Origin: Saccharospirillum sp.
GTDB lineage: Bacteria; Pseudomonadota; Gammaproteobacteria; Pseudomonadales; Natronospirillaceae
Assembly (NCBI GenBank): GCA_018402545.1
Contig: JAGYIL010000001.1
Location: forward strand, 558,001-622,000
Direction: 5' to 3'
Length of the DNA: 64,000 nucleotides
Part shown: piece by piece, positions 1 to 64,000 of the stretch
Layout of the letters: each line of letters starts with the position of its first letter
Numbering within the stretch: the first letter of the stretch is position 1
Translations under genes and position numbers: made by a program
Notes under the pieces: model-generated
Told to the model about the DNA's origin: nothing
Seen by the model: only the letters and a program-made list of their open reading frames with translations
Database searches by the model: none

Positions 1-354
1 GTCAATGACACTCACGGCCACACCATTGGCGATGACGTTATAAGGATGGTGGCCGAGGTCATCCGCAATACGTTGCGCGAGACTGATGTGGCCGGGCGCT
101 ACGGTGGTGAAGAGTTTGCGGTGATTCTGCCCGATACGACCGGCGAAGATGCGGTTACCCTGGCAGAGCGTCTGCGAGTGCACGTTGAAGAACAGGTGTT
201 GAAATCTGAAGACGTAAGCTTGCAGGTAACCATCAGCCTGGGTGTCGCCAGCTGGCACCCGGAAATGTCGTCGCATTCTGAGTGGATCAGCCTCGCCGAT
301 CAGGCCCTGTACCAGTCGAAAGACCTGGGCCGTAATCAGGTCAGTCTGGCGTAA
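1..354 (+). CDS. Diguanylate cyclase, C-terminal GGDEF domain (partial)
   Basis: The window opens inside this gene; the frame is open from base 1 and leaves 117 residues. They form the second half of a GGDEF domain, which makes cyclic di-GMP from two GTP. Visible are the NDTHGHxxGD segment at residues 2-11 and the signature GGEEF at residues 35-39. An RETD sits five residues before GGEEF, the position of the RxxD product-inhibition site, so feedback control is likely. The sensory N-terminus lies outside the window, so the input signal is unknown. The gene converges on the helicase gene and overlaps its end by 14 bases. Confidence 0.93.
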   Translation, partial: VNDTHGHTIGDDVIRMVAEVIRNTLRETDVAGRYGGEEFAVILPDTTGEDAVTLAERLRVHVEEQVLKSEDVSLQVTISLGVASWHPEMSSHSEWISLADQALYQSKDLGRNQVSLA

Positions 355-2632
355 GGGCTAACAGCTCATCTCTGCGCCGCATCTCGACCTGCCAGTGCGG
401 CGGTAGCCAGCCTTTGTGGTAATACTCCGCGAAGCGGTCGTCCAACAGCCAGATATCGCCTTGGTCGGTTTCGGTGCGCACGCAGCGACCGGCCGCTTGC
501 AGCACTTTGTGCAGGCCGGGGTAGCGGTAGGCAAAGTCGAAACCGGGCTGGCCCTGCCGGTCCAGGGCGTGGCGAATGCGGTTATTGAGCTCGTTGACCT
601 GCGGTAGGCCGGGGCCGACGACCATGACGCCGGTCAGCGCATCGCCGGGCAGGTCGATGCCTTCACCCAGTACCCCGCCCAGGGGCGCCATGACCATCAA
701 CCCCTGTTCATTTCTCAGCCGGTCGAGCAACGCCAGACGCTCCAGCAAGGTTGCATCGCGTGTAGGCGCCATCACGGTCGGGTCATCAGCGAACGCCTCG
801 AACACGCCGGCCATTTGCTGGTAGCTGGAGAAAAATACCAGCGCATTGCCCGGGGTCTTGCGGCGAAATTGCCGGACCAGGGGGAGGACGGCGTCTTTCA
901 GGCCTGCGCGGTCGCGATAACGGGTGGATACATCGGTAATCAGTGTGACTCTGAATTGCTGTGGCTGAAACGGCGAGGGCAGCGTCAGCGGCACGGCATT
1001 GGCGAGGCCGGTCATGGCCAGACTGTAAGGCCAGGGGGTCAGGGTGGCGCTGAAGCCGGTAACCGAGTTAACCAGGTCGTGCTTCTGGGTCAGCAAGCGC
1101 GACGGGTTCAGGCACAGCACCTCTATGCGTTTGTCGTCGATAGCGCGGTTCTCACCGCCCTGGTAGCGCCAGCAGAAATCCTCAGGCTGGGCCAGTTCAT
1201 CAATACGAGTGAAGCGACCAGCCTCGAAAATCAGCGTTTCCCAGGCGGGCCCGGGCTCCCAGAAGGGTGCCTCGCGCAGCAGGCGGGCACTGGCCTGCAG
1301 CCAGGTGCGCAGGGCCAGGACCAGCGTCTCGGGCCGTCGCTCGCTGAGGCCATTCTGATCATTCAGGCAGCGTTGCAACGCCCGCCGCACCGGCTTCAAC
1401 GCCGCTTTCACGTTCGCCGGGGCTGCGTCATTTAGGGCCGCTAGAGAACGGCCTGAAAAGGCGGCGCTGAACATGGCCCGGCCACGGTCGATCAGGTTGT
1501 GGCTTTCATCAATCAACACCGCGACCTGGTTGTCCACCTCCCGGAGCAGATAGGGCTGAACGGCGGTGGTGTCGTACAGGTAATTGACGTCACCGACTAC
1601 CAGATCCGCCCAGACGGCCCAATCCTGGCTCAGGTAATAGGGGCAGATCTGATGTTCCTCCCCCAGGCTGGTCAGCGTTGCCTGATCCCAGATACCCTGC
1701 TCCAGCAGCGCCGGGCGCAAGCGCTGGCGCTTGTCGAAGTAGCCACGGGCGTAGGGGCAGACCGATCCGTCGCAGGGTGTAGTAGGGCTGAGGCACAGGC
1801 GCTCCTTGGCCTGCAGGTTCAAAGTAATCAGGTCGGTAGTGTCGAGGTTCAGCGCCCGAATGCTGTCGAGCACCAGGGGCTGCCCGGTGTTTTTCATGGT
1901 CAGGTAATACACGCCCTGGTGATGCCCTTCCCCCAGCGCCTTCAGGCTGGGAAAGAGCGCCGCCAGTGTTTTGCCGGTACCGGTAGGGGCTTCGATCAGG
2001 GCATTGCGCTGCAACGCCTGGGCCTTGTAGACGGTTTCGGCCATGCTGCGTTGTGCTGCGCGCATCTGGCTAAAGGGAAACCGGGCCCGGGCCAGGGCAA
2101 GATCCCGGCGTTGCCGGTGTTCGTGCAGTTGTTGCAACCAGTGATCGTAGCGGGCCAGGTGTCCGGTCAGCCGGTCGAGCAGGGCCTCCCGGGTCCAGAG
2201 TTCATCTTCATGCCATTCCTGTTGTGTCTGGCTGTGCACGTAGCATAGCCGCACCGTCCATTGCGCCTGTTCGGGGCGGGGCAGTGCCCAGAGCGCCGCG
2301 TAAAGCTGTGCCTGGCGCTGATTCAATGCCCGGGCCGAATCGGGTAGCTCTTCCGGGGAAATACGCAGTGTTTTGATTTCTTCTATGCCGCTGGCCCAGG
2401 CGCCATCAATACGGCCGCTGAGGGTCAGATCAAAGTCCGGGTTTTGCCAGTCGAGGCTGACGGCTTGCTCGGGTCGATAGCCTGGTGTGCGGCGAGCCTG
2501 GGTTAGCTGATGGGTTTCCCGGCCTTCCAGTGCACTGGGGCTGGCGCGGAAGCTGCTGACCAGATCGCCTTCGTCCAGGCAGAACTCAGCCAGGGCACGA
2601 ATCGAGATGCGAAAGTGGGGCCTTGGGGTCAT
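341..2632 (-). CDS. DinG/Rad3-class ATP-dependent DNA helicase with N-terminal nuclease-like segment
   Basis: 763 residues. The helicase core shows Walker A (APTGTGKT, about 215-222), a DESH motif II at 375-378, and four cysteines between motifs Ia and II (280, 287, 292, 330), as expected for the iron-sulfur cluster of XPD/DinG-type 5'-3' helicases. Motif VI is seen near the C-terminus (QAAGRCVR). Before the helicase lies a segment with GRIDG (D76) and EEIK (E85, K87), the D-ExK spacing of PD-(D/E)XK nucleases of the RecB/Cas4 type. I infer a helicase with attached nuclease. Its ATG overlaps the stop of the FAN1-like gene in an ATGA, so the two are translationally coupled. A role in repair of damaged or branched DNA is likely; the precise substrate is unknown. 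Confidence 0.88.
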   Translation of the reverse strand: MTPRPHFRISIRALAEFCLDEGDLVSSFRASPSALEGRETHQLTQARRTPGYRPEQAVSLDWQNPDFDLTLSGRIDGAWASGIEEIKTLRISPEELPDSARALNQRQAQLYAALWALPRPEQAQWTVRLCYVHSQTQQEWHEDELWTREALLDRLTGHLARYDHWLQQLHEHRQRRDLALARARFPFSQMRAAQRSMAETVYKAQALQRNALIEAPTGTGKTLAALFPSLKALGEGHHQGVYYLTMKNTGQPLVLDSIRALNLDTTDLITLNLQAKERLCLSPTTPCDGSVCPYARGYFDKRQRLRPALLEQGIWDQATLTSLGEEHQICPYYLSQDWAVWADLVVGDVNYLYDTTAVQPYLLREVDNQVAVLIDESHNLIDRGRAMFSAAFSGRSLAALNDAAPANVKAALKPVRRALQRCLNDQNGLSERRPETLVLALRTWLQASARLLREAPFWEPGPAWETLIFEAGRFTRIDELAQPEDFCWRYQGGENRAIDDKRIEVLCLNPSRLLTQKHDLVNSVTGFSATLTPWPYSLAMTGLANAVPLTLPSPFQPQQFRVTLITDVSTRYRDRAGLKDAVLPLVRQFRRKTPGNALVFFSSYQQMAGVFEAFADDPTVMAPTRDATLLERLALLDRLRNEQGLMVMAPLGGVLGEGIDLPGDALTGVMVVGPGLPQVNELNNRIRHALDRQGQPGFDFAYRYPGLHKVLQAAGRCVRTETDQGDIWLLDDRFAEYYHKGWLPPHWQVEMRRRDELLALTPD

Positions 2633-4290
2633 GGGGTTGTGTCATCCGCAGACGTTTCCGGTCCGGCGTCGGTGGTGTACTCGACGTACCAGACTTCGGC
2701 GGGGACACCCGCTTGGCTGAACACCCCCAGCCAGTCGCGCTGGTTGTCCTGCAGCCGGTCGCCCGGCCCCTTGATTTCGATAAAGCGATAGCTGTCGGTT
2801 AGAAACTGAAACAGGTCGGGAAAGCCGGAACGGTGACGCTTCAGGTCGAGCCAGAGGTGCCGGAATATCGGGACCCAGTGGTCCCAGGGAACCACATCGA
2901 AACAACGCAGTAACAGCTCTGAACTCAGCCCGCCCCAGCCAAAGAAGGGGTTTTGCAAGCCGGCTTTATCCTGGCTGTGGTGCACCAGATGCTGGCGTGC
3001 CCGGGTTTGAGTCAGGGTTTGGTACAGGCGGTGCCGGTCTGTCCCCCGACGTTGTAGAAAGTCTGGTTGGTAGAGGTCGGCCGGGCCCGATTGAAAGGGG
3101 TGGTGAAAGGCGCCGGGCACATCGGCAAACAGCAAGGGCCAGTGCACCAGCGTGAAGATGGCCAGCGGCAGCTGATTCTCCAGCCAGACGGTATCCTCGA
3201 GTTGACTACAGGCCAGCTGCTCGACACTCATGGCAGCCGGTGGCCATTGGGCGCGGTTTTCGATGACAGTGGGTGCTAACACACTCAGCACCGGTCGCTT
3301 GAGTTTGCGCGCCAGGCGCGGCTGAAATCGGGGTCCAAAACGGGCTTCGCTGGCATCCTGCGGGGCGTCCAGAATCGGCTGCAAGGTATCCCAGCAATCT
3401 GTGTAGCGCTCCTGTTTGTACAGCAGGCGGCACCGGCGCTCGCGCGCCGGGGGTGTTTCGTTGGTGTTAAACAGCGCGAGGGCCAGCGACCAGTGCCCGG
3501 CTTGCTCAAGCCGATAGCCAAGCTGGTTCATCAGCCGAAAGGCTCGGTCCTGAACCCGGGGCCGCCAATCGGCGGCTAGGCAGGCCCGGGCAATCGCGGG
3601 TAATGGATCTGTTGATTTGGTTTCGATGGCCTCGTAGTACTGGTCGCGCAGGTCCATCAGGTGCAGTGTCTGGTCGATGTCGGCCGGGTCCTGAAACCAG
3701 CGCTGGGCACGGTTCAGCGGGTAACGTTCGTAACGGAAGACGCCGAGATCCGACAGCACAAAGTCGGTCAGGCTCTGGCGGCCATTGCCAAAGTACATCA
3801 GTTGCAGGCGGCGTAGAGTGGCATCGTGGCAGCGAGCCACCAGAGGCTCCGTCAACTGCCAGTCGCCGGGTGAGCGGGAATCGGGAAAGCGGGCGAGATG
3901 TTCAAGCAAAGCCGCCTTGTTGAGGCGCGGATCCGGGCACCAGGGTAATTGTCTGAGATCGGGCAGTGTTAGCAAGCGGGCGATGTCCAGTGCCGTTAGC
4001 TGGGGCGCCGGATCCAGCAGGCCGGCCTGAACCAGCTCGGCGATGGCTGGTTCGGTCGGGCCTACGTCGGCATAGCTCAGCCGGTTGACTCTGAATACCG
4101 GTCCTTTGCGCGTGTACAATCGCACCAGCAGACGGGCGGCAGGTTCGCTCAGTTCACGAAAACGGGTCAGAAAATTCTGGTCGGTTGAATCCAGCAGGTC
4201 GGCATAGCGTTCGCCGACTGTACTGACCAGTTGGCGGAAATTGTCGAGGTAGTAGCCTTCGGGCAGATCGATTTGCTCGGTCACAGGCAT
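2629..4290 (-). CDS. VRR-NUC (FAN1-type) structure-specific nuclease
   Basis: 553 residues. The C-terminus carries a VRR-NUC nuclease signature: PD at 491-492, EIK at 505-507 and a downstream Q517, preceded by the GWGGLSSELL segment typical of bacterial FAN1 homologues. Enzymes of this family cut 5' flaps and help unhook DNA interstrand crosslinks. The N-terminal two thirds are probably the helical SAP/TPR-like part that holds flap DNA. The start is the ATG at 4290, 7 bases after ruvX; the end overlaps the helicase start by 4 bases. Its place between a Holliday-junction-resolvase-like gene and a helicase fits DNA repair. No catalytic residue of the motif appears to be missing. Confidence 0.88.
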   Translation of the reverse strand: MPVTEQIDLPEGYYLDNFRQLVSTVGERYADLLDSTDQNFLTRFRELSEPAARLLVRLYTRKGPVFRVNRLSYADVGPTEPAIAELVQAGLLDPAPQLTALDIARLLTLPDLRQLPWCPDPRLNKAALLEHLARFPDSRSPGDWQLTEPLVARCHDATLRRLQLMYFGNGRQSLTDFVLSDLGVFRYERYPLNRAQRWFQDPADIDQTLHLMDLRDQYYEAIETKSTDPLPAIARACLAADWRPRVQDRAFRLMNQLGYRLEQAGHWSLALALFNTNETPPARERRCRLLYKQERYTDCWDTLQPILDAPQDASEARFGPRFQPRLARKLKRPVLSVLAPTVIENRAQWPPAAMSVEQLACSQLEDTVWLENQLPLAIFTLVHWPLLFADVPGAFHHPFQSGPADLYQPDFLQRRGTDRHRLYQTLTQTRARQHLVHHSQDKAGLQNPFFGWGGLSSELLLRCFDVVPWDHWVPIFRHLWLDLKRHRSGFPDLFQFLTDSYRFIEIKGPGDRLQDNQRDWLGVFSQAGVPAEVWYVEYTTDAGPETSADDTTP

Positions 4291-4297
4291 ACGGGCA

Positions 4298-4726
4298 TCA
4301 CGCGGATTGGCTGAGGAAGGTTTCCAGAATCAGTTGAGCGGCCAGACTGTCGATGTCGGCCTGGCGCGCCCGGGACAGGCTAGCCCCCTGCAAGCCCAGA
4401 TGGCTTCGGGCTTCGCGACTGCTGAGCCGCTCATCCACTGCTTCTGCGGGCAAACCATAACGCCCGTACAAGCGCTTGCGAAACTTGTTGGCGCGGGTGC
4501 CCATCTCGCTGTCGCTGCCGTCCATGTTGTACGGGATGCCGACGGCGAAGCCGACTGGTCGCCACTCGGCAACGAGTTTGTCGATGACTGGCCAGTCCGG
4601 AATGCCGTCGCGGGCGCGTAGGGTGGTGATCCCTGTGGCAGTGCCGGTTATGGTCTGGCCGGCAGCGACGCCGATCCAGGCCAGGCCAAAATCAAACCCC
4701 AGCCACTGACCGGCTGGCCGGGTCAT
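4298..4726 (-). CDS. ruvX: RuvX/YqgF family RNase H-fold nuclease
   Basis: 142 residues, the usual length for YqgF. The first catalytic aspartate lies in GFDFG (D12), the glutamate in VDERLSS, and the third acidic residue in DIDSLAAQ near the C-terminus. The family is annotated as a putative Holliday junction resolvase and has also been linked to 16S rRNA 5'-end maturation, so the true substrate is uncertain. The ATG overlaps the tonB-like stop in an ATGA. In P. aeruginosa algH (YqgE) lies between tonB3 and ruvX; it is absent here. Confidence 0.94.
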   Translation of the reverse strand: MTRPAGQWLGFDFGLAWIGVAAGQTITGTATGITTLRARDGIPDWPVIDKLVAEWRPVGFAVGIPYNMDGSDSEMGTRANKFRKRLYGRYGLPAEAVDERLSSREARSHLGLQGASLSRARQADIDSLAAQLILETFLSQSA

Positions 4727-5610
4727 GACGCATCCCGGCTGAACTGATTGTCGGTACGGAATTGCCAGGTGCGGATGATTTCCAGCTGGTCGTATTCCTG
4801 TGCCATCTCGGTGCTGAAGGGTTCAAAGGGGGCTGCCATGTGAACGATGCGTTTGGCCGCCTGATCGAGCAGGGCATGGCCGGAGCTCTGAGTGACCTCG
4901 ACCGAGGCCAGGCTACCATCGGCCCGCATCTTGACTGCCAGTCGGACACTGCCTGAGAGCCGCTCCTGACGGGCAGCCTGCGGATAGTTCTGGTTGCCCA
5001 CCCGCTCGACTTCTTCCAGCCAGTTAAAGACGTAGGCGGCATCCAGCGATCGACGCGCCGACACGGCGGTCAGGGTTCTGACCCGGGGCCGCTTGGCGTA
5101 GGTTTGGCGGCTTTCATCGAGCATGGCGCGCAGGGTGGCAACGTCGTTGATCTGGCTGATCATCAGCGGGTCGTTACTGGCCAGTTCCTCAACCGGAGGG
5201 GCTTCTTCCTCTGCCCGGTCCAGAGCGGTACGGCTGGTGTCGGTCCGGGTGGTCAGAATGCGCTTGCGCGCCGCTTCCAGCTCGGCAAAATTCAGTTGTT
5301 GCACTTCCGGCGTGGTGCGAAACACCTGGTTGTCTTCAATCTCGGCCTGCTCGGTGGAGGTCAGGCGGGCCGCTTCATCCTGAGTACCACTGCCTTGCTG
5401 ATCGGCATCGGCCAGAAAATCGGCTTCGTCGAGCGGCGTGGGTTCGGTGCGGCTGTGCTGTGCCAGCGTGACATCCAGGGTTGGCGGGATGGAACGCGCT
5501 TCGGGGGCGGAGAACCCGACCCCGAAAATCAACAGGGCGTGCAAGCCAAGCGCCAGAAACAGCGTAAAGCTGAGTCGATCGATAGCGCCTACGCTGGCAG
5601 CGGTCGACAT
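4723..5610 (-). CDS. TonB-family energy transducer (TonB3-like)
   Basis: 295 residues. One membrane segment lies near the N-terminus (about 14-35). A long acidic, low-complexity periplasmic linker follows, rather than the proline-rich linker of classical TonB. A TonB C-terminal domain spans about 195-285 (NYPQAAR...GSVRLAVKMRADGSLASVEV). Such proteins pass proton-motive energy from ExbBD to outer-membrane receptors. The position between gshB and ruvX, beside pilG, is that of P. aeruginosa tonB3, a gene needed for normal twitching motility and pilus assembly, so a pilus-related role is a fair inference. Its start codon shares one base with the gshB stop. Confidence 0.88.
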   Translation of the reverse strand: MSTAASVGAIDRLSFTLFLALGLHALLIFGVGFSAPEARSIPPTLDVTLAQHSRTEPTPLDEADFLADADQQGSGTQDEAARLTSTEQAEIEDNQVFRTTPEVQQLNFAELEAARKRILTTRTDTSRTALDRAEEEAPPVEELASNDPLMISQINDVATLRAMLDESRQTYAKRPRVRTLTAVSARRSLDAAYVFNWLEEVERVGNQNYPQAARQERLSGSVRLAVKMRADGSLASVEVTQSSGHALLDQAAKRIVHMAAPFEPFSTEMAQEYDQLEIIRTWQFRTDNQFSRDAS

Positions 5611-6563
5611 CAGGCCATTCCTCGCTTCCGGGCGATCAGATCCATCAGCTTGCCACCGATGTCGGTGTCGTACGCGGCATCGATCTCGCGTATGCAGGTC
5701 GGGCTGGTTACGTTGATTTCAGTCAGATAATCGCCAATGACATCGAGGCCAACGAACAGCAGGCCGCGCTTTTTGAGCTCGGGCCCGACCTGGGCGGCAA
5801 TCCACCGGTCGCGCTCGGTCAGTGGCTGGGCACGGCCAGTACCGCCGGCGGCCAGATTGCCGCGGGTTTCGCCCTTAGCTGGCAGGCGGGCCAGGCAATA
5901 ATCGACGGGCTCGCCGTCAATCATCAGAATGCGTTTGTCGCCATCCTTGATCTCTGGCAGGTATTTCTGGGCCATGGTTTGCGTCTTACCGTGTTCGGTC
6001 AGTGTTTCAATAATGACGGATACGTTGGAATCGTCAGGTTTCAGTCGAAAAATGGAACTGCCGCCCATGCCATCGAGGGGTTTGAAAATGACATCGCCAT
6101 GCTCAGCGTGAAAGGCTTTCAGCAAGGCGGCGTTGCGAGTCACCAGATGCGGTGGTGAACAGTCCGGAAAGGCTGTGGCAAATAACTTTTCGTTACAATC
6201 GCGCAGCGCCTGCGGCTTGTTGACGATCAGCGTGCCCGCCTGCTCGGCACGCTCCAGCAAATAGGTGGCATAGGTGTATTCGTTGTCGAATGGCGGATCC
6301 TTGCGCATCAGGATAACATCAAGATCCGCCAATGGCGCGGCCTTGGCCGTTCCGAGTTCATAAAAGTGATCTGGGTCACGAAATACGCTTAAGGGCTGCA
6401 TCAGGCCCATGGCCTGGCTGTTGTCCAGAAAAAGGTCGGCCGGGGTCATGTAAAACAGCTCCCAGCCCCGGTCCTGCGCGGCCCAGAGCATGGCAAGTGA
6501 GCTGTCTTTCTTGTAGGTGACGGTCTCTATCGGGTCCATCACGATGCCGATCGTTAATTTCAT
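5610..6563 (-). CDS. gshB: Glutathione synthetase
   Basis: 317 residues, essentially the length of E. coli GshB. It joins gamma-glutamylcysteine and glycine with ATP to form glutathione in the cytoplasm. The N-terminus MKLTIGIVMDPIETV and the ATP-grasp segments (IFKPLDGMGGSSIFR, AGGTGRAQPLTERD, GLDVIGDYLTEINVTSPT) are characteristic. A start 20 codons further upstream is possible, but the ATG at 6563 matches the conserved N-terminus and has a GAGG six bases before it. First gene of a compact five-gene minus-strand run; divergent from pilG. Confidence 0.97.
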   Translation of the reverse strand: MKLTIGIVMDPIETVTYKKDSSLAMLWAAQDRGWELFYMTPADLFLDNSQAMGLMQPLSVFRDPDHFYELGTAKAAPLADLDVILMRKDPPFDNEYTYATYLLERAEQAGTLIVNKPQALRDCNEKLFATAFPDCSPPHLVTRNAALLKAFHAEHGDVIFKPLDGMGGSSIFRLKPDDSNVSVIIETLTEHGKTQTMAQKYLPEIKDGDKRILMIDGEPVDYCLARLPAKGETRGNLAAGGTGRAQPLTERDRWIAAQVGPELKKRGLLFVGLDVIGDYLTEINVTSPTCIREIDAAYDTDIGGKLMDLIARKRGMA

Positions 6564-6947
6564 GTCTAGCCTCGGGTTATCATTGGCTGGTATGGTAATA
6601 GATGATTGGTATAGCAAAAACAACTTTCTTTACAGCCGTTTATAGCGGATAGCTAGATTCTGTGATAAAAGTTCTAGCCATGGTATTAGACAGCCAGTAA
6701 CAGAGCGTCCGGGCATGACAGCGGTCGACGAAATACTCCGATTTTGGCTGTCGGGGTAGTGGCGTCGTGTTAGCAGGGGCGGTTTTTGCTACGCAGCAGG
6801 TTACAGGTAACCTGGCCTGCGAGCGTTATACAGCACATCAGTGCCAGCATGGGCCAGACATGCGGGCTCAATCACTGGTACGCTAACTGCAGCCCGGTAC
6901 CCGATATACTGGTACTCAAAATATAGCTTTCAACCCTGGGATGACCT
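6564..6947. other. Intergenic region between divergent gshB and pilG (384 bases)
   Basis: No credible gene was seen. The region should hold the promoters of gshB (leftward) and of the pil-chp cluster (rightward). A TATACT at 6905-6910 could be a -10 element for pilG, but no good -35 is placed before it. One perfect palindrome stands out and is listed separately. The start of pilG is preceded by GGGA at a normal spacing. Confidence 0.6.
6797..6814. promoter_or_regulatory. Perfect palindrome upstream of pilG, possible operator
   Basis: CAGGTTAC and GTAACCTG form a perfect 8-base inverted repeat separated by two bases. It sits in the shared upstream region of gshB and pilG, about 135 bases before the pilG start. 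The short spacer fits a dimeric regulator site better than an RNA hairpin. No regulator is identified. Confidence 0.3.
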
Positions 6948-7328
6948 ATGGATAACAGCTTTGAAAGCCTCAAGGTGATGGTCATTGACGACTCCAAAAC
7001 CATCCGGCGCACAGCGGAAACGCTGTTAAAGAAAGTCGGTTGTGAGGTGATCACCGCGACGGACGGCTTCGACGCACTCGCTAAAATAGCCGATACCAAA
7101 CCGGACATTATTTTTGTGGATATCATGATGCCCCGACTCGACGGGTATCAAACCTGTGCACTGATTAAGAACAACAGTGCCTTTAAAGAAACGCCGGTTA
7201 TCATGCTGTCCAGTAAGGATGGCCTGTTTGACAAGGCGAAAGGCCGCATTGTCGGCAGCGATCAGTATCTGACCAAGCCTTTTGGCAAGGAAGAATTACT
7301 GGGCGCAATTCGGGATTACGTAAAATAA
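6948..7328 (+). CDS. pilG: Twitching motility response regulator PilG
   Basis: 126 residues, a stand-alone CheY-type receiver. The acidic pair is D14-D15, the phosphate acceptor D58 (in VDIMMPRLDG) and the conserved lysine K110 (YLTKPF). The sequence is nearly that of P. aeruginosa PilG over most of its length. Phosphorylated by the ChpA kinase, PilG promotes pilus extension and raises cAMP in Pseudomonas. First gene of the pilGHIJK-chpABC cluster. It is followed by a hairpin with a T-run, so pilG may be made in excess over the downstream genes. Confidence 0.97.
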   Translation: MDNSFESLKVMVIDDSKTIRRTAETLLKKVGCEVITATDGFDALAKIADTKPDIIFVDIMMPRLDGYQTCALIKNNSAFKETPVIMLSSKDGLFDKAKGRIVGSDQYLTKPFGKEELLGAIRDYVK

Positions 7329-7330
7329 TG

Positions 7331-7358
7331 ACCGCATGCTTCGGCTGAGCGGTTTTTT
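7331..7358 (+). terminator. Hairpin plus T-run between pilG and pilH
   Basis: ACCGC pairs with GCGGT around an inner GC-TTCG-GC hairpin (7331-7352), followed by six Ts. It resembles an intrinsic terminator and could act as partial termination after pilG. An internal bulge lowers confidence. Confidence 0.55.
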
Positions 7359-7396
7359 GTTGTTGATTTACTGATTAAAAAATAAACGGGTGGACC

Positions 7397-7774
7397 ATGG
7401 CACGGATTCTGATTGTAGACGACTCTCCCACTGAGACCTACGCGTTTCAGGGCATGCTTGAAAAGCATGGTCATGAAGTATTGACGGCTGATAATGGAGC
7501 CGATGGAGTCGCCCTGGCACGTCAGGAATTGCCGGACATCGTGTTAATGGACATTGTGATGCCCGGCCTGAACGGCTTTCAGGCGACCCGGCAGCTGACC
7601 AAAGGCGCCGATACCGCCCACATTCCGGTGGTGATTGTAACCACCAAGGATCAGGAAACTGACCGGGTTTGGGGTCGTCGGCAGGGTGCCAGTGGTTACC
7701 TGGTCAAGCCGGTCGCCGAAGATCAACTGTTGTCGACCGTCGAGGCTGTACTCGCCGGCAACCTTCAGGACTGA
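7397..7774 (+). CDS. pilH: Twitching motility response regulator PilH
   Basis: 125 residues, a second single-domain receiver. The acidic pair is D8-D9, the phospho-acceptor D52 (LMDIVMPGLNG) and the conserved lysine K104 (YLVKPV). In Pseudomonas PilH is thought to drain phosphate from ChpA or favour retraction, opposing PilG. A GGGTGG stretch lies just before the ATG. Only 10 bases separate it from pilI. Confidence 0.96.
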   Translation: MARILIVDDSPTETYAFQGMLEKHGHEVLTADNGADGVALARQELPDIVLMDIVMPGLNGFQATRQLTKGADTAHIPVVIVTTKDQETDRVWGRRQGASGYLVKPVAEDQLLSTVEAVLAGNLQD

Positions 7775-7784
7775 CGGCACACTC

Positions 7785-8321
7785 ATGGCCGACATGACTC
7801 CGATTCAGCTACTGCGGGACATCGCGCTGCGCTGTCGCACCCAGGCCGCAGGCCTGCCCGAGCAGCAGGAAGTGCGGGAAACCTGGAGCGGCATCGGGTT
7901 TCGACTGGGTGATCACTACTTTGTCGCGGCTATGGATGAAATTACAGAAATCCTGAACGTCCCTTCAGTAACCCGCCTGCCAAACGTCAAACCCTGGGTT
8001 CAGGGTGTATCCAATGTCCGGGGTCGACTGATCCCGGTGATTGACCTGGATCTGTTTTTCGAGACGCCCAGCCAGGAGTCCATGCGTAACCGTCGGATTC
8101 TGGTCATCGAGCAACATGACCAGATCGACGGTCTGATTGTGGATTCGGTAGAAGGCATGCAGTACTTCCCGGTGGATGATTTTTCCGGTGATGTCCCGTC
8201 ATTACCCGAGACAATTAAACCCTTTGTGCGTGGCCACTACGTCCGTGACAGCCAGATCTGGACGGTGATCAGCATGGAGGATCTTTATGAACACGACGTT
8301 TTTCAGGAAGTGGCGGTCTGA
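7785..8321 (+). CDS. pilI: Type IV pilus chemosensory adaptor PilI (CheW-like)
   Basis: 178 residues, the same length as P. aeruginosa PilI. It is a single CheW domain (about 30-170) with the VPSVTRLPNVKPWVQGVSNVRGRLIPVIDL segment spread over residues 54-85. It should couple the receptor PilJ to the kinase ChpA at the cell pole. The ATG at 7785 was chosen over an in-frame upstream one because MADMTPIQLLRDIALRC matches the family start and the longer form would run into pilH. Confidence 0.95.
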   Translation: MADMTPIQLLRDIALRCRTQAAGLPEQQEVRETWSGIGFRLGDHYFVAAMDEITEILNVPSVTRLPNVKPWVQGVSNVRGRLIPVIDLDLFFETPSQESMRNRRILVIEQHDQIDGLIVDSVEGMQYFPVDDFSGDVPSLPETIKPFVRGHYVRDSQIWTVISMEDLYEHDVFQEVAV

Positions 8322-8335
8322 CCGTCATCGGGTGA

Positions 8336-8545
8336 ATGATGCGGCCTGCGGGATACAGGCCGCACGCCCGGGGAAAGTTTGGCTGGAAGGGGGGTCGCTT
8401 GAGCGCCGTTCCGCAAGCCTGTACTTACGATACATGCAGTTACGAAGCATCATGTAGTTACGAAACTGATAATTACACGACTCACAATCAGAACGATTTT
8501 ATTTCAGAAGCACAGCCTGAGGCCGAACTGGAGTTCGAACGATGA
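8336..8545 (+). CDS. Possible 69-residue Tyr/Cys-repeat ORF between pilI and pilJ (doubtful)
   Basis: An open frame fills most of the 220-base gap between pilI and pilJ and ends in an ATGA overlap with the pilJ start, as coupled operon genes do. Its middle has a repeat of about six residues with Cys and Tyr (TYDT, CSYEAS, CSYET, DNYTT), reflecting 9-base direct repeats AGTTACGAA at 8438 and 8456. No clear ribosome binding site precedes it and a strong hairpin covers its start. I do not recognise a family; it may be non-coding leader sequence. Confidence 0.2.
   Translation: MMRPAGYRPHARGKFGWKGGRLSAVPQACTYDTCSYEASCSYETDNYTTHNQNDFISEAQPEAELEFER
8340..8364 (+). terminator. GC-rich hairpin between pilI and pilJ
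   Basis: TGCGGCCTG and CAGGCCGCA form a perfect 9-base stem with a 7-base loop, 18 bases after the pilI stop. No T-run follows, so it is more likely an RNA processing, stabilising or attenuating structure than a full terminator. Confidence 0.45.
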
Positions 8546-10632
8546 AACAAAGAGCCGGAAATTTACTAACCATCCTGGGCACCAACCGCTTGCTCAGTAT
8601 TCTGCTGGCCGCGCTGCTGGTCGTGGTACTGGGCCTGTTTGCCGTGGTGTACCAGAATTTCAGATTGGGCGCCTTCGACCAGGAGTTGCTCGAACACGCG
8701 GGTGAGATGCGAGTACTGTCACAGGAAATCGCGAAGAACTCCTCGGAAGCTTCAGGCGGTCAGGAGCAGGCCTTTGGGCTGCTGCAGCGTTCACGTGCCG
8801 AATTCGAGGTGCGCTGGAACTATGTGCAACAGGGCAACTCCATCACGGGTACTCCGTCACTGGCACAGCACGCGCCACAGGTCGATATCAGCAGTCTGTC
8901 GCGTATCTGGAGCCGGGTTAGCCAGAACTCGGATTTGATCGTTGAATCCCAGGAGACCATTCTCGATTTGCACGAAACCGCTAACACCCTGTCCGAGCGG
9001 ATTCCCGAGTTGCAGGTCGAGTACGACGAAGTCGTTGAGATTTTGCTGGAAACCGATGCCGGTGCAGGCCAGGTTGCTGTAGCCCAGCGTCAGGCATGGC
9101 TGGCTGAACGGATTGTCCGGTCGATTAACCGGGTTCTGGTGGGTGGTGAAGGTGCTGTGATGGCGGCCGACTCCTTCGAGCGCGACGCAGCATTGTTCCA
9201 GCGCGTTCTGGACGGCATGCTGAACGGTAACGCCAACCTCGACATTGAGCGTGTAGACGACATTGAAGCGCGTGAAGCGCTGGATGAAATTGCCAATCTG
9301 TTCCAGATCGTATCCGGCTCGGTCACACAGATTATGGCAACCTCTCCCGAGTTGTTCCAGGTGCGTGAAGCAGCCTCCAATATTTTTACCGACTCTCAGG
9401 TGTTGCTTGAGCAGGCGTCTACCCTGGCTGGCCAGATTCAACAATCGGCCGATACCCGGCCACTGAGCAATGCCCTGGTGATTTACGCCCTGGGTGCCCT
9501 GGCACTGGTGCTGATTGCCATTGCGGTATTCGTGGTAATTCGCGATACACAGAAAGACTTGCGTGAAACCGCTGAAACCAACGAGCAGAACCAGAACGCC
9601 ATTTTGCGACTGCTGGATGAACTGGCCGACCTCGCCGACGGTGACCTGACCACTCAGGCGACGGTAACCGAAGACTTCACGGGCGCCATTGCCGACTCCA
9701 TTAACTTCGCGATCGACCAGATGCGTCAGTTGGTATCGGCCATTAACTCGACGGCGGTGCAGGTATCGTCGGCCGCCCAGGAAACGCAGGCTACGGCCAT
9801 GCACCTGGCTGAAGCTTCCGAGCACCAGGCGCAGGAAATTGCCGGCGCCTCGGCGGCGGTGAACGAAATGGCGGTGTCCATTGACCAGGTATCTGCCAAC
9901 GCTGCCGAATCAGCCGCGGTGGCCGAGCGGTCGGTTGCGATCGCCAAGAAAGGTGCTGACGTGGTGCAATCGACCATCAACGGCATGGATAACATTCGTG
10001 AGCAGATTCAGGAAACGTCGAAGCGTATTAAACGACTCGGTGAATCCTCGCAGGAAATTGGTGACATCGTATCGCTGATTAACGACATTGCCGACCAAAC
10101 CAACATTCTGGCTTTGAACGCCGCCATTCAGGCCTCCATGGCCGGTGACGCAGGCCGGGGCTTTGCGGTGGTAGCGGACGAAGTACAGCGTCTTGCGGAA
10201 CGGTCTTCAGCCGCAACGAAGCAGATTGAAGCGCTGGTAAAAACCATTCAGAACGACACCAACGAAGCCGTTATCTCGATGGAGCAAACGGTGGCAGAGG
10301 TGGTCCGGGGTGCACGCCTGGCGCAGGACGCGGGTGTTGCTCTGGAAGAGATCGAATCGGTATCGAAGAACCTGGCCGACCTGATTCAGAACATCTCAAA
10401 CGCGGCCCGTCAGCAGGCTTCATCAGCCGGCCACATCTCCAACACGATGAACGTTATTCAGGAAATTACCTCACAAACCTCGGCCGGTACCACTGCAACG
10501 GCGAAGTCGATTGGTAACCTTGCTCAGCTCGCGAACGACCTGCGTTCGTCGGTAGCCGGTTTCAAACTGCCGGACAGCGACGACGACCTGGACATGCTGG
10601 GTGCCCCGGAACTGGACGATGAGGTCGCTTAA
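8542..10632 (+). CDS. pilJ: Type IV pilus methyl-accepting receptor PilJ
   Basis: 696 residues. TM1 is at about 18-36, a periplasmic PilJ sensor region at 37-310, TM2 at about 311-333, then a HAMP-like linker and a methyl-accepting signalling domain. The hairpin tip reads ALNAAIQASMAGDAGRGF (about 520-540), the form typical of PilJ rather than of standard chemoreceptors. PilJ senses surface contact or pilin and feeds ChpA through PilI. The start ATG overlaps the end of the doubtful small frame. Confidence 0.96.
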   Translation: MKQRAGNLLTILGTNRLLSILLAALLVVVLGLFAVVYQNFRLGAFDQELLEHAGEMRVLSQEIAKNSSEASGGQEQAFGLLQRSRAEFEVRWNYVQQGNSITGTPSLAQHAPQVDISSLSRIWSRVSQNSDLIVESQETILDLHETANTLSERIPELQVEYDEVVEILLETDAGAGQVAVAQRQAWLAERIVRSINRVLVGGEGAVMAADSFERDAALFQRVLDGMLNGNANLDIERVDDIEAREALDEIANLFQIVSGSVTQIMATSPELFQVREAASNIFTDSQVLLEQASTLAGQIQQSADTRPLSNALVIYALGALALVLIAIAVFVVIRDTQKDLRETAETNEQNQNAILRLLDELADLADGDLTTQATVTEDFTGAIADSINFAIDQMRQLVSAINSTAVQVSSAAQETQATAMHLAEASEHQAQEIAGASAAVNEMAVSIDQVSANAAESAAVAERSVAIAKKGADVVQSTINGMDNIREQIQETSKRIKRLGESSQEIGDIVSLINDIADQTNILALNAAIQASMAGDAGRGFAVVADEVQRLAERSSAATKQIEALVKTIQNDTNEAVISMEQTVAEVVRGARLAQDAGVALEEIESVSKNLADLIQNISNAARQQASSAGHISNTMNVIQEITSQTSAGTTATAKSIGNLAQLANDLRSSVAGFKLPDSDDDLDMLGAPELDDEVA

Positions 10633-10726
10633 CGGCGGCCAAATCGGGTTCCCAGGGGCATCGGGACGCGTGGCTGTGTTTATGGTCATGCAGCGATGCA
10701 CCGCTGATTGTGAATGAGGCTGTAAC

Positions 10727-11581
10727 GTGGTGACCCAGAGCGCGTCCGTACATCAGGCTCCTGAATTGAGTGACCGTGCCTTTTTCACCTGGCAGGAGTT
10801 GCTGGAAGAGCGTCTCGGGTTGCAGTTGTCGGAACAACGACGCAGCTTTCTCAAGACCAGTCTGGCCATTCGCATGCGTGAGCTGGGGTTCACTGATTAT
10901 CTGGATTATTACCGCTATATTCGCAGTGGTGATGCCGGGCTGATTGAATGGAATTGCCTGATCGACCGGGTAACGGTTCAGGAAACCCGTTTCTTCAGAG
11001 ACCCGGCGGCGTTCGCATTAACACGTGATTTTCTGACGCGTCGCGTTCATGAAGTCACCCGGCCGCTGAGTATCTGGAGTGTTGGTTGTTCCACCGGTGA
11101 GGAAACCTACAGCCTGGCAATGATGACAGCCGATTTGTTGCGGCGTGAATGTGATCAGATCAGGCACTTTGGCGTAACCGGAACCGATGTGTCCTCCCGG
11201 GCTCTGGAAACGGCTCGTCAGGGTGTGTACCCGGCCCGGCGGGTTGAAATGTTGGATAAACGCCTGATCGAGCGGTTTTTTTCGCCTCAGGTGGGGCAAT
11301 ACCGGGTGGCACCAGCGTTGCAAGAAAGGGTGTGCTTTACGCGCCTGAATGTACTGGAGCTGGCTCGCTCACCGATGAAAGAGCTGGACCTGATTTATTG
11401 CCAGAATATGCTGATTTATTTTCGCAAGTGGCGCCGCAAGGAAATCGTGTCTGAACTGGCCAAACGACTGGCCAAAGGCGGCATGCTGGTGCTGGGCCTG
11501 GGCGAAGTTGTGGACTGGAAGATGCCTGAACTGACGCGCGTACCCGGTGAACGGGCGTTGGCCTACTTGAAACACAAATGA
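10727..11581 (+). CDS. pilK: Chemoreceptor methyltransferase PilK (CheR family)
   Basis: 284 residues counted from GTG at 10727; a second GTG follows directly at 10730. The N-terminal helical CheR segment precedes a SAM-binding domain with SVGCSTGEETYSLAM (about 123-137) and DLIYCQNMLIYF. It should methylate glutamates of PilJ for adaptation, opposed by ChpB. 94 bases after pilJ. Confidence 0.94.
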   Translation: MVTQSASVHQAPELSDRAFFTWQELLEERLGLQLSEQRRSFLKTSLAIRMRELGFTDYLDYYRYIRSGDAGLIEWNCLIDRVTVQETRFFRDPAAFALTRDFLTRRVHEVTRPLSIWSVGCSTGEETYSLAMMTADLLRRECDQIRHFGVTGTDVSSRALETARQGVYPARRVEMLDKRLIERFFSPQVGQYRVAPALQERVCFTRLNVLELARSPMKELDLIYCQNMLIYFRKWRRKEIVSELAKRLAKGGMLVLGLGEVVDWKMPELTRVPGERALAYLKHK

Positions 11582-11599
11582 ATACAAAGGGGTACAGGC

Positions 11600-14500
11600 A
11601 TGGCAGAACGCCGTGATTATGTTGCACTGGAATGGGTCAAGGGAGAGATCTTCGATACGCTGAAACAGGCGCGTCAAGCCCTGGAAGCGTTCGTTGATAC
11701 GCCCGAAGATACCACTCGTCTTCAGTTTAGCCTGGCCTACATCCATCAGGTAAACGGCACCTTGCAGATGGTCGAATTCTTCGGTGCAGCCTTGCTGGCT
11801 GAAGAAATGGAGCGTCTGAATCAGTCGATTGTGGACGGTGATATTCCACCCAGCCAGGATAACCTGGCGTTGCTGATGCAAGCCATTCTGCAATTGCCGA
11901 ATTATCTCGAGAAACTCAAGCGCGGCCAGAGTGATCTGCCCGTGGTCATTTTGCCGTTGCTGAATGATTTGCGTGCGGCACGGGGCGAGCCTTTGCTCTC
12001 GGAAACGGCCCTGTTTACGCCGGATCTGTCTGCCTCACGCCGTTTTGTCGGCGAACCGGATACTCAGAGCATTGGCCAGTCGAGTGTGGTTCAACTGCTG
12101 CGCAAATTACGCCAGATGTACCAGCTGGCATTGCTGGGCTGGCTGCGTAACGAGGATACCGACAACAACCTTGAATACCTGGGCAAGTCGGTTCATCGGC
12201 TGGTCGGTTTAACCGAGCGCACCCCAATGGGCGCGTTGTGGCAAGTGGCGGATGCCTTTATTGCCGCGATGAAAGCCGGACGTATTGAACGTTCAGCGGC
12301 CATTACTGTCATTCTGCGGCACCTCGACGGTGCCATGAAGCGATTGCTCGCCGACCCCATTGGTGTAGCCGGGCAATACCCGCATGAAGATCAGCTCAAG
12401 AACCTGCTGTATTACCTGGCCAAGATAGACGCCACGGGTCTCAGCCGGGTGCAACATATACAGGACAGCTATCACCTCAGCCAGGCTTTGCCCAACGAAG
12501 CGGAAATTGAAACGCAACGGCAACGTCTGTCAGGGCCCGACCGTGAAACAGTGGGCAGTGTGGTCTCGGCCCTGCTTGAAGAGCTGGCAAGACTGAAAGA
12601 TTCACTGGATCTGATGGTGCGCACCCGGGTTACCGAGTCGCGTCGTTTGTCCGAGCTGGAGCCTGGCATCAAGCAAATGGCCGATACCATGGCGGTATTG
12701 GGCCTTGGCAACCCGCGCCGGGTGTTGAATGAACAGCTTGAACTGATCAAGACCACACAGCAGGACCCTGAGCTGAAAGACGACGGTGTGCTGATGGACA
12801 TCGCCGGCGCACTGCTATACGTAGAAGCCAGCCTGTCCGGTATTGCCAGCGACGCCAGCTTTGAGCGTGACGAATACGATGACGGCCTGGATGGTGCTCA
12901 GGAGGCAGTTGTTCGCGAAGCGCGCAATGGCCTGGAGCAGGTCAAAGACGCCATTGTCGAATTTATCGGGTCGCACTGGGATCACAGCAAGCTGGAAGCC
13001 GTGCCCCGCGATCTGAGCGGCATTCGTGGCGGTCTGGTCATGATACCGCTGGAGCAGGCGGCAACGGTTCTTAAGTACGCACAGGATTACGTTGAAGACC
13101 AGTTGCTGGGGAACAAGCGCACGCCGGAATGGCATGAGCTGGACGCTCTGGCCGATGCCATTATGGGGGTTGAATATTACCTTGAACGGTTGTCCCGTGA
13201 TGGCAGTGGCACCAATCTGGATATTCTGCAGCGTGCCGCTGATTCAATTGCCAAACTGGGTTACACGGTAAACCTCTATCCGGAAGTCGACTCCGTCAAT
13301 GAAAACAGCGCAGACGACACTGAGAATACCACCGACGCCGATGAAGATTTCCCGGATTTGTCGCTGCAGGAACTGGAGCTGGGTGACACTGGCGAGCTTG
13401 AAGACGCTGCCGATGACGAACTCGATATTGAGGCGATCGACGACTTCGAGACCCTGACCGACTGGGACGACGATATCGAAGCCAGGCCGGCAACAGAAGA
13501 CGCTTTGCCAACGGCTGAAGTTGAATCCGGTGACTGGTTGTCACTGGATGAAGAAGACGATCTGCCCGAGCCGGACGATAAGGCCATTGCCGACAGCGTT
13601 GAACCGGAAACCACGGCAGAGGTTAACCCGGTCGAAGCCGGGGTACAGGAAGCCGACGACGATGATCTGATAGACGACGACATTCTCGAAATTTTCATCG
13701 AGGAAGCCGCTGAAGTTCTGGAAGCCATTCATGAGTTCTTCCCCCGGTACAAGGCTGATCCGTCCGACAGTGATGCACTGACCGAGTTCCGCCGTGCCTT
13801 TCACACGCTGAAGGGCAGCGGCCGCATGGTCGGCGCCAGTGTGGTGGGAGAAACCGCCTGGTCGATCGAAAACATGCTCAACCGTCTGATCGAGGGCAGC
13901 ATTTCCCACTCGGACGACCTGGTGCGGGTGATCGAAGAGGTCACCGATGAAATCCCGGCGCTGATGACGGCGTTTGAAAAGAAACTAAAACCGGATACGG
14001 CCCGTGCCGACTACCTTGCCGCCATTGCTGATGCTTTGGCCAAAGGTCAGCCGGTAAGCTGGGGCGAGGCGTCTGCGGAAACACCCGAGTCGGCCGAACC
14101 GGCCGACGTTGACGTCGATATTGAATTGCCACGGGCGGAAGTTACTGACGCGTCAGACGATGAGTCGCAGTGGGCCGATTTTGACGAATTGCCAGTGGCC
14201 GAGCTCGAGGAGACCGACCTCGAAGACCTCGATTCTGACAGCTTCGAGATCGAGAACAGTGACGCCAGCACCGATACATTACTGGAGATATTTCAGGCTG
14301 AGCTGGCGAGTCATCTCGAATACATCGATCACTATATCGAAGAAGCGGAAGCGGCCTCTCTGTTACCGGATTCGCTGCAGCGCGCCCTGCACACCATTAA
14401 GGGCTCGGCGCACATGGCCAGCGTTGAACCGGTGGCGGTGCTGGTACAGCCTCTCGAACAGCTCGTTCGGGATATGCAGGAACGCTCCAAAGTCGCCGAC

Positions 14501-17500
14501 GCGGGCTTTCTGTCATTACTGGGCGATGGCGTCGCACTGATTCGCCAGGCGTCTCAGGGTGAGTCGGTCGATACGGCAGGCTTCGAAGCCCAGGTGCAGG
14601 ATGTTTACAACCGGGTGCTGCGTCTGGATCCCAGTCAGGAGCCGGATGATCCGGCCCTGATGTCCATTTTCATGTCCGACAGTATGGATCTGGTGCTGGG
14701 TGCCGAGACGATTCTGACCCGCTGGCGCGATGCCGGTGAGCCGGATGCCGAAGTCGACGCGCTGATTCGGGAGCTCAATACCCTGGCTCTGGCGTCTCAG
14801 GCTGTAGACCTGATGCCAGTAGCCGATCTCAGCCATAATTTGGCTCAACTGGTTGAGGGTGCCCGGAGCGAAGCGTGCGAGGCTGATGATCGTTTCTTTG
14901 AACTGGCCAATACGGGCCTGGAATCGCTGATTTCCATGATGGACCGTCTCGCGGCGGGCCAGAGTATTCGTCAGGATGCGTTGTTTGTAGAGCGGCTGCA
15001 CCAGATGTTGCCCGATGCAGAGACAACCCCACTTGAACCGGCCGTTTCCAATAAAGATCAGGTCGACTCCATGATCCGCCAGGACCTTGAGTCCGCGGCT
15101 GAATTGGCGCCTGCGCCCATGCCCGTCGTCGCGGCAGCACAGCGCTACCGGGTCGAAGGCGATGCCGAGCTTGTGGACATCTTCCTGGAAGAAGCCAACG
15201 ACATTCTCGACAGCATTCAGTCATCGCTCGAGAAATGGCGTGAAGACACCGATAACACCCTCGAAGTGGAAAGTCTGCAACGCGACCTGCACACCCTCAA
15301 AGGGGGTGCGCGCATGGCCGAGATTTCACCCTTGGGCGATCTGGCGCACGAACTCGAGTTTTTGTACGAGGGGTTGGCACAAGGCAAATATCAGGCCTCG
15401 GAAGGTCTGCTGGAATTGATTCAGCAGTGCCACGACCGGCTGGCGGTCATGGTGCAGGACATTGAATCAAGCATGAGCTGCGAGTCGGCTCCGGACCTGG
15501 TCGCGGCCATTAATCATTTCCGCAAGCATCCGGGTGCCCCCGCTCAGCCTGTCGACATGGCGCAGGCCCGGCAAGAGAGCAAGCCGGACCCTGAGCCGGA
15601 ACCGCCCTTGCCGGATAATGAGCCGGATGAAGTCCTGCTCGGCGAACCTGAAGCGCCTGAAGCCGAACCAGAGGCACCGGCCCCTGCACCGGTAGCGGAA
15701 CTGGCCGCTGATGTCGATCTCGACATATTGGAAATCTTCATCGATGAAGCGGGCGAGTTGCTGAACGAGCTCGAACAGGCCATTGAAGACTGGCAGGCAG
15801 AGCCCGGCAACGAAACCCATGCGGATGAAATGAAGCGCGTGCTGCATACGCTCAAGGGCGGCGCCCGTCTGGCCCGGCTGAAAGAGCTGGGCGACCAGAG
15901 TCACGAGTTCGAAACCTTTATTGTTCGTGCCCAGCAGAACAAGGACGCACTCGACGAAACCTTCTTCAACAACATTCTGTCCCGTCAGGACCAGTTGGTT
16001 CAGGGCGTCGAAGCCATGAACGCGCTGCTTGATGGCCATGCGAACAGTGGTGCCGGGTTTGGTCCCAGTGTGATTCAGATGGCCCGGGACCTTGAGGAAG
16101 ATGGCTGGGATGATCCCGATCAGCCAATGGCCATTGGCAGTCCTGAACACAGTGAAACGGAAGCGCCGGCGGTAACGGAGCCCTCGGCGGAAGGCAATAC
16201 ACTGCCCGCCACCGACAGCCGTGAATCGAGTACCAATGTACTGCCCTTCAAGCGAAAGGAAGCTGAACGCAAGGCCGATAGCCGCCGCGCCCAGCCGCAG
16301 GAGACCGTTAAGGTTAATGCCAACCTGCTCGAAGGGCTGGTGAACCTTGCCGGTGAGACCTCCATTGCCCGTGCGCGACTTGAGCAGGAAGTCAGTGACT
16401 TTGGTTTCACGCTCGGTGAGATGGATTCGACCATTGACCGTCTGCGTGAGCAGGTCCGTCGGCTCGATATGGAAACTGAAGCTCAAATTCTGTTTCGCCA
16501 GGAGCGGGCCGAGGAAACCAACTACGAAGATTTCGACCCTCTGGAAATGGACCGCTACTCCCAGATCCAGCAGTTGTCGCGCTCGTTAATGGAAGCGACC
16601 TACGACCTGACCGAGCTGAAAGGCTCGCTGACCGACAAAACCCGGGATGCGGAAACCCTTTTATTGCAGCAAAGCCGTATTAACACGGAACTGCAGGAAG
16701 GCCTGATGCAAACCCGCATGGTGCCTTTCAACCGTCTGGTACCCAGGCTGCGCCGTATTGTTCGCCAGGTTGCCGGTGAACTGGGCAAACAGGTCGACTT
16801 TATTGTCGGCAATGCCGAAGGCGAGGTAGACCGTACGGTGTTGGAGCGGATGATTTCGCCGCTCGAACACATGTTGCGCAACGCGGTAGACCACGGTATT
16901 GAAGATGCGGATCAGCGTCTCCAGTCCGGCAAAACGGTGAAAGGCTCGGTGCGACTGGATCTATCCCGCGAAGGTGGCGACATCGTGTTACGTCTGTCTG
17001 ATGATGGCGCCGGCATGAACGTTGACCGCATTCGCAGCAAAGCCATTGAGCGTGGCCTGATGGCGGCCGATGCCGACCTGAACGACCGTGAAATCCTGCA
17101 GTACATTCTCGAAGCGGGTTTCAGTACCGCCGAGAAAGTGACCCAGATTTCAGGCCGCGGCGTCGGCATGGACGTCGTCAACTCGGAAGTGAAACAGCTC
17201 GGTGGCAACATGGCCATCGACTCCCGCCTGGGTGAAGGCTCTCAGTTCACCATCCGCCTGCCGTTTACCGTGTCGGTGAACCGTGCGCTAATGGTCAACA
17301 TTGAAGAAGACCACTACGCCATTCCGCTCAGCTCCATCGAGGGTATTGTGCGGGTCACGCCCAAGCAGCTGGCTGAGTATTACCGGCCCGATGCCCCACT
17401 GTTTGAATATGCCGGTGGCCGCTACCGCCTGGAGTATATGGGTGGCCTGTTGCGAACCGGAGCCACGCCCAACGTTGAGGGGCTTACCGCACCGGTTCCA

Positions 17501-18157
17501 CTGGTGCTGGTGAAAGGCAGCGATGAACATCACTCCATGGCACTGCACGTTGACCGCCTGATGGGCAGCCGTGAAATCGTGGTAAAAACACTGGGGCCGC
17601 AGTTCAGTACGGTGCCCGGGGTATCCGGTGCCACTATTCTCGGTGATGGTTCTGTGGTGGTGATTCTGGACTTGGCCGCTCTGATTCGTAGCTCGCTGGC
17701 CATTGAACACTCCAGGGTCACTACGTTGCTGAAGCCCAAAACAGCCATTCCGGCACCGAAAAAACCGGTCCGCGACAAAGACAGCCCTTACACCGTGATG
17801 GTGGTGGATGATTCAGTAACGGTCCGTAAAGTCACCAGTCGCCTGCTGGAGCGTCAGGGCATGGAAGTGATTCTGGCCAAGCACGGGGCGGATGCTGTTG
17901 CCCAGTTGCAAGACAGGGTGCCGGATATCATGCTGCTCGACATCGAAATGCCCTATATGGATGGCTTCGAAGTGGCCTCGAGAGTGCGTCACGACAGCCG
18001 CCTTAAGCAGATACCGATCATCATGATTACCTCCCGAACCGGTGCCAAACACCGTGAGCGAGCGTTGTCGATTGGGGTGAACGAGTACATGGGCAAACCT
18101 TTCCAGGAAGGCCCCCTGGTCGATGCCATCAAGCGTTTGCTGGGCATAGAGGCGTGA
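11600..18157 (+). CDS. chpA: Pil-Chp hybrid sensor kinase ChpA
   Basis: 2185 residues, slightly shorter than P. aeruginosa ChpA. I read about nine HPt-like segments. Four have the canonical H-T-[LI]-K-G core (H735, H931, H1231, H1416). The first has a variant HQVNG near residue 49, and one near 1060 has Asn in place of His (ELNTLALASQ). Acidic linkers separate them. A CheA-type dimerisation and ATPase part follows (LEHMLRNAVDHGIE, DDGAGM, GRGVGMD), then a CheW domain, then a C-terminal receiver with phospho-acceptor D2114 (LLDIEMPYMDG). It phosphorylates PilG and PilH. It starts 18 bases after pilK. Confidence 0.96.
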   Translation: MAERRDYVALEWVKGEIFDTLKQARQALEAFVDTPEDTTRLQFSLAYIHQVNGTLQMVEFFGAALLAEEMERLNQSIVDGDIPPSQDNLALLMQAILQLPNYLEKLKRGQSDLPVVILPLLNDLRAARGEPLLSETALFTPDLSASRRFVGEPDTQSIGQSSVVQLLRKLRQMYQLALLGWLRNEDTDNNLEYLGKSVHRLVGLTERTPMGALWQVADAFIAAMKAGRIERSAAITVILRHLDGAMKRLLADPIGVAGQYPHEDQLKNLLYYLAKIDATGLSRVQHIQDSYHLSQALPNEAEIETQRQRLSGPDRETVGSVVSALLEELARLKDSLDLMVRTRVTESRRLSELEPGIKQMADTMAVLGLGNPRRVLNEQLELIKTTQQDPELKDDGVLMDIAGALLYVEASLSGIASDASFERDEYDDGLDGAQEAVVREARNGLEQVKDAIVEFIGSHWDHSKLEAVPRDLSGIRGGLVMIPLEQAATVLKYAQDYVEDQLLGNKRTPEWHELDALADAIMGVEYYLERLSRDGSGTNLDILQRAADSIAKLGYTVNLYPEVDSVNENSADDTENTTDADEDFPDLSLQELELGDTGELEDAADDELDIEAIDDFETLTDWDDDIEARPATEDALPTAEVESGDWLSLDEEDDLPEPDDKAIADSVEPETTAEVNPVEAGVQEADDDDLIDDDILEIFIEEAAEVLEAIHEFFPRYKADPSDSDALTEFRRAFHTLKGSGRMVGASVVGETAWSIENMLNRLIEGSISHSDDLVRVIEEVTDEIPALMTAFEKKLKPDTARADYLAAIADALAKGQPVSWGEASAETPESAEPADVDVDIELPRAEVTDASDDESQWADFDELPVAELEETDLEDLDSDSFEIENSDASTDTLLEIFQAELASHLEYIDHYIEEAEAASLLPDSLQRALHTIKGSAHMASVEPVAVLVQPLEQLVRDMQERSKVADAGFLSLLGDGVALIRQASQGESVDTAGFEAQVQDVYNRVLRLDPSQEPDDPALMSIFMSDSMDLVLGAETILTRWRDAGEPDAEVDALIRELNTLALASQAVDLMPVADLSHNLAQLVEGARSEACEADDRFFELANTGLESLISMMDRLAAGQSIRQDALFVERLHQMLPDAETTPLEPAVSNKDQVDSMIRQDLESAAELAPAPMPVVAAAQRYRVEGDAELVDIFLEEANDILDSIQSSLEKWREDTDNTLEVESLQRDLHTLKGGARMAEISPLGDLAHELEFLYEGLAQGKYQASEGLLELIQQCHDRLAVMVQDIESSMSCESAPDLVAAINHFRKHPGAPAQPVDMAQARQESKPDPEPEPPLPDNEPDEVLLGEPEAPEAEPEAPAPAPVAELAADVDLDILEIFIDEAGELLNELEQAIEDWQAEPGNETHADEMKRVLHTLKGGARLARLKELGDQSHEFETFIVRAQQNKDALDETFFNNILSRQDQLVQGVEAMNALLDGHANSGAGFGPSVIQMARDLEEDGWDDPDQPMAIGSPEHSETEAPAVTEPSAEGNTLPATDSRESSTNVLPFKRKEAERKADSRRAQPQETVKVNANLLEGLVNLAGETSIARARLEQEVSDFGFTLGEMDSTIDRLREQVRRLDMETEAQILFRQERAEETNYEDFDPLEMDRYSQIQQLSRSLMEATYDLTELKGSLTDKTRDAETLLLQQSRINTELQEGLMQTRMVPFNRLVPRLRRIVRQVAGELGKQVDFIVGNAEGEVDRTVLERMISPLEHMLRNAVDHGIEDADQRLQSGKTVKGSVRLDLSREGGDIVLRLSDDGAGMNVDRIRSKAIERGLMAADADLNDREILQYILEAGFSTAEKVTQISGRGVGMDVVNSEVKQLGGNMAIDSRLGEGSQFTIRLPFTVSVNRALMVNIEEDHYAIPLSSIEGIVRVTPKQLAEYYRPDAPLFEYAGGRYRLEYMGGLLRTGATPNVEGLTAPVPLVLVKGSDEHHSMALHVDRLMGSREIVVKTLGPQFSTVPGVSGATILGDGSVVVILDLAALIRSSLAIEHSRVTTLLKPKTAIPAPKKPVRDKDSPYTVMVVDDSVTVRKVTSRLLERQGMEVILAKHGADAVAQLQDRVPDIMLLDIEMPYMDGFEVASRVRHDSRLKQIPIIMITSRTGAKHRERALSIGVNEYMGKPFQEGPLVDAIKRLLGIEA

Positions 18158-18164
18158 ACAGACC

Positions 18165-19214
18165 ATGAGCGCGGTGACGGCGACCGGGACAACGTCCCAG
18201 CATAGCCGGGTTGGCATCATCGCCGACACCCCCCTGGTCCAGCATCTGTTGCAGGATGTTGTGGTCGGGGCCGGTTATGACGTTGCCGTCAATACCGACC
18301 CGGATCGTCTGAAACCCGCCCTGATGCATAATGAAACCATCCGGGTCTGGGTGGTGGAGCTGGAAAACCACGACCAGTGGGACGACTTTGTGCAGTCGCT
18401 GCTGGAAAGTACCGAGTCGCCCATTTTGTTTGGTGACGGGGTGATTCCCGCCCGCACCCATGAAGACTACCCGCGCTGGCAGCGACGCATGCAGGAAAAA
18501 CTTCAGGCGCTGGCGCCGGCTGCGCAGCCAGCGGCAGAAGCCCCCATCTTCGATCTGGAGCGTTTGCGTGCTACCCGGCCACCACCGGTATACTCTTTGC
18601 CGGAGTCGCTGCAGCAGGCACCTAAAACGGAGCTTGGGCCGATTTGGGTACTGTGTGCTTCTCTGGGCGGGCCCGAGGCGGTTAAGCAGTTTCTGGACGT
18701 GTTGCCAGCAGAGGTGCCTGCGAGCTTCCTGTACGCACAGCACATCGATGCAGGCTGTGTTGATGCCCTGCAACAATCGATTGGCCGTCATACGCAATTG
18801 AATCTGGTTCATGCCGAGCATGGCCGGCAACTTGAAAACGGGCATGTCTATCTGGTGCCGGTAAACCATGAAATCCGGTTTACCGAGAACCATGGCATCG
18901 TCTGGCAAAACAATCCCTGGTCCGGGCCATACGGTCCCAGCCTGGATCATTTGCTGACCAACGTTGCTGCACAATTTGGCGCACGCGCGCATGCGATCGT
19001 TTTTAGCGGCATGGGCAGCGATGGTGCCATCGGTGCGGCCGATGTCCGCGCAGCCGGCGGCACTGTCTGGGTGCAGTCTGCCGACAGTTGCGTACAAAGT
19101 TCGATGCCCGACTCTGTGCAGCAGGTCGGCGCTGCCGATGACCGGGGAACCCCGGTGGAACTGGCCGAAAAACTTTTGATCTGGCTGGCTGAGCGTGTGA
19201 CTCAGGTAGCCTGA
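18165..19214 (+). CDS. chpB: Chemoreceptor methylesterase ChpB (CheB family)
   Basis: 349 residues. The C-terminal methylesterase domain has a complete triad: S166 (CASLGGP), H193 (AQHIDAG) and D286 (GMGSDGA). The N-terminal 120 residues look like a degenerate receiver: the acidic pair is missing and the acceptor position reads VVELEN, so control by phosphorylation is doubtful. It should remove methyl groups from PilJ. Seven bases after chpA. Confidence 0.93.
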   Translation: MSAVTATGTTSQHSRVGIIADTPLVQHLLQDVVVGAGYDVAVNTDPDRLKPALMHNETIRVWVVELENHDQWDDFVQSLLESTESPILFGDGVIPARTHEDYPRWQRRMQEKLQALAPAAQPAAEAPIFDLERLRATRPPPVYSLPESLQQAPKTELGPIWVLCASLGGPEAVKQFLDVLPAEVPASFLYAQHIDAGCVDALQQSIGRHTQLNLVHAEHGRQLENGHVYLVPVNHEIRFTENHGIVWQNNPWSGPYGPSLDHLLTNVAAQFGARAHAIVFSGMGSDGAIGAADVRAAGGTVWVQSADSCVQSSMPDSVQQVGAADDRGTPVELAEKLLIWLAERVTQVA

Positions 19215-19251
19215 AGACAGTGCCGCAGGCGTGGCAACAAGGTGAATAACG

Positions 19252-19722
19252 ATGAAAACAGTAGCGCAAACCGATCAGGACGCCATTGTCGCCAGTCTTC
19301 TGGTGCCCATGCAGCAAAAGAATCTGCTGGTACCAAACGTCTCCATTGCGGAAGTGGTGCCGCGCTCCGAGCTGGAACAGGCTGACAATGCGCCACCCTG
19401 GCATCTGGGACATCTGCACTGGCGTGGCGAACGCGTACCGGTGATCAGTTTTGAAGTCGCCAATAGCCAGGTGCGAGGGCAGGATGTACGCGATGCCCGT
19501 ATTGCCGTATTCAACGCGGTATCAAACCAGGCTAAAAGCCGTTTTTTTGGCATGCTGATTCAGGGTATTCCGCGCATGGTCAAGCTCGGCGATGCCGATG
19601 TCCGCGAAGACGGCCAGGCAACCAAAGCCCAGGCGGAAAAAATGGCCGTAATCACCCAGCTGGGCAAAGCCAGCATTCCCGATCTGGAATACCTGGAAAG
19701 TCTGGTGGCTCGGGTTAACTAA
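19252..19722 (+). CDS. chpC: CheW-like adaptor ChpC
   Basis: 156 residues, a single CheW-type domain (VPNVSIAEVVPRSELEQ... HWRGERVPVISFEVAN). In Pseudomonas ChpC is an accessory adaptor that links extra receptors to the Pil-Chp kinase. Last gene of the cluster; the chpD and chpE genes found next in P. aeruginosa are not here. It is followed by a palindromic element. Confidence 0.9.
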   Translation: MKTVAQTDQDAIVASLLVPMQQKNLLVPNVSIAEVVPRSELEQADNAPPWHLGHLHWRGERVPVISFEVANSQVRGQDVRDARIAVFNAVSNQAKSRFFGMLIQGIPRMVKLGDADVREDGQATKAQAEKMAVITQLGKASIPDLEYLESLVARVN

Positions 19723-19760
19723 CGCAACTTTGGCTTGGAGGCCCTGGTCCGCGCCGGATA

Positions 19761-19853
19761 CCGGGGGTGTTCCTGTGGGGTCGGCGTGAATCCGTCCATG
19801 GAGCCTAGGCCGCAACATCCATGTTGCGGACTTCCCCACAGGAACACCCCCGG
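19761..19853 (+). repeat. Nested palindromic element, copy 1
   Basis: A perfect 20-bp stem joins 19761-19780 to 19834-19853. Enclosed are the conserved TCGGCGTGAA segment, a short hairpin CCGT-CC-ATGG and a perfect 9-bp hairpin CCGCAACAT-CC-ATGTTGCGG (19810-19829). It lies between the convergent ends of chpC and cyaA, 38 bases after chpC. It may serve both genes as a transcription end or RNA-protecting structure, but lacks a T-run. Confidence 0.9.
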
Positions 19854-19915
19854 CAACCGCCGCTGGTCTTCTCAGCTAACACCGAGACCTGAGAATTACC
19901 AACCCCGCACCTGGT

Positions 19916-22768
19916 TCAGAGAAGACGCATCGCGTCGTTAATGCGCTGTTCCAGGCGCAATTTGGCGCGCACGTAGTGCAGCGTCTGCGCCTGTCCATAG
20001 GGCAGGCCAGCAATAATCCGGTCGGATAGGGCGAGGTCGGTGATGTACATGGGGTAGCGTAGCCCCTGGGCTCGTAGCCCGACAATGTAAGACGCCACAG
20101 CTGTGTAAAACCGGTCGCCCAGTTCCAGGGTACTGAACTCTTCCTCGTTGCAGATCATCTGGTATTCGTACTGTCCCTCACCGTGCCGGTCCATAAACGC
20201 CTGGATGTTGATAAAGCGGTTTTCCTGCAGCAGCCCCTGCAGGCGCTGGCGCTTCAGTACCGGCAGCTTGCTGCCTTCCTGGGTCATTTCAAAACAACTG
20301 ATGCTGCGCTGATTCAGGTGAATGGCGTCTTCTTCACTGCGCTGGCGGTGCTCGGATATTTTCAGAAAGCGCAGCAAGGGTGCCAGCAGCGTTGACGCAT
20401 TAAAATAGGGCTGGGTAAACCGCAGCACGGAAGCCTGCTCATCGAGCAAATAGACCGTCGCCTGACGGCCCGTTACCTGAAACACCACCAGCAGGCCACC
20501 ATCGGCGGGTTGGGCTGACAAAACGACTTTCAAATGATTGCGCTGCGTTTCGAACAAACGGTCCGGGTAGATTGGGCAGCGTTCGGCTTGCTCGGTTCCC
20601 AGCCAGTCGATCAGGGCGGTTTCGGTATCGAAACTGACGGGTTTTAACTGTTTATCGCCCAGTTGCATGCCCTGAAACTGGTCGCCCAGGTTAAACAGGA
20701 ACCTGAGGCTGGGGCCCCGGTGGGCGCGGTCCGCGGCTGTGATGGCATCGTCAAACAGATCCTGTACCCGCTTGCCAATAGACTGGGGGCGTGTTTGGTT
20801 GTGGCAATAGGCGCGAATCTCGGGGCGCCGGTTGATTTTCTGTTTGGCCAGTCGCGTCAGCAGGAACTGCAGCGCCTGGGTCAGTGCATCGGCCTGGGCA
20901 AAGCGTTCGACGGTGATCTCACCCCAGGAGTTTTCGACCACCACATCCAGAGTGCCCACCAGGTTCTCGCGCAGTGCACTGAAGTCGAGGCTGTTGCTGC
21001 GTTCTGAAATTTTTTGCAGACCACGGCGAGTGAGATGTTGCAGCGGGTCGTAGCCCAGGTTGATAAAGAGTAGAACCCGATCAATTTGCGCCGGTTGCGA
21101 GTAAGTATGGTGAGGCTTGTCGAGGCTAGCCGAGGGTAAAACCTGGCGCAGGGTGGCCAGGGTTTTGCGCACTTCAAATTCCGTTGCCTGGCCCTGCTGG
21201 CTGAAGATGGGAATGTGCAGGTGAGCGTCGAGCAGGCCGTTGAGATGGCACCATAACAAGGCTTCAAGAAGGCCGGGTGCCGACTTCAGGGGTGTTTCCT
21301 GGTCCATATCCGAATCTGGTTCGCGGGTGTAGACGGCCCAGAAGTTGTCACCTTCGGCCCGCTGGCTCGGGCGTTCGTAGATGCGCACTTTCTCATAGCT
21401 GAAGTCGACGTCCTGGCCGAAGCGTATGAAGTCGATCTTACCGCGACGACGGTCAAAGGCAGCGTGCAACTTGCGGCTGATGATCAGCAGGTCTTGCTGG
21501 CTCATCAGGTGATTGCTCTGATGCTCGGCGGCAAACTGAGTCAGAAAACGGTAGCTGTGGGTCAGTTCGCTGACCAGCAGTTTGCGCTCGCGCATGACAT
21601 CGGTCACCGACCAGTTGCGGTGCGAGTCCAGATGCGCCACTTCAGCGCTGGTCCAGCCCCATTCATTGATCAGCTGTTGCATCAGCTGGCGTCGCCAGCT
21701 CTGGGCTCGGGCCGGCCGGCTCAGCGCGATGCCTACCTTGAAATAGAAGCAGCGACGCACCAGGGCCAGACGATCATGCTCTTCCCGTTCTCTCAGGTAG
21801 GTTTCAATGCGGCGGTAGAGTTGAATATAAGGGTCGAGGTCATTCAGCGTCAGAAAGTTGTTGTAGATCGCTGACTTGAACTGATGCGCGAGGCTGGTGA
21901 CCGTCGGGAACTCCCGCGCGTAGATTTCCAGCAGCAACAGCTTCAGCACGGATTTGTGCGGTGATTCGATGCCTTTGTACAGCTGCCACATGCCGGCACC
22001 TATAAACTCACCCGGTGGCAGTGAGGGCAGGGGGCCGAAGTTAATCTGTTCGTCACGGCGAATCAGGCTTTTCGACTGATAGTGCTCAAGCAGGGCCTCG
22101 TGCTCGGCTTCCCGGTCACTCGGTACCAGCCACCAGGCAGGCAGGGCACCGGCCAGCCATTGACCGGTTCGGTAGAACTCATCCAGCAGCAAAAAGTGCT
22201 GGGTTGAACCGCAGTTCTCCCCGGTCAGGGAGCGCTGATCACTGCCCTGAAAGTGCTGGGCGTTCATTAGGAAGATGTGCACTTCCAGGTTGAAGCCTTC
22301 CGCCCAGGCGCTGATGGCGCGGGCTTTTTCTTCCAGCAAGAGGATCTGGCTGCGATCCAGGTCGGGCTTGTAGCACAGCCAGAGATCGAGATCCGAGGTG
22401 GTCGACTGGGCTACGCTGCCACTGGAACCCATCAGGTAGAGACCCATCAGCTGCGCGTTGTAGTTGCGCAGCTGGGAGGCCTTCAGGGTGCGGTTAAAGG
22501 CCAGCGCCAGCGTGACCGCAGCGTTAGAGGGTTGGTATTGCACCAGTCCGGACGGTACCGAGGGGTCTTCGAGGTACCCGGGGAGGCCGGGCAGATGGGT
22601 GTGAAACAGTACTGGCAGCAAATCGAGACATTGTTGCTGGCGTACCTGAAGGCTGTCTCGCAGGCGGGCCAGGCGACCTTCATTCACCGTCAGGAAGCGT
22701 CGCTGTGTCTCAAGCAAGGCTTCGCGGGTGGCATTGTCAGGCGTCAGAACGGTACTGGTTTCGGTCAC
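19916..22768 (-). CDS. cyaA: Adenylate cyclase, class I
   Basis: 950 residues. The N-terminal catalytic half has the class I signature YLMGSSGSVAQS followed by SDLDLWLCY (about 112-134) with its metal-binding aspartates; the C-terminal half is the regulatory part. It converts ATP to cAMP, read by a CRP/Vfr-type regulator that is not in this window. The start is a GTG at 22768; no strong ribosome binding site was seen. It converges on chpC. In Pseudomonas the Pil-Chp system controls cAMP through a class III enzyme, so a class I cyclase beside the cluster is noteworthy. Confidence 0.95.
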   Translation of the reverse strand: MTETSTVLTPDNATREALLETQRRFLTVNEGRLARLRDSLQVRQQQCLDLLPVLFHTHLPGLPGYLEDPSVPSGLVQYQPSNAAVTLALAFNRTLKASQLRNYNAQLMGLYLMGSSGSVAQSTTSDLDLWLCYKPDLDRSQILLLEEKARAISAWAEGFNLEVHIFLMNAQHFQGSDQRSLTGENCGSTQHFLLLDEFYRTGQWLAGALPAWWLVPSDREAEHEALLEHYQSKSLIRRDEQINFGPLPSLPPGEFIGAGMWQLYKGIESPHKSVLKLLLLEIYAREFPTVTSLAHQFKSAIYNNFLTLNDLDPYIQLYRRIETYLREREEHDRLALVRRCFYFKVGIALSRPARAQSWRRQLMQQLINEWGWTSAEVAHLDSHRNWSVTDVMRERKLLVSELTHSYRFLTQFAAEHQSNHLMSQQDLLIISRKLHAAFDRRRGKIDFIRFGQDVDFSYEKVRIYERPSQRAEGDNFWAVYTREPDSDMDQETPLKSAPGLLEALLWCHLNGLLDAHLHIPIFSQQGQATEFEVRKTLATLRQVLPSASLDKPHHTYSQPAQIDRVLLFINLGYDPLQHLTRRGLQKISERSNSLDFSALRENLVGTLDVVVENSWGEITVERFAQADALTQALQFLLTRLAKQKINRRPEIRAYCHNQTRPQSIGKRVQDLFDDAITAADRAHRGPSLRFLFNLGDQFQGMQLGDKQLKPVSFDTETALIDWLGTEQAERCPIYPDRLFETQRNHLKVVLSAQPADGGLLVVFQVTGRQATVYLLDEQASVLRFTQPYFNASTLLAPLLRFLKISEHRQRSEEDAIHLNQRSISCFEMTQEGSKLPVLKRQRLQGLLQENRFINIQAFMDRHGEGQYEYQMICNEEEFSTLELGDRFYTAVASYIVGLRAQGLRYPMYITDLALSDRIIAGLPYGQAQTLHYVRAKLRLEQRINDAMRLL

Positions 22769-23068
22769 GGAGTTGGGCTCTGCAGCAAGGCATGGGTTGG
22801 CACGTCGGGTTCGGAAAGCTGATAACGGAAATTATTTCGTCGTGTTATCGGCAGAATGTGAATTACTTCAATAATTAGTGTAGCCGAAACCCGGTACTTT
22901 CCTAAAGAGGCAGACTCCGGTTTGTCATTTCAGCTGTTATACTTTGTTACAAAGGTAGCCAGGCTGAGGGGGTACACTCTGGCCTGCGTCAGCCAGCGCC
23001 GATGCGCGGCGACCGTAATTCGGTGGCGCATTGATCGAACCCAGTCTTGCCAGTGAAGTGGATCAGAG
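22769..23068. other. Divergent intergenic region, cyaA and response regulator (300 bases)
   Basis: No gene seen. It should contain promoters for cyaA (leftward) and for the two-component pair (rightward). A TATACT near 22940 could be a -10 element for the latter, but no matching -35 was found at the right distance. No clear repeat or terminator. Confidence 0.5.
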
Positions 23069-23803
23069 ATGCAGACAGAACAACAAAAGCGCATCCTGGT
23101 TGTGGACGATGATGAAGACATCCGCGACCTGTTGAAAGAATACCTTGAGAAAAACGGTTTTTCGGTCATAACAGCGGCTGATGGCCAGGCCATGCGTCAG
23201 TTCTGGCCCGCACAGCGCCTCGACCTGATCGTACTGGACATCATGATGCCTGGTGACGACGGCTTTACCCTGTGCAAGGAGATTCGCGCCCGTTCCCGCA
23301 TTCCCATCATCATGCTGACCGCCGGTTCAGACGAAACCGACCGCATCATCGGCCTTGAACTGGGCGCTGATGATTACGTGGGCAAGCCCTTTAACCCTCG
23401 CGAATTGCTGGCCCGTATCAAGGCCGTATTGCGCCGCTACGAGGAAGGTGCCGAGCACCGGACGGGTCTGGATGGCCAGCAGCGGCTGCGATTCGGTTGC
23501 TGGACTCTGGATGTGACCAACCGAGAGCTGACCAGCCCGGAAGGTGATGTTCAATCGTTGAACGGTGCCGATTACAATTTACTTCAGCTGTTTTTGTCAC
23601 GCCCGGGCGAAGTGCTCAGCCGGGATGACCTCAGTCTGCATCTGCGTGGCCGGGATGCCAGCCCCTTTGACCGCTCCATCGACGTGCAAATTAGCCGTTT
23701 GCGCGGGCGTCTGAATGATGATGGCAAATCCCCTCAAGTGATCAAGACCGTGCGTGGTGCGGGCTACATTCTTACGGTGCCGGTCGTCGTGGACAACGGT
23801 TAA
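23069..23803 (+). CDS. OmpR-family response regulator
   Basis: 244 residues. Receiver domain at about 7-120 with acidic residues D13-D15, phospho-acceptor D57 (IVLDIMMPGDDG) and lysine in VGKPFNP. A winged-helix DNA-binding domain follows (about 145-238: SLNGADYNLLQLFLSRPGEV, RSIDVQISRLR, IKTVRGAGYIL). It should act as a transcription regulator activated by the kinase encoded next to it; the target genes are not known. Its stop TAA shares one base with the kinase start (TAATG). Confidence 0.93.
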   Translation: MQTEQQKRILVVDDDEDIRDLLKEYLEKNGFSVITAADGQAMRQFWPAQRLDLIVLDIMMPGDDGFTLCKEIRARSRIPIIMLTAGSDETDRIIGLELGADDYVGKPFNPRELLARIKAVLRRYEEGAEHRTGLDGQQRLRFGCWTLDVTNRELTSPEGDVQSLNGADYNLLQLFLSRPGEVLSRDDLSLHLRGRDASPFDRSIDVQISRLRGRLNDDGKSPQVIKTVRGAGYILTVPVVVDNG

Positions 23804-25239
23804 TGCTGCGTTTCACATCTCTGTACAGCCGATTACTGGTACTGATGGTGCTGGGGCTGATCAGCGCCTTCGCCATCAGTAACTATGTCTGGCTGTATTA
23901 CCTCGAACATCAGCGCGAATCCCAGGCCGAATCCATGGCCCGGGATCTGGCCTTTTCCATGGGGTCGACCATCGAGTTCATTCGTGCCTACCCGACCGAG
24001 TACCGGCACCTGATCATCAATCAACTCAGGGACATGGGCGGGTCGCGGTTTCTGGTATCGGTCAACGAAGCGTTTATCGAGGTTAGCCCGGTGCGACCAT
24101 CTGGCGCCAAAGACCGCTTTCTGGCCACCTTCAATCTGGCGATTGAAGAGAAGCTGGGTCAGCGTTTGTCGGGTTTGAATGCCACCTTTGCCGACCCGCG
24201 CCTGCTGAACGTTTATAAAAACGATGTGTTGCTGGTCGATCTGCCGCCCCGATGGGCCCAGAACACTCTGATACTGGAGCCTGATCCGCCCCAAGTGGTG
24301 GTCGCCCAGGTACCCATTGGCGAAGACGAGTGGCTGTACCTGGCCGGTTTACTGCCGGACCCGTTCTTTTTTGACCAGACCGAATACCTGGATCGCGGGC
24401 AACTGCTGTTCCTGGTGATTCTGATGTTGATTCTAGTGGTGATTCTCTGGGTAGTGGTGCGCTGGCTGACGCGGCCGCTGTCGAATCTGGCGGCCGCAGC
24501 TCGGGAGCTGGGCACCGATATTCATCTGGCGCCTCTGGCTGAAACCGGTACCCGCGAGGTGAAACAGACTGCCCGCGCCTTCAACCTGATGCAGGAGCGC
24601 GTGTTGCGCTTTGTGGATGACCGGGAGCGGATGTTCTCGGCCATCTCGCACGACCTCAAAACCCCCATCACCCGCTTGCGTCTGCGTGCGGAAATGATGG
24701 AGGAGTCGGATGCCAAACCGCGGATGATCAAAGACCTTGACGAGCTGGAAGCCATGGTAAAAGGCGCGCTGGATCTCGGGCGCAGCACTGACGTGCATGA
24801 AGATACCCAGCCAATCGACATTAATCAGCTGGTTCGCGAGCTGGCCGAAGACCTTGAACTGCTCGGATACCACCCGGAAATCCGCGGCGAGGCCCGGCGC
24901 CCCTATTTCGGCAAACCTCTGGCACTGAAGCGGTGCTTGTCCAACCTGGCGCATAATGCGGCTTTTTATGGGACCCAGGTGGGTATTGATATTGTCGACA
25001 GTCGCCATGAACTGAAGCTGTACATCGTGGACAATGGTCCGGGCATTCCCGAAGAAAAACTCGACAGCGTATTCGAGCCCTATGTGCGCCTGGAGACTTC
25101 CCGCAACCGCAATACCGGCGGGGCAGGACTGGGCTTGAGCATTGCCCGCAACATCGCTCACGCTCATGGAGGCCAGCTGCGTCTGCGCAATCGCATCGGC
25201 TCGGGTCTGGAAGCAGCCGTGTTGCTGCCGCGGCGTTAG
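23803..25239 (+). CDS. Membrane sensor histidine kinase
   Basis: 478 residues. TM1 at about 11-33, a periplasmic sensor region of about 165 residues, TM2 at 200-219, HAMP domain, then the H-box with H283 (FSAISHDLKTPITRL), N-box (SNLAHNAAFYG) and glycine boxes (VDNGPGIP, GAGLGLSIARN). The architecture is that of EnvZ-type kinases. The periplasmic domain suggests an envelope or osmotic signal, but the ligand cannot be read from sequence. Co-transcribed with the response regulator. Confidence 0.93.
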   Translation: MLRFTSLYSRLLVLMVLGLISAFAISNYVWLYYLEHQRESQAESMARDLAFSMGSTIEFIRAYPTEYRHLIINQLRDMGGSRFLVSVNEAFIEVSPVRPSGAKDRFLATFNLAIEEKLGQRLSGLNATFADPRLLNVYKNDVLLVDLPPRWAQNTLILEPDPPQVVVAQVPIGEDEWLYLAGLLPDPFFFDQTEYLDRGQLLFLVILMLILVVILWVVVRWLTRPLSNLAAAARELGTDIHLAPLAETGTREVKQTARAFNLMQERVLRFVDDRERMFSAISHDLKTPITRLRLRAEMMEESDAKPRMIKDLDELEAMVKGALDLGRSTDVHEDTQPIDINQLVRELAEDLELLGYHPEIRGEARRPYFGKPLALKRCLSNLAHNAAFYGTQVGIDIVDSRHELKLYIVDNGPGIPEEKLDSVFEPYVRLETSRNRNTGGAGLGLSIARNIAHAHGGQLRLRNRIGSGLEAAVLLPRR

Positions 25240-25261
25240 TGGGACAAGCCTGAACACGGGC

Positions 25262-25290
25262 TTGGCTTGACGGCGTCAATTGGCTATAGT
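25262..25290 (+). promoter_or_regulatory. Sigma-70-type promoter of deoD-cdd
   Basis: TTGGCT (25262-25267) and TATAGT (25285-25290) are separated by 17 bases, about 40 bases before the deoD start at 25331. An AGAGGT ribosome binding site lies between. Confidence 0.6.
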
Positions 25291-25330
25291 CACAGAACTT
25301 GAACGATTGGTCAGATTACAAGAGGTGCTC

Positions 25331-26047
25331 ATGTCCACTCCCCACATCAACGCCAAACCTGGCGATTTCGCTGAAACCCTGCTGATGCCGGGCGACCCGC
25401 TGCGTGCCCAGTACATCGCCGAGACCTTTCTGGACGATGCACGCCGGGTAGCGGACGTACGTAACATGTATGGCTATACCGGCACCTATAAAGGCAAGGC
25501 GATCTCCATCATGGGGTCCGGCATGGGCGTGCCATCGATGTCGATTTACGCCAAAGAGCTGATTACCGACTACGGCGTTAAAAACATCATTCGCGTCGGT
25601 ACCTGCGGTGGCGTCGCGGCAGACATCAAACTGCGCGATGTCATCATTGCCATGGGTGCCAGCACCGATTCCGGCGTTAACCGATTGCGACTGCGCGGCT
25701 ATGACTTCGCGGCCCTGGCCGATTTCGGGCTGATGGAGAAAGCCGTTGCGGCAGCCCGCGCTGCCAGCATTCCGGTTCGAGTCGGCAACGTATTCACCTC
25801 AGACCTCTTCTATTCACCCGACAGTGAACTGATGCCTGCGCTGGAGAAGATGAATATCCTCGCCGTCGATATGGAAGCGGCCGGTCTCTATGGCGTCGCC
25901 GCCGAATATGGCGCGAAGGCGCTGACGGTCATGACGGTAAGTGATCACATCATTCGTGGCGAAGCGACGTCGGCAGAAGAGCGCCAGACCACCTTCAACG
26001 ACATGATAAAACTGACGCTGGAAGCAACGCTGAGCATTGATGAATGA
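25331..26047 (+). CDS. deoD: Purine-nucleoside phosphorylase, DeoD type
   Basis: 238 residues, close to E. coli DeoD. It splits purine (deoxy)nucleosides with phosphate to free base and (deoxy)ribose 1-phosphate. Visible are the N-terminal [34 protein letters not shown] and the [10 protein letters not shown] and MTVSDHI segments of the hexameric family. The ATG at 25331 is chosen over one 17 codons upstream because it matches the family N-terminus and has AGAGGT before it. Its end overlaps cdd by 4 bases. Confidence 0.96.
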
Positions 26048-26448
26048 GCCAACCCGAAACTGAATTGAAGGCTGCTGCGAAAGCGGTGGCTGCACACGCT
26101 TATGTGCCTTACAGCCAGTTTCCGGTGGGTGCAGCCCTGCGGACTCGCAGTGGCGAGGTGTTCTCAGGCTGCAATATCGAAAACCGTTCCTATCCATTGG
26201 GCATGTGCGGTGAGCGCAACGCCATTAACACGGCCGCCGCAACCGGCGTGCGTCCCGGTGAGATCACCGAACTGGTGGTTTTTATGCCGGGCGAGCATTT
26301 GTTCTCGCCTTGTGGTGGCTGTCGTCAGGTGATCGCCGAGTTTATGCCAGCTGATGGCGTTGTCTGGGCGACCAATGATGGTGAAGCCTACAAGCGCTGG
26401 ACGGTGGCAGAATTGCTGCCGGACGGGTTTAGTTTCGAGGGGTTGTAA
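26044..26448 (+). CDS. cdd: Cytidine deaminase (small tetrameric type)
   Basis: 134 residues. The zinc and catalytic residues are seen in the MCGERNA segment (Cys and catalytic Glu) and in SPCGGCRQ (two Cys), the three-cysteine pattern of the short, tetrameric enzymes. [13 protein letters not shown] is the substrate-binding loop. It converts (deoxy)cytidine to (deoxy)uridine and, with deoD, makes a nucleoside-salvage pair. The start overlaps the deoD stop (ATGA). Confidence 0.95.
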
Positions 26449-26477
26449 GGTGCTGTTAAACAGCGGTTAAACCCAGT

Positions 26478-26786
26478 CCCCGAGGGGGTTCGACAAGCTC
26501 ACCCCGAACGGAATGTACCAGGTGGCACTTCAGACCACCACCCGTTCGCCCTGAGCTTGTCGAAGGGTCTTGGGGATCAGAACCAACCAGAGTTTAACGC
26601 TCATCCCCAAGGGGGTTCGACAAGCTCACCCCGAACGGAATGTAACAGGTGGCACTTCAGACCAACGCCCGTTCGCCCTGAGCTTGTCGAAGGGTCTTGG
26701 GGATCAGGACAAACCAGAGTTTAACGCTCATCCCTAAGGGGTTCGACAAGCGCATCCCGAACGGAAGAGTGAAAGGTGGCTGCCAT
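26478..26786. repeat. 127-bp tandem hairpin repeat, about 2.4 units
   Basis: Units begin at 26478, 26605 and 26732, a spacing of exactly 127 bases; the third is cut short. Each full unit holds a long inverted repeat: TTCGACAAGCTCACCCCGAA near its start and TTCGCCCTGAGCTTGTCGAA near its end. The arm resembles the TTCGACAAGCTCAGG-type palindrome scattered through many bacterial genomes. The array fills the gap between cdd and the convergent regulator gene. No T-run is present. Confidence 0.9.
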
Positions 26787-26803
26787 CACAACTCTCCTTG
26801 CCC

Positions 26804-27550
26804 CTACAAACTTTCCCACAATGTATTAAAAATAACCTGCTGTGTGTTAGCGATGGTCGGGGAGTTAATCACCACGGCTGTCGGTAAATCACCATGACTC
26901 AGTGAGATCATCGCCACCTTGGGCGGGTAGATGGCAATGTAACTGCCGGCCCGGTCACTGGAGGGCTCGTTGATCCACTTACGATCAGCCAGTGCCGCTT
27001 CTTCACCGCCTTCACCAATCGCGATTACCTTAACCTTGATGCCCATCTTGACCCGCTGGCGGGTGTAGTTTGGGAATGGGCGATACAGGTATTTCCGGAT
27101 CGCCTTGGCCGAATAAATGCAATAACTGCGGTTTTCCTGTTCGCTGACGGTGGAGAGGATGTCTTTCAGCACCAGTTCGATACCGTCATCCCCTTCGTAA
27201 TAGTGCACGTCGGCATTGCCGGTAGCCGGGCGCAAATGGCTCAGTTCGGGAATGACTTTGTCGTCCAGCAATTCCAGCGCTTCAGTCACTTGCTGCTGGT
27301 GATTGAGGGCCAGTTCCCTGAGGCGTTGCGGCGGCTCGGCACTGAAATGCCGGCGCTTGCCTTTGGGAAAGTAGCTGACCACGCCTTTCTGCTGCATGCG
27401 CTTGAGCAACTCATGGGTGGTGCCCCGGTTGATGCCAGCGCGATCGGCGATATCCCGGATCGAGGCCGGGCCGGATTGCAGCAGCGCCAGATACAATCGG
27501 GTTTCCCGGGGCTCCAGGCCGAAGATCTGCAGGACTTCGGCCGTGTTCAT
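26804..27550 (-). CDS. TrmB-family transcriptional regulator
   Basis: 248 residues. A winged helix-turn-helix at about 1-75 (LEPRETRLYLALLQSGPASIRDIADRAGINRGTTHELLKRM, residues split across the domain) is followed by a coiled segment and a C-terminal domain of the TrmB/PLD-like effector type. The ATG at 27550 is preceded by GGGAGG; an upstream in-frame start has no such support. Its ATG overlaps the stop of the flavin reductase gene, so the two are coupled. TrmB regulators are best known in archaea as sugar-responsive repressors; the ligand here is unknown. It may control its own operon. Confidence 0.82.
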   Translation of the reverse strand: MNTAEVLQIFGLEPRETRLYLALLQSGPASIRDIADRAGINRGTTHELLKRMQQKGVVSYFPKGKRRHFSAEPPQRLRELALNHQQQVTEALELLDDKVIPELSHLRPATGNADVHYYEGDDGIELVLKDILSTVSEQENRSYCIYSAKAIRKYLYRPFPNYTRQRVKMGIKVKVIAIGEGGEEAALADRKWINEPSSDRAGSYIAIYPPKVAMISLSHGDLPTAVVINSPTIANTQQVIFNTLWESL

Positions 27551-28266
27551 TGGGCCTCCCTGGGGGCGAACATAAAGACATCGCTGAGCATGGCGTCGCG
27601 ACGAAAACCTTTGCTGCACAGGCTATCGAGTACGGTATAGACCATGGCTGGCGAGCCGCAGCAAATGGCCTGACACTGGTTCAGATCGCTGTGGTCGCCA
27701 AGAATGCTGTGCACCAGCATCTGGTGTTTGTCGTCCCAGTGGCTGTGCTCGGAGATCAGTGCAGAAACGTGAATATTATCGTGCAAGTCGGCCCAGTTTT
27801 CGGCTTTTTGCAGCATATACAGCTGACTCAGCCGGTGCCCCGACCAGTACAGGTGAATGGAGCGCCGGGTGTGCTGGGAAAGAAGATCTTCAACAATGGA
27901 TTTAACCTGGCTGAATCCGGTTCCCGATGCAATCAGTAACAGGGGGCCGTCTTCTTCAGGTAATACCTCGAGCCGGCAGTCGCCGCCCGCAGGGGCGAGC
28001 TCAACGGAGTCGGCATCTTTCAAATAGTCGATCAGTGCATCCGCCTGGTCGGTGCCCGTTTGAATGTGCAACTCCACACAGGGACTGCTCGGACTGCTGG
28101 CGATGGTGTAATACAGCGAGGTGAAGCCAGGAATCATAAGCTCGGTAAACTGACCGGCACAATAGGAATAGGGGGTGAGCGGCTTGAGTTGAACCATCCA
28201 GACACCACCGCTGAGCTTTTTCAGATCGTGCAGGGTGGCGGTCGTGGTGGCGGATGCTTGAGACAC
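27547..28266 (-). CDS. Fre/LuxG-like NAD(P)H-flavin reductase
   Basis: 239 residues from a GTG at 28266, chosen because GGAG lies seven bases before it and a -10 element fits upstream; a TTG at 28293 would give 248 residues but has no ribosome binding site. The fold is that of ferredoxin-NADP reductase: a flavin-binding barrel, then GTGFSQVKSI and CGSPAMV for the nicotinamide part. In Fre the flavin contact is RxFS/RxYS; here it reads LYYT, so the arginine is lost. In E. coli fre lies beside ubiD, as here, which supports the assignment. Flavin preference may differ. Confidence 0.8.
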   Translation of the reverse strand: MSQASATTTATLHDLKKLSGGVWMVQLKPLTPYSYCAGQFTELMIPGFTSLYYTIASSPSSPCVELHIQTGTDQADALIDYLKDADSVELAPAGGDCRLEVLPEEDGPLLLIASGTGFSQVKSIVEDLLSQHTRRSIHLYWSGHRLSQLYMLQKAENWADLHDNIHVSALISEHSHWDDKHQMLVHSILGDHSDLNQCQAICCGSPAMVYTVLDSLCSKGFRRDAMLSDVFMFAPREAQ

Positions 28267-28284
28267 AGGGTGGCTCCGTTTGGT

Positions 28285-28304
28285 TAATGTCAATGGACAT
28301 TATA
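28285..28304 (-). promoter_or_regulatory. Extended -10 promoter with overlapping palindromic operator
   Basis: On the minus strand TGTATAAT gives an extended -10 (TATAAT at 28304-28299) whose start site would fall near 28291, in front of GGAG and the GTG at 28266. Overlapping it, TAATGTC and GACATTA (28285-28302) form a perfect 7-base inverted repeat with a 4-base spacer. A repressor bound here would block the promoter; the TrmB-like product of the same operon is the natural candidate. No good -35 was found. Confidence 0.5.
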
Positions 28305-28337
28305 CACAGTGGAGCAACCCCGGTGGAACCCTGGCGG

Positions 28338-28760
28338 TCAGGCTGCCAGGCGCTGTTCTGTCGCAGTCTCCTCCTGGTCGATCAGGGTAAATGCCTTTGG
28401 TTGAGCACCCCCGAATTCGACCAGAATCTGCTGAGTCTTGTTCAATGTCAGTAGCTGTGGCCAGATATCGGCCAGAACGGTCTGCACATAGTTATCACCG
28501 GCGGCAAACTCAACAGCGCGGCTCACCGTGGTTTGCCGCGACAGTTGCCACAGATGCACGATATCGATCAGCACAATAAAACCGTTCAGAATCGCTACCG
28601 GCCAGGAGCCAATCAGCAAACCATAGCTGGCAAAGGAGCCCGCGCCGACCAGATTGATCCAGCGCAGCTTGCGAATATCGCTCATCATCAGGGAAATGGC
28701 GATCAACGCCGAGCCCAGGTAGCCGTAGAGCTCCAGCCAGTTCAGTTCCAAACCGTTCAT
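28338..28760 (-). CDS. Small YgjV-like inner-membrane protein
   Basis: 140 residues. About three membrane segments are seen in the first 80 residues (LYGYLGSALIAISLMM, INLVGAGSFASYGLLIG, WPVAILNGFIVLIDIVHLW). The rest is a soluble, acidic tail. The pattern resembles the YgjV family of inner-membrane proteins of unknown function; the match is from memory and not certain. It has its own promoter and lies between ubiD and the flavin reductase gene. No motif suggests an activity. Confidence 0.6.
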   Translation of the reverse strand: MNGLELNWLELYGYLGSALIAISLMMSDIRKLRWINLVGAGSFASYGLLIGSWPVAILNGFIVLIDIVHLWQLSRQTTVSRAVEFAAGDNYVQTVLADIWPQLLTLNKTQQILVEFGGAQPKAFTLIDQEETATEQRLAA

Positions 28761-28799
28761 CAGTGTGCCTTGAGTTATAAAGTTGACTTAATGGTCAGG

Positions 28800-28828
28800 A
28801 TTATAAAGGCACATGATGTTCGATCCAA
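28800..28828 (-). promoter_or_regulatory. Sigma-70-type promoter of the YgjV-like gene
   Basis: On the minus strand TTGGAT (28828-28823) and TATAAT (28805-28800) are 17 bases apart, about 40 bases before the start codon at 28760. It lies in the gap after ubiD. Confidence 0.6.
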
Positions 28829-28864
28829 GTGGCCAGAGTGCAACACTGTGTTCACCAGGTAGCA

Positions 28865-30340
28865 CTAAAATCCCAGTTCCTGCATCAGAGTGTCAACCCG
28901 GGCAGACACTTCCGGGTCTTTGACGATGGCCCGGCCCCATTCCCGGTCGGTTTCGCCCGGCCATTTGTTGGTCGCATCCATTCCCATTTTGGAACCAAGG
29001 CCGGCTACCGGACTGGCAAAGTCGAGATAATCGATCGGCGTATTGTTGATCATCACCGTATCCCGGCTTGGGTCCATGCGGGTAGTGATCGCCCAGATCA
29101 CGTCGTTCCAGTCGCGGGCATTCACGTCATCGTCCACGACAATCACATACTTGGTGTACATAAACTGGCGCAGGAAGGACCAGGCGCCCATCATCACCCG
29201 CTTGGCGTGGCCGGGGTACTGCTTCTTCATGCTGATCACTGCCATGCGGTAAGAACAGCCTTCGGGCGGCAGATAGAAGTCGACAATTTCCGGAAACTGC
29301 TTCTGCAGAATCGGCACGAACACCTCATTCAGGGCTACGCCCAATACCGCCGGTTCATCCGGTGGGCGGCCGGTAAAGGTGCTGTGATAGATCGGGTCGG
29401 TACGGTGCGTCAGCCGCTCAACGGTAAACACCGGGAAGCGTTCCACTTCGTTGTAATAGCCGGTGTGGTCACCGTAAGGCCCTTCGTCGGCCATCTCTTC
29501 GGGGTACAAGTAGCCTTCGAGAATGATTTCGGCACTGGCCGGCACCATCAGATCGTGCGTCTTGCATTTGACCAGTTCAGTCCGGCTATCGCGCAGCAAA
29601 CCGGCAAAGGCATATTCCGACAGAGAGTCCGGCACGGGAGTGACCGCACCAAGAATGGTCGCAGGGTCAGCCCCCAGCGCCACGGCAATCGGAAACGGCT
29701 CGCCAGGCCGCTCTTTCTTCCAGGCCTGAAAATCAAGCGCGCCACCGCGATGCGACAGCCAGCGCATGATCAGTTTGTTCTTGCCAATCACCTGCTGACG
29801 ATAGATCCCCAGATTGGTGCGGCCGCCGTTGGGTCCCTGGGTAATCACCAAGGGCCAGGTGACCAGTGGCGCGGCATCTTCCGGCCAGCACGTCCAGATG
29901 GGCCATTGCGACAGATCCACGTCAGGCCCTTCGAGCACTACGTCCTGGCAAACCGCCTTGCGCACGGTCTTGGGTGCCATCGACAGCACTTTCCTGACCA
30001 GTGGCAGCTTGTCCCAGGCGTCTTTCAACCCCTTGGGCGAATCCGGTTCTTTTAAATAGGCCAGCACCTTGCCAATCTCACGCAGGTCCGCCAGTGATTC
30101 GGCCCCCATGCCCATGGCCACCCGCTCGGGCGTACCAAAGAGGTTGCCCAATACCGGAATGTTGTAACCCGTTGGGTTTTCGAACAACAGCGCCGGGCCT
30201 TGCTGACGCAAAACCCGATCGCACAGATCGGTCATTTCAAGATGGGGGCTGACCGGCTGAGTCACGCGGCGTAATTCACCGCGTGCTTCCAGCCCGGCGA
30301 GAAAGTCTCGGAGGTCTCGGTATTTCATCGGGTCCGGCAT
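28865..30340 (-). CDS. ubiD: 4-hydroxy-3-polyprenylbenzoate decarboxylase
   Basis: 491 residues, very close to E. coli UbiD along its whole length (for example YDLR-like start [20 protein letters not shown]-like [45 protein letters not shown]). It removes the ring carboxyl in ubiquinone synthesis and needs the prenylated flavin made by UbiX, which is not in the window. The start may be the ATG at 30340 or the one four codons later at 30328, which gives MKYRDLRDF. Two palindromic elements lie upstream. Confidence 0.96.
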
Positions 30341-30408
30341 ACCTGCTAAAAAGGAAAGACCGAATGCTAATGCATTGGCGGCAATATGACGAATGTGAAG
30401 GGGGTGTC

Positions 30409-30626
30409 GTGTTCTGAGTTAGAAATTCGATGGCTAATCGGTGAGGAGGCAACCTGTACTGATGTGCCGAGAGGGCCACCGGGTACGTCTACTGACGGCA
30501 CGCCGTAAACCCCTCCCTGGGGGCTCGGAGACCACATCCATGTGGTCTAACGGCCGTCAGTAGACGCACCCGACAGCCCTTTGATCACCTCGGGTTAAAT
30601 CATCACGAATTTCTAACTCAGAACAC
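30409..30626 (+). repeat. Nested palindromic element, copy 2, with 21-bp outer inverted repeats
   Basis: The outer arms 30409-30429 and 30606-30626 are perfect 21-base inverted repeats. Inside, 30480-30499 pairs with 30553-30572 (19 of 20). Within that lie a segment CGCCGTAAACCCC and the perfect hairpin AGACCACAT-CC-ATGTGGTCT. Compared with copy 1 the stem bases are different but still pair. It lies upstream of ubiD, 69 bases from its start. With copy 3 it fills the 471-base gap between ubiD and the DUF971 gene; no gene was seen there. Confidence 0.9.
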
Positions 30627-30652
30627 TTACTTGGGCGGTTGCACAAAACTTA

Positions 30653-30765
30653 GTGCTGGGTACCGGGTACACCTAACCGGGGAAGTCTGAGGCATGGATG
30701 CCGAAGCCTAGGCCCCATGGAAGGGTTCACGCCGACCCCGGTTAGGTGTACCCGGTGCCTGGCAC
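30653..30765 (-). repeat. Nested palindromic element, copy 3
   Basis: A 30-bp stem joins 30653-30682 to 30736-30765 with only three G-T pairs as imperfections. Read on the minus strand it encloses TCGGCGTGAA, the hairpin region CCCTTCCATGGGG, CCTAGG, and the hairpin GGCAT-CC-ATGCC. It lies in opposite orientation to copy 2, 26 bases away, and 46 bases beyond the stop of the DUF971 gene. Confidence 0.9.
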
Positions 30766-30811
30766 GGACGACTGGCACCCAACCCAGCCAACCGTTCAAC
30801 CCGGGGGATAA

Positions 30812-31192
30812 TTAGAGCTGCTTAGCCTGAATGAACTGTGGCTCGCGACTGGCGCCGGCCTTACTAAGCCTGTCGAGGTAGGTTTGCCAGTAGGTTTCCT
30901 GGTCGTCGCCCAGCTTGCGCAGATAGGCCCAGTCGTAGAGGCCGGAGTCGTGTCCGTCGTCGAAGGTGATTTTGATGGCGTAGCGGCCGGTGGGTTCGAT
31001 GCCGGTGATGGTGACGTAGCGCTTGCCGATTTGCAGGACTTCCTGGCCGACGCCGTGTCCGCGGACTTCGGCTGAGGGGGAGTGTACTCGAAGGAACTCG
31101 GCGCTTAGGCGATGGTTTGTGCCGTCGGCCCAGCCCAGTTCCAGTTCTGCGGCTTCATTGTGGTAGGTGATGCGTTTGGGGGCCGTACTCAT
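30812..31192 (-). CDS. DUF971 (GbbH-like N-terminal domain) protein
   Basis: 126 residues, a single DUF971 domain (RITYHNEAAELELGWADG, LRVHSPSAEVRGHG, GRYAIKITFDDGHDSGLYDWAYL). The same small domain forms the N-terminus of gamma-butyrobetaine hydroxylase, but here it stands alone, so a hydroxylase activity should not be assumed. A gene of this type follows hslVU in Pseudomonas too. It starts 45 bases after hslU and probably belongs to that operon. Function unknown. Confidence 0.85.
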   Translation of the reverse strand: MSTAPKRITYHNEAAELELGWADGTNHRLSAEFLRVHSPSAEVRGHGVGQEVLQIGKRYVTITGIEPTGRYAIKITFDDGHDSGLYDWAYLRKLGDDQETYWQTYLDRLSKAGASREPQFIQAKQL

Positions 31193-31237
31193 GGCGGTGC
31201 CTCCATGGCGGCGGAGCCGGGCTCCGCCGCCGGCCGG

Positions 31238-32581
31238 TTAGAGGATAAAGCGGCTCAGGTCTTCGTTTTTCGACAGCTCGCCCAGGTACTTGTCGACATA
31301 GGCGGCGTCGATGGTCACCTTTTCGCCCCCCATTTCGCTGGCACGGTAGGAAAGATCTTCGAACAACCGTTCCATAATGGTGTGCAGGCGACGGGCACCG
31401 ATGTTCTCGGTGTTCTCGTTAACCTGGTACGCCGTGTTGGCCAGGGCTTCAATGGCATCGTCGGTGAACTCGATGTTCAGGCCTTCGGCCTGCATCAGCT
31501 CCTTGTATTGCTCGGTGATGCAGTAGTCCGGCTCGGTCAGGATGCGTTTGAAATCTTCCGGCGTCAGCGCATTCAGTTCGACCCGAATTGGCAGGCGGCC
31601 CTGAAGCTCAGGAATCAGATCGCTGGGTTTGGCGAAGTGAAAGGCACCGCTGCCGATGAACAGAATGTGATCGGTGCGGATCATGCCGTATTTGGTGGTG
31701 ACGGTGCTGCCTTCGATCAGCGGCAGCAAATCGCGCTGCACACCCTCGCGGCTGACATCACCGCCGCCCCGGTTTTCGGTTTTGGCGATTTTATCGATTT
31801 CATCGAGGAAGACGATGCCATTCTGTTCGACGGCCTGCACCGCTTGCTGGCGCAGTTCGTCTTCGTTGACCAGTTTGGCGGCTTCTTCATCGGTCAGCAC
31901 ACGCATGGCGTCTTTCAGCTTCATCTTGCGCTTCTTGGTGCGTTGCTTGCCCATGTTGGAAAACATGCTCTGCAATTGGCTGGTCATCTCTTCCATGCCC
32001 GGGGGCGCCATGATCTCTACGCCGCCGGATTGCTCGGCCACTTCCAGCTCAATTTCCTTGTCGTCCAGTTCGCCCTGGCGAATCTTCTTGCGAAAGATCT
32101 GACGGGTGCTGGAATCGGTTTTCGGGGCGTCTTTCTCTTCGTTTTCTTCGCTGTAACCGCCTCGTGCCGGTGGCAGCAGAATGTCGAGGATACGGTCTTC
32201 GGCGGCGTCTTCGGCGCGCGGCCGGGCACTGAGCATAGCCTGCTCGCGGAACATCTTTATACCGGTCTCGGCCAGGTCGCGGACGATGCTTTCGACATCG
32301 CGGCCAACGTAACCGACTTCGGTGAACTTGGTGGCTTCGACTTTGATGAAGGGAGCATTGGCCAGCTTGGCCAGGCGACGGGCAATTTCGGTTTTACCGA
32401 CACCGGTGGGGCCGATCATCAGTATGTTCTTGGGGGAGATTTCTTCGCGCATGCGCTCATCGAGTTGCATGCGGCGCCAGCGGTTGCGCAGGGCGATGGC
32501 CACGGAACGTTTCGCCTGGTCCTGGCCGATGATGTATTTGTCCAGTTCATGAACGATTTCGCGCGGGGTCATGGTTGACAT
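31238..32581 (-). CDS. hslU: HslU, ATPase subunit of the HslVU protease
   Basis: 447 residues. Walker [18 protein letters not shown] (about 57-73) and Walker B FLDEIDKI flank the large I-domain (about 110-240), and the C-terminus ends in the LSRFIL tail that inserts into HslV to activate it. The AAA+ ring unfolds substrates and feeds them to HslV in the cytoplasm. Starts 11 bases after hslV; heat-shock control is likely through the upstream promoter. Confidence 0.97.
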
Positions 32582-32592
32582 CAGATACCTCG

Positions 32593-33111
32593 TTACAGCG
32601 CTTCAAAAACGGCGTTGTGGTTGGTGAATACGCAGATATCGGCTGCGATATCCAGCGCTCGCCGCGCGATGGCGTCAGCGTCCAGTTCGGTGTTTTCGTG
32701 CAGGGCCCGCGCTGCCGCGAGCGCATAGTTGCCGCCGGAGCCGATGGCGACGATGCCATGTTCCGGTTCAACCACATCGCCGGTGCCGGAGATCACCAGG
32801 GTGGTTTCCTTGTCGGCGACCACCAGCATGGCTTCGAGCCGGCGCAGTGCCCGGTCGCTGCGCCATTCTTTGGCCAGTTCAACGGCTGCACGGGTCAGGT
32901 GGCCGCTGTGCTGCTGCAGGTGGCCTTCGAATTTTTCAAAGAGGGTGAAGGCATCGGCGGTGCCACCGGCAAAGCCAGCGATCACTTTTTCGTGATACAG
33001 GCGGCGTACTTTGCGGGCGTTGCCTTTCATTACGGTGTTGCCCAGGGAGACCTGGCCGTCGCCACCGATCACTACGGTGTTGTCGCGACGCACGGAAACA
33101 ATCGTCGTCAT
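32593..33111 (-). CDS. hslV: HslV, peptidase subunit of the HslVU protease
   Basis: 172 residues from the ATG at 33111. This start gives MTTIVSVRR, so that removal of Met exposes the catalytic N-terminal threonine; the longer readings starting upstream would bury it and can be excluded. The rest follows E. coli HslV closely ([53 protein letters not shown]). It forms the proteolytic core with HslU. Confidence 0.97.
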
Positions 33112-33138
33112 CTCTACATCCATTGAGGCTTTGTCGGG

Positions 33139-33166
33139 TATGTGGGGGCGGGCGACAAATTTCAAA
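33139..33166 (-). promoter_or_regulatory. Heat-shock (sigma-32-type) promoter of hslVU
   Basis: On the minus strand TTTGAA (33166-33161, within CTTTGAAA) is followed after 13 bases by CCCCACATA (33147-33139). This matches the sigma-32 consensus CTTGAAA, 13-15 bases, CCCCATNTA, with few differences. The start site would lie about 20 bases before the hslV ATG. hslVU is a heat-shock operon in E. coli. Confidence 0.7.
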
Positions 33167-33198
33167 GTGTTGGCGGGGCGTAAAGGCGGATGTTGAAT

Positions 33199-33386
33199 CT
33201 CAAGTTTCGGAGTTCGCGGTTAGCTTTGTAGTCAGTCGCCCGCACCGGCCACCAGGTAGGGCTATCGAGGGTCGGCGTTAACCCATCCATGGGGCCTGGT
33301 CCGCAGCATCCTTGCTGCGGACCACCCTCGATAGCCCTACCTGGCATCCGGCGCTAATCTTTTACTAGCGAACTCCGAAACTTGAG
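33199..33386 (+). repeat. Nested palindromic element, copy 4, with 19-bp outer inverted repeats
   Basis: Perfect outer arms lie at 33199-33217 and 33368-33386 (CTCAAGTTTCGGAGTTCGC and its complement). A perfect 20-bp inner stem joins 33252-33271 to 33325-33344. Inside are TCGGCGTTAA, the hairpin CCCAT-CC-ATGGG and a perfect 12-bp hairpin at 33297-33324. It lies upstream of hslV and downstream of the SPOR gene. Its outer arms are nearly the same as those of copy 5. Confidence 0.92.
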
Positions 33387-33420
33387 TTGAATGACCCCGA
33401 AGGCCGTCGGGGTCATTCAA
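33387..33420 (-). terminator. 14-bp perfect hairpin after the SPOR gene
   Basis: TTGAATGACCCCGA pairs perfectly with TCGGGGTCATTCAA around a 6-base loop, two bases beyond the stop of the SPOR gene. No T-run follows, so it is either a non-classical terminator or an RNA end-protecting structure for the argS-SPOR transcript. Confidence 0.6.
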
Positions 33421-33422
33421 CG

Positions 33423-34064
33423 TCAGTTCAGATTGCGCACCACGACTTCGTGGTCGAGTTCCGCCAACACATCCTGTGCCCGGTTAAGTCGTGAACGATT
33501 GTCAAAGGGCCCGACCATCACGCGATGGAAAGTGCCTCGGTCGCCGAGGTCGACGGTACTCAGATGCGCTTCAGTCAGGCCGTTGATGATCAACTCGGCG
33601 CGTAACCGGTCGGCATCGGCGACCCTGCTGAAGGAAGCAACCTGAATAATCCAGCGCTCAGCGGCAGCTGGCGTTGCTGGCGCCCGGGTGTCCCTCGGCG
33701 CATCGTCGGCCCCTGGCGGGGTATCTGCTTCCGGCCGGGTCAGTTGAATCGGCACTTCATCGTCGCGCAGCAGCCGGTAGAACTCGAATGCCTGCTCCAG
33801 CGACGGTGTGGTCGATGTTTCTTCTTCCGGTTCCGCAATTGGCTCAGGGTCTGTTTCTGCTGAAGAGCGCGACGGAATCTGAATTTGCTGCACCCGGTCG
33901 CGTACCGCCTGAGCGCCCTGGCCATCGGCCGGAATCTGGCTGAGGTAAGTCAGGAAACCCACAAAGGCGACCGATGCAAGCGTAGTAAACACCCACACCC
34001 AGCGCGGAATGCGGCTGCGTTCCGGCGGGGGCGGTGGTGGCTTGTTGGCGAAATCGCGCGCCAT
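33423..34064 (-). CDS. SPOR-domain protein (FtsN-like)
   Basis: 213 residues. One membrane segment at about 22-43 follows a short basic cytoplasmic end rich in proline (KPPPPPPERSR), then a low-complexity periplasmic linker and a C-terminal SPOR domain (about 138-210: RWIIQVASFSRVADADRLRAEL). SPOR domains bind denuded septal peptidoglycan. The position between argS and hslV is that of the FtsN-like gene of Pseudomonas and of ftsN in E. coli, so a divisome role is likely, though the essential FtsN motif was not identified. Two bases after argS. Confidence 0.85.
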   Translation of the reverse strand: MARDFANKPPPPPPERSRIPRWVWVFTTLASVAFVGFLTYLSQIPADGQGAQAVRDRVQQIQIPSRSSAETDPEPIAEPEEETSTTPSLEQAFEFYRLLRDDEVPIQLTRPEADTPPGADDAPRDTRAPATPAAAERWIIQVASFSRVADADRLRAELIINGLTEAHLSTVDLGDRGTFHRVMVGPFDNRSRLNRAQDVLAELDHEVVVRNLN

Positions 34065-34066
34065 GG

Positions 34067-35752
34067 TTACATGCTCTCCGGTGCACTGACGCCGAGCAGG
34101 TCCAATCCATTGGCCAGTACCTGGCCAACGGCGACCGCCAGGGCGACTCGGCCATTCCGCAATTCGGCGTCATCGACCAGCATGCGGTTATTGTTGTAAT
34201 AGGCATGGAACTGGCTGGCCAGATCTTTCAAAAAAGTTGCGATGCCTGCCGGTTCCAGCGACTGGCCGGCATGGGCCACGGCCTCCGGATAGCGCCGTAG
34301 CTGGGTCATCAGCGCCCGTTCGTCGTCCAACTCCAGTTTGCTCAGAGCGTCGATGCCCTGTTGCTGGTCGTAGCGGAGGCCTTCCTGTTCGAGCTTGCGC
34401 AGCAATGCATGTACCCGGGCATGGGCGTATTGAATGTAATAGACCGGGTTGTCGTTGCTTTGGCTGCGTGCCAGATCGATATCGAACGTCAGTTGCGAGT
34501 CGGCGCGGCGGGAGACCAGGAAGTACCGGGTAGCGTCGCTGCCGACTTCGTCGATGAGATCGCGCAGGGTGACATAGTCGCCGGCCCGCTTGGAAATCTT
34601 AACTTCTTCACCGCCTTTGGTAACCATCACCATCTGATGCAGCACATAGTCCGGGTAGCCTTCCGGAATACCCAGTTGCAGTGCCTGCAGACCGGCACGT
34701 ACCCGGGTGACGGTACTGTGATGGTCCGCGCCCTGTTCGTTGATCACGCGCTTGAAGCCGCGGTCGAACTTGTCTTTGTGGTAGGCAACGTCCGGCAGGA
34801 AGTAGGTGTAACCGCCGTCCCGCTTGCGCATGACGCGGTCTTTGTCGTCACCAAACTCGGTGGTTTTCAGCCAGAGGGCGCCATCCGACTCATAGGTGAA
34901 GCCTTGCTCGATCAGGCGCTGCACCGTCGCTTCCACCTTGCCATCGTCGTACAGCGAGGATTCCAGAAAGAAGACATCGAACCGCACGCCAAAGGCTTTC
35001 AGATCCAGATCCTGCTCGCGGCGAAGGTAGGCGACGGCGAACTCTTGAATGGCATCGAAGTTGTCGGCATCAGCAACACCGGTTACGTGCCGGTCATCGG
35101 CATCAATGGTGTCGCCGTTCATGTAGCTGTTTGCGACATCGGTGATGTAGTTTCCCCGGTAACCATCGGCGGGCCAGCCACTGTCTTCCGGACCCAGACC
35201 CTTGGCGCGGGCCTGGACAGACAAAGTGAGATTCTTGATTTGGGCGCCGGCGTCGTTGTAATAGAACTCCCGGGTCACGTCCCAGCCATTGGCCGCCAGT
35301 AACCGGCACAACGAATCACCAACGGCAGCACCGCGACCGTGACCGACGTGTAATGGGCCGGTCGGGTTGGCTGACACAAATTCGACCTGGACTTTCTCTC
35401 CCTGGCCACTGGCATTGCGACCAAAGGCGGCCCCCTGACTGAGAATATCGGCAACAATTTCCGCACTGGAAGCGCCTGCCAGAAACACGTTAATAAATCC
35501 GGGTCCGGCAATCTCGACTTTGCTGATCAGGGAGTTTTCAGGCAATGCGGCAATGATCTGTTCGGCCATGGCGCGCGGTGGCTGCCCGCAGGGTTTGGCC
35601 AGAGTCAGGGCAATGTTGCTGGCCAGGTCGCCATGCGACTTATCGCGTGTGTTGTCGACCATGATGCGCACCTGGTGTTCCCCGGGAATAACGCCGCTGG
35701 ACTTCAACTGGCTGACAGCCTGGTTCAGTAACTCGGCAACCTGATCTTTCAT
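34067..35752 (-). CDS. argS: Arginyl-tRNA synthetase
   Basis: 561 residues, a class I synthetase. The HIGH-type motif is HVGHGRG (about 132), with the adjacent FVSANPTGP segment, and the KMSK-type motif reads KISKRAGD. The N-terminal Add-1 domain and the C-terminal anticodon-binding helices are complete. It charges tRNA-Arg. A GGGAG ribosome binding site precedes the ATG. Followed by the SPOR gene in one operon. Confidence 0.97.
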   Translation of the reverse strand: MKDQVAELLNQAVSQLKSSGVIPGEHQVRIMVDNTRDKSHGDLASNIALTLAKPCGQPPRAMAEQIIAALPENSLISKVEIAGPGFINVFLAGASSAEIVADILSQGAAFGRNASGQGEKVQVEFVSANPTGPLHVGHGRGAAVGDSLCRLLAANGWDVTREFYYNDAGAQIKNLTLSVQARAKGLGPEDSGWPADGYRGNYITDVANSYMNGDTIDADDRHVTGVADADNFDAIQEFAVAYLRREQDLDLKAFGVRFDVFFLESSLYDDGKVEATVQRLIEQGFTYESDGALWLKTTEFGDDKDRVMRKRDGGYTYFLPDVAYHKDKFDRGFKRVINEQGADHHSTVTRVRAGLQALQLGIPEGYPDYVLHQMVMVTKGGEEVKISKRAGDYVTLRDLIDEVGSDATRYFLVSRRADSQLTFDIDLARSQSNDNPVYYIQYAHARVHALLRKLEQEGLRYDQQQGIDALSKLELDDERALMTQLRRYPEAVAHAGQSLEPAGIATFLKDLASQFHAYYNNNRMLVDDAELRNGRVALAVAVGQVLANGLDLLGVSAPESM

Positions 35753-35900
35753 TGTGTGCGAAACTCCCGTTTATATCGTAGGCGGTACAGAGGCGCTCAC
35801 CCGGCTGGGCGGTGGAGGCAGTGTGAATGCTGGGCATTATCCATGAAACCCTGTCCGGACTCCACCGCTGCTGGCGCTGTCGCGATGAGTCACCGGGTAG

Positions 35901-36092
35901 GTAACTCACGTTTCGGAGTTCGCGACTAACCGAGTGCCAGGCACCGGGTGTGCCTGTCCGGGGTAGTCCGCAACATGGATGTTGCGGTCTAGGCCCCATG
36001 GATGGGTTTACGCCGACCCCGGACAGGTGCACCCGGTTCCTGGCACGGACCATTGGCAACATTGCAAACCCGAACTCCGAAACTTGAGTTAC
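35901..36092 (-). repeat. Nested palindromic element, copy 5, outer arm reaching the priA stop codon
   Basis: A 30-bp stem joins 35934-35963 to 36017-36046 with two G-T pairs and one mismatch. Outer arms 35901-35924 and 36069-36092 pair at 22 of 24 positions and share CGTTTCGGAGTTCG-type sequence with copy 4. The right outer arm covers the TAA stop of priA (36089-36091). Inside, on the minus strand, are ACGCCGA/TCGGCGT, CCCAT-CC-ATGGG and CCGCAACAT-CC-ATGTTGCGG. It occupies most of the 336-base gap between argS and priA; the rest shows no gene. Confidence 0.92.
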
Positions 36093-38293
36093 ATCAGATC
36101 GATCGGGTCGATGTCCAGATGCCAGCTGACATGGCGTTGCTGGCGTGGGTAGTCGGCTACCAGCGGTTGCAGCGCGGTGTGCAGGCGGCTGCGCTGGTCA
36201 CTCTGCACCAGCAGCGTAAAACGGTGCTTCCCAGCGCGTCGTGACAGCAAGGCGGGCAGTGGGCCGAATACCCGGATGCCCGGCTCGGCAAGGAGGCGCC
36301 CGGCCATTTCTTTTAATAGCTGTTCTGCCCGTTGCGGATAGGCGCTGTCGCTTCGCAGGCAGGCCAGGAAACCAAAGGGCGGTAACCCGGAGCGCTGGCG
36401 TTCTTCCAGTAGTTGAGCCGCAAAGGCCGGGTAGTCCTGCTCCAGCAGGGGTGTAAAGAAGGGGTGGTCCGGGTGAAAGGTCTGCAGCACCACCTCGCCT
36501 GCCAGGTCGCCCCGGCCCGAGCGGCCGGATACCTGAACCAGAAGTTGGCCCATGCGTTCGCGGGCGCGGAAGTCGGCGCTGAACAGTCCTGAGTCCATAT
36601 CGATGATGCCGACCAGCGTTACGCGCTCGAAATGGTGACCCTTGGCCAGCATTTGGGTGCCGACCAGTATGGCGGGCCCGTCGGCCTGGGCTCGGTTTAA
36701 CTGTTGCTCCAGATCGCGCGCATTGGCGACTGAGTCCCGGTCGAACCGAATAATGGGAGTGTCCGGAAACCAGGCTGCCAGTGCTTCTTCGGCGCGTTCA
36801 GTACCGGCGCCCAGAGGGGTCAGGTCGGTTGAGCCGCAATCAGGGCATTGCTGTTGCGGGCGCTCCTGATGGCCGCAGTGATGACACAGCATCTGGTGAC
36901 GGCCGCGATGATAGGTTAGGCGGGCATCGCAAAACGGGCAATCCGACATCCAGCCGCACTGACGACAGAACCAGGAAGGCGCATAACCGCGCCGGTTCAG
37001 AAACAACAATACCTGGTTGCCGCCTTCAAGGTGCTGGCGAATCCGGTGCAGCAGGCGTTCCGAGACGCCGTGTTCCTGGCGCTGCTTGCGCATGTCGATG
37101 GTTTCCAGCCGGGCTCGCTTCTGACCCTGGGCCCGTTGCTGCAGTTGCTGGTGTTGGTAGCGGCCTTGCTGGGCGTTGTGCAGGGATTCCAGTGACGGCG
37201 TAGCCGAGCCCAGCATAACCGGTATGTTCAGCAGGCGGGCCCGGTAAATGGCAAGGTCCCGGGCGTGGTAGCGCAGGGTGTCTTGTTGTTTGTAGGAGGC
37301 ATCGTGCTCTTCATCGACGACGATCAGCCCCAGGTCCGGTATGGGCGTCAGGATGGCAGAGCGTGTCCCCAGAATGATGCTGGCCTCACCCGCCTGGGCC
37401 CGCAACCAGGCGTTGTTGCGCTGTTTGTCGGTCATACCGCTGTGAAGGGCCACCAGGTTGTCCTGAAAGCGTTGCTGGAACCGGGCCAGTGTTTGCGGCG
37501 TCAGGCCTATTTCCGGAACCAGCACCAGTACACGCTTGCCGCGTTCCAGCACGCGTTGCATGGCTTGCAGATAGACTTCGGTCTTGCCACTGCCGGTGAC
37601 CCCTTCTAGCAGTTGCACGGCAAAGCCTTCGACCGGCAATGTCGCCAGTGCGGCGGTTTGGTCCGGGTTCAGTGACAGCGCTTGCTGACGCAGCGTTCCT
37701 GTGGGAGTGGCTGGGAAGAGCTGGGCCGGGCGTTGCTTGAGCAGGCGCTTGTCAATGAGGCCCTTCCAGTGGGTGCGGTCGACATCCTGGCTTCTTAGTA
37801 GTGCAGGCGTGCAGACCTGCCCGGCTTTAGTCAGCGACTGGAGCAAGGCCAGCGCCTCACGCTGGCGACGGCCTTTGAGTTTGTCGGGGTCAAGATGTTC
37901 ACCGGAGACCGTCAATTCAAGCTGTGGCTCGTCATTCAACTCGGCTGGCTCGCCAGACCGGAGCGCGGCTGGAAAGGCCAGCATGTAGGCCGGGTAGGCG
38001 TCGTATAAGTAATAGCGGCTGACCCACTGCGCCAGTTGCAGCACATCGGGGCTGAGCAGGGGGGCGTCATCAAGTACATCGACAATGCTTTTCAGGGTGT
38101 CACTGTCGCCAGGTTGTGCCGGGCGAACACCGGTCACCACGCCGACCACCTGGCGCGAGCGCAGCGGAACCTTGCACCGACTGCCGGGAACCGGCGTCTG
38201 GCCCGGCTCGATCCGGTAGCTTAGCGGGCCTGCGAAAGGGCCTGGTACGGTGATATCAGCGATGCGCAGCGGGTCTTTGGAAGTGGTTGTCAA
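36089..38293 (-). CDS. priA: Primosomal replication-restart helicase PriA
   Basis: 734 residues. N-terminal 3'-DNA-binding domain, then helicase motifs GVTGSGKTEVY (about 230) and DEEHDASYK, and a zinc-binding insertion with paired cysteines (CRQCGWMSDCPFCDARL, CHHCGHQERPQQQCPDCG, each split by a few residues). It reloads the replisome at stalled forks. The start appears to be TTG at 38293: no ATG lies near, and the sequence from there matches the family. The ribosome binding site is weak, which suggests low expression. Confidence 0.95.
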   Translation of the reverse strand: MTTTSKDPLRIADITVPGPFAGPLSYRIEPGQTPVPGSRCKVPLRSRQVVGVVTGVRPAQPGDSDTLKSIVDVLDDAPLLSPDVLQLAQWVSRYYLYDAYPAYMLAFPAALRSGEPAELNDEPQLELTVSGEHLDPDKLKGRRQREALALLQSLTKAGQVCTPALLRSQDVDRTHWKGLIDKRLLKQRPAQLFPATPTGTLRQQALSLNPDQTAALATLPVEGFAVQLLEGVTGSGKTEVYLQAMQRVLERGKRVLVLVPEIGLTPQTLARFQQRFQDNLVALHSGMTDKQRNNAWLRAQAGEASIILGTRSAILTPIPDLGLIVVDEEHDASYKQQDTLRYHARDLAIYRARLLNIPVMLGSATPSLESLHNAQQGRYQHQQLQQRAQGQKRARLETIDMRKQRQEHGVSERLLHRIRQHLEGGNQVLLFLNRRGYAPSWFCRQCGWMSDCPFCDARLTYHRGRHQMLCHHCGHQERPQQQCPDCGSTDLTPLGAGTERAEEALAAWFPDTPIIRFDRDSVANARDLEQQLNRAQADGPAILVGTQMLAKGHHFERVTLVGIIDMDSGLFSADFRARERMGQLLVQVSGRSGRGDLAGEVVLQTFHPDHPFFTPLLEQDYPAFAAQLLEERQRSGLPPFGFLACLRSDSAYPQRAEQLLKEMAGRLLAEPGIRVFGPLPALLSRRAGKHRFTLLVQSDQRSRLHTALQPLVADYPRQQRHVSWHLDIDPIDLM

Positions 38294-38314
38294 TCGATCA
38301 GACTCTGGTATGAT
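38287..38314 (+). promoter_or_regulatory. Likely promoter of rpmE
   Basis: TTGTCA (38287-38292) and TATGAT (38309-38314) are 16 bases apart. The site overlaps the start of the divergent priA gene and leaves a leader of about 150 bases before rpmE, which contains no obvious L31-type autoregulatory motif. Confidence 0.5.
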
Positions 38315-38471
38315 TGCGCTCCCATTTTTGGGGCATTGGTCTTGCTAGCGGCTCGTCAACAGTGACTACTGGAGACAGCAACGAACAGGCATTGTGCCCT
38401 GAACCTGTTTCTTTCGTCAAAGTGCGGTGCCCGGCAATAATGACCGGGTGGCGGCGCAACAGAGGTGACCC

Positions 38472-38687
38472 ATGAAAGCTGATATACATCCGAACTATCT
38501 GGAACTGACGGCAAACTGCTCCTGCGGTAACGTCATCAAGACTCGCTCTACCCGTGGCGGTGAAATGCACCTCGACGTTTGCTCCGCTTGCCACCCTTTC
38601 TATACCGGCAAGCAGAAGATTGTTGACTCAGGCGGCCGTATCGATCGCTTCAAGTCACGTTTCTCTGCTCGCAAGATCGGCAAATAA
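38472..38687 (+). CDS. rpmE: 50S ribosomal protein L31, zinc-binding form
   Basis: 71 residues. Cysteines 16, 18, 37 and 40 make the zinc ribbon of the C+ form of L31. The remainder ([30 protein letters not shown]) is typical. AGAGGTGA precedes the ATG at a normal distance. A strong terminator follows, so it is a single-gene unit. Confidence 0.98.
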
Positions 38688-38721
38688 TCACTACTTGCCA
38701 TCGACAAGCAGTGCAAAGAGA

Positions 38722-38746
38722 AAGCCCGGCTCCGCCGGGCTTTTTT
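38722..38746 (+). terminator. Intrinsic terminator of rpmE
   Basis: AAGCCCGGC and GCCGGGCTT form a perfect 9-bp stem with a 3-base loop, followed by a run of Ts to 38746. Confidence 0.9.
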
Positions 38747-38832
38747 GTATCTGGCTGTCGCGGAAATCGTTTTTCGGGGGATTTCTTGCGTAGTCAGCAA
38801 GACTGTCGTGCACTATCCTCTAGCTCGATTGC

Positions 38833-38861
38833 TTGAGCGACCCGGAGCGCTTCGTTATGCT
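38833..38861 (+). promoter_or_regulatory. Likely promoter of the malic enzyme gene
   Basis: TTGAGC (38833-38838) and TATGCT (38856-38861) are 17 bases apart, about 46 bases before the ATG at 38908. Confidence 0.5.
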
Positions 38862-38907
38862 TTGCGGGCTTTCCTACCTATCTGCACAATAATAATGGAC
38901 ACCGATC

Positions 38908-40155
38908 ATGTCAGACGAGTTAAAGCGCGACGCGCTTGAATACCACGCCATGCCCCGCCCGGGTAAGCTCAGTATCGAAATCACCACGCCCGCCGAAACC
39001 TCACGACACCTCTCCCTGGCCTATAGCCCGGGTGTTGCAGAGCCGGTGCGCGCCATTGCCGAAGATCCGGAAAATGCCTTCAAATACACCATGAAAGGCA
39101 ACCTGGTCGCTGTTATTTCCAACGGCACCGCTATTCTGGGCCTCGGAAACCTGGGGTCGCTGGCCAGTAAGCCGGTGATGGAAGGCAAGGCTTTGCTGTT
39201 CAAGCGTTTTGCCAATATCGATTCCATCGACATTGAACTCGATACCGAAAATGTTGATGAAATCGTTCTGGCCGTCTCGCTGATGGCCGAAACCTTTGGC
39301 GGCATCAATCTTGAAGACATCAAAGCGCCGGAGTGTTTTGAAGTTGAGCGCCGGCTGATTGAAAAGTGCAAGGTACCGATTTTCCACGATGACCAGCACG
39401 GCACGGCCATTGTGACGGTCGCAGGCATGCTCAATGCCCTTGAGATTCAGGGTAAATCGCTGGCGACTGCCAAGCTGGTCGTTCTGGGTGCTGGTGCCGC
39501 AGCCATTTCCTGCTCGCGTTTGCTGGTGTCGGCTGGCCTGCCGCTGGAAAACCTGTTGATGATCGACCGTAAGGGTGTCATTCATGCCGGCCGGGATGAT
39601 CTGAACCAGTACAAGCGCGAATTCGCTAATCCGGTGACCAGTGCGCGTACGCTGGACGACGCCATCGACGGCGCGGATATGTTCCTTGGGCTGTCAGGGC
39701 CAGACATGCTCAGCGCCGAGCAATTAAAGAAAATGGCACCCAACCCCATTGTGTTTGCCTGTGCCAACCCGGACCCGGAAATCAAGCCGGAGCTTGCCCT
39801 GGCTACCCGCGATGACCTGATCATGGCCACCGGCCGGTCTGACTACCCGAACCAGGTCAACAACGTGCTTGGCTTCCCCTTTGTGTTCCGGGGTGCGCTT
39901 GATGTCCGCGCAACGGCCATCAACGAAGAAATGAAGCTGGCCGCTGCCTACGCGATCAAGGAGCTTGCCCGTGAAGAGGTTCTGCCGGAAGTGGTGGCGG
40001 CCTATGGCGGCGAGCAATGGTCTTTCGGACGCAACTACATTATTCCCAAAGCATTGGATTCGCGCCTGCTGAACCGGGTTGCCGGTGCGGTAGCGCGTGC
40101 AGCGGTGGAGACCGGTGTCGCCCGGTTGCCGTTGCCGGATGAATACAAGCTCTGA
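38908..40155 (+). CDS. NAD(P)-dependent malic enzyme, short form
   Basis: 415 residues. Malic enzyme N-terminal domain (SLAYSPGVAEP, NGTAILGLGNLG, KPVMEGKALLFK) and NAD(P)-binding domain (VVLGAGAAAISCSRLL) are complete. It lacks the phosphotransacetylase-like extension of E. coli MaeB, so it is the short single-module type. It converts malate to pyruvate and CO2 with reduction of NAD(P); cofactor choice cannot be read safely. The same gene lies beside ponA and rpmE in Pseudomonas. It ends at a two-way terminator. Confidence 0.95.
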   Translation: MSDELKRDALEYHAMPRPGKLSIEITTPAETSRHLSLAYSPGVAEPVRAIAEDPENAFKYTMKGNLVAVISNGTAILGLGNLGSLASKPVMEGKALLFKRFANIDSIDIELDTENVDEIVLAVSLMAETFGGINLEDIKAPECFEVERRLIEKCKVPIFHDDQHGTAIVTVAGMLNALEIQGKSLATAKLVVLGAGAAAISCSRLLVSAGLPLENLLMIDRKGVIHAGRDDLNQYKREFANPVTSARTLDDAIDGADMFLGLSGPDMLSAEQLKKMAPNPIVFACANPDPEIKPELALATRDDLIMATGRSDYPNQVNNVLGFPFVFRGALDVRATAINEEMKLAAAYAIKELAREEVLPEVVAAYGGEQWSFGRNYIIPKALDSRLLNRVAGAVARAAVETGVARLPLPDEYKL

Positions 40156-40180
40156 GCGGTCTCTTTACCCTGCTACCAAT

Positions 40181-40208
40181 AAAAAAGGCCCTGACAGGGC
40201 CTTTTTTT
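40181..40208. terminator. Two-way intrinsic terminator between malic enzyme gene and PBP1A gene
   Basis: AGGCCC-TGACA-GGGCCT is flanked by six As on the left and seven Ts on the right, so it can end transcripts from both converging genes. A second hairpin (AGCCCC/GGGGCT, 40219-40235) lies just beyond the PBP1A stop. Confidence 0.9.
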
Positions 40209-40237
40209 GTGTTTGATGAGCCCCGTGTCGGGGCTTG

Positions 40238-42778
40238 TCAGAACAGCATTTCAGGCGAAATGGCATCATTGCCATTACTGTCGCCGCCGTTGCCGTCCGA
40301 GGAAAAGTCGATCGTTACATCTTCGCGGCTGACTTCAGTGGGTGCCGTCCCTTCCCTGAATATCTCGAACACGGCATTTGGCTGATTCGGCCGGGCCAAC
40401 AAGCCCGTTGCCGGATCGATGCGAATCCGCTCTATGCCAACCGGTTGCGACAGGGAGTTGCTGCTTTGACCTTCCAGAGCGACTTGCATGAAGGTAATCC
40501 AGGCGGGCAAGGCAGCCTTGCCGCCAAATTCGATCTGCCCCAGACCCCGGTTGTCGTCAAAGCCGATCCAGGTAGCCGTCACTACATCTCCGTTGTAACC
40601 ACTGAACCAGGCATCGACTGCATTGTTGGTTGTCCCGGTTTTGCCGGCCAGGTCATCACGACCCATGGACGAATAGGCAACGCGCCCGGTACCGCGGCGT
40701 ACAACGTCTTTCAGCATGGAATCCATCAGATAAGCGGTCTGTTCCGACATGACCTGGGGTGCATAGCGTGGCTGGGCTGGCCCGGCGGTGGTCTCGGCTG
40801 TCGGATCGTCTTCGAGATTCAGTGCAATCGGGGCGACATCGACCGCTTCTGTCTCGGCCTGGGCAGAGGTGGATTCGTCACTGGTGTCCAGCTCGAAGGG
40901 GCGAGGTGTTTCCGGGCAGTTTTTACACACAACAGCCGGGTTGGCATCAAAAATAATGTTGCCATCGGCGTCAGTGATGCTGTCAATGAAGTAAGGTTCA
41001 ATCAAATAGCCCCCGTTGGCAAAGACCGCATAGGCCCGGGCGATGTCCATGGGTGACGCGGCCGTGCTGCCCAGGACGAGTGTCATGTCCCGTGCCAGGT
41101 TGTTCTGATCGAAACCGAACCGTTCGGCATATTGGCGGGCATAATCGACCCCGATGTCCTCGAGGATGCGGATCCCGGATAGATTGCGCGACTGATACAA
41201 AGCTTGACGCAGTGGAATTGGCCCCAGGTACCGGTCGCCGGAATTGCGTGGTCGCCAGACGTCTTCGAGTAGCGAGTCGGTTCGTACGATGGGTGCATCG
41301 TTCACAATGGTCGCTGGTGTAAAACCTTTATCCAGTGCTGCGGCATAGACAAAGGGCTTGAAGACAGACCCGGGTTGCCGGCTGGACTGGACAGCCCGGT
41401 TGTACTTCGACAATAAGAAGTCGAAACCGCCGACCAGAGCGTTCACACTGCCATCGCTGGGGTTCAGTGACACCAGGGCGCCTTGAGCCCAGGGTACCTG
41501 GGTCAGTTGCCACTGGCCGTCTGTCTGAACAACGCGCACCAGATCCCCGGGTTCGGCGATGTCTGTGGCCGTTTCGGGCACCGGGCCCATGCTGTCTTCG
41601 GTGATGTAGGGGCGTGCCCACTGTAGTTCCGCCAAAGGAAGATCAACGGGCTCGCTGCCGCGTGGCATGACTCGCAAGGCTTCATCGGTAGCGGCGATGA
41701 CCACGGCCGGCGTCAGGCCGCCGTAACGCGGTGTCCGGTCGATCAGTTCACGCCAGTGCGCCAGAGCTTCTTCTTCAGACATGCCTTCTGCATCATAGTG
41801 ATCTTCAGGTCCGTGATAGCCGTGGCGGCGGCTGTAGTCGGTCAGCGCCTGGCGAATCCCCTGGTTGGCAGCCGCTTGCAGACGGGTATTCAGTGTGGTG
41901 TGCACGGTGTAGCCGTCTGTATAGGCGGCTTCGCCATACAGTTGAACCATGTGGTCGCGTACCATCTCTGCCAGGTAGGAGGCTTCGATCTGCGGCCGGC
42001 TTCCACTGAAGCCTGCCGTGAGCGGAGACTGAACGGCCGCTTCATAGGTTGCCTGTGGAATGAAATCCAGTTCCGCCATACGACCCAGTACCATGTCACG
42101 ACGGCGCTTGGCCCGGTCTGGGTTGATCAGGGGGTTGGCGGCCGACGGGGCCTGGTGCAGGCCAGCAATCATCGCCAGTTCCGGCAGGGTCAGGTCGTTA
42201 ACATCACGGTCGTAGTACACATCGGCGGCGGCCTGAATGCCGTAGGCGCGGTAGCCCAGAAAGTGCTTGTTTGCATAGAGCTCGAAAATCTCCTGCTTGC
42301 TGAGTTCCCGTTCCATCTGGAAGGCGAGCAGAATCTCTGTGAATTTCCGGGTGATCGTTTTGTCGCGGGTCAGGAAGAAGTTCCGGGCAACCTGTTGTGT
42401 CAGGGTCGAGCCCCCGGGACCATCGGTTTCGCCGGTCATCAGTACCGTCAGTACCGCGCGAGTAAAGCCTGACGGATCCACGCCCAGGTGATCCTCAAAG
42501 TGCTGATCTTCAATCGCGATGAGTGCCTTGACGAACAAGGGCGGAATCTCATCAAACTGAATCGGGTTGCGACGCTGTTCACCAAACTCGGCAATCAGCT
42601 CGTTATCGGCGCTGACGACGCGCATGGGGGTTTGCAGCTGAATGTCTCTTAATGTCTGTACGTCAGGTAAAGACGGGCTAAGATACAGATAGACACTGGC
42701 TGAAATGAGAACCAGGGCACAAATCAAAGAGAAGATTGCCCACAGAATAACGCTTGCTGATTTGACCAAATACTTCAT
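40238..42778 (-). CDS. mrcA: Penicillin-binding protein 1A (bifunctional peptidoglycan synthase)
   Basis: 846 residues from the ATG at 42778, chosen because it places the cytoplasmic tail and TM segment (about 8-33) at the N-terminus as in PonA; an upstream in-frame start gives an unlikely 18-residue extension. The transglycosylase catalytic glutamate is in IAIEDQHFEDHLGVD (E90). The transpeptidase shows S471-V-F-K, an SRNLSG SxN-type motif and KTGTTNN. It polymerises and crosslinks peptidoglycan in the periplasm. Divergent from pilM, as in Pseudomonas. Confidence 0.96.
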   Translation of the reverse strand: MKYLVKSASVILWAIFSLICALVLISASVYLYLSPSLPDVQTLRDIQLQTPMRVVSADNELIAEFGEQRRNPIQFDEIPPLFVKALIAIEDQHFEDHLGVDPSGFTRAVLTVLMTGETDGPGGSTLTQQVARNFFLTRDKTITRKFTEILLAFQMERELSKQEIFELYANKHFLGYRAYGIQAAADVYYDRDVNDLTLPELAMIAGLHQAPSAANPLINPDRAKRRRDMVLGRMAELDFIPQATYEAAVQSPLTAGFSGSRPQIEASYLAEMVRDHMVQLYGEAAYTDGYTVHTTLNTRLQAAANQGIRQALTDYSRRHGYHGPEDHYDAEGMSEEEALAHWRELIDRTPRYGGLTPAVVIAATDEALRVMPRGSEPVDLPLAELQWARPYITEDSMGPVPETATDIAEPGDLVRVVQTDGQWQLTQVPWAQGALVSLNPSDGSVNALVGGFDFLLSKYNRAVQSSRQPGSVFKPFVYAAALDKGFTPATIVNDAPIVRTDSLLEDVWRPRNSGDRYLGPIPLRQALYQSRNLSGIRILEDIGVDYARQYAERFGFDQNNLARDMTLVLGSTAASPMDIARAYAVFANGGYLIEPYFIDSITDADGNIIFDANPAVVCKNCPETPRPFELDTSDESTSAQAETEAVDVAPIALNLEDDPTAETTAGPAQPRYAPQVMSEQTAYLMDSMLKDVVRRGTGRVAYSSMGRDDLAGKTGTTNNAVDAWFSGYNGDVVTATWIGFDDNRGLGQIEFGGKAALPAWITFMQVALEGQSSNSLSQPVGIERIRIDPATGLLARPNQPNAVFEIFREGTAPTEVSREDVTIDFSSDGNGGDSNGNDAISPEMLF

Positions 42779-42860
42779 GTTTTCCCAATTAAATGAAGGG
42801 GTTAGCTGAAAACCGCCGTAAAAGGCCGCCATTATAGGCAGAAATGATGCTTTTTATACA

Positions 42861-42889
42861 TTGCGGATTGGTCTATTGTGTTATGTAAT
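42861..42889 (+). promoter_or_regulatory. Possible promoter of pilMNOPQ
   Basis: TTGCGG (42861-42866) and TGTAAT (42884-42889) are 17 bases apart, about 57 bases before the pilM GTG. On the other strand a TATAAT (42836-42831) is a likely -10 element for the PBP1A gene, with a leader of about 50 bases. Confidence 0.4.
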
Positions 42890-42895
42890 ACTTAA

Positions 42896-44569
<1,674 letters not shown>

Positions 44570-44573
<4 letters not shown>

Positions 44574-45214
44574 CTTTCCAGGAGTTTGCTGACGGCTTTC
44601 GTCGTTTCGACTACAACAATCCCGATTTTGAGAACATGGGGTCCTGGCCATTCGGTATTAAGCTGATAATGCTGTTAATACTGTCGGGTGCCATCGTTTT
44701 TGGGTTTTATTGGTTTGCAATCAAGGATTCATACGCCGAGCTGGAGCGGGCGACTGCCCGGGAGCCAAACCTGAAGCAGGAATATCAGTCAAAGGCGTTT
44801 CGGGTAGCTAATCTGGACTCCTTTAAAGCTCAGTTGGCTGAAATGGAAGAGTCCTTTGGCGCCTTGTTGAATCAGCTACCGGACGAAACGGAAATGCCGG
44901 GCTTATTGGACGATATCAGTACGACTGGCACACAGAGTGGTCTGGAGATCGATCGTATTACCCCCAACAACGATGTTGTCAGGGAGTTCTACATTGAAAC
45001 ACCCATCGCTATTCAGGTGCGTGGCACCTATCACGAGATGGGTACGTTTGTGAGTGCAATGTCGGCCATACCGCGTATCGTTACGCTGCATGATTTCAAC
45101 ATGACCGTTGCGAACCGGCAGCGAGGTGGTGAAGTCAGTGCGGAAATGGAATCGCCTTTGAGCATGACCATCAATGCTCGGACTTACCGTTATAACCCGG
45201 GAGGTGCGCAGTGA
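44570..45214 (+). CDS. pilO: Type IV pilus assembly protein PilO
   Basis: 214 residues. Cytoplasmic N-terminus, one TM segment (about 27-48: IKLIMLLILSGAIVFGFYW), a coiled coil, and a periplasmic domain that pairs with PilN and holds PilP. Starts in an ATGA overlap with pilN and ends in a GTGA overlap with pilP. Confidence 0.95.
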
Positions 45215-45753
45215 GAAACAGTGCATTCCTGACAGCTGTTTTGGGGTTGGTTTTGGTTGGCTGTGTTCAGGAAGACCCTTTGGTTGACCTGAGAGATTAT
45301 GTGGCGGAAATTGACTCCCGACCAAGTGGCAGCATTCCGCCACCCCCCGAGTTTGCAACTTTTGAATTCGTATCCTACACCGCCAGTGGTGAGCGCTCCC
45401 CTTTCGAGGCTCCCCGACCTGTTGAGCTGGAAACGGAAGAGGCAGAAGAACCACGCAGTAACGTGCGACCGGATCCGGATAGGGTTCCTGAATTTCTGGA
45501 GTCTTATCGGGTCGAGAATCTTACTATGGTAGGCACCCTAGCTGGCCTTCAAGATGGCGATCTTTGGGGGTTGATCCGCGATGGTGATGGTGAAATTCAC
45601 CGGGTTCAGGTTGGAAACTATATGGGTCGTAACCATGGCGAAATCATCAGCATCAGCGAAACGCAGATAGATTTAATCGAAATTGTACCGTCGGGTCAGG
45701 ACAACTGGGTTGAGCGACCCAGGGCTATAGTTCTCTCGGGTCTCGACAATTAA
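45211..45753 (+). CDS. pilP: Type IV pilus lipoprotein PilP
   Basis: 180 residues from a GTG. A lipoprotein signal ends at C18 (LVGC). A disordered proline-rich stretch is followed by a beta-sandwich (about 105-175: MVGTLAGLQDGDLWGLIRDGDGEIHRV, residues spread over the domain) that joins PilNO to the PilQ secretin. Confidence 0.94.
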   Translation: MRNSAFLTAVLGLVLVGCVQEDPLVDLRDYVAEIDSRPSGSIPPPPEFATFEFVSYTASGERSPFEAPRPVELETEEAEEPRSNVRPDPDRVPEFLESYRVENLTMVGTLAGLQDGDLWGLIRDGDGEIHRVQVGNYMGRNHGEIISISETQIDLIEIVPSGQDNWVERPRAIVLSGLDN

Positions 45754-45771
45754 GGCTGGGAGAGCGATAAG

Positions 45772-47979
45772 GTGAAACCAATGAATTTGAAAAATATTAT
45801 TAAGAAGTACACATTACCGCTGGTCCTGATGACCTGGTGCAGCAGCGCTCTGGCTGTATCACTTACAGATTTTCAGGCCCTGGCATTGTCGGGAGACCGA
45901 ACTCAGCTGGAGTTGACGTTCGATGGTCCGGCTCCCACACCGGTGGGCTATAGCATTGAGAATCCCGCAAGAATCTCACTGGATTTCCGGGACACAGACA
46001 GCCTACTGGACAGCCGTTATGTTCAGATAGGTACCGGAAATACTCGAAATGCTGCCATCGTTTCGTCGGGTGGGCGTACCCGTATTGTACTTAGCCTGTC
46101 TTCTCTGGTGCCTTATGCTACAGCTGTGTCGGGTAACACGGTCCGGATCGTTGTCGGTGAAGGTGCAGAAAATGTGCTGGGGTCCGCCTCAAGTCAGTCG
46201 AGCAGTAGTGCTGCGCAGCCAGTGGCAAGTGTTCAGCCAACGTCGAATACGAATGGTTCGTCGACTACCCAAGCCAGCCGTACCGCTAATAATGAGCGGT
46301 CTGAACTGGTAAATGTAGATTTTCGTCGGTCTGAAGAAGGTACCGGGCAGGTTATTCTTGAGTTTTCGAACAACAATGCGCGCACCGACATAATTGAACG
46401 CGGCGGCTCTATTGTCGTAGAGCTGGAAGATTTCGATGTTCCCCGCGAATTGCGCCGGCGTCTGGATGTCGTTGATTTCGCGACGTCCGTCCATTACATC
46501 AACGTTTATCGGGACGATGAAAATGGCATCGTAGAACTGGAGTTGGACGGTGCCTTCGATTACCTGGCCTACCAGACCGATAACCGTATGACAATTGATG
46601 TTCAAACGGTTACCCCGGCTGAAGCACAGGCACGTCAGGAAGCACAGTTCCCCTACAGCGGCGACCGTCTGTCGCTGAGCTTTCAGGATATTGAAGTACG
46701 TAACGTACTGCAGCTGATCGCCGATTATGTTGGCCTTAACCTGGTCGCTTCGGACTCCATCTCCGGAAACATTACGCTGCGGTTGCAGAACGTACCCTGG
46801 GACCAGGCGCTCGATTTGGTGCTTAAAACCAAAGGGCTCGATAAACGTCAGACCGGTAACGTATTGTTGGTCGGCCCTGCACAGGAAATCGCCGAGCGCG
46901 AACGTCTTGAGCTTGAGTCGCAACAGCAGGCTGAACAGCTGGCGCCGCTGGTAACCGAGTTTGTTCAAATCAATTACGCCCGGGCAGCTGATATTCTAGA
47001 AGTACTGCGAACCGGTGCCGGAGGGGCAGGTGCTGATTCTGAAGGTACTACCGAGGAAGGTGGTGCAGAAAGTTCGCAGGGTCGGTCCGCATCCGGGTTC
47101 TTATCCAGCCGCGGTTCCGCATCAGCCGATACCCGAACCAATACACTGATCATTCGCGACACTGCCAGCAATCTCGACCGCATGCGGGAAGCGATTGCGA
47201 TATTCGACCGTCCCGTCAGGCAGGTATTGATTGAGGCGCGCGTTGTAGCAGCCCGTACTTCTGTTGGTAAAGAACTGGGTATTCGCTGGGGTGGTAACGT
47301 GAACTCTGGCGGTAACTTCCCACCGGTGGTTGCCTCGGGCTCCCTGGATTCCACCAGCAGCATCAGCGAGGATCTGTTCAATTCCGACGGTACCTCATAT
47401 ACCCAGTCCTATCCGGATGCGCTGGCAGTTAACCTGCCTGCAGGTGGTAACGCCAGCTCCTTTGCCATAGGTGTAGCAGCATTTGATTATGCGCTGGATC
47501 TAGAATTGTCGGCGCTGGAAACCCGAGGGTCGGCAGAGGTTGTGTCGCAGCCGAAAATTGTGACTTCCGACGGACAGGAAGCCTACATCATCTCGGGTCA
47601 GTCCATTCCGTTCCAGGGCGCAGAGGGTGAAACCATTTTCCGTGATGCTGGTCTGTCATTGCGAGTAACGCCGCAAATCACACCGGATAACCGTGTCGTA
47701 CTTGATCTGGTTGTTACCCAGGATTCTCTGGCAGCGGGTGGTAATGCCATTGATACCAACTCGGTGACGACACAGGTTCTGGTCAATAATGGGGATACGC
47801 TTGTGCTGGGTGGCGTATACCGGACAGAGAGTGTAACCACGATTGACAAGACCCCGTTGTTGGGTGACTTGCCAGTATTGGGTACCCTGTTCAAGCGAAC
47901 CAGTACGTCCGAAGAAAAAACCGAATTGTTGATCTTTATTACGCCGAAGTTGGTGCAAGAAGGATTGGCCGCTAACTGA
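45772..47979 (+). CDS. pilQ: Type IV pilus secretin PilQ
   Basis: 735 residues. A signal peptide ends near ALA-V (about residue 28). AMIN domains that bind peptidoglycan occupy the first 280 residues, then the secretin N0/N1 domains (LSLSFQDIEVRNVLQLIADY onward) and the outer-membrane secretin ring, ending in TELLIFITPKLV. It forms the pore through which the pilus leaves the cell. The start is GTG at 45772 or the ATG three codons on. Confidence 0.96.
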   Translation: MKPMNLKNIIKKYTLPLVLMTWCSSALAVSLTDFQALALSGDRTQLELTFDGPAPTPVGYSIENPARISLDFRDTDSLLDSRYVQIGTGNTRNAAIVSSGGRTRIVLSLSSLVPYATAVSGNTVRIVVGEGAENVLGSASSQSSSSAAQPVASVQPTSNTNGSSTTQASRTANNERSELVNVDFRRSEEGTGQVILEFSNNNARTDIIERGGSIVVELEDFDVPRELRRRLDVVDFATSVHYINVYRDDENGIVELELDGAFDYLAYQTDNRMTIDVQTVTPAEAQARQEAQFPYSGDRLSLSFQDIEVRNVLQLIADYVGLNLVASDSISGNITLRLQNVPWDQALDLVLKTKGLDKRQTGNVLLVGPAQEIAERERLELESQQQAEQLAPLVTEFVQINYARAADILEVLRTGAGGAGADSEGTTEEGGAESSQGRSASGFLSSRGSASADTRTNTLIIRDTASNLDRMREAIAIFDRPVRQVLIEARVVAARTSVGKELGIRWGGNVNSGGNFPPVVASGSLDSTSSISEDLFNSDGTSYTQSYPDALAVNLPAGGNASSFAIGVAAFDYALDLELSALETRGSAEVVSQPKIVTSDGQEAYIISGQSIPFQGAEGETIFRDAGLSLRVTPQITPDNRVVLDLVVTQDSLAAGGNAIDTNSVTTQVLVNNGDTLVLGGVYRTESVTTIDKTPLLGDLPVLGTLFKRTSTSEEKTELLIFITPKLVQEGLAAN

Positions 47980-47988
47980 TGTGAATTG

Positions 47989-48528
47989 ATGTCATCTGGA
48001 AGAGTCATTCTTATCGGGCCGATGGGCGCTGGAAAGAGCACCATCGGCCGTTTGCTGTCTGAGCAACTGGGCCTGGCCTTTGTCGATTCCGACAAAGAAA
48101 TTGAAGAGCGCTCTGGAGCCAATATTCCCTGGATATTTGATCTGGAGGGAGAGGCTGGCTTTCGCGATCGGGAGAGCCAGGTTCTGGTCGACCTGGTTGC
48201 AGAGCCTCCTCAGGTTCTGGCAACGGGGGGCGGTGCGATCCTCAGTGAAAAGAACCGGTCATTGTTGCGCTCGGCCGGTATTGTGGTTTATCTGAAAACA
48301 TCGGTTGCCCAACAACTGGTGCGCACTGCAAAAGACCGGAATCGCCCTTTGTTGCAGAACGCCAACCCCCGCCAGGTGCTCAAGCAAATGGCGCAGCTGC
48401 GCAACCCTCTCTATGAAGCAACTGCGCACATCATGGTCGACACCAACGGGCACAGTACTCGCTCAGTCGTGCGCGATATCCTTCGACAACTGAAAGCACT
48501 GGATACTGCCTATGAAACTAACCGTTGA
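47989..48528 (+). CDS. aroK: Shikimate kinase
   Basis: 179 residues. Walker A GPMGAGKSTIGR near the start, the shikimate-binding DSDKEIE and the FRDRES and ATGGGAI segments are complete. It phosphorylates shikimate in aromatic amino-acid synthesis. The ATG at 47989 is preferred over a TTG one codon upstream. Its end overlaps aroB by 17 bases. Placement after pilQ is as in Pseudomonas. Confidence 0.96.
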   Translation: MSSGRVILIGPMGAGKSTIGRLLSEQLGLAFVDSDKEIEERSGANIPWIFDLEGEAGFRDRESQVLVDLVAEPPQVLATGGGAILSEKNRSLLRSAGIVVYLKTSVAQQLVRTAKDRNRPLLQNANPRQVLKQMAQLRNPLYEATAHIMVDTNGHSTRSVVRDILRQLKALDTAYETNR

Positions 48529-49603
48529 GCTGGGTGACCGCAGCTACCCGATTCTGATTCAACCTGGCTGCCTGCAAGATGCCTCGGTATGGGACGACTG
48601 CGTTGCGCATACTGAGGTGGTCATTGTCACTAACGAGGTGGTCGCACCGTTATATCTTGACGCCGTTAAAGCGGGCCTCGACAAGCCAGGGCGACGGCTG
48701 CTTACCCTGGTTTTACCAGACGGTGAAGCCCACAAGAACCAGGCAACCCTGACCCGGATCTATGACTTCCTGCTTCAGAACAATCTAAGCCGAAAAGCGG
48801 TGTTGGTGGCACTAGGAGGGGGTGTGATCGGTGATATGACCGGTTACGCTGCCGCAACCTATCAGCGTGGTGTTGATTTTGTCCAGGTACCTACCACGCT
48901 TTTGTCTCAGGTCGACTCTTCGGTTGGAGGCAAGACTGGCATCAATCATCCGCTCGGGAAAAACATGATCGGTGCCTTTAAACAACCTGTTGCCGTTCTC
49001 ATTGATCCAACCGTACTTACAACCTTGCCCGGGCGGGAGCTGTCAGCTGGCCTGGCAGAAGTGATCAAGTATGGGTTAATAGGTGACGCAGACTTCTTTG
49101 GCTGGCTCGAACAGTCCATGACTGATCTGATGGCTAATGATTCTGCAGCTATCAGTGAAGCAATCTACCAATCCTGCGCCGCGAAAGCACGCATCGTAGC
49201 CGCGGATGAGACGGAGCAGGGGCTGCGTGCAACGCTGAACCTTGGTCATACGTTTGGTCATGCCATTGAAGCGGAAATGGGGTATGGGACCTGGTTGCAC
49301 GGCGAAGCAGTGGGCGCAGGTATGGTCATGGCCTGTTCGATGAGCAAACGATTGGGCTGGATCCGCGACGATGTCTTAACGCGCGCACTGACGCTCATTG
49401 GCCAGGCTGGCTTACCGGTCGAGGTGCCTGCAAAAATGACCCCGGATTCATTCATGACACATATGGCTCGCGACAAAAAGGTCGAGTCGGGACAGCTTCG
49501 TCTGGTGTTGCTGACTGGCCTGGGCCAGGCTGTGGTAACCGCCAATTTTCCACCGGAAGCGCTTGCTGAAACGTTGAAGGAAGCCTGCGACGGGTTAACC
49601 TGA
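48512..49603 (+). CDS. aroB: 3-dehydroquinate synthase
   Basis: 363 residues. The NAD-binding glycine loop (ALGGGVIGDMTGYAAATYQRG, over about 110-130) and the metal-binding E and H residues (LAEVIKYG, NLGHTFGHAIE, WLHGEAVGAG) are all present. It closes DAHP to 3-dehydroquinate, the second step of the shikimate pathway. The gene overlaps aroK. Confidence 0.97.
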   Translation: MKLTVELGDRSYPILIQPGCLQDASVWDDCVAHTEVVIVTNEVVAPLYLDAVKAGLDKPGRRLLTLVLPDGEAHKNQATLTRIYDFLLQNNLSRKAVLVALGGGVIGDMTGYAAATYQRGVDFVQVPTTLLSQVDSSVGGKTGINHPLGKNMIGAFKQPVAVLIDPTVLTTLPGRELSAGLAEVIKYGLIGDADFFGWLEQSMTDLMANDSAAISEAIYQSCAAKARIVAADETEQGLRATLNLGHTFGHAIEAEMGYGTWLHGEAVGAGMVMACSMSKRLGWIRDDVLTRALTLIGQAGLPVEVPAKMTPDSFMTHMARDKKVESGQLRLVLLTGLGQAVVTANFPPEALAETLKEACDGLT

Positions 49604-49685
49604 AAGCTCTTGGCCAGACTTGCGGAAAGGCGTATTCACTGAGGCTTTACAAAGTCGCTGGACAGTGCTGAAGTGAGTCGGTTTA

Positions 49686-51188
49686 ATGAATGTACGTTCA
49701 GGACCGGTACCCTTTATGCAGGATATGCCCGATCAAACCCAGCGCATGCTCGACTATTATGGGCTGGCACGAGATCCGTTCGGCGAGGATGTCGATGCAG
49801 CCGTGTTTAGCGGTGTCGCTGAACGCTCCGATACCGTTGAACAGCTCAAGCACCTGCTGACCTTCAGCCCACAGGACTGCCTGATGATGGCTCCTGCCGA
49901 GGGTGGCAAGCGGCATCTGGCGCGTGAAGTGCTGCGACGTTTTGATGATGAGTGGCGTGTCGCCTGGCTGGATGCAGGCAGTGCCAGTCAGTTAGACCTT
50001 ATTTGCCGTGAATTGATTGGTCAGCTTGGATTGGGTTTGCGGGTCGATTCCGATACTGCCTCTTTGTTTCGTAATATTGCCGATGCCGTTGCCCAGCGCA
50101 CCGCCGATGGCGAAAATTTTCTGATGATTGTAGAACACGCTGATCGCTGGAGTGGCGAAGTGCAATCCTGGGTGCAATCATTGCACACCCTGGCGACCCA
50201 GCCAGATTTGCGTATTCGTCAACTGTGGCTGGCTGAGTCGGCAACGGCTATAGAACAGGCTGGAAACGATGAGCTTTGGTTTGTGCTGGTGCTTGAGGCG
50301 TTTTCTGAAGCCGATGCCGCCGGGTATTTGCGAGACCGCTTTGCCGCTGCAGGGCATCTCGACGCCGTTCCGATCGATACTCGCGATATTGCCCGGCTGA
50401 ACGATCTGGCGCACGGCCTGCCCGGGCATTTGAATCAGGTAGTGAGTGATTACCTGATCGCAGGCACCTTCAAGACCACGGAACGCCAGCAAGGTTTTCC
50501 GCTAACTCACCTGATTGCTGGTTCGGCTGTGGTGACTCTGCTGGTGCTGGTTTTTCTCTACAGCCGGGGAGGGGACGAGCCGGTGCCGGCAGGGGCGCTT
50601 AGAGAACCCGACACCCAGGTTGCAACAGCAAACTCCGAAGTGCAACAGAGATTGGCAGAGGCCGTTGCACGAGTTGAGGCGCGGCAGCAGGACGCGACCG
50701 TAAACGCAGATGACGCACCGACGCCTGCCGACGCACCGCCTGTTCCCGTGACCGAGCCTCCGGCTGCCCCTGCCCGGGAAGAACCCCCCGCTGAGCCGGA
50801 CAGTGCACCTGAGCCAGAGGACAACACTCCGGTGCCTGAGCCCGCCCCGGAACCAGCTGCACCGGAACCCACCACTGCGGCTGCCGCAGACGCACTGCCC
50901 AATTGGCTGGCTGCGGCCAGTGACTCCCAGTATTCATTGCAATTACTGGGTGTTAGGGATCGCGCCGCCATTGTACGCCTGATTGAAGACCAGGCAGATC
51001 CAGACCAGTTCGGTATTGTAACCACCCAACTGGACAGCCGGCCCTGGCACGTGCTGGTTTATGGGTTGTACCCCGATTCAGCAACCGCGAGAGCGGATAT
51101 TCCCAACCTCCCAGACGATTTTTCCGGCCAGTCTCCCTGGGCGAGAAATGTGGCCGATTTAAAAGCAACCGCTATTCAGAACAACTAA
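49686..51188 (+). CDS. damX: DamX-like AAA/SPOR cell-division protein
   Basis: 500 residues. A cytoplasmic AAA-like N-terminus (about 20-265) precedes one TM segment (about 276-295), a long proline, glutamate and alanine-rich periplasmic linker and a C-terminal SPOR domain (about 415-495: YSLQLLGVRDRAAIVRL). The Walker A position reads APAEGGKRHL, lacking the usual GxGKT, so ATP hydrolysis is doubtful. SPOR domains send the protein to septal peptidoglycan. It sits between aroB and gltB, as damX follows aroB in many gammaproteobacteria. Confidence 0.86.
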   Translation: MNVRSGPVPFMQDMPDQTQRMLDYYGLARDPFGEDVDAAVFSGVAERSDTVEQLKHLLTFSPQDCLMMAPAEGGKRHLAREVLRRFDDEWRVAWLDAGSASQLDLICRELIGQLGLGLRVDSDTASLFRNIADAVAQRTADGENFLMIVEHADRWSGEVQSWVQSLHTLATQPDLRIRQLWLAESATAIEQAGNDELWFVLVLEAFSEADAAGYLRDRFAAAGHLDAVPIDTRDIARLNDLAHGLPGHLNQVVSDYLIAGTFKTTERQQGFPLTHLIAGSAVVTLLVLVFLYSRGGDEPVPAGALREPDTQVATANSEVQQRLAEAVARVEARQQDATVNADDAPTPADAPPVPVTEPPAAPAREEPPAEPDSAPEPEDNTPVPEPAPEPAAPEPTTAAAADALPNWLAAASDSQYSLQLLGVRDRAAIVRLIEDQADPDQFGIVTTQLDSRPWHVLVYGLYPDSATARADIPNLPDDFSGQSPWARNVADLKATAIQNN

Positions 51189-51202
51189 TTTTCAAGCTTT
51201 AC

Positions 51203-51225
51203 GTCGCTTCTTTCACTGAAGCGAC
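51203..51225 (+). terminator. Hairpin after damX
   Basis: GTCGCTTC and GAAGCGAC form a perfect 8-bp stem with a 7-base loop, 14 bases beyond the damX stop, followed by TAATTTA. The T-run is poor, so termination may be partial. Confidence 0.5.
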
Positions 51226-51390
51226 TAATTTACCCTCCTATTATACCGTTATAATTTGTGAAGTCGCTTTGGCTCAGTAGACTCAGCCGCAGATTCAGTC
51301 GTTCATAAGGCGGGTTGAAGGCTGGCAGGGGTTGATAAAGTAACCTGCCGTTCGCCAAAGCCGGGCAACCCTCCCTGAGCAGATCAGCAT

Positions 51391-51458
51391 GAACACCGGC
51401 ATAGCCAGCCGTGTAAGTGGGAACCCTTGGGATTCCTCACCCCTGGCGGCCGGTGTTC
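51391..51458 (+). promoter_or_regulatory. Structured leader upstream of gltB
   Basis: GAACACCGGC (51391-51400) pairs perfectly with GCCGGTGTTC (51449-51458). Inside, GCCAG pairs with CTGGC, and the top is a hairpin of GTGGGAACCC with GGGATTCCTCAC (ten pairs with two single-base bulges). The structure ends 21 bases before the gltB ATG, next to the ribosome binding site. It lacks the features of the dispersed palindromic elements. It may be a translation-controlling leader; no known riboswitch was recognised. A TATAAT at 51250-51255 could be the -10 element of the transcript. Confidence 0.5.
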
Positions 51459-51479
51459 CCCGATAAGAAGAGAGTCACT

Positions 51480-57415
<5,936 letters not shown>

Positions 57416-57435
57416 CCTGAGTCTTAAATCTGGAA

Positions 57436-57463
57436 AAAACGGCGTTTTACGCCGTTTTTTTTT
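57436..57463 (+). terminator. Intrinsic terminator of gltBD
   Basis: AAAACGGCG and CGCCGTTTT form a 9-bp stem with a 5-base loop, ending in nine Ts. Confidence 0.93.
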
Positions 57464-57490
57464 GATTGCAGCGCCCGGTAAGATTATCTT
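57462..57490 (+). promoter_or_regulatory. Possible promoter of the lipoprotein gene
   Basis: TTGATT (57462-57467) and TATCTT (57485-57490) are 17 bases apart and directly follow the gltBD terminator, about 44 bases before the start at 57534. Confidence 0.4.
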
Positions 57491-57533
57491 AGGCCTTACA
57501 GTCACTATACAAAGCCCGGATGGAGCTCCTCTG

Positions 57534-59381
57534 ATGTTCGATAAAAAAGTAGGGATGGCCTTGTTGCTGTCATTAGCCCTGGTTGCCTGTGATGGCGATG
57601 GATATGGAAGTGATGATAACGACGGTGATACTGGCGGTGGTGATACCGGTGGAGGCGATACCGGCGGCGATACTGGGGGTGGAAATGACAACACACCGGT
57701 GAACCTGACAATTGGTACTGGTGAAGGCGGCAGCTTCCTGGAAGGTGCATTGGCTATTTCTATCGATACATTAAGTGCCGGAGGTTCAACGGAAATACGC
57801 GTCAACGTTGTAGATGAAAACAGTAGTAATGCGTTGTATACCGCTGAATCAGTATCGGTTGAATTTTCTTCTCAATGTTCAAGTATAACGCCAGCAAGAG
57901 CCTCATTCAGTCCGGCAACTGCTACTGGACAGGGAACCATCAGTACAACCTATACCGCGGAAGGCTGCCGGGGTGAAGACACCGTTACCGCCCGGGTAAG
58001 TACATCAAGTGGATCAGCCACAGCAGCAGGAACCGTGACTGTTGAAGGAATTGAGGTTGGTTCTATTACTGGCGCAACACCAGAATTTTCTACGATTGGG
58101 ATATTGGGTTTTGGCACTGAAGGCAGGCCAACGACAACTCGAGTACCCTTTATTGTCCGTGATTTGCACGGTGCTCCTGTGGGTAATCAGGATGTGACAT
58201 TTAATATTGAAAACCCAATTGGAGGTGTTCAGCTCACCAAAGATACTGGAACAACCAACTCTGCTGGCGAAGTCTATGCTATTGCGCAAAGCGGAACGGT
58301 TAATACTACGTTTAAGGTATCGGCAACTACCGAGGTATTAGATTCCCTTGGCGAACCTACTGGTGAGTTCATCTCTACTGAAAACCCCTATGATATTACT
58401 GTTAACTCTGGCCTTCCAATGTCTCATTGGATTACTTTTGGACCGGAAACCTTGAATCCTACGGATGCATGGGGCGAGTTTGGCGTCGATGTTGCGCTTA
58501 GCTTCATAGTAAGTGATAGAACTGGTGGGCCAGCTGCTGAAGGTTCTGTGTTTAGCTTGAAAACTAACGCTGGTCAGGTAGTTGGTGAGAATGGTGGCCC
58601 AGTAGAAAGCTGTGTTGTAGTAGGTGGTCGTTGCTCACTGACGTGGACCAGTGCAAACCCTTGGCCTAGTGACGGCGGGGTAAGAGTACTCGCATTCACG
58701 CGTGGAGATGAGTACTTTATCGATGAAAATGGCAACGGCGCCTATGATGAAGGCGAGTATTTCTGCCCACTGCCTGAACCGTATCTCGATTCCAATAATA
58801 ATGGAGCCTATGATTTAGGTGAGAATTTTGTAGACGGTAGCAGTACGGGCACGTCGGGAACTTGGGATGATGTACCTGCACAATTTGCTAATTGCTGGTC
58901 AAGAGTCAACTTTGTGACCAATGAAAGTGAAGCTGCCGCGCTCGGGCTGTATTCCGACGGGACTGGGGCAATTAAATATCGTGGTTCTAGTTGTACTCAA
59001 GTAGCTCGTGACAATGGTCATTGTGATGAGCTGACGTATATTGGTGTTGACCTTGGAATGATCCTAAGTCGTCCATTCCTGACTATCTCAGATCCTGGAA
59101 ACGTTGACCTTACAGTTTCCACGGATCCTGTTACATTTACAGTTTCAGATGATCTTGGCAATATCCCTGCGGTGGGGACCGACTTGAGTGACATTACCTG
59201 CGAAGAAGTAGAGGCGGAAGTGATTAACCCCCCAGATGGGGCTGTCACCAACACTTATAGAAGCCCTGGGACTGGATTTGATTATCAAGTTAGGTTCACA
59301 CCCGCTGACGGTGGAGTCAGCCCAGGGTCATGCATACTGAGAGCGGGTAATGCTTTGCGTCAAGTGGACGTTATTTTCTAA
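57534..59381 (+). CDS. Unrecognised lipoprotein with Ig-like and calcium-loop-like segments
   Basis: 615 residues. The signal peptide ends in LVAC with lipidated C19; Asp follows at +2, an inner-membrane retention signal in enterics. A Gly-Asp-Thr repeat linker (GGGDTGG type, about 32-50) follows. Beta-rich segments resembling bacterial Ig-like domains come next. Two calcium-loop-like motifs lie near 397-408 (DENGNGAYDEGE) and 419-430 (DSNNNGAYDLGE). Several cysteines could form disulfides. GGAG precedes the ATG. By eye the gene is richer in A and T than its neighbours, suggesting fast change or transfer. Function unknown; an envelope or surface role is inferred. Confidence 0.8.
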   Translation: MFDKKVGMALLLSLALVACDGDGYGSDDNDGDTGGGDTGGGDTGGDTGGGNDNTPVNLTIGTGEGGSFLEGALAISIDTLSAGGSTEIRVNVVDENSSNALYTAESVSVEFSSQCSSITPARASFSPATATGQGTISTTYTAEGCRGEDTVTARVSTSSGSATAAGTVTVEGIEVGSITGATPEFSTIGILGFGTEGRPTTTRVPFIVRDLHGAPVGNQDVTFNIENPIGGVQLTKDTGTTNSAGEVYAIAQSGTVNTTFKVSATTEVLDSLGEPTGEFISTENPYDITVNSGLPMSHWITFGPETLNPTDAWGEFGVDVALSFIVSDRTGGPAAEGSVFSLKTNAGQVVGENGGPVESCVVVGGRCSLTWTSANPWPSDGGVRVLAFTRGDEYFIDENGNGAYDEGEYFCPLPEPYLDSNNNGAYDLGENFVDGSSTGTSGTWDDVPAQFANCWSRVNFVTNESEAAALGLYSDGTGAIKYRGSSCTQVARDNGHCDELTYIGVDLGMILSRPFLTISDPGNVDLTVSTDPVTFTVSDDLGNIPAVGTDLSDITCEEVEAEVINPPDGAVTNTYRSPGTGFDYQVRFTPADGGVSPGSCILRAGNALRQVDVIF

Positions 59382-59407
59382 CAATGTTTTTTTGACTTTT
59401 TAAGATC

Positions 59408-59434
59408 GTCCCCCGGACACTGTTTCTGGGGGAC
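59408..59434. terminator. Hairpin between convergent lipoprotein gene and acpH
   Basis: GTCCCCC and GGGGGAC form a perfect 7-bp stem with a 13-base loop. It lies between converging genes. T-runs are weak on both sides, so its strength as a terminator is uncertain. Confidence 0.5.
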
Positions 59435-59437
59435 GTG

Positions 59438-60007
59438 TTATTTGTTCGAAAGAATTCGCGAATTTAGGTAGGTGTCGATAGCATTCCTTTTATTTGACCC
59501 TTGCTCAATCGCCCAATACCCCCAAGCCTCCATAGAATCGTTAAACCGAATTCTTCTAGACATTCCCCCCAATGCTTTTACCAAATGTTCTGGCTCCTTG
59601 TACGCCACCAGCCAGTCATCCCTTTGCATAAAATACAACGTTCTTTCCATCCGCTCTGACAGAAGTAGTGCCTTGAACTGATTTGCAAGCCGATATCGTT
59701 GCTGAGTGAACTCAGCCAAGGGTTCATCATGGTAGTCAGTCCAATGCTTCGCCAGATGATGATCAATTAACATGTCCACAACTATAGGCGTGGTCTTACG
59801 CAATTTTGGCCGCAAGGCAACTCTTAGCGGTTCGAGCAGCGGCGTACTATCGGTCAATCTGTCGATGTACTGGTGCCGGTCGAAATGAATCAAAAACTCT
59901 TTTGACACGGTGTTCGGATCGGGTCTTCGGGCGAAGTCGGGCCAGAGTGAGCCGATCAGGGCGTCGGGGGTTGGGTCTGAAAACAGCCAGTGGCCCAGAA
60001 AATTCAC
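59438..60007 (-). CDS. acpH: Acyl carrier protein phosphodiesterase (AcpH family)
   Basis: 189 residues, near the length of E. coli AcpH. The start MNFLGH, the metal-site aspartate in SLWPDF, and the VDMLIDHHLAKHW segment match the family's HD-like catalytic residues. The enzyme would remove 4'-phosphopantetheine from holo-ACP. The usual GNLL(A/G)DF motif reads GSLWPDF here, but the aspartate is kept. Divergent from hemE. Confidence 0.85.
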   Translation of the reverse strand: MNFLGHWLFSDPTPDALIGSLWPDFARRPDPNTVSKEFLIHFDRHQYIDRLTDSTPLLEPLRVALRPKLRKTTPIVVDMLIDHHLAKHWTDYHDEPLAEFTQQRYRLANQFKALLLSERMERTLYFMQRDDWLVAYKEPEHLVKALGGMSRRIRFNDSMEAWGYWAIEQGSNKRNAIDTYLNSRILSNK

Positions 60008-60073
60008 GCGGGCTCCTTCATCAAAGTCTTAAGGGTACGCTGCCAGTGTATCACCAAAGTTAAGCACCTGAAT

Positions 60074-60102
60074 TCGTCAGTGGCGGTGGCTATGCGTATA
60101 AT
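60074..60102 (+). promoter_or_regulatory. Promoter of hemE
   Basis: TCGTCA (60074-60079) and a perfect TATAAT (60097-60102) are 17 bases apart, about 30 bases before the ATG at 60133. Confidence 0.65.
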
Positions 60103-60132
60103 GCGCCCACTTTTTCTACAGGATCTACCGCC

Positions 60133-61197
60133 ATGGCTGAACTGACCAATGATCGCTTCCTGCGCGCCCTTATGCGCGAACCCACTGACCGCACGCCGGT
60201 ATGGATGATGCGCCAGGCCGGGCGGTATTTGCCGGAGTACCGGGCTTCGCGGGCTGAGGCAGGCGATTTCCTCAGCCTGTGCAAGAACGCCGACTTCGCC
60301 TGTGAAGTCACCTTGCAGCCGCTGGAGCGGTACCCGCTGGATGCCGCCATCCTGTTTTCCGACATTCTCACCATTCCCGATGCCATGGGCCTCGGGCTCT
60401 ATTTCGAGACAGGTGAAGGCCCACGCTTCGAACGCACCGTGCGTACCATGGCCGATGTAGAAGCATTGCATAAGCCAAATATGGCGAGTGATCTGGGCTA
60501 TGTGATGAATGCCGTTAGTACCATTCGCGGTGCCCTGAATGGGCGAGTGCCACTGATTGGCTTTTCCGGTAGCCCCTGGACACTGGCGACTTACATGATC
60601 GAAGGCGGCAGCTCCAAGGATTTCCGTCACATCAAAGCCATGCTGTACAACGACCCGGATACCCTGCATGCGCTACTGACCCGCCTTGCCGATTCCGTCA
60701 CAGACTACCTGAATGCCCAGATCGAAGCGGGCGCTCAGGCCGTTCAGATTTTTGATACCTGGGGTGGCGCACTCGGCCACTCGGTCTATCCGACCTTCTC
60801 GCTGGATTACATGACTCGCATTGTGAAAGGCCTGAAACGGACCCATCAGGGTCGCAGAGTGCCGGTAATCCTCTTTACCAAAGGCGGTGGCCAGTGGCTG
60901 GAGTCGATGGCCGCGTCTGGCGCCGATGCGCTGGGTCTGGACTGGACGACGTCACTGGCCGATGCCCGGGCACGCGTCGGCGAGCAGGTTGCGTTGCAAG
61001 GCAATATGGACCCCTCAGTGCTCTATGCCTCACCGGACGGAATTCGGACCGAAGTCGAACGCATTCTGGCGGAGTATGGCAAAGGCTCAGGCCATGTTTT
61101 CAACCTTGGTCACGGCATTCACCAGTTTGTTGATCCTGACCATGCCGGTGCGTTTGTTGAAGCTGTGGTGGAATTGAGTCCTAAGTATCATCGGTAA
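60133..61197 (+). CDS. hemE: Uroporphyrinogen decarboxylase
   Basis: 354 residues. The substrate-binding N-terminus ([18 protein letters not shown], about 17-34), the catalytic aspartate in [12 protein letters not shown] and the [16 protein letters not shown] segment are complete. It removes four carboxyl groups from uroporphyrinogen III in haem synthesis. It has its own promoter and is followed by a palindromic element. Confidence 0.97.
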
Positions 61198-61253
61198 CTT
61201 GTTTGCAGGCATCAAACCGCGGATTGTAGAGTATTGATGTGAGGGAAAGCTGA

Positions 61254-61366
61254 GTGCCAGGCGTCGGGTTGGCTTATCCGGGGTAGTCCGCAACAGGGAT
61301 GTTGCGGCCTAGGCCCCACGGATGGGTTAACGCCGACCCCGGAGAAGCCAACCCGATGACTGGTAC
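61254..61366 (-). repeat. Nested palindromic element, copy 6
   Basis: A 30-bp stem joins 61254-61283 to 61337-61366 with two G-T pairs and two mismatches. On the minus strand it encloses TCGGCGTTAA, CCCAT-CC-GTGGG, CCTAGG and CCGCAACA-TCCC-TGTTGCGG. It lies between the convergent ends of hemE and the acylase gene, 56 bases after hemE. No outer repeat was seen. Confidence 0.9.
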
Positions 61367-61411
61367 GTGTTCCTGGCAATTCAGTATAACGAGCCTCCGG
61401 CCCTCGGTTGA

Positions 61412-63817
61412 CTACATCGGCTCTAGCGTCATGCGCCACTGGGTTGGCCCGGGCATGAACCGGCTTGGGCGTCCTTCGACCCAGTCGCGATGTCCGCGAT
61501 CGTAGTAGGGTGACATCGGGTGGCCGCTCTGGCCGACCGGCATGTGAAAGATCCCGTTTTCCTCCTGGCCCGGCGCGACTACCATGCGCTCCGAGGCACC
61601 ATTGCTGGTGCGCTGAACCCGTGGCATGTAGGTATCACCATCCATGGGCTCTTCCGGCATATCGAGCCAGCGAGCCAGCAGTGGCACCGCACCGCTTAGT
61701 GGGTGCCGGATCGACAAAGTATTGGCCTTGCCCCAGGTCTGGTCGGCCAGCGGTTCGCCATCGGCCGTCATGATCGCCAGGGTTTCATCCACCATCGACA
61801 GCATGAAATCATCCCAGTCGTCATAGCCCAATGGCAGATGCTGCTCCGGCTGCTGTGTCACCAGTGCCCAGACCGGGTATTCCAGAAAATTATCCACCCG
61901 CTCCGGCCAGAACACATTGCTAGCATTTCCGAGTTGGCGATAGATCGCTCCCACGGTGTGATCAATCGTGCGCTCCCTGAAGCGCTTCACTGCCAGATAC
62001 CCAACCGAGGTTTTACTGGCACGCCCCTCCCACTGAGCCACATACGCTGCCAGTTCAGAGCGTTCGTCCGACCCCGGGCTCTCATCATTCTCAAGCACAG
62101 CCAGCAACAGTCGCTGCCAGCGTTGCAGGAAGAGCGCACGGTCATCCAGTGCAATGTCCAGAAAATCCTGCTCGGTGAACTGTTCCCTCGCATATAGACC
62201 TTTCTCGATTTGTTGCTGGCGTGCGCCCAGGGCGTAATCACTGCGACCAACCAGATCCAGCAACTCATCGGACACAATGCGGGCATTGGCGGTCCAGATT
62301 CTGCCTTCTTCCGGGTTCACAATTTGCGGGAACTCAGACGGGCTTAAATAGCCGTTCCAGCCCAGCTCGCCCGACGACCAGTCGGCGGGTTCAGTCGGTG
62401 AGATGCCCGCCTCGGTGAACCCGAAGCGGCGTGGCAGACGGCCCATGATGGTCCAGGCCTGGTTGCCGCGAACGTCAACCACATTCAGGTTTTGCCCGGG
62501 AACCCCCGAGGTGGCCGCGACAGTCAGTGCATCGTACACCGTATCGGCGGTTTCCATCCGCGTCAGATCAAGGTTGGCGCCTTCCGGGTCATGGGCCACC
62601 CAGCGCATGGCCAGCATATTACCGAAGTGATCGGTACCGATCACCGGCCCCCAGCGCGTTGACTTAACCGCCACGGTTACAGATTCACCGCCTTTTACCT
62701 GAACGACCTCGTTGTCGACGGTAAAAGGCTGCCAGCCATCCGGCGTCAGATACTCCGACTCTTCTGCGTTGGTTTGCAGAATAATGGTGTCGTGAAAATC
62801 GCCATTGGAATTGGTGAAACCCCAGGCAACATGCTCGTTGGAACCCACAACCATCGCTGGCGCTCCGGGCAAGGTCGCCCCGGTAATGCGGCGGTCTGCC
62901 CCCGCGACGGTCCAGCTGGCCCGGTACCAGATATTGGGTACGCTGAGGCCCAGGTGCATGTCGTCAGCCACCATGCCCGCCCCATAGCCGGTTAGCTCAC
63001 CGGATACAGACCAGTTATTGGAACCAAGCTCTACAGTGTCCTGGTATTGCCAGGGCGACATATCATCCAGTTCGGCCAACTCCTGCGGAGCCTGTAACTC
63101 AGCCAGCGGTTGCTCCGGGAAAAACGGCGACCACTGATAGGCCTCGCCATGCACCGGCGAATCCCACTCGCCGCCGGCCGGAGTCAGGAACTCAAACCAA
63201 TCGGTCGGCAACAAATCTTCCATCACCGCCAGAGAGCGCTCGCGCTCATTCCATTGCGGCTGAAGATCCAGGTACATGCTGTACAGCGCGAGCATACTGT
63301 CGGCTGGTTGCCACTCGCGCGGCTGGGTTTGCAGCAAGCGATATTCAAACGGCGGGCTATCGAGCGCTGCGAGTCCAGCGTTAACACCGGCGGTATAGGC
63401 GTTCAAGCGCAATAACTCCGGACGCTTCAAAGCAGCAACGGCCCGTTCGCCCCGTTTACGAAACTGATGGACACGAATGCTCTGGTCGTAGCTCAGTGCC
63501 GCTTCACCAACCAGTTCAGAGAGTTCGCCGGCTGAATTGCGGCGCAACAGATCCATCTGGAAAAACCGTTCCTGGGCATGCAGCACCCCCAGTGCATAGG
63601 CGCTATCGGGGCGGTTCTGGGCATAAATCGTCGGAATGCCCTGGGCATCGCGTTCAATGCGCACCTCGGCATTCAACCCGGGCATCGGGTGAGACCCCTC
63701 AAGCGGCGCCAGGCTGCCATTCAATTGCCACCAAAGCCAGGCAACACCGCCGGCCACCAGGACCAACAGAAGTAATAGGGTCCTAAAAATCCATCGAATA
63801 GGGCGCGATACGGCCAT
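61412..63817 (-). CDS. Penicillin-acylase-family N-terminal-nucleophile hydrolase
   Basis: 801 residues. A membrane anchor or signal (about 12-30) is followed by the alpha chain, a spacer and the beta chain. Autocleavage would expose S266 in LGSNNWSVSG, the family's N-terminal nucleophile; a conserved Asn also follows later in the chain. Members cleave amide bonds of acyl side chains, including beta-lactams and acyl-homoserine lactones, but the natural substrate cannot be told from sequence. It stands alone between two palindromic elements. Confidence 0.9.
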   Translation of the reverse strand: MAVSRPIRWIFRTLLLLLVLVAGGVAWLWWQLNGSLAPLEGSHPMPGLNAEVRIERDAQGIPTIYAQNRPDSAYALGVLHAQERFFQMDLLRRNSAGELSELVGEAALSYDQSIRVHQFRKRGERAVAALKRPELLRLNAYTAGVNAGLAALDSPPFEYRLLQTQPREWQPADSMLALYSMYLDLQPQWNERERSLAVMEDLLPTDWFEFLTPAGGEWDSPVHGEAYQWSPFFPEQPLAELQAPQELAELDDMSPWQYQDTVELGSNNWSVSGELTGYGAGMVADDMHLGLSVPNIWYRASWTVAGADRRITGATLPGAPAMVVGSNEHVAWGFTNSNGDFHDTIILQTNAEESEYLTPDGWQPFTVDNEVVQVKGGESVTVAVKSTRWGPVIGTDHFGNMLAMRWVAHDPEGANLDLTRMETADTVYDALTVAATSGVPGQNLNVVDVRGNQAWTIMGRLPRRFGFTEAGISPTEPADWSSGELGWNGYLSPSEFPQIVNPEEGRIWTANARIVSDELLDLVGRSDYALGARQQQIEKGLYAREQFTEQDFLDIALDDRALFLQRWQRLLLAVLENDESPGSDERSELAAYVAQWEGRASKTSVGYLAVKRFRERTIDHTVGAIYRQLGNASNVFWPERVDNFLEYPVWALVTQQPEQHLPLGYDDWDDFMLSMVDETLAIMTADGEPLADQTWGKANTLSIRHPLSGAVPLLARWLDMPEEPMDGDTYMPRVQRTSNGASERMVVAPGQEENGIFHMPVGQSGHPMSPYYDRGHRDWVEGRPSRFMPGPTQWRMTLEPM

Positions 63818-63888
63818 GCCTGTTTCCTTTTATGAAAACGTTCAGTGTTATTTTTGTGGTCAGGCTTGGCACAAAGCCAAGTGACAGT

Positions 63889-64000
63889 CGCCGGGTCTAG
63901 CTGTCCGGGGGAGTCCGCATCAGGGATGATGCGGCCTAGGCCCGAGACGTCGGACCGCCATGGACAGGTTCATGCCGACCCCGGACAGCTAGACCCGGTG
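63889..64000 (-). repeat. Nested palindromic element, copy 7 (reaches the window edge)
   Basis: A 22-bp stem joins 63889-63910 to 63979-64000 with one G-T pair and may continue outside the window. On the minus strand it encloses TCGGCATGAA, an enlarged first hairpin region with extra sequence not seen in the other copies, CCTAGG, and CCGCATCA-TCCC-TGATGCGG. A small hairpin CTTGGC-ACAAA-GCCAAG lies just before it (63865-63881). It lies upstream of the acylase gene. Confidence 0.85.

What the first reader, a model, noticed from the sequence alone, without database searches (positions are those of the whole stretch)
19761..64000. Family of seven nested palindromic intergenic elements with covarying arms
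Copies at 19761, 30409, 30653, 33199, 35901, 61254 and 63889 share a plan: a 20-30 bp stem, TCGGCGT then TAA or GAA, a hairpin around CCCATCCATGGG, CCTAGG, and a second hairpin with an ATCCAT-like apex. Stem sequences differ between copies but pair each time. For example, the second hairpin is built on CCGCAACA, CCGCAGCA, CCGCATCA, GACCACA or GGCA, each with its matching complement. Such compensating change means that structure, in RNA or single-stranded DNA, is being kept. The plan recalls ERIC or REP/BIME elements in scale, but the sequence is not one I know.
Basis: seen in the sequence. Interest (0 to 1): 0.85.

Follow-up and report, generated by a model that had tools for sequence, protein, structure and literature searches.

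The report
Scattered CsrA-type RNA hairpin repeats
A marine bacterium carries well over a hundred scattered copies of a small folded RNA element whose two loops look like landing sites for the global regulator CsrA; the element belongs to a known but unexplained RNA family, and copies that lie next to each other nearly always point away from one another.

Summary
All seven copies exist in this Saccharospirillum window; the genome has at least 150 (capped). Stems differ between copies yet pair (96.8% of cells, covariation 0.46 against 0.16 shuffled). The family has a name: Rfam RF01731, TwoAYGGAY. RF01731 and a model built from these copies hit the same places on the same strand, although the window copies fall below Rfam's threshold. 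The structured strand is the complement of the one quoted: stem wobbles are G-U there 104 to 6, and its loops read CANGGANG, the published CsrA/RsmA hexaloop, with two GGA sites 23 nt apart. CsrA binding of TwoAYGGAY was predicted in 2014; in my searches I found no report of what follows. The element is a mass-amplified dispersed repeat, in 99 of 293 genomes of the order, in none of 264 cases inside a called gene. Insertion sites differ between species; lone copies invert in place (5 of 8 orthologous sites). Neighbours under 300 bp apart face 5' to 5' in 50 of 53 cases. Best reading: a mobile dual-site CsrA/RsmA decoy. Binding, expression and the mobilising enzyme are unproven.

The parts
19747..19868 (-). 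element copy 1, core (stem P1/P2, hpA, hpB); outer arms decayed
   Evidence: R1 129.8 bits; site without element in the S. impatiens genome
30465..30588 (-). element copy 2, divergent core, left member of a head-to-head pair
   Evidence: R1 70.8 bits; ortholog in the S. impatiens genome aligned by eye, with an insert in a hairpin apex
30411..30429 (+). outer inverted-repeat arm of copy 2 (GTTCTGAGTTAGAAATTCG)
   Evidence: read
30606..30624 (-). matching outer arm of copy 2
   Evidence: read
30648..30769 (+). element copy 3, right member of the head-to-head pair (5' ends face, 59 nt between the cores)
   Evidence: R1 117.3 bits
33238..33359 (-). element copy 4, core
   Evidence: R1 136.2 bits; no element at this site in the S. 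impatiens genome or strain MSK14-1
33199..33216 (+). outer 18-bp inverted-repeat arm of copy 4 (CTCAAGTTTCGGAGTTCG)
   Evidence: the only 6-bp direct flanking repeat among 32 arm pairs
33369..33386 (-). matching outer arm of copy 4
35929..36050 (+). element copy 5, core; CATGGATG loops at 35974-35981 (hpA) and 35997-36004 (hpB)
   Evidence: R1 134.9 bits; sequence; the ortholog in the S. impatiens genome is inverted in place
35905..35922 (+). outer inverted-repeat arm of copy 5
36071..36088 (-). matching outer arm of copy 5
61249..61370 (+). element copy 6, core
   Evidence: R1 125.5 bits
63876..64000 (+). element copy 7 with the alternative second hairpin (CCCGAGACGTCGGACCGCC module), cut by the window end
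   Evidence: R1 85.8 bits, cut at 3'; sequence

Best explanation
The copies are a dispersed, mobile form of the TwoAYGGAY RNA (RF01731). Its end carries two hairpins, each presenting a CANGGANG hexaloop, with the two GGA sites 23 nt apart: room for one CsrA/RsmA dimer to clamp both. When that strand is transcribed, the copy would bind and titrate CsrA/RsmA, so the genome's many copies would act together as a decoy pool. SHOWN by computation: family identity, covariation, strand, loop consensus, spacing, dispersion, insertion differences, in-place inversion of lone copies, head-to-head neighbours. INFERRED: that the strand is transcribed, that CsrA binds it, that binding matters to the cell, and how copies move.
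For: Loops: of 127 distinct ungapped copies, hpA is CANGGANG in 124 and hpB in 126; only the N positions vary freely, and the A never changes although its pairing partner does. Thirteen copies with a long module add two hairpins, each with an NGGA loop in 13 of 13. In a set of 36 copies, 35 from other genera and 1 from a sister Saccharospirillum, GGA is kept in the hpA loop in 36 and in the hpB loop in 35 by my reading. Strand: stems P1 and P2 show 104 G-U against 6 A-C on the CANGGANG strand, and 53 against 3 in 61 copies from other genera; changes in unpaired columns do not show the mutational bias that would be needed. RF01731 and R1 co-hit L271, L275, L276 and L286 on one strand. Published: ANGGAN hexaloop in the RsmE structure, bridging of sites 10-63 nt apart with an optimum above 18 nt, CsrB repeat CAGGA(U/A/C)G (PMC7652899 passages); CANGGAYG for RsmA (PMC9308961 and PMC7705225 passages). 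The genome has one csrA match, and its product keeps L4 and R44.
Against: Little or no preference for the sense orientation in tandem gene contexts: 22 to 20, 25 to 11 (p 0.03) and 17 to 17 in the three sets, pooled 64 to 48 (p 0.16). Promoter-like scores in pair spacers do not exceed shuffles (p 0.67). Copy number runs from 7 to at least 150 among sister species. Lone copies invert in place, which is odd if transcription of one strand mattered at each site. The review says most SELEX CsrA hairpins had four or fewer contiguous pairs, while hpA has about eight. Inside hpA the wobble bias is weak or reversed (7 to 2, 2 to 10), and in hpB it is 0 to 25 and 0 to 4. No expression or binding data. 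The hpB loop statistic is partly biased because the first loci were fetched with a motif containing CCATCC.
Confidence: 0.5

Rival explanations
1. A selfish mobile element: folding and loop conservation serve its own mobilisation through an RNA or single-stranded DNA intermediate, its GGA loops being read by an unidentified enzyme; CsrA is irrelevant or only borrowed.
For: Presence/absence differences at orthologous sites, among them a pair whose second element is missing in the S. impatiens genome; weak or no orientation preference to genes; siblings at 90-94% identity elsewhere in the genome; copies replaced or inverted in place; neighbours that are not local duplicates of each other.
Against: No cognate enzyme found, though only PF01797 was searched; that one match sits with another REP family. 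Loop conservation matches the CsrA code down to which positions vary. No consistent target duplication (3 of 32).
Confidence: 0.3
2. An mRNA 3'-end element: the hairpin lies just after stop codons and stabilises or ends transcripts, independent of CsrA.
For: 0 of 264 counted copies lie inside called genes; when a gene runs towards a lone copy the median distance from its end is 24-61 nt, except 114 nt on the 5' side in the convergent cases of the non-Saccharospirillum set; convergent sites outnumber divergent ones, 27 to 9, 11 to 2 and 7 to 2 (p 0.004, 0.02, 0.18).
Against: Both orientations are common, so one-strand conservation is unexplained; the loop code is unexplained; I saw no T-run beside the copies that I read, but ran no terminator scan.
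Confidence: 0.1
3. Plain DNA palindromes kept paired by template switching and gene conversion, with no RNA role.
For: Module swaps and replaced cores at orthologous sites look like conversion; stems change fast yet stay paired.
Against: Does not give the G-U over A-C strand bias in the stems (104 to 6 and 53 to 3) nor the one-sided loop code.
Confidence: 0.07

Closest known systems
TwoAYGGAY RNA, Rfam RF01731 (Weinberg 2010, PMC2864571: table row seen; predicted CsrA-binding in PMC4333381: passages seen)
   Same: Same order of two hairpins with AYGGAY-type loops on a long stem, same strand; RF01731 and R1 hit the same intervals at L271, L275, L276, L286
   Different: In the own genome 26 of 28 RF01731 matches are below Rfam's cut-off; the element is amplified to at least 150 copies, often has outer 18-bp inverted repeats and sometimes extra hairpins. 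The passages that I saw describe neither dispersion nor head-to-head pairs
CsrB/CsrC, RsmX/Y/Z decoy sRNAs
   Same: GGA hairpin loops with the CsrA/RsmA consensus, more than two sites in the long variants
   Different: Those are recalled as single genes with their own promoter and terminator; here many copies, no established promoter, two sites in the usual copy. RsmZ model RF00166: none over its cut-off in this genome; CsrB, CsrC and RsmY models were not run on the genome
REP/BIME/REPIN elements with RAYT transposases
   Same: Intergenic palindromes, many copies, doublets in fixed relative orientation (REPIN geometry recalled)
   Different: Longer (122-nt core), two-hairpin apex; the one Y1-transposase match of this genome sits with another REP family
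MITEs
   Same: Terminal inverted repeats, no coding capacity seen, presence/absence differences between species
   Different: No consistent target duplication, no partner transposase identified, covarying internal structure

Membership tests
TwoAYGGAY RNA (RF01731) | two terminal hairpins with AYGGAY-type loops in this order and strand | tested here: met
TwoAYGGAY RNA (RF01731) | score at or above the gathering cut-off of 43 bits | tested here: inconclusive
   0 matches in the window, none for the copies in 30300-36150 at E<=1; 2 of 28 matches in the own genome over the cut-off, one of them (C1:2445936) also an R1 match; 3 of 6 genus genomes have at least one over it
TwoAYGGAY RNA (RF01731) | independent model from these copies finds accepted members | tested here: inconclusive
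   R1 scores 121.4, 105, 60.6 and 72.7 bits on L271, L275, L276 and L286, all over the RF01731 cut-off, and 25.8-27.4 bits on L280 (second copy), L281 and L287; it misses L282-L285, L288, L274, the first L280 copy, and the RF01731 places of L270 and L273
CsrA/RsmA decoy RNA | GGA in hairpin loops with CANGGAYG/ANGGAN consensus | tested here: met
CsrA/RsmA decoy RNA | two sites within bridging distance | tested here: met
   23 nt from GGA to GGA in alignment A2; published range 10-63 nt
CsrA/RsmA decoy RNA | transcribed from its own promoter | tested here: inconclusive
   pair spacers no better than shuffles (p 0.67); 5' flanks score slightly above 3' flanks (7.59 against 7.34, n 263, p 0.0006), but they are also richer in A+T; other promoter types and expression not tested
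CsrA/RsmA decoy RNA | binds CsrA | not testable with these tools
   needs a binding assay
REP/RAYT | copies flank a RAYT gene | tested here: not met
   no R1 match in the 3.2-kb locus of the one PF01797 match
MITE | terminal inverted repeats | tested here: met
   32 arm pairs
MITE | target-site duplication | tested here: not met
   3 of 32 have a direct repeat of 4-6 bp
ERIC | ERIC consensus sequence | not tested
   no ERIC sequence was compared

The most novel reading that the evidence does not exclude
A mobile repeat of Gammaproteobacteria that carries its own dual CsrA/RsmA clamp, amplifies to 150 or more copies, flips freely when alone, but is locked 5'-to-5' whenever two copies share an intergenic region: a dispersed, evolvable decoy system for a global regulator with an unknown rule of pairing.
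Probability: 0.35. Interest if true: 0.8.

Novelty: new variant of a known kind. Interest (0 to 1): 0.6.

Why it matters
TwoAYGGAY was listed as an RNA motif in 2010 and called of unknown function in 2014. Seeing it as an abundant, mobile, orientation-ruled repeat, with loop evolution that follows the CsrA/RsmA code, gives many natural variants and hosts in which the 2014 CsrA prediction can be tested. It also raises a new question: how can a genome carry 150 or more potential binding sites for one small regulator? The head-to-head rule is a clear regularity that any model of its origin or function must explain.

Tried and rejected
RAYT/REP origin: rejected, because the one Y1-transposase match has its own REP family. 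RsmZ identity: RF00166 gave only matches far below the cut-off. MITE with target duplication: no consistent duplication. Local duplication as the source of pairs: in 16 own-genome pairs the partner ranks 23rd to 111th in similarity among 113 other copies. Promoter in the spacer: no excess over shuffles; a small excess in 5' over 3' flanks exists (p 0.0006) and is confounded with A+T content. Insertion with the 5' side next to a pre-existing hairpin: no difference in Saccharospirillum (p 0.70), a trend only in the other set (p 0.10). Sense orientation to host genes: weak or none. Plasmid and phage collections: no match to a 58-nt consensus query. Viral contigs: one motif match without an R1 match, overlapping an open frame in a contig whose frames I read as phage-like. 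Literature: paper searches listed no paper that I recognised as on these repeats in Saccharospirillum or on CsrA-site repeats; of the five papers listed for TwoAYGGAY I saw passages of all five. Only open-licence papers are held; subscription journals and supplements were not seen.

Limits: the gene caller used for context is my own and crude. The R1 genus search scored at most 150 candidates per genome and the order search 12, so counts are lower bounds. The first 53 loci were chosen by a motif that includes part of the hpB loop; later loci were mostly chosen by a model trained on 45 of them. Orthologous sites are 21 locus pairs with enough flank, not all sites. The 127 copies are the ungapped, anchored ones of 204 distinct. 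Names given to G handles (G015 S. impatiens, G017 S. salsuginis, G018 MSK14-1, G019 PBR18_bin23) are inferred from matching contig numbers and coordinates.
Full report
WHAT IS THERE. All seven places hold one element. A motif with at most one mismatch is found 156 times in the genome, 0 in the reversed control. A covariance model (R1, 122 positions, 41 pairs, from 45 copies) gives 150 matches, its cap, in the own genome and in G017, and 147, 130, 15 and 7 in the other four genomes of the genus.

A 7-bp outer helix, a small internal loop and a 20-bp stem lead to an end with two hairpins: hpA (8 bp plus 2 beyond a mismatch) and hpB (4 bp), followed by a conserved stretch, TTNACGCCGA in most Saccharospirillum copies. 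Many copies have a further 18-bp outer inverted repeat, CTCAAGTTTCGGAGTTCG; 32 arm pairs were examined and 3 have a direct repeat of 4-6 bp next to them. Variants swap modules: a long hpA with two extra hairpins, an alternative hpB, and alternative 3' joints.

COVARIATION AND STRAND. On 45 copies 96.8% of cells pair, 31 of 41 pairs change on both sides, covariation score 0.460 against 0.163 for shuffles and at most 0.100 for slid partners. On 61 copies from other genera the figures are 97.6%, 39 of 41 (3 of 500 shuffles reach that), and 0.911 against 0.206 (that alignment is fitted to the model's structure, so it leans towards it). In stems P1 and P2 of 127 distinct copies, nearly all Saccharospirillum, G-U on this strand outnumbers A-C 104 to 6; hpA is 7 to 2, and hpB is 0 to 25, because its innermost A has a free partner. 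In the 61 copies the stems give 53 to 3, while hpA gives 2 to 10 and hpB 0 to 4. Unpaired conserved columns show C>T 3 and A>G 4 against G>A 16 and T>C 23 on the same strand, so a mutational bias of the kind needed is not seen. The CM itself scores this strand at 120-142 bits and the other at about 35-54 for good copies, although it was trained on this strand.

LOOPS. hpA: CATGGATG 58, CAGGGATG 38, CAAGGATG 26 and five others, 124 of 127 CANGGANG. hpB: 126 of 127 CANGGANG, the last variable position being T 91, C 25, A 11. The A before N is invariant in both hairpins though its partner in hpB is T, C or A. Thirteen long modules add CCNGGAG in 12 (one TCAGGAG) and CANGGANG in 13 of 13. In 36 copies, 35 of other genera and one of a sister Saccharospirillum, GGA is kept in the hpA loop in 36 and the hpB loop in 35 by my reading; strict CANGGANG is missing in some, where the loop is for example CAGGACG or GAGGGATC. 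This is the published CsrA/RsmA code: an ANGGAN hexaloop and bridging over 10-63 nt (PMC7652899, passages), CANGGAYG (PMC9308961, PMC7705225, passages), and CAGGA(U/A/C)G in CsrB. The two GGAs start 23 nt apart. The genome has one csrA match, whose protein keeps L4 and R44.

NAME. Rfam finds nothing at its cut-offs in the window, and no RF01731 at E<=1 in 30300-36150. A copy from another genus gave RF01731 TwoAYGGAY at 41.9 bits, cut-off 43, full length, same strand (for such long perfect hairpins many microRNA models also give sub-threshold hits). RF01731 searched in the genus matches 6 of 6 genomes at E<=1, 3 of 6 over the cut-off, and 0 of 14 control genomes. RF01731 and R1 coincide in place and strand at L271 (47.8 and 121.4 bits), L275 (46.6 and 105), L276 (45.8 and 60.6) and, in a genome outside the order, L286 (55.0 and 72.7); weakly at L281, L287 and one L280 copy; other RF01731 places are missed by R1. 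So these are divergent, amplified TwoAYGGAY RNAs. The family was listed in 2010 (table row seen), and two CsrA-motif matches with a sequestering role were proposed in 2014 (passages). Passages of three later papers treat hairpin stability and covariation only. I did not see supplements.

SPREAD. R1 matches 99 of 293 genomes of the order at E<=1e-4, 48 of 118 genera, with at most 12 scored per genome. RF01731 matches 24 of 369 genomes drawn from the class at E<=1e-3, 16 over the cut-off, several with seven, the cap. A Nitrincola copy (126.8 bits) still has a Saccharospirillum-type outer arm on one side, which suggests transfer between genera.

CONTEXT. None of 264 counted copies lies inside a called gene. 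In tandem gene contexts lone copies are sense 22, antisense 20 in the own genome; 25 and 11 in other Saccharospirillum (p 0.03); 17 and 17 in the third set; pooled 64 and 48 (p 0.16) (crude gene calls). Convergent sites exceed divergent ones, 27 to 9, 11 to 2, 7 to 2 (p 0.004, 0.02, 0.18). Promoter-like scores are slightly higher in 5' than in 3' flanks (7.59 against 7.34, n 263, p 0.0006), but the 5' flanks are richer in A+T, and pair spacers do not exceed their shuffles (p 0.67).

HEAD-TO-HEAD RULE. Of deduplicated neighbours under 300 bp apart, 40 of 40 have the CANGGANG strands diverging, 5' ends facing (16 own genome, 14 other Saccharospirillum, 10 other genera); at 300-1000 bp 6 of 8 do; over 1000 bp they are mixed (12 '+-', 9 '-+', 8 '--', 5 '++'). 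Further RF01731 or R1 neighbours give 10 '-+' and 3 '++' under 300 bp (recounted): two '++' in one tandem array of partial cores (L277) and one outside the order (G390). That makes 50 of 53. One more '-+' pair of two sub-threshold RF01731 matches is (G017:C6, about 245110-245577) and is not counted. Some of the 53 are the same ancestral pair in sister species (at least L020/L082, L138/L095 and window/L118), so independent events are fewer. Partners are not each other's closest relatives, and in one pair the second element is absent from the S. impatiens genome, so pairs can arise by separate events.

EVOLUTION IN PLACE. At orthologous sites (21 locus pairs), elements are absent at window 19747 and 33238 and at the L030, L148 and L130 sites; the L016 row reads 'no element', but weak R1 matches there suggest a disrupted copy. 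The L006 row maps to a different element 0.7 kb away and was set aside; one search shows a remnant without core at the site. Lone copies with an ortholog are in the same orientation in 3 cases (L140, L141, L257) and inverted in 5 (L028, L215, L218, window 35929, L155). For L028 the core is 58/121 identical as it lies and 104/122 when reversed, with flanks in order and compensated stem changes. Members of '-+' neighbours, two of these sets 521 and 849 bp apart, keep their orientation in 12 of 12 rows (L020 x2, L138 x2, L144 x2, L152 first copy, L255 x2, window 30465 and 30648 against L118, window 30648 against L198), reading partners in order; rows that cross to the other partner were set aside. 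Other sites show a core replaced by another subfamily (L141/L099) or a joint module exchanged (L140/L094, L152/L067).

HOW IT MOST LIKELY WORKS. Dual CsrA/RsmA clamp on a stem, spread as a repeat, collectively a decoy: about 0.5. The conserved loops and strand are hard to explain without an RNA or single-strand stage and a GGA reader. The weak orientation preference, lack of an established promoter and free inversion of lone copies are evidence against a role at each single locus, and keep the selfish-element rival at 0.3. The cause of the head-to-head rule is unknown.

Noticed in passing
window 26461-26781: A second repeat family (GGGGTTCGACAAGCTCACCCCGAACGG...) with further copies in the genome, absent at this site in the S. 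impatiens genome
   Followed up: no
L219 (G000:C1 about 1871362): A Y1-transposase gene, RAYT-like by its surroundings, with several copies of its own REP family around it (GTAGGAAGCCAGTCCTCTGGG...)
   Followed up: partly
L270 1165-1285, L273 1279-1399: A second TwoAYGGAY subclass in Saccharospirillum, over the RF01731 cut-off but missed by R1
   Followed up: partly
L277 1248-1884 (G015:C53): Three tandem TwoAYGGAY-like cores alternating with a REP-like sequence, an exception to the head-to-head rule
   Followed up: partly
L207 606-712, L210 573-662, L211 651-736: Short 86-107 bp palindromes with the same 18-bp outer arms that R1 does not match at those places
   Followed up: no
L120 3527-3648: A Nitrincola alkalilacustris copy very like the Saccharospirillum ones, with the outer arm seen on one side only
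   Followed up: partly
L257/L259: Orthologous copies in another genus with about 90.6% identical surroundings but a much more changed, re-paired stem
   Followed up: partly
5' flanks of 263 copies: Slightly higher sigma-70-like scores and A+T content than in the 3' flanks; may hint at promoters or only at composition
   Followed up: partly
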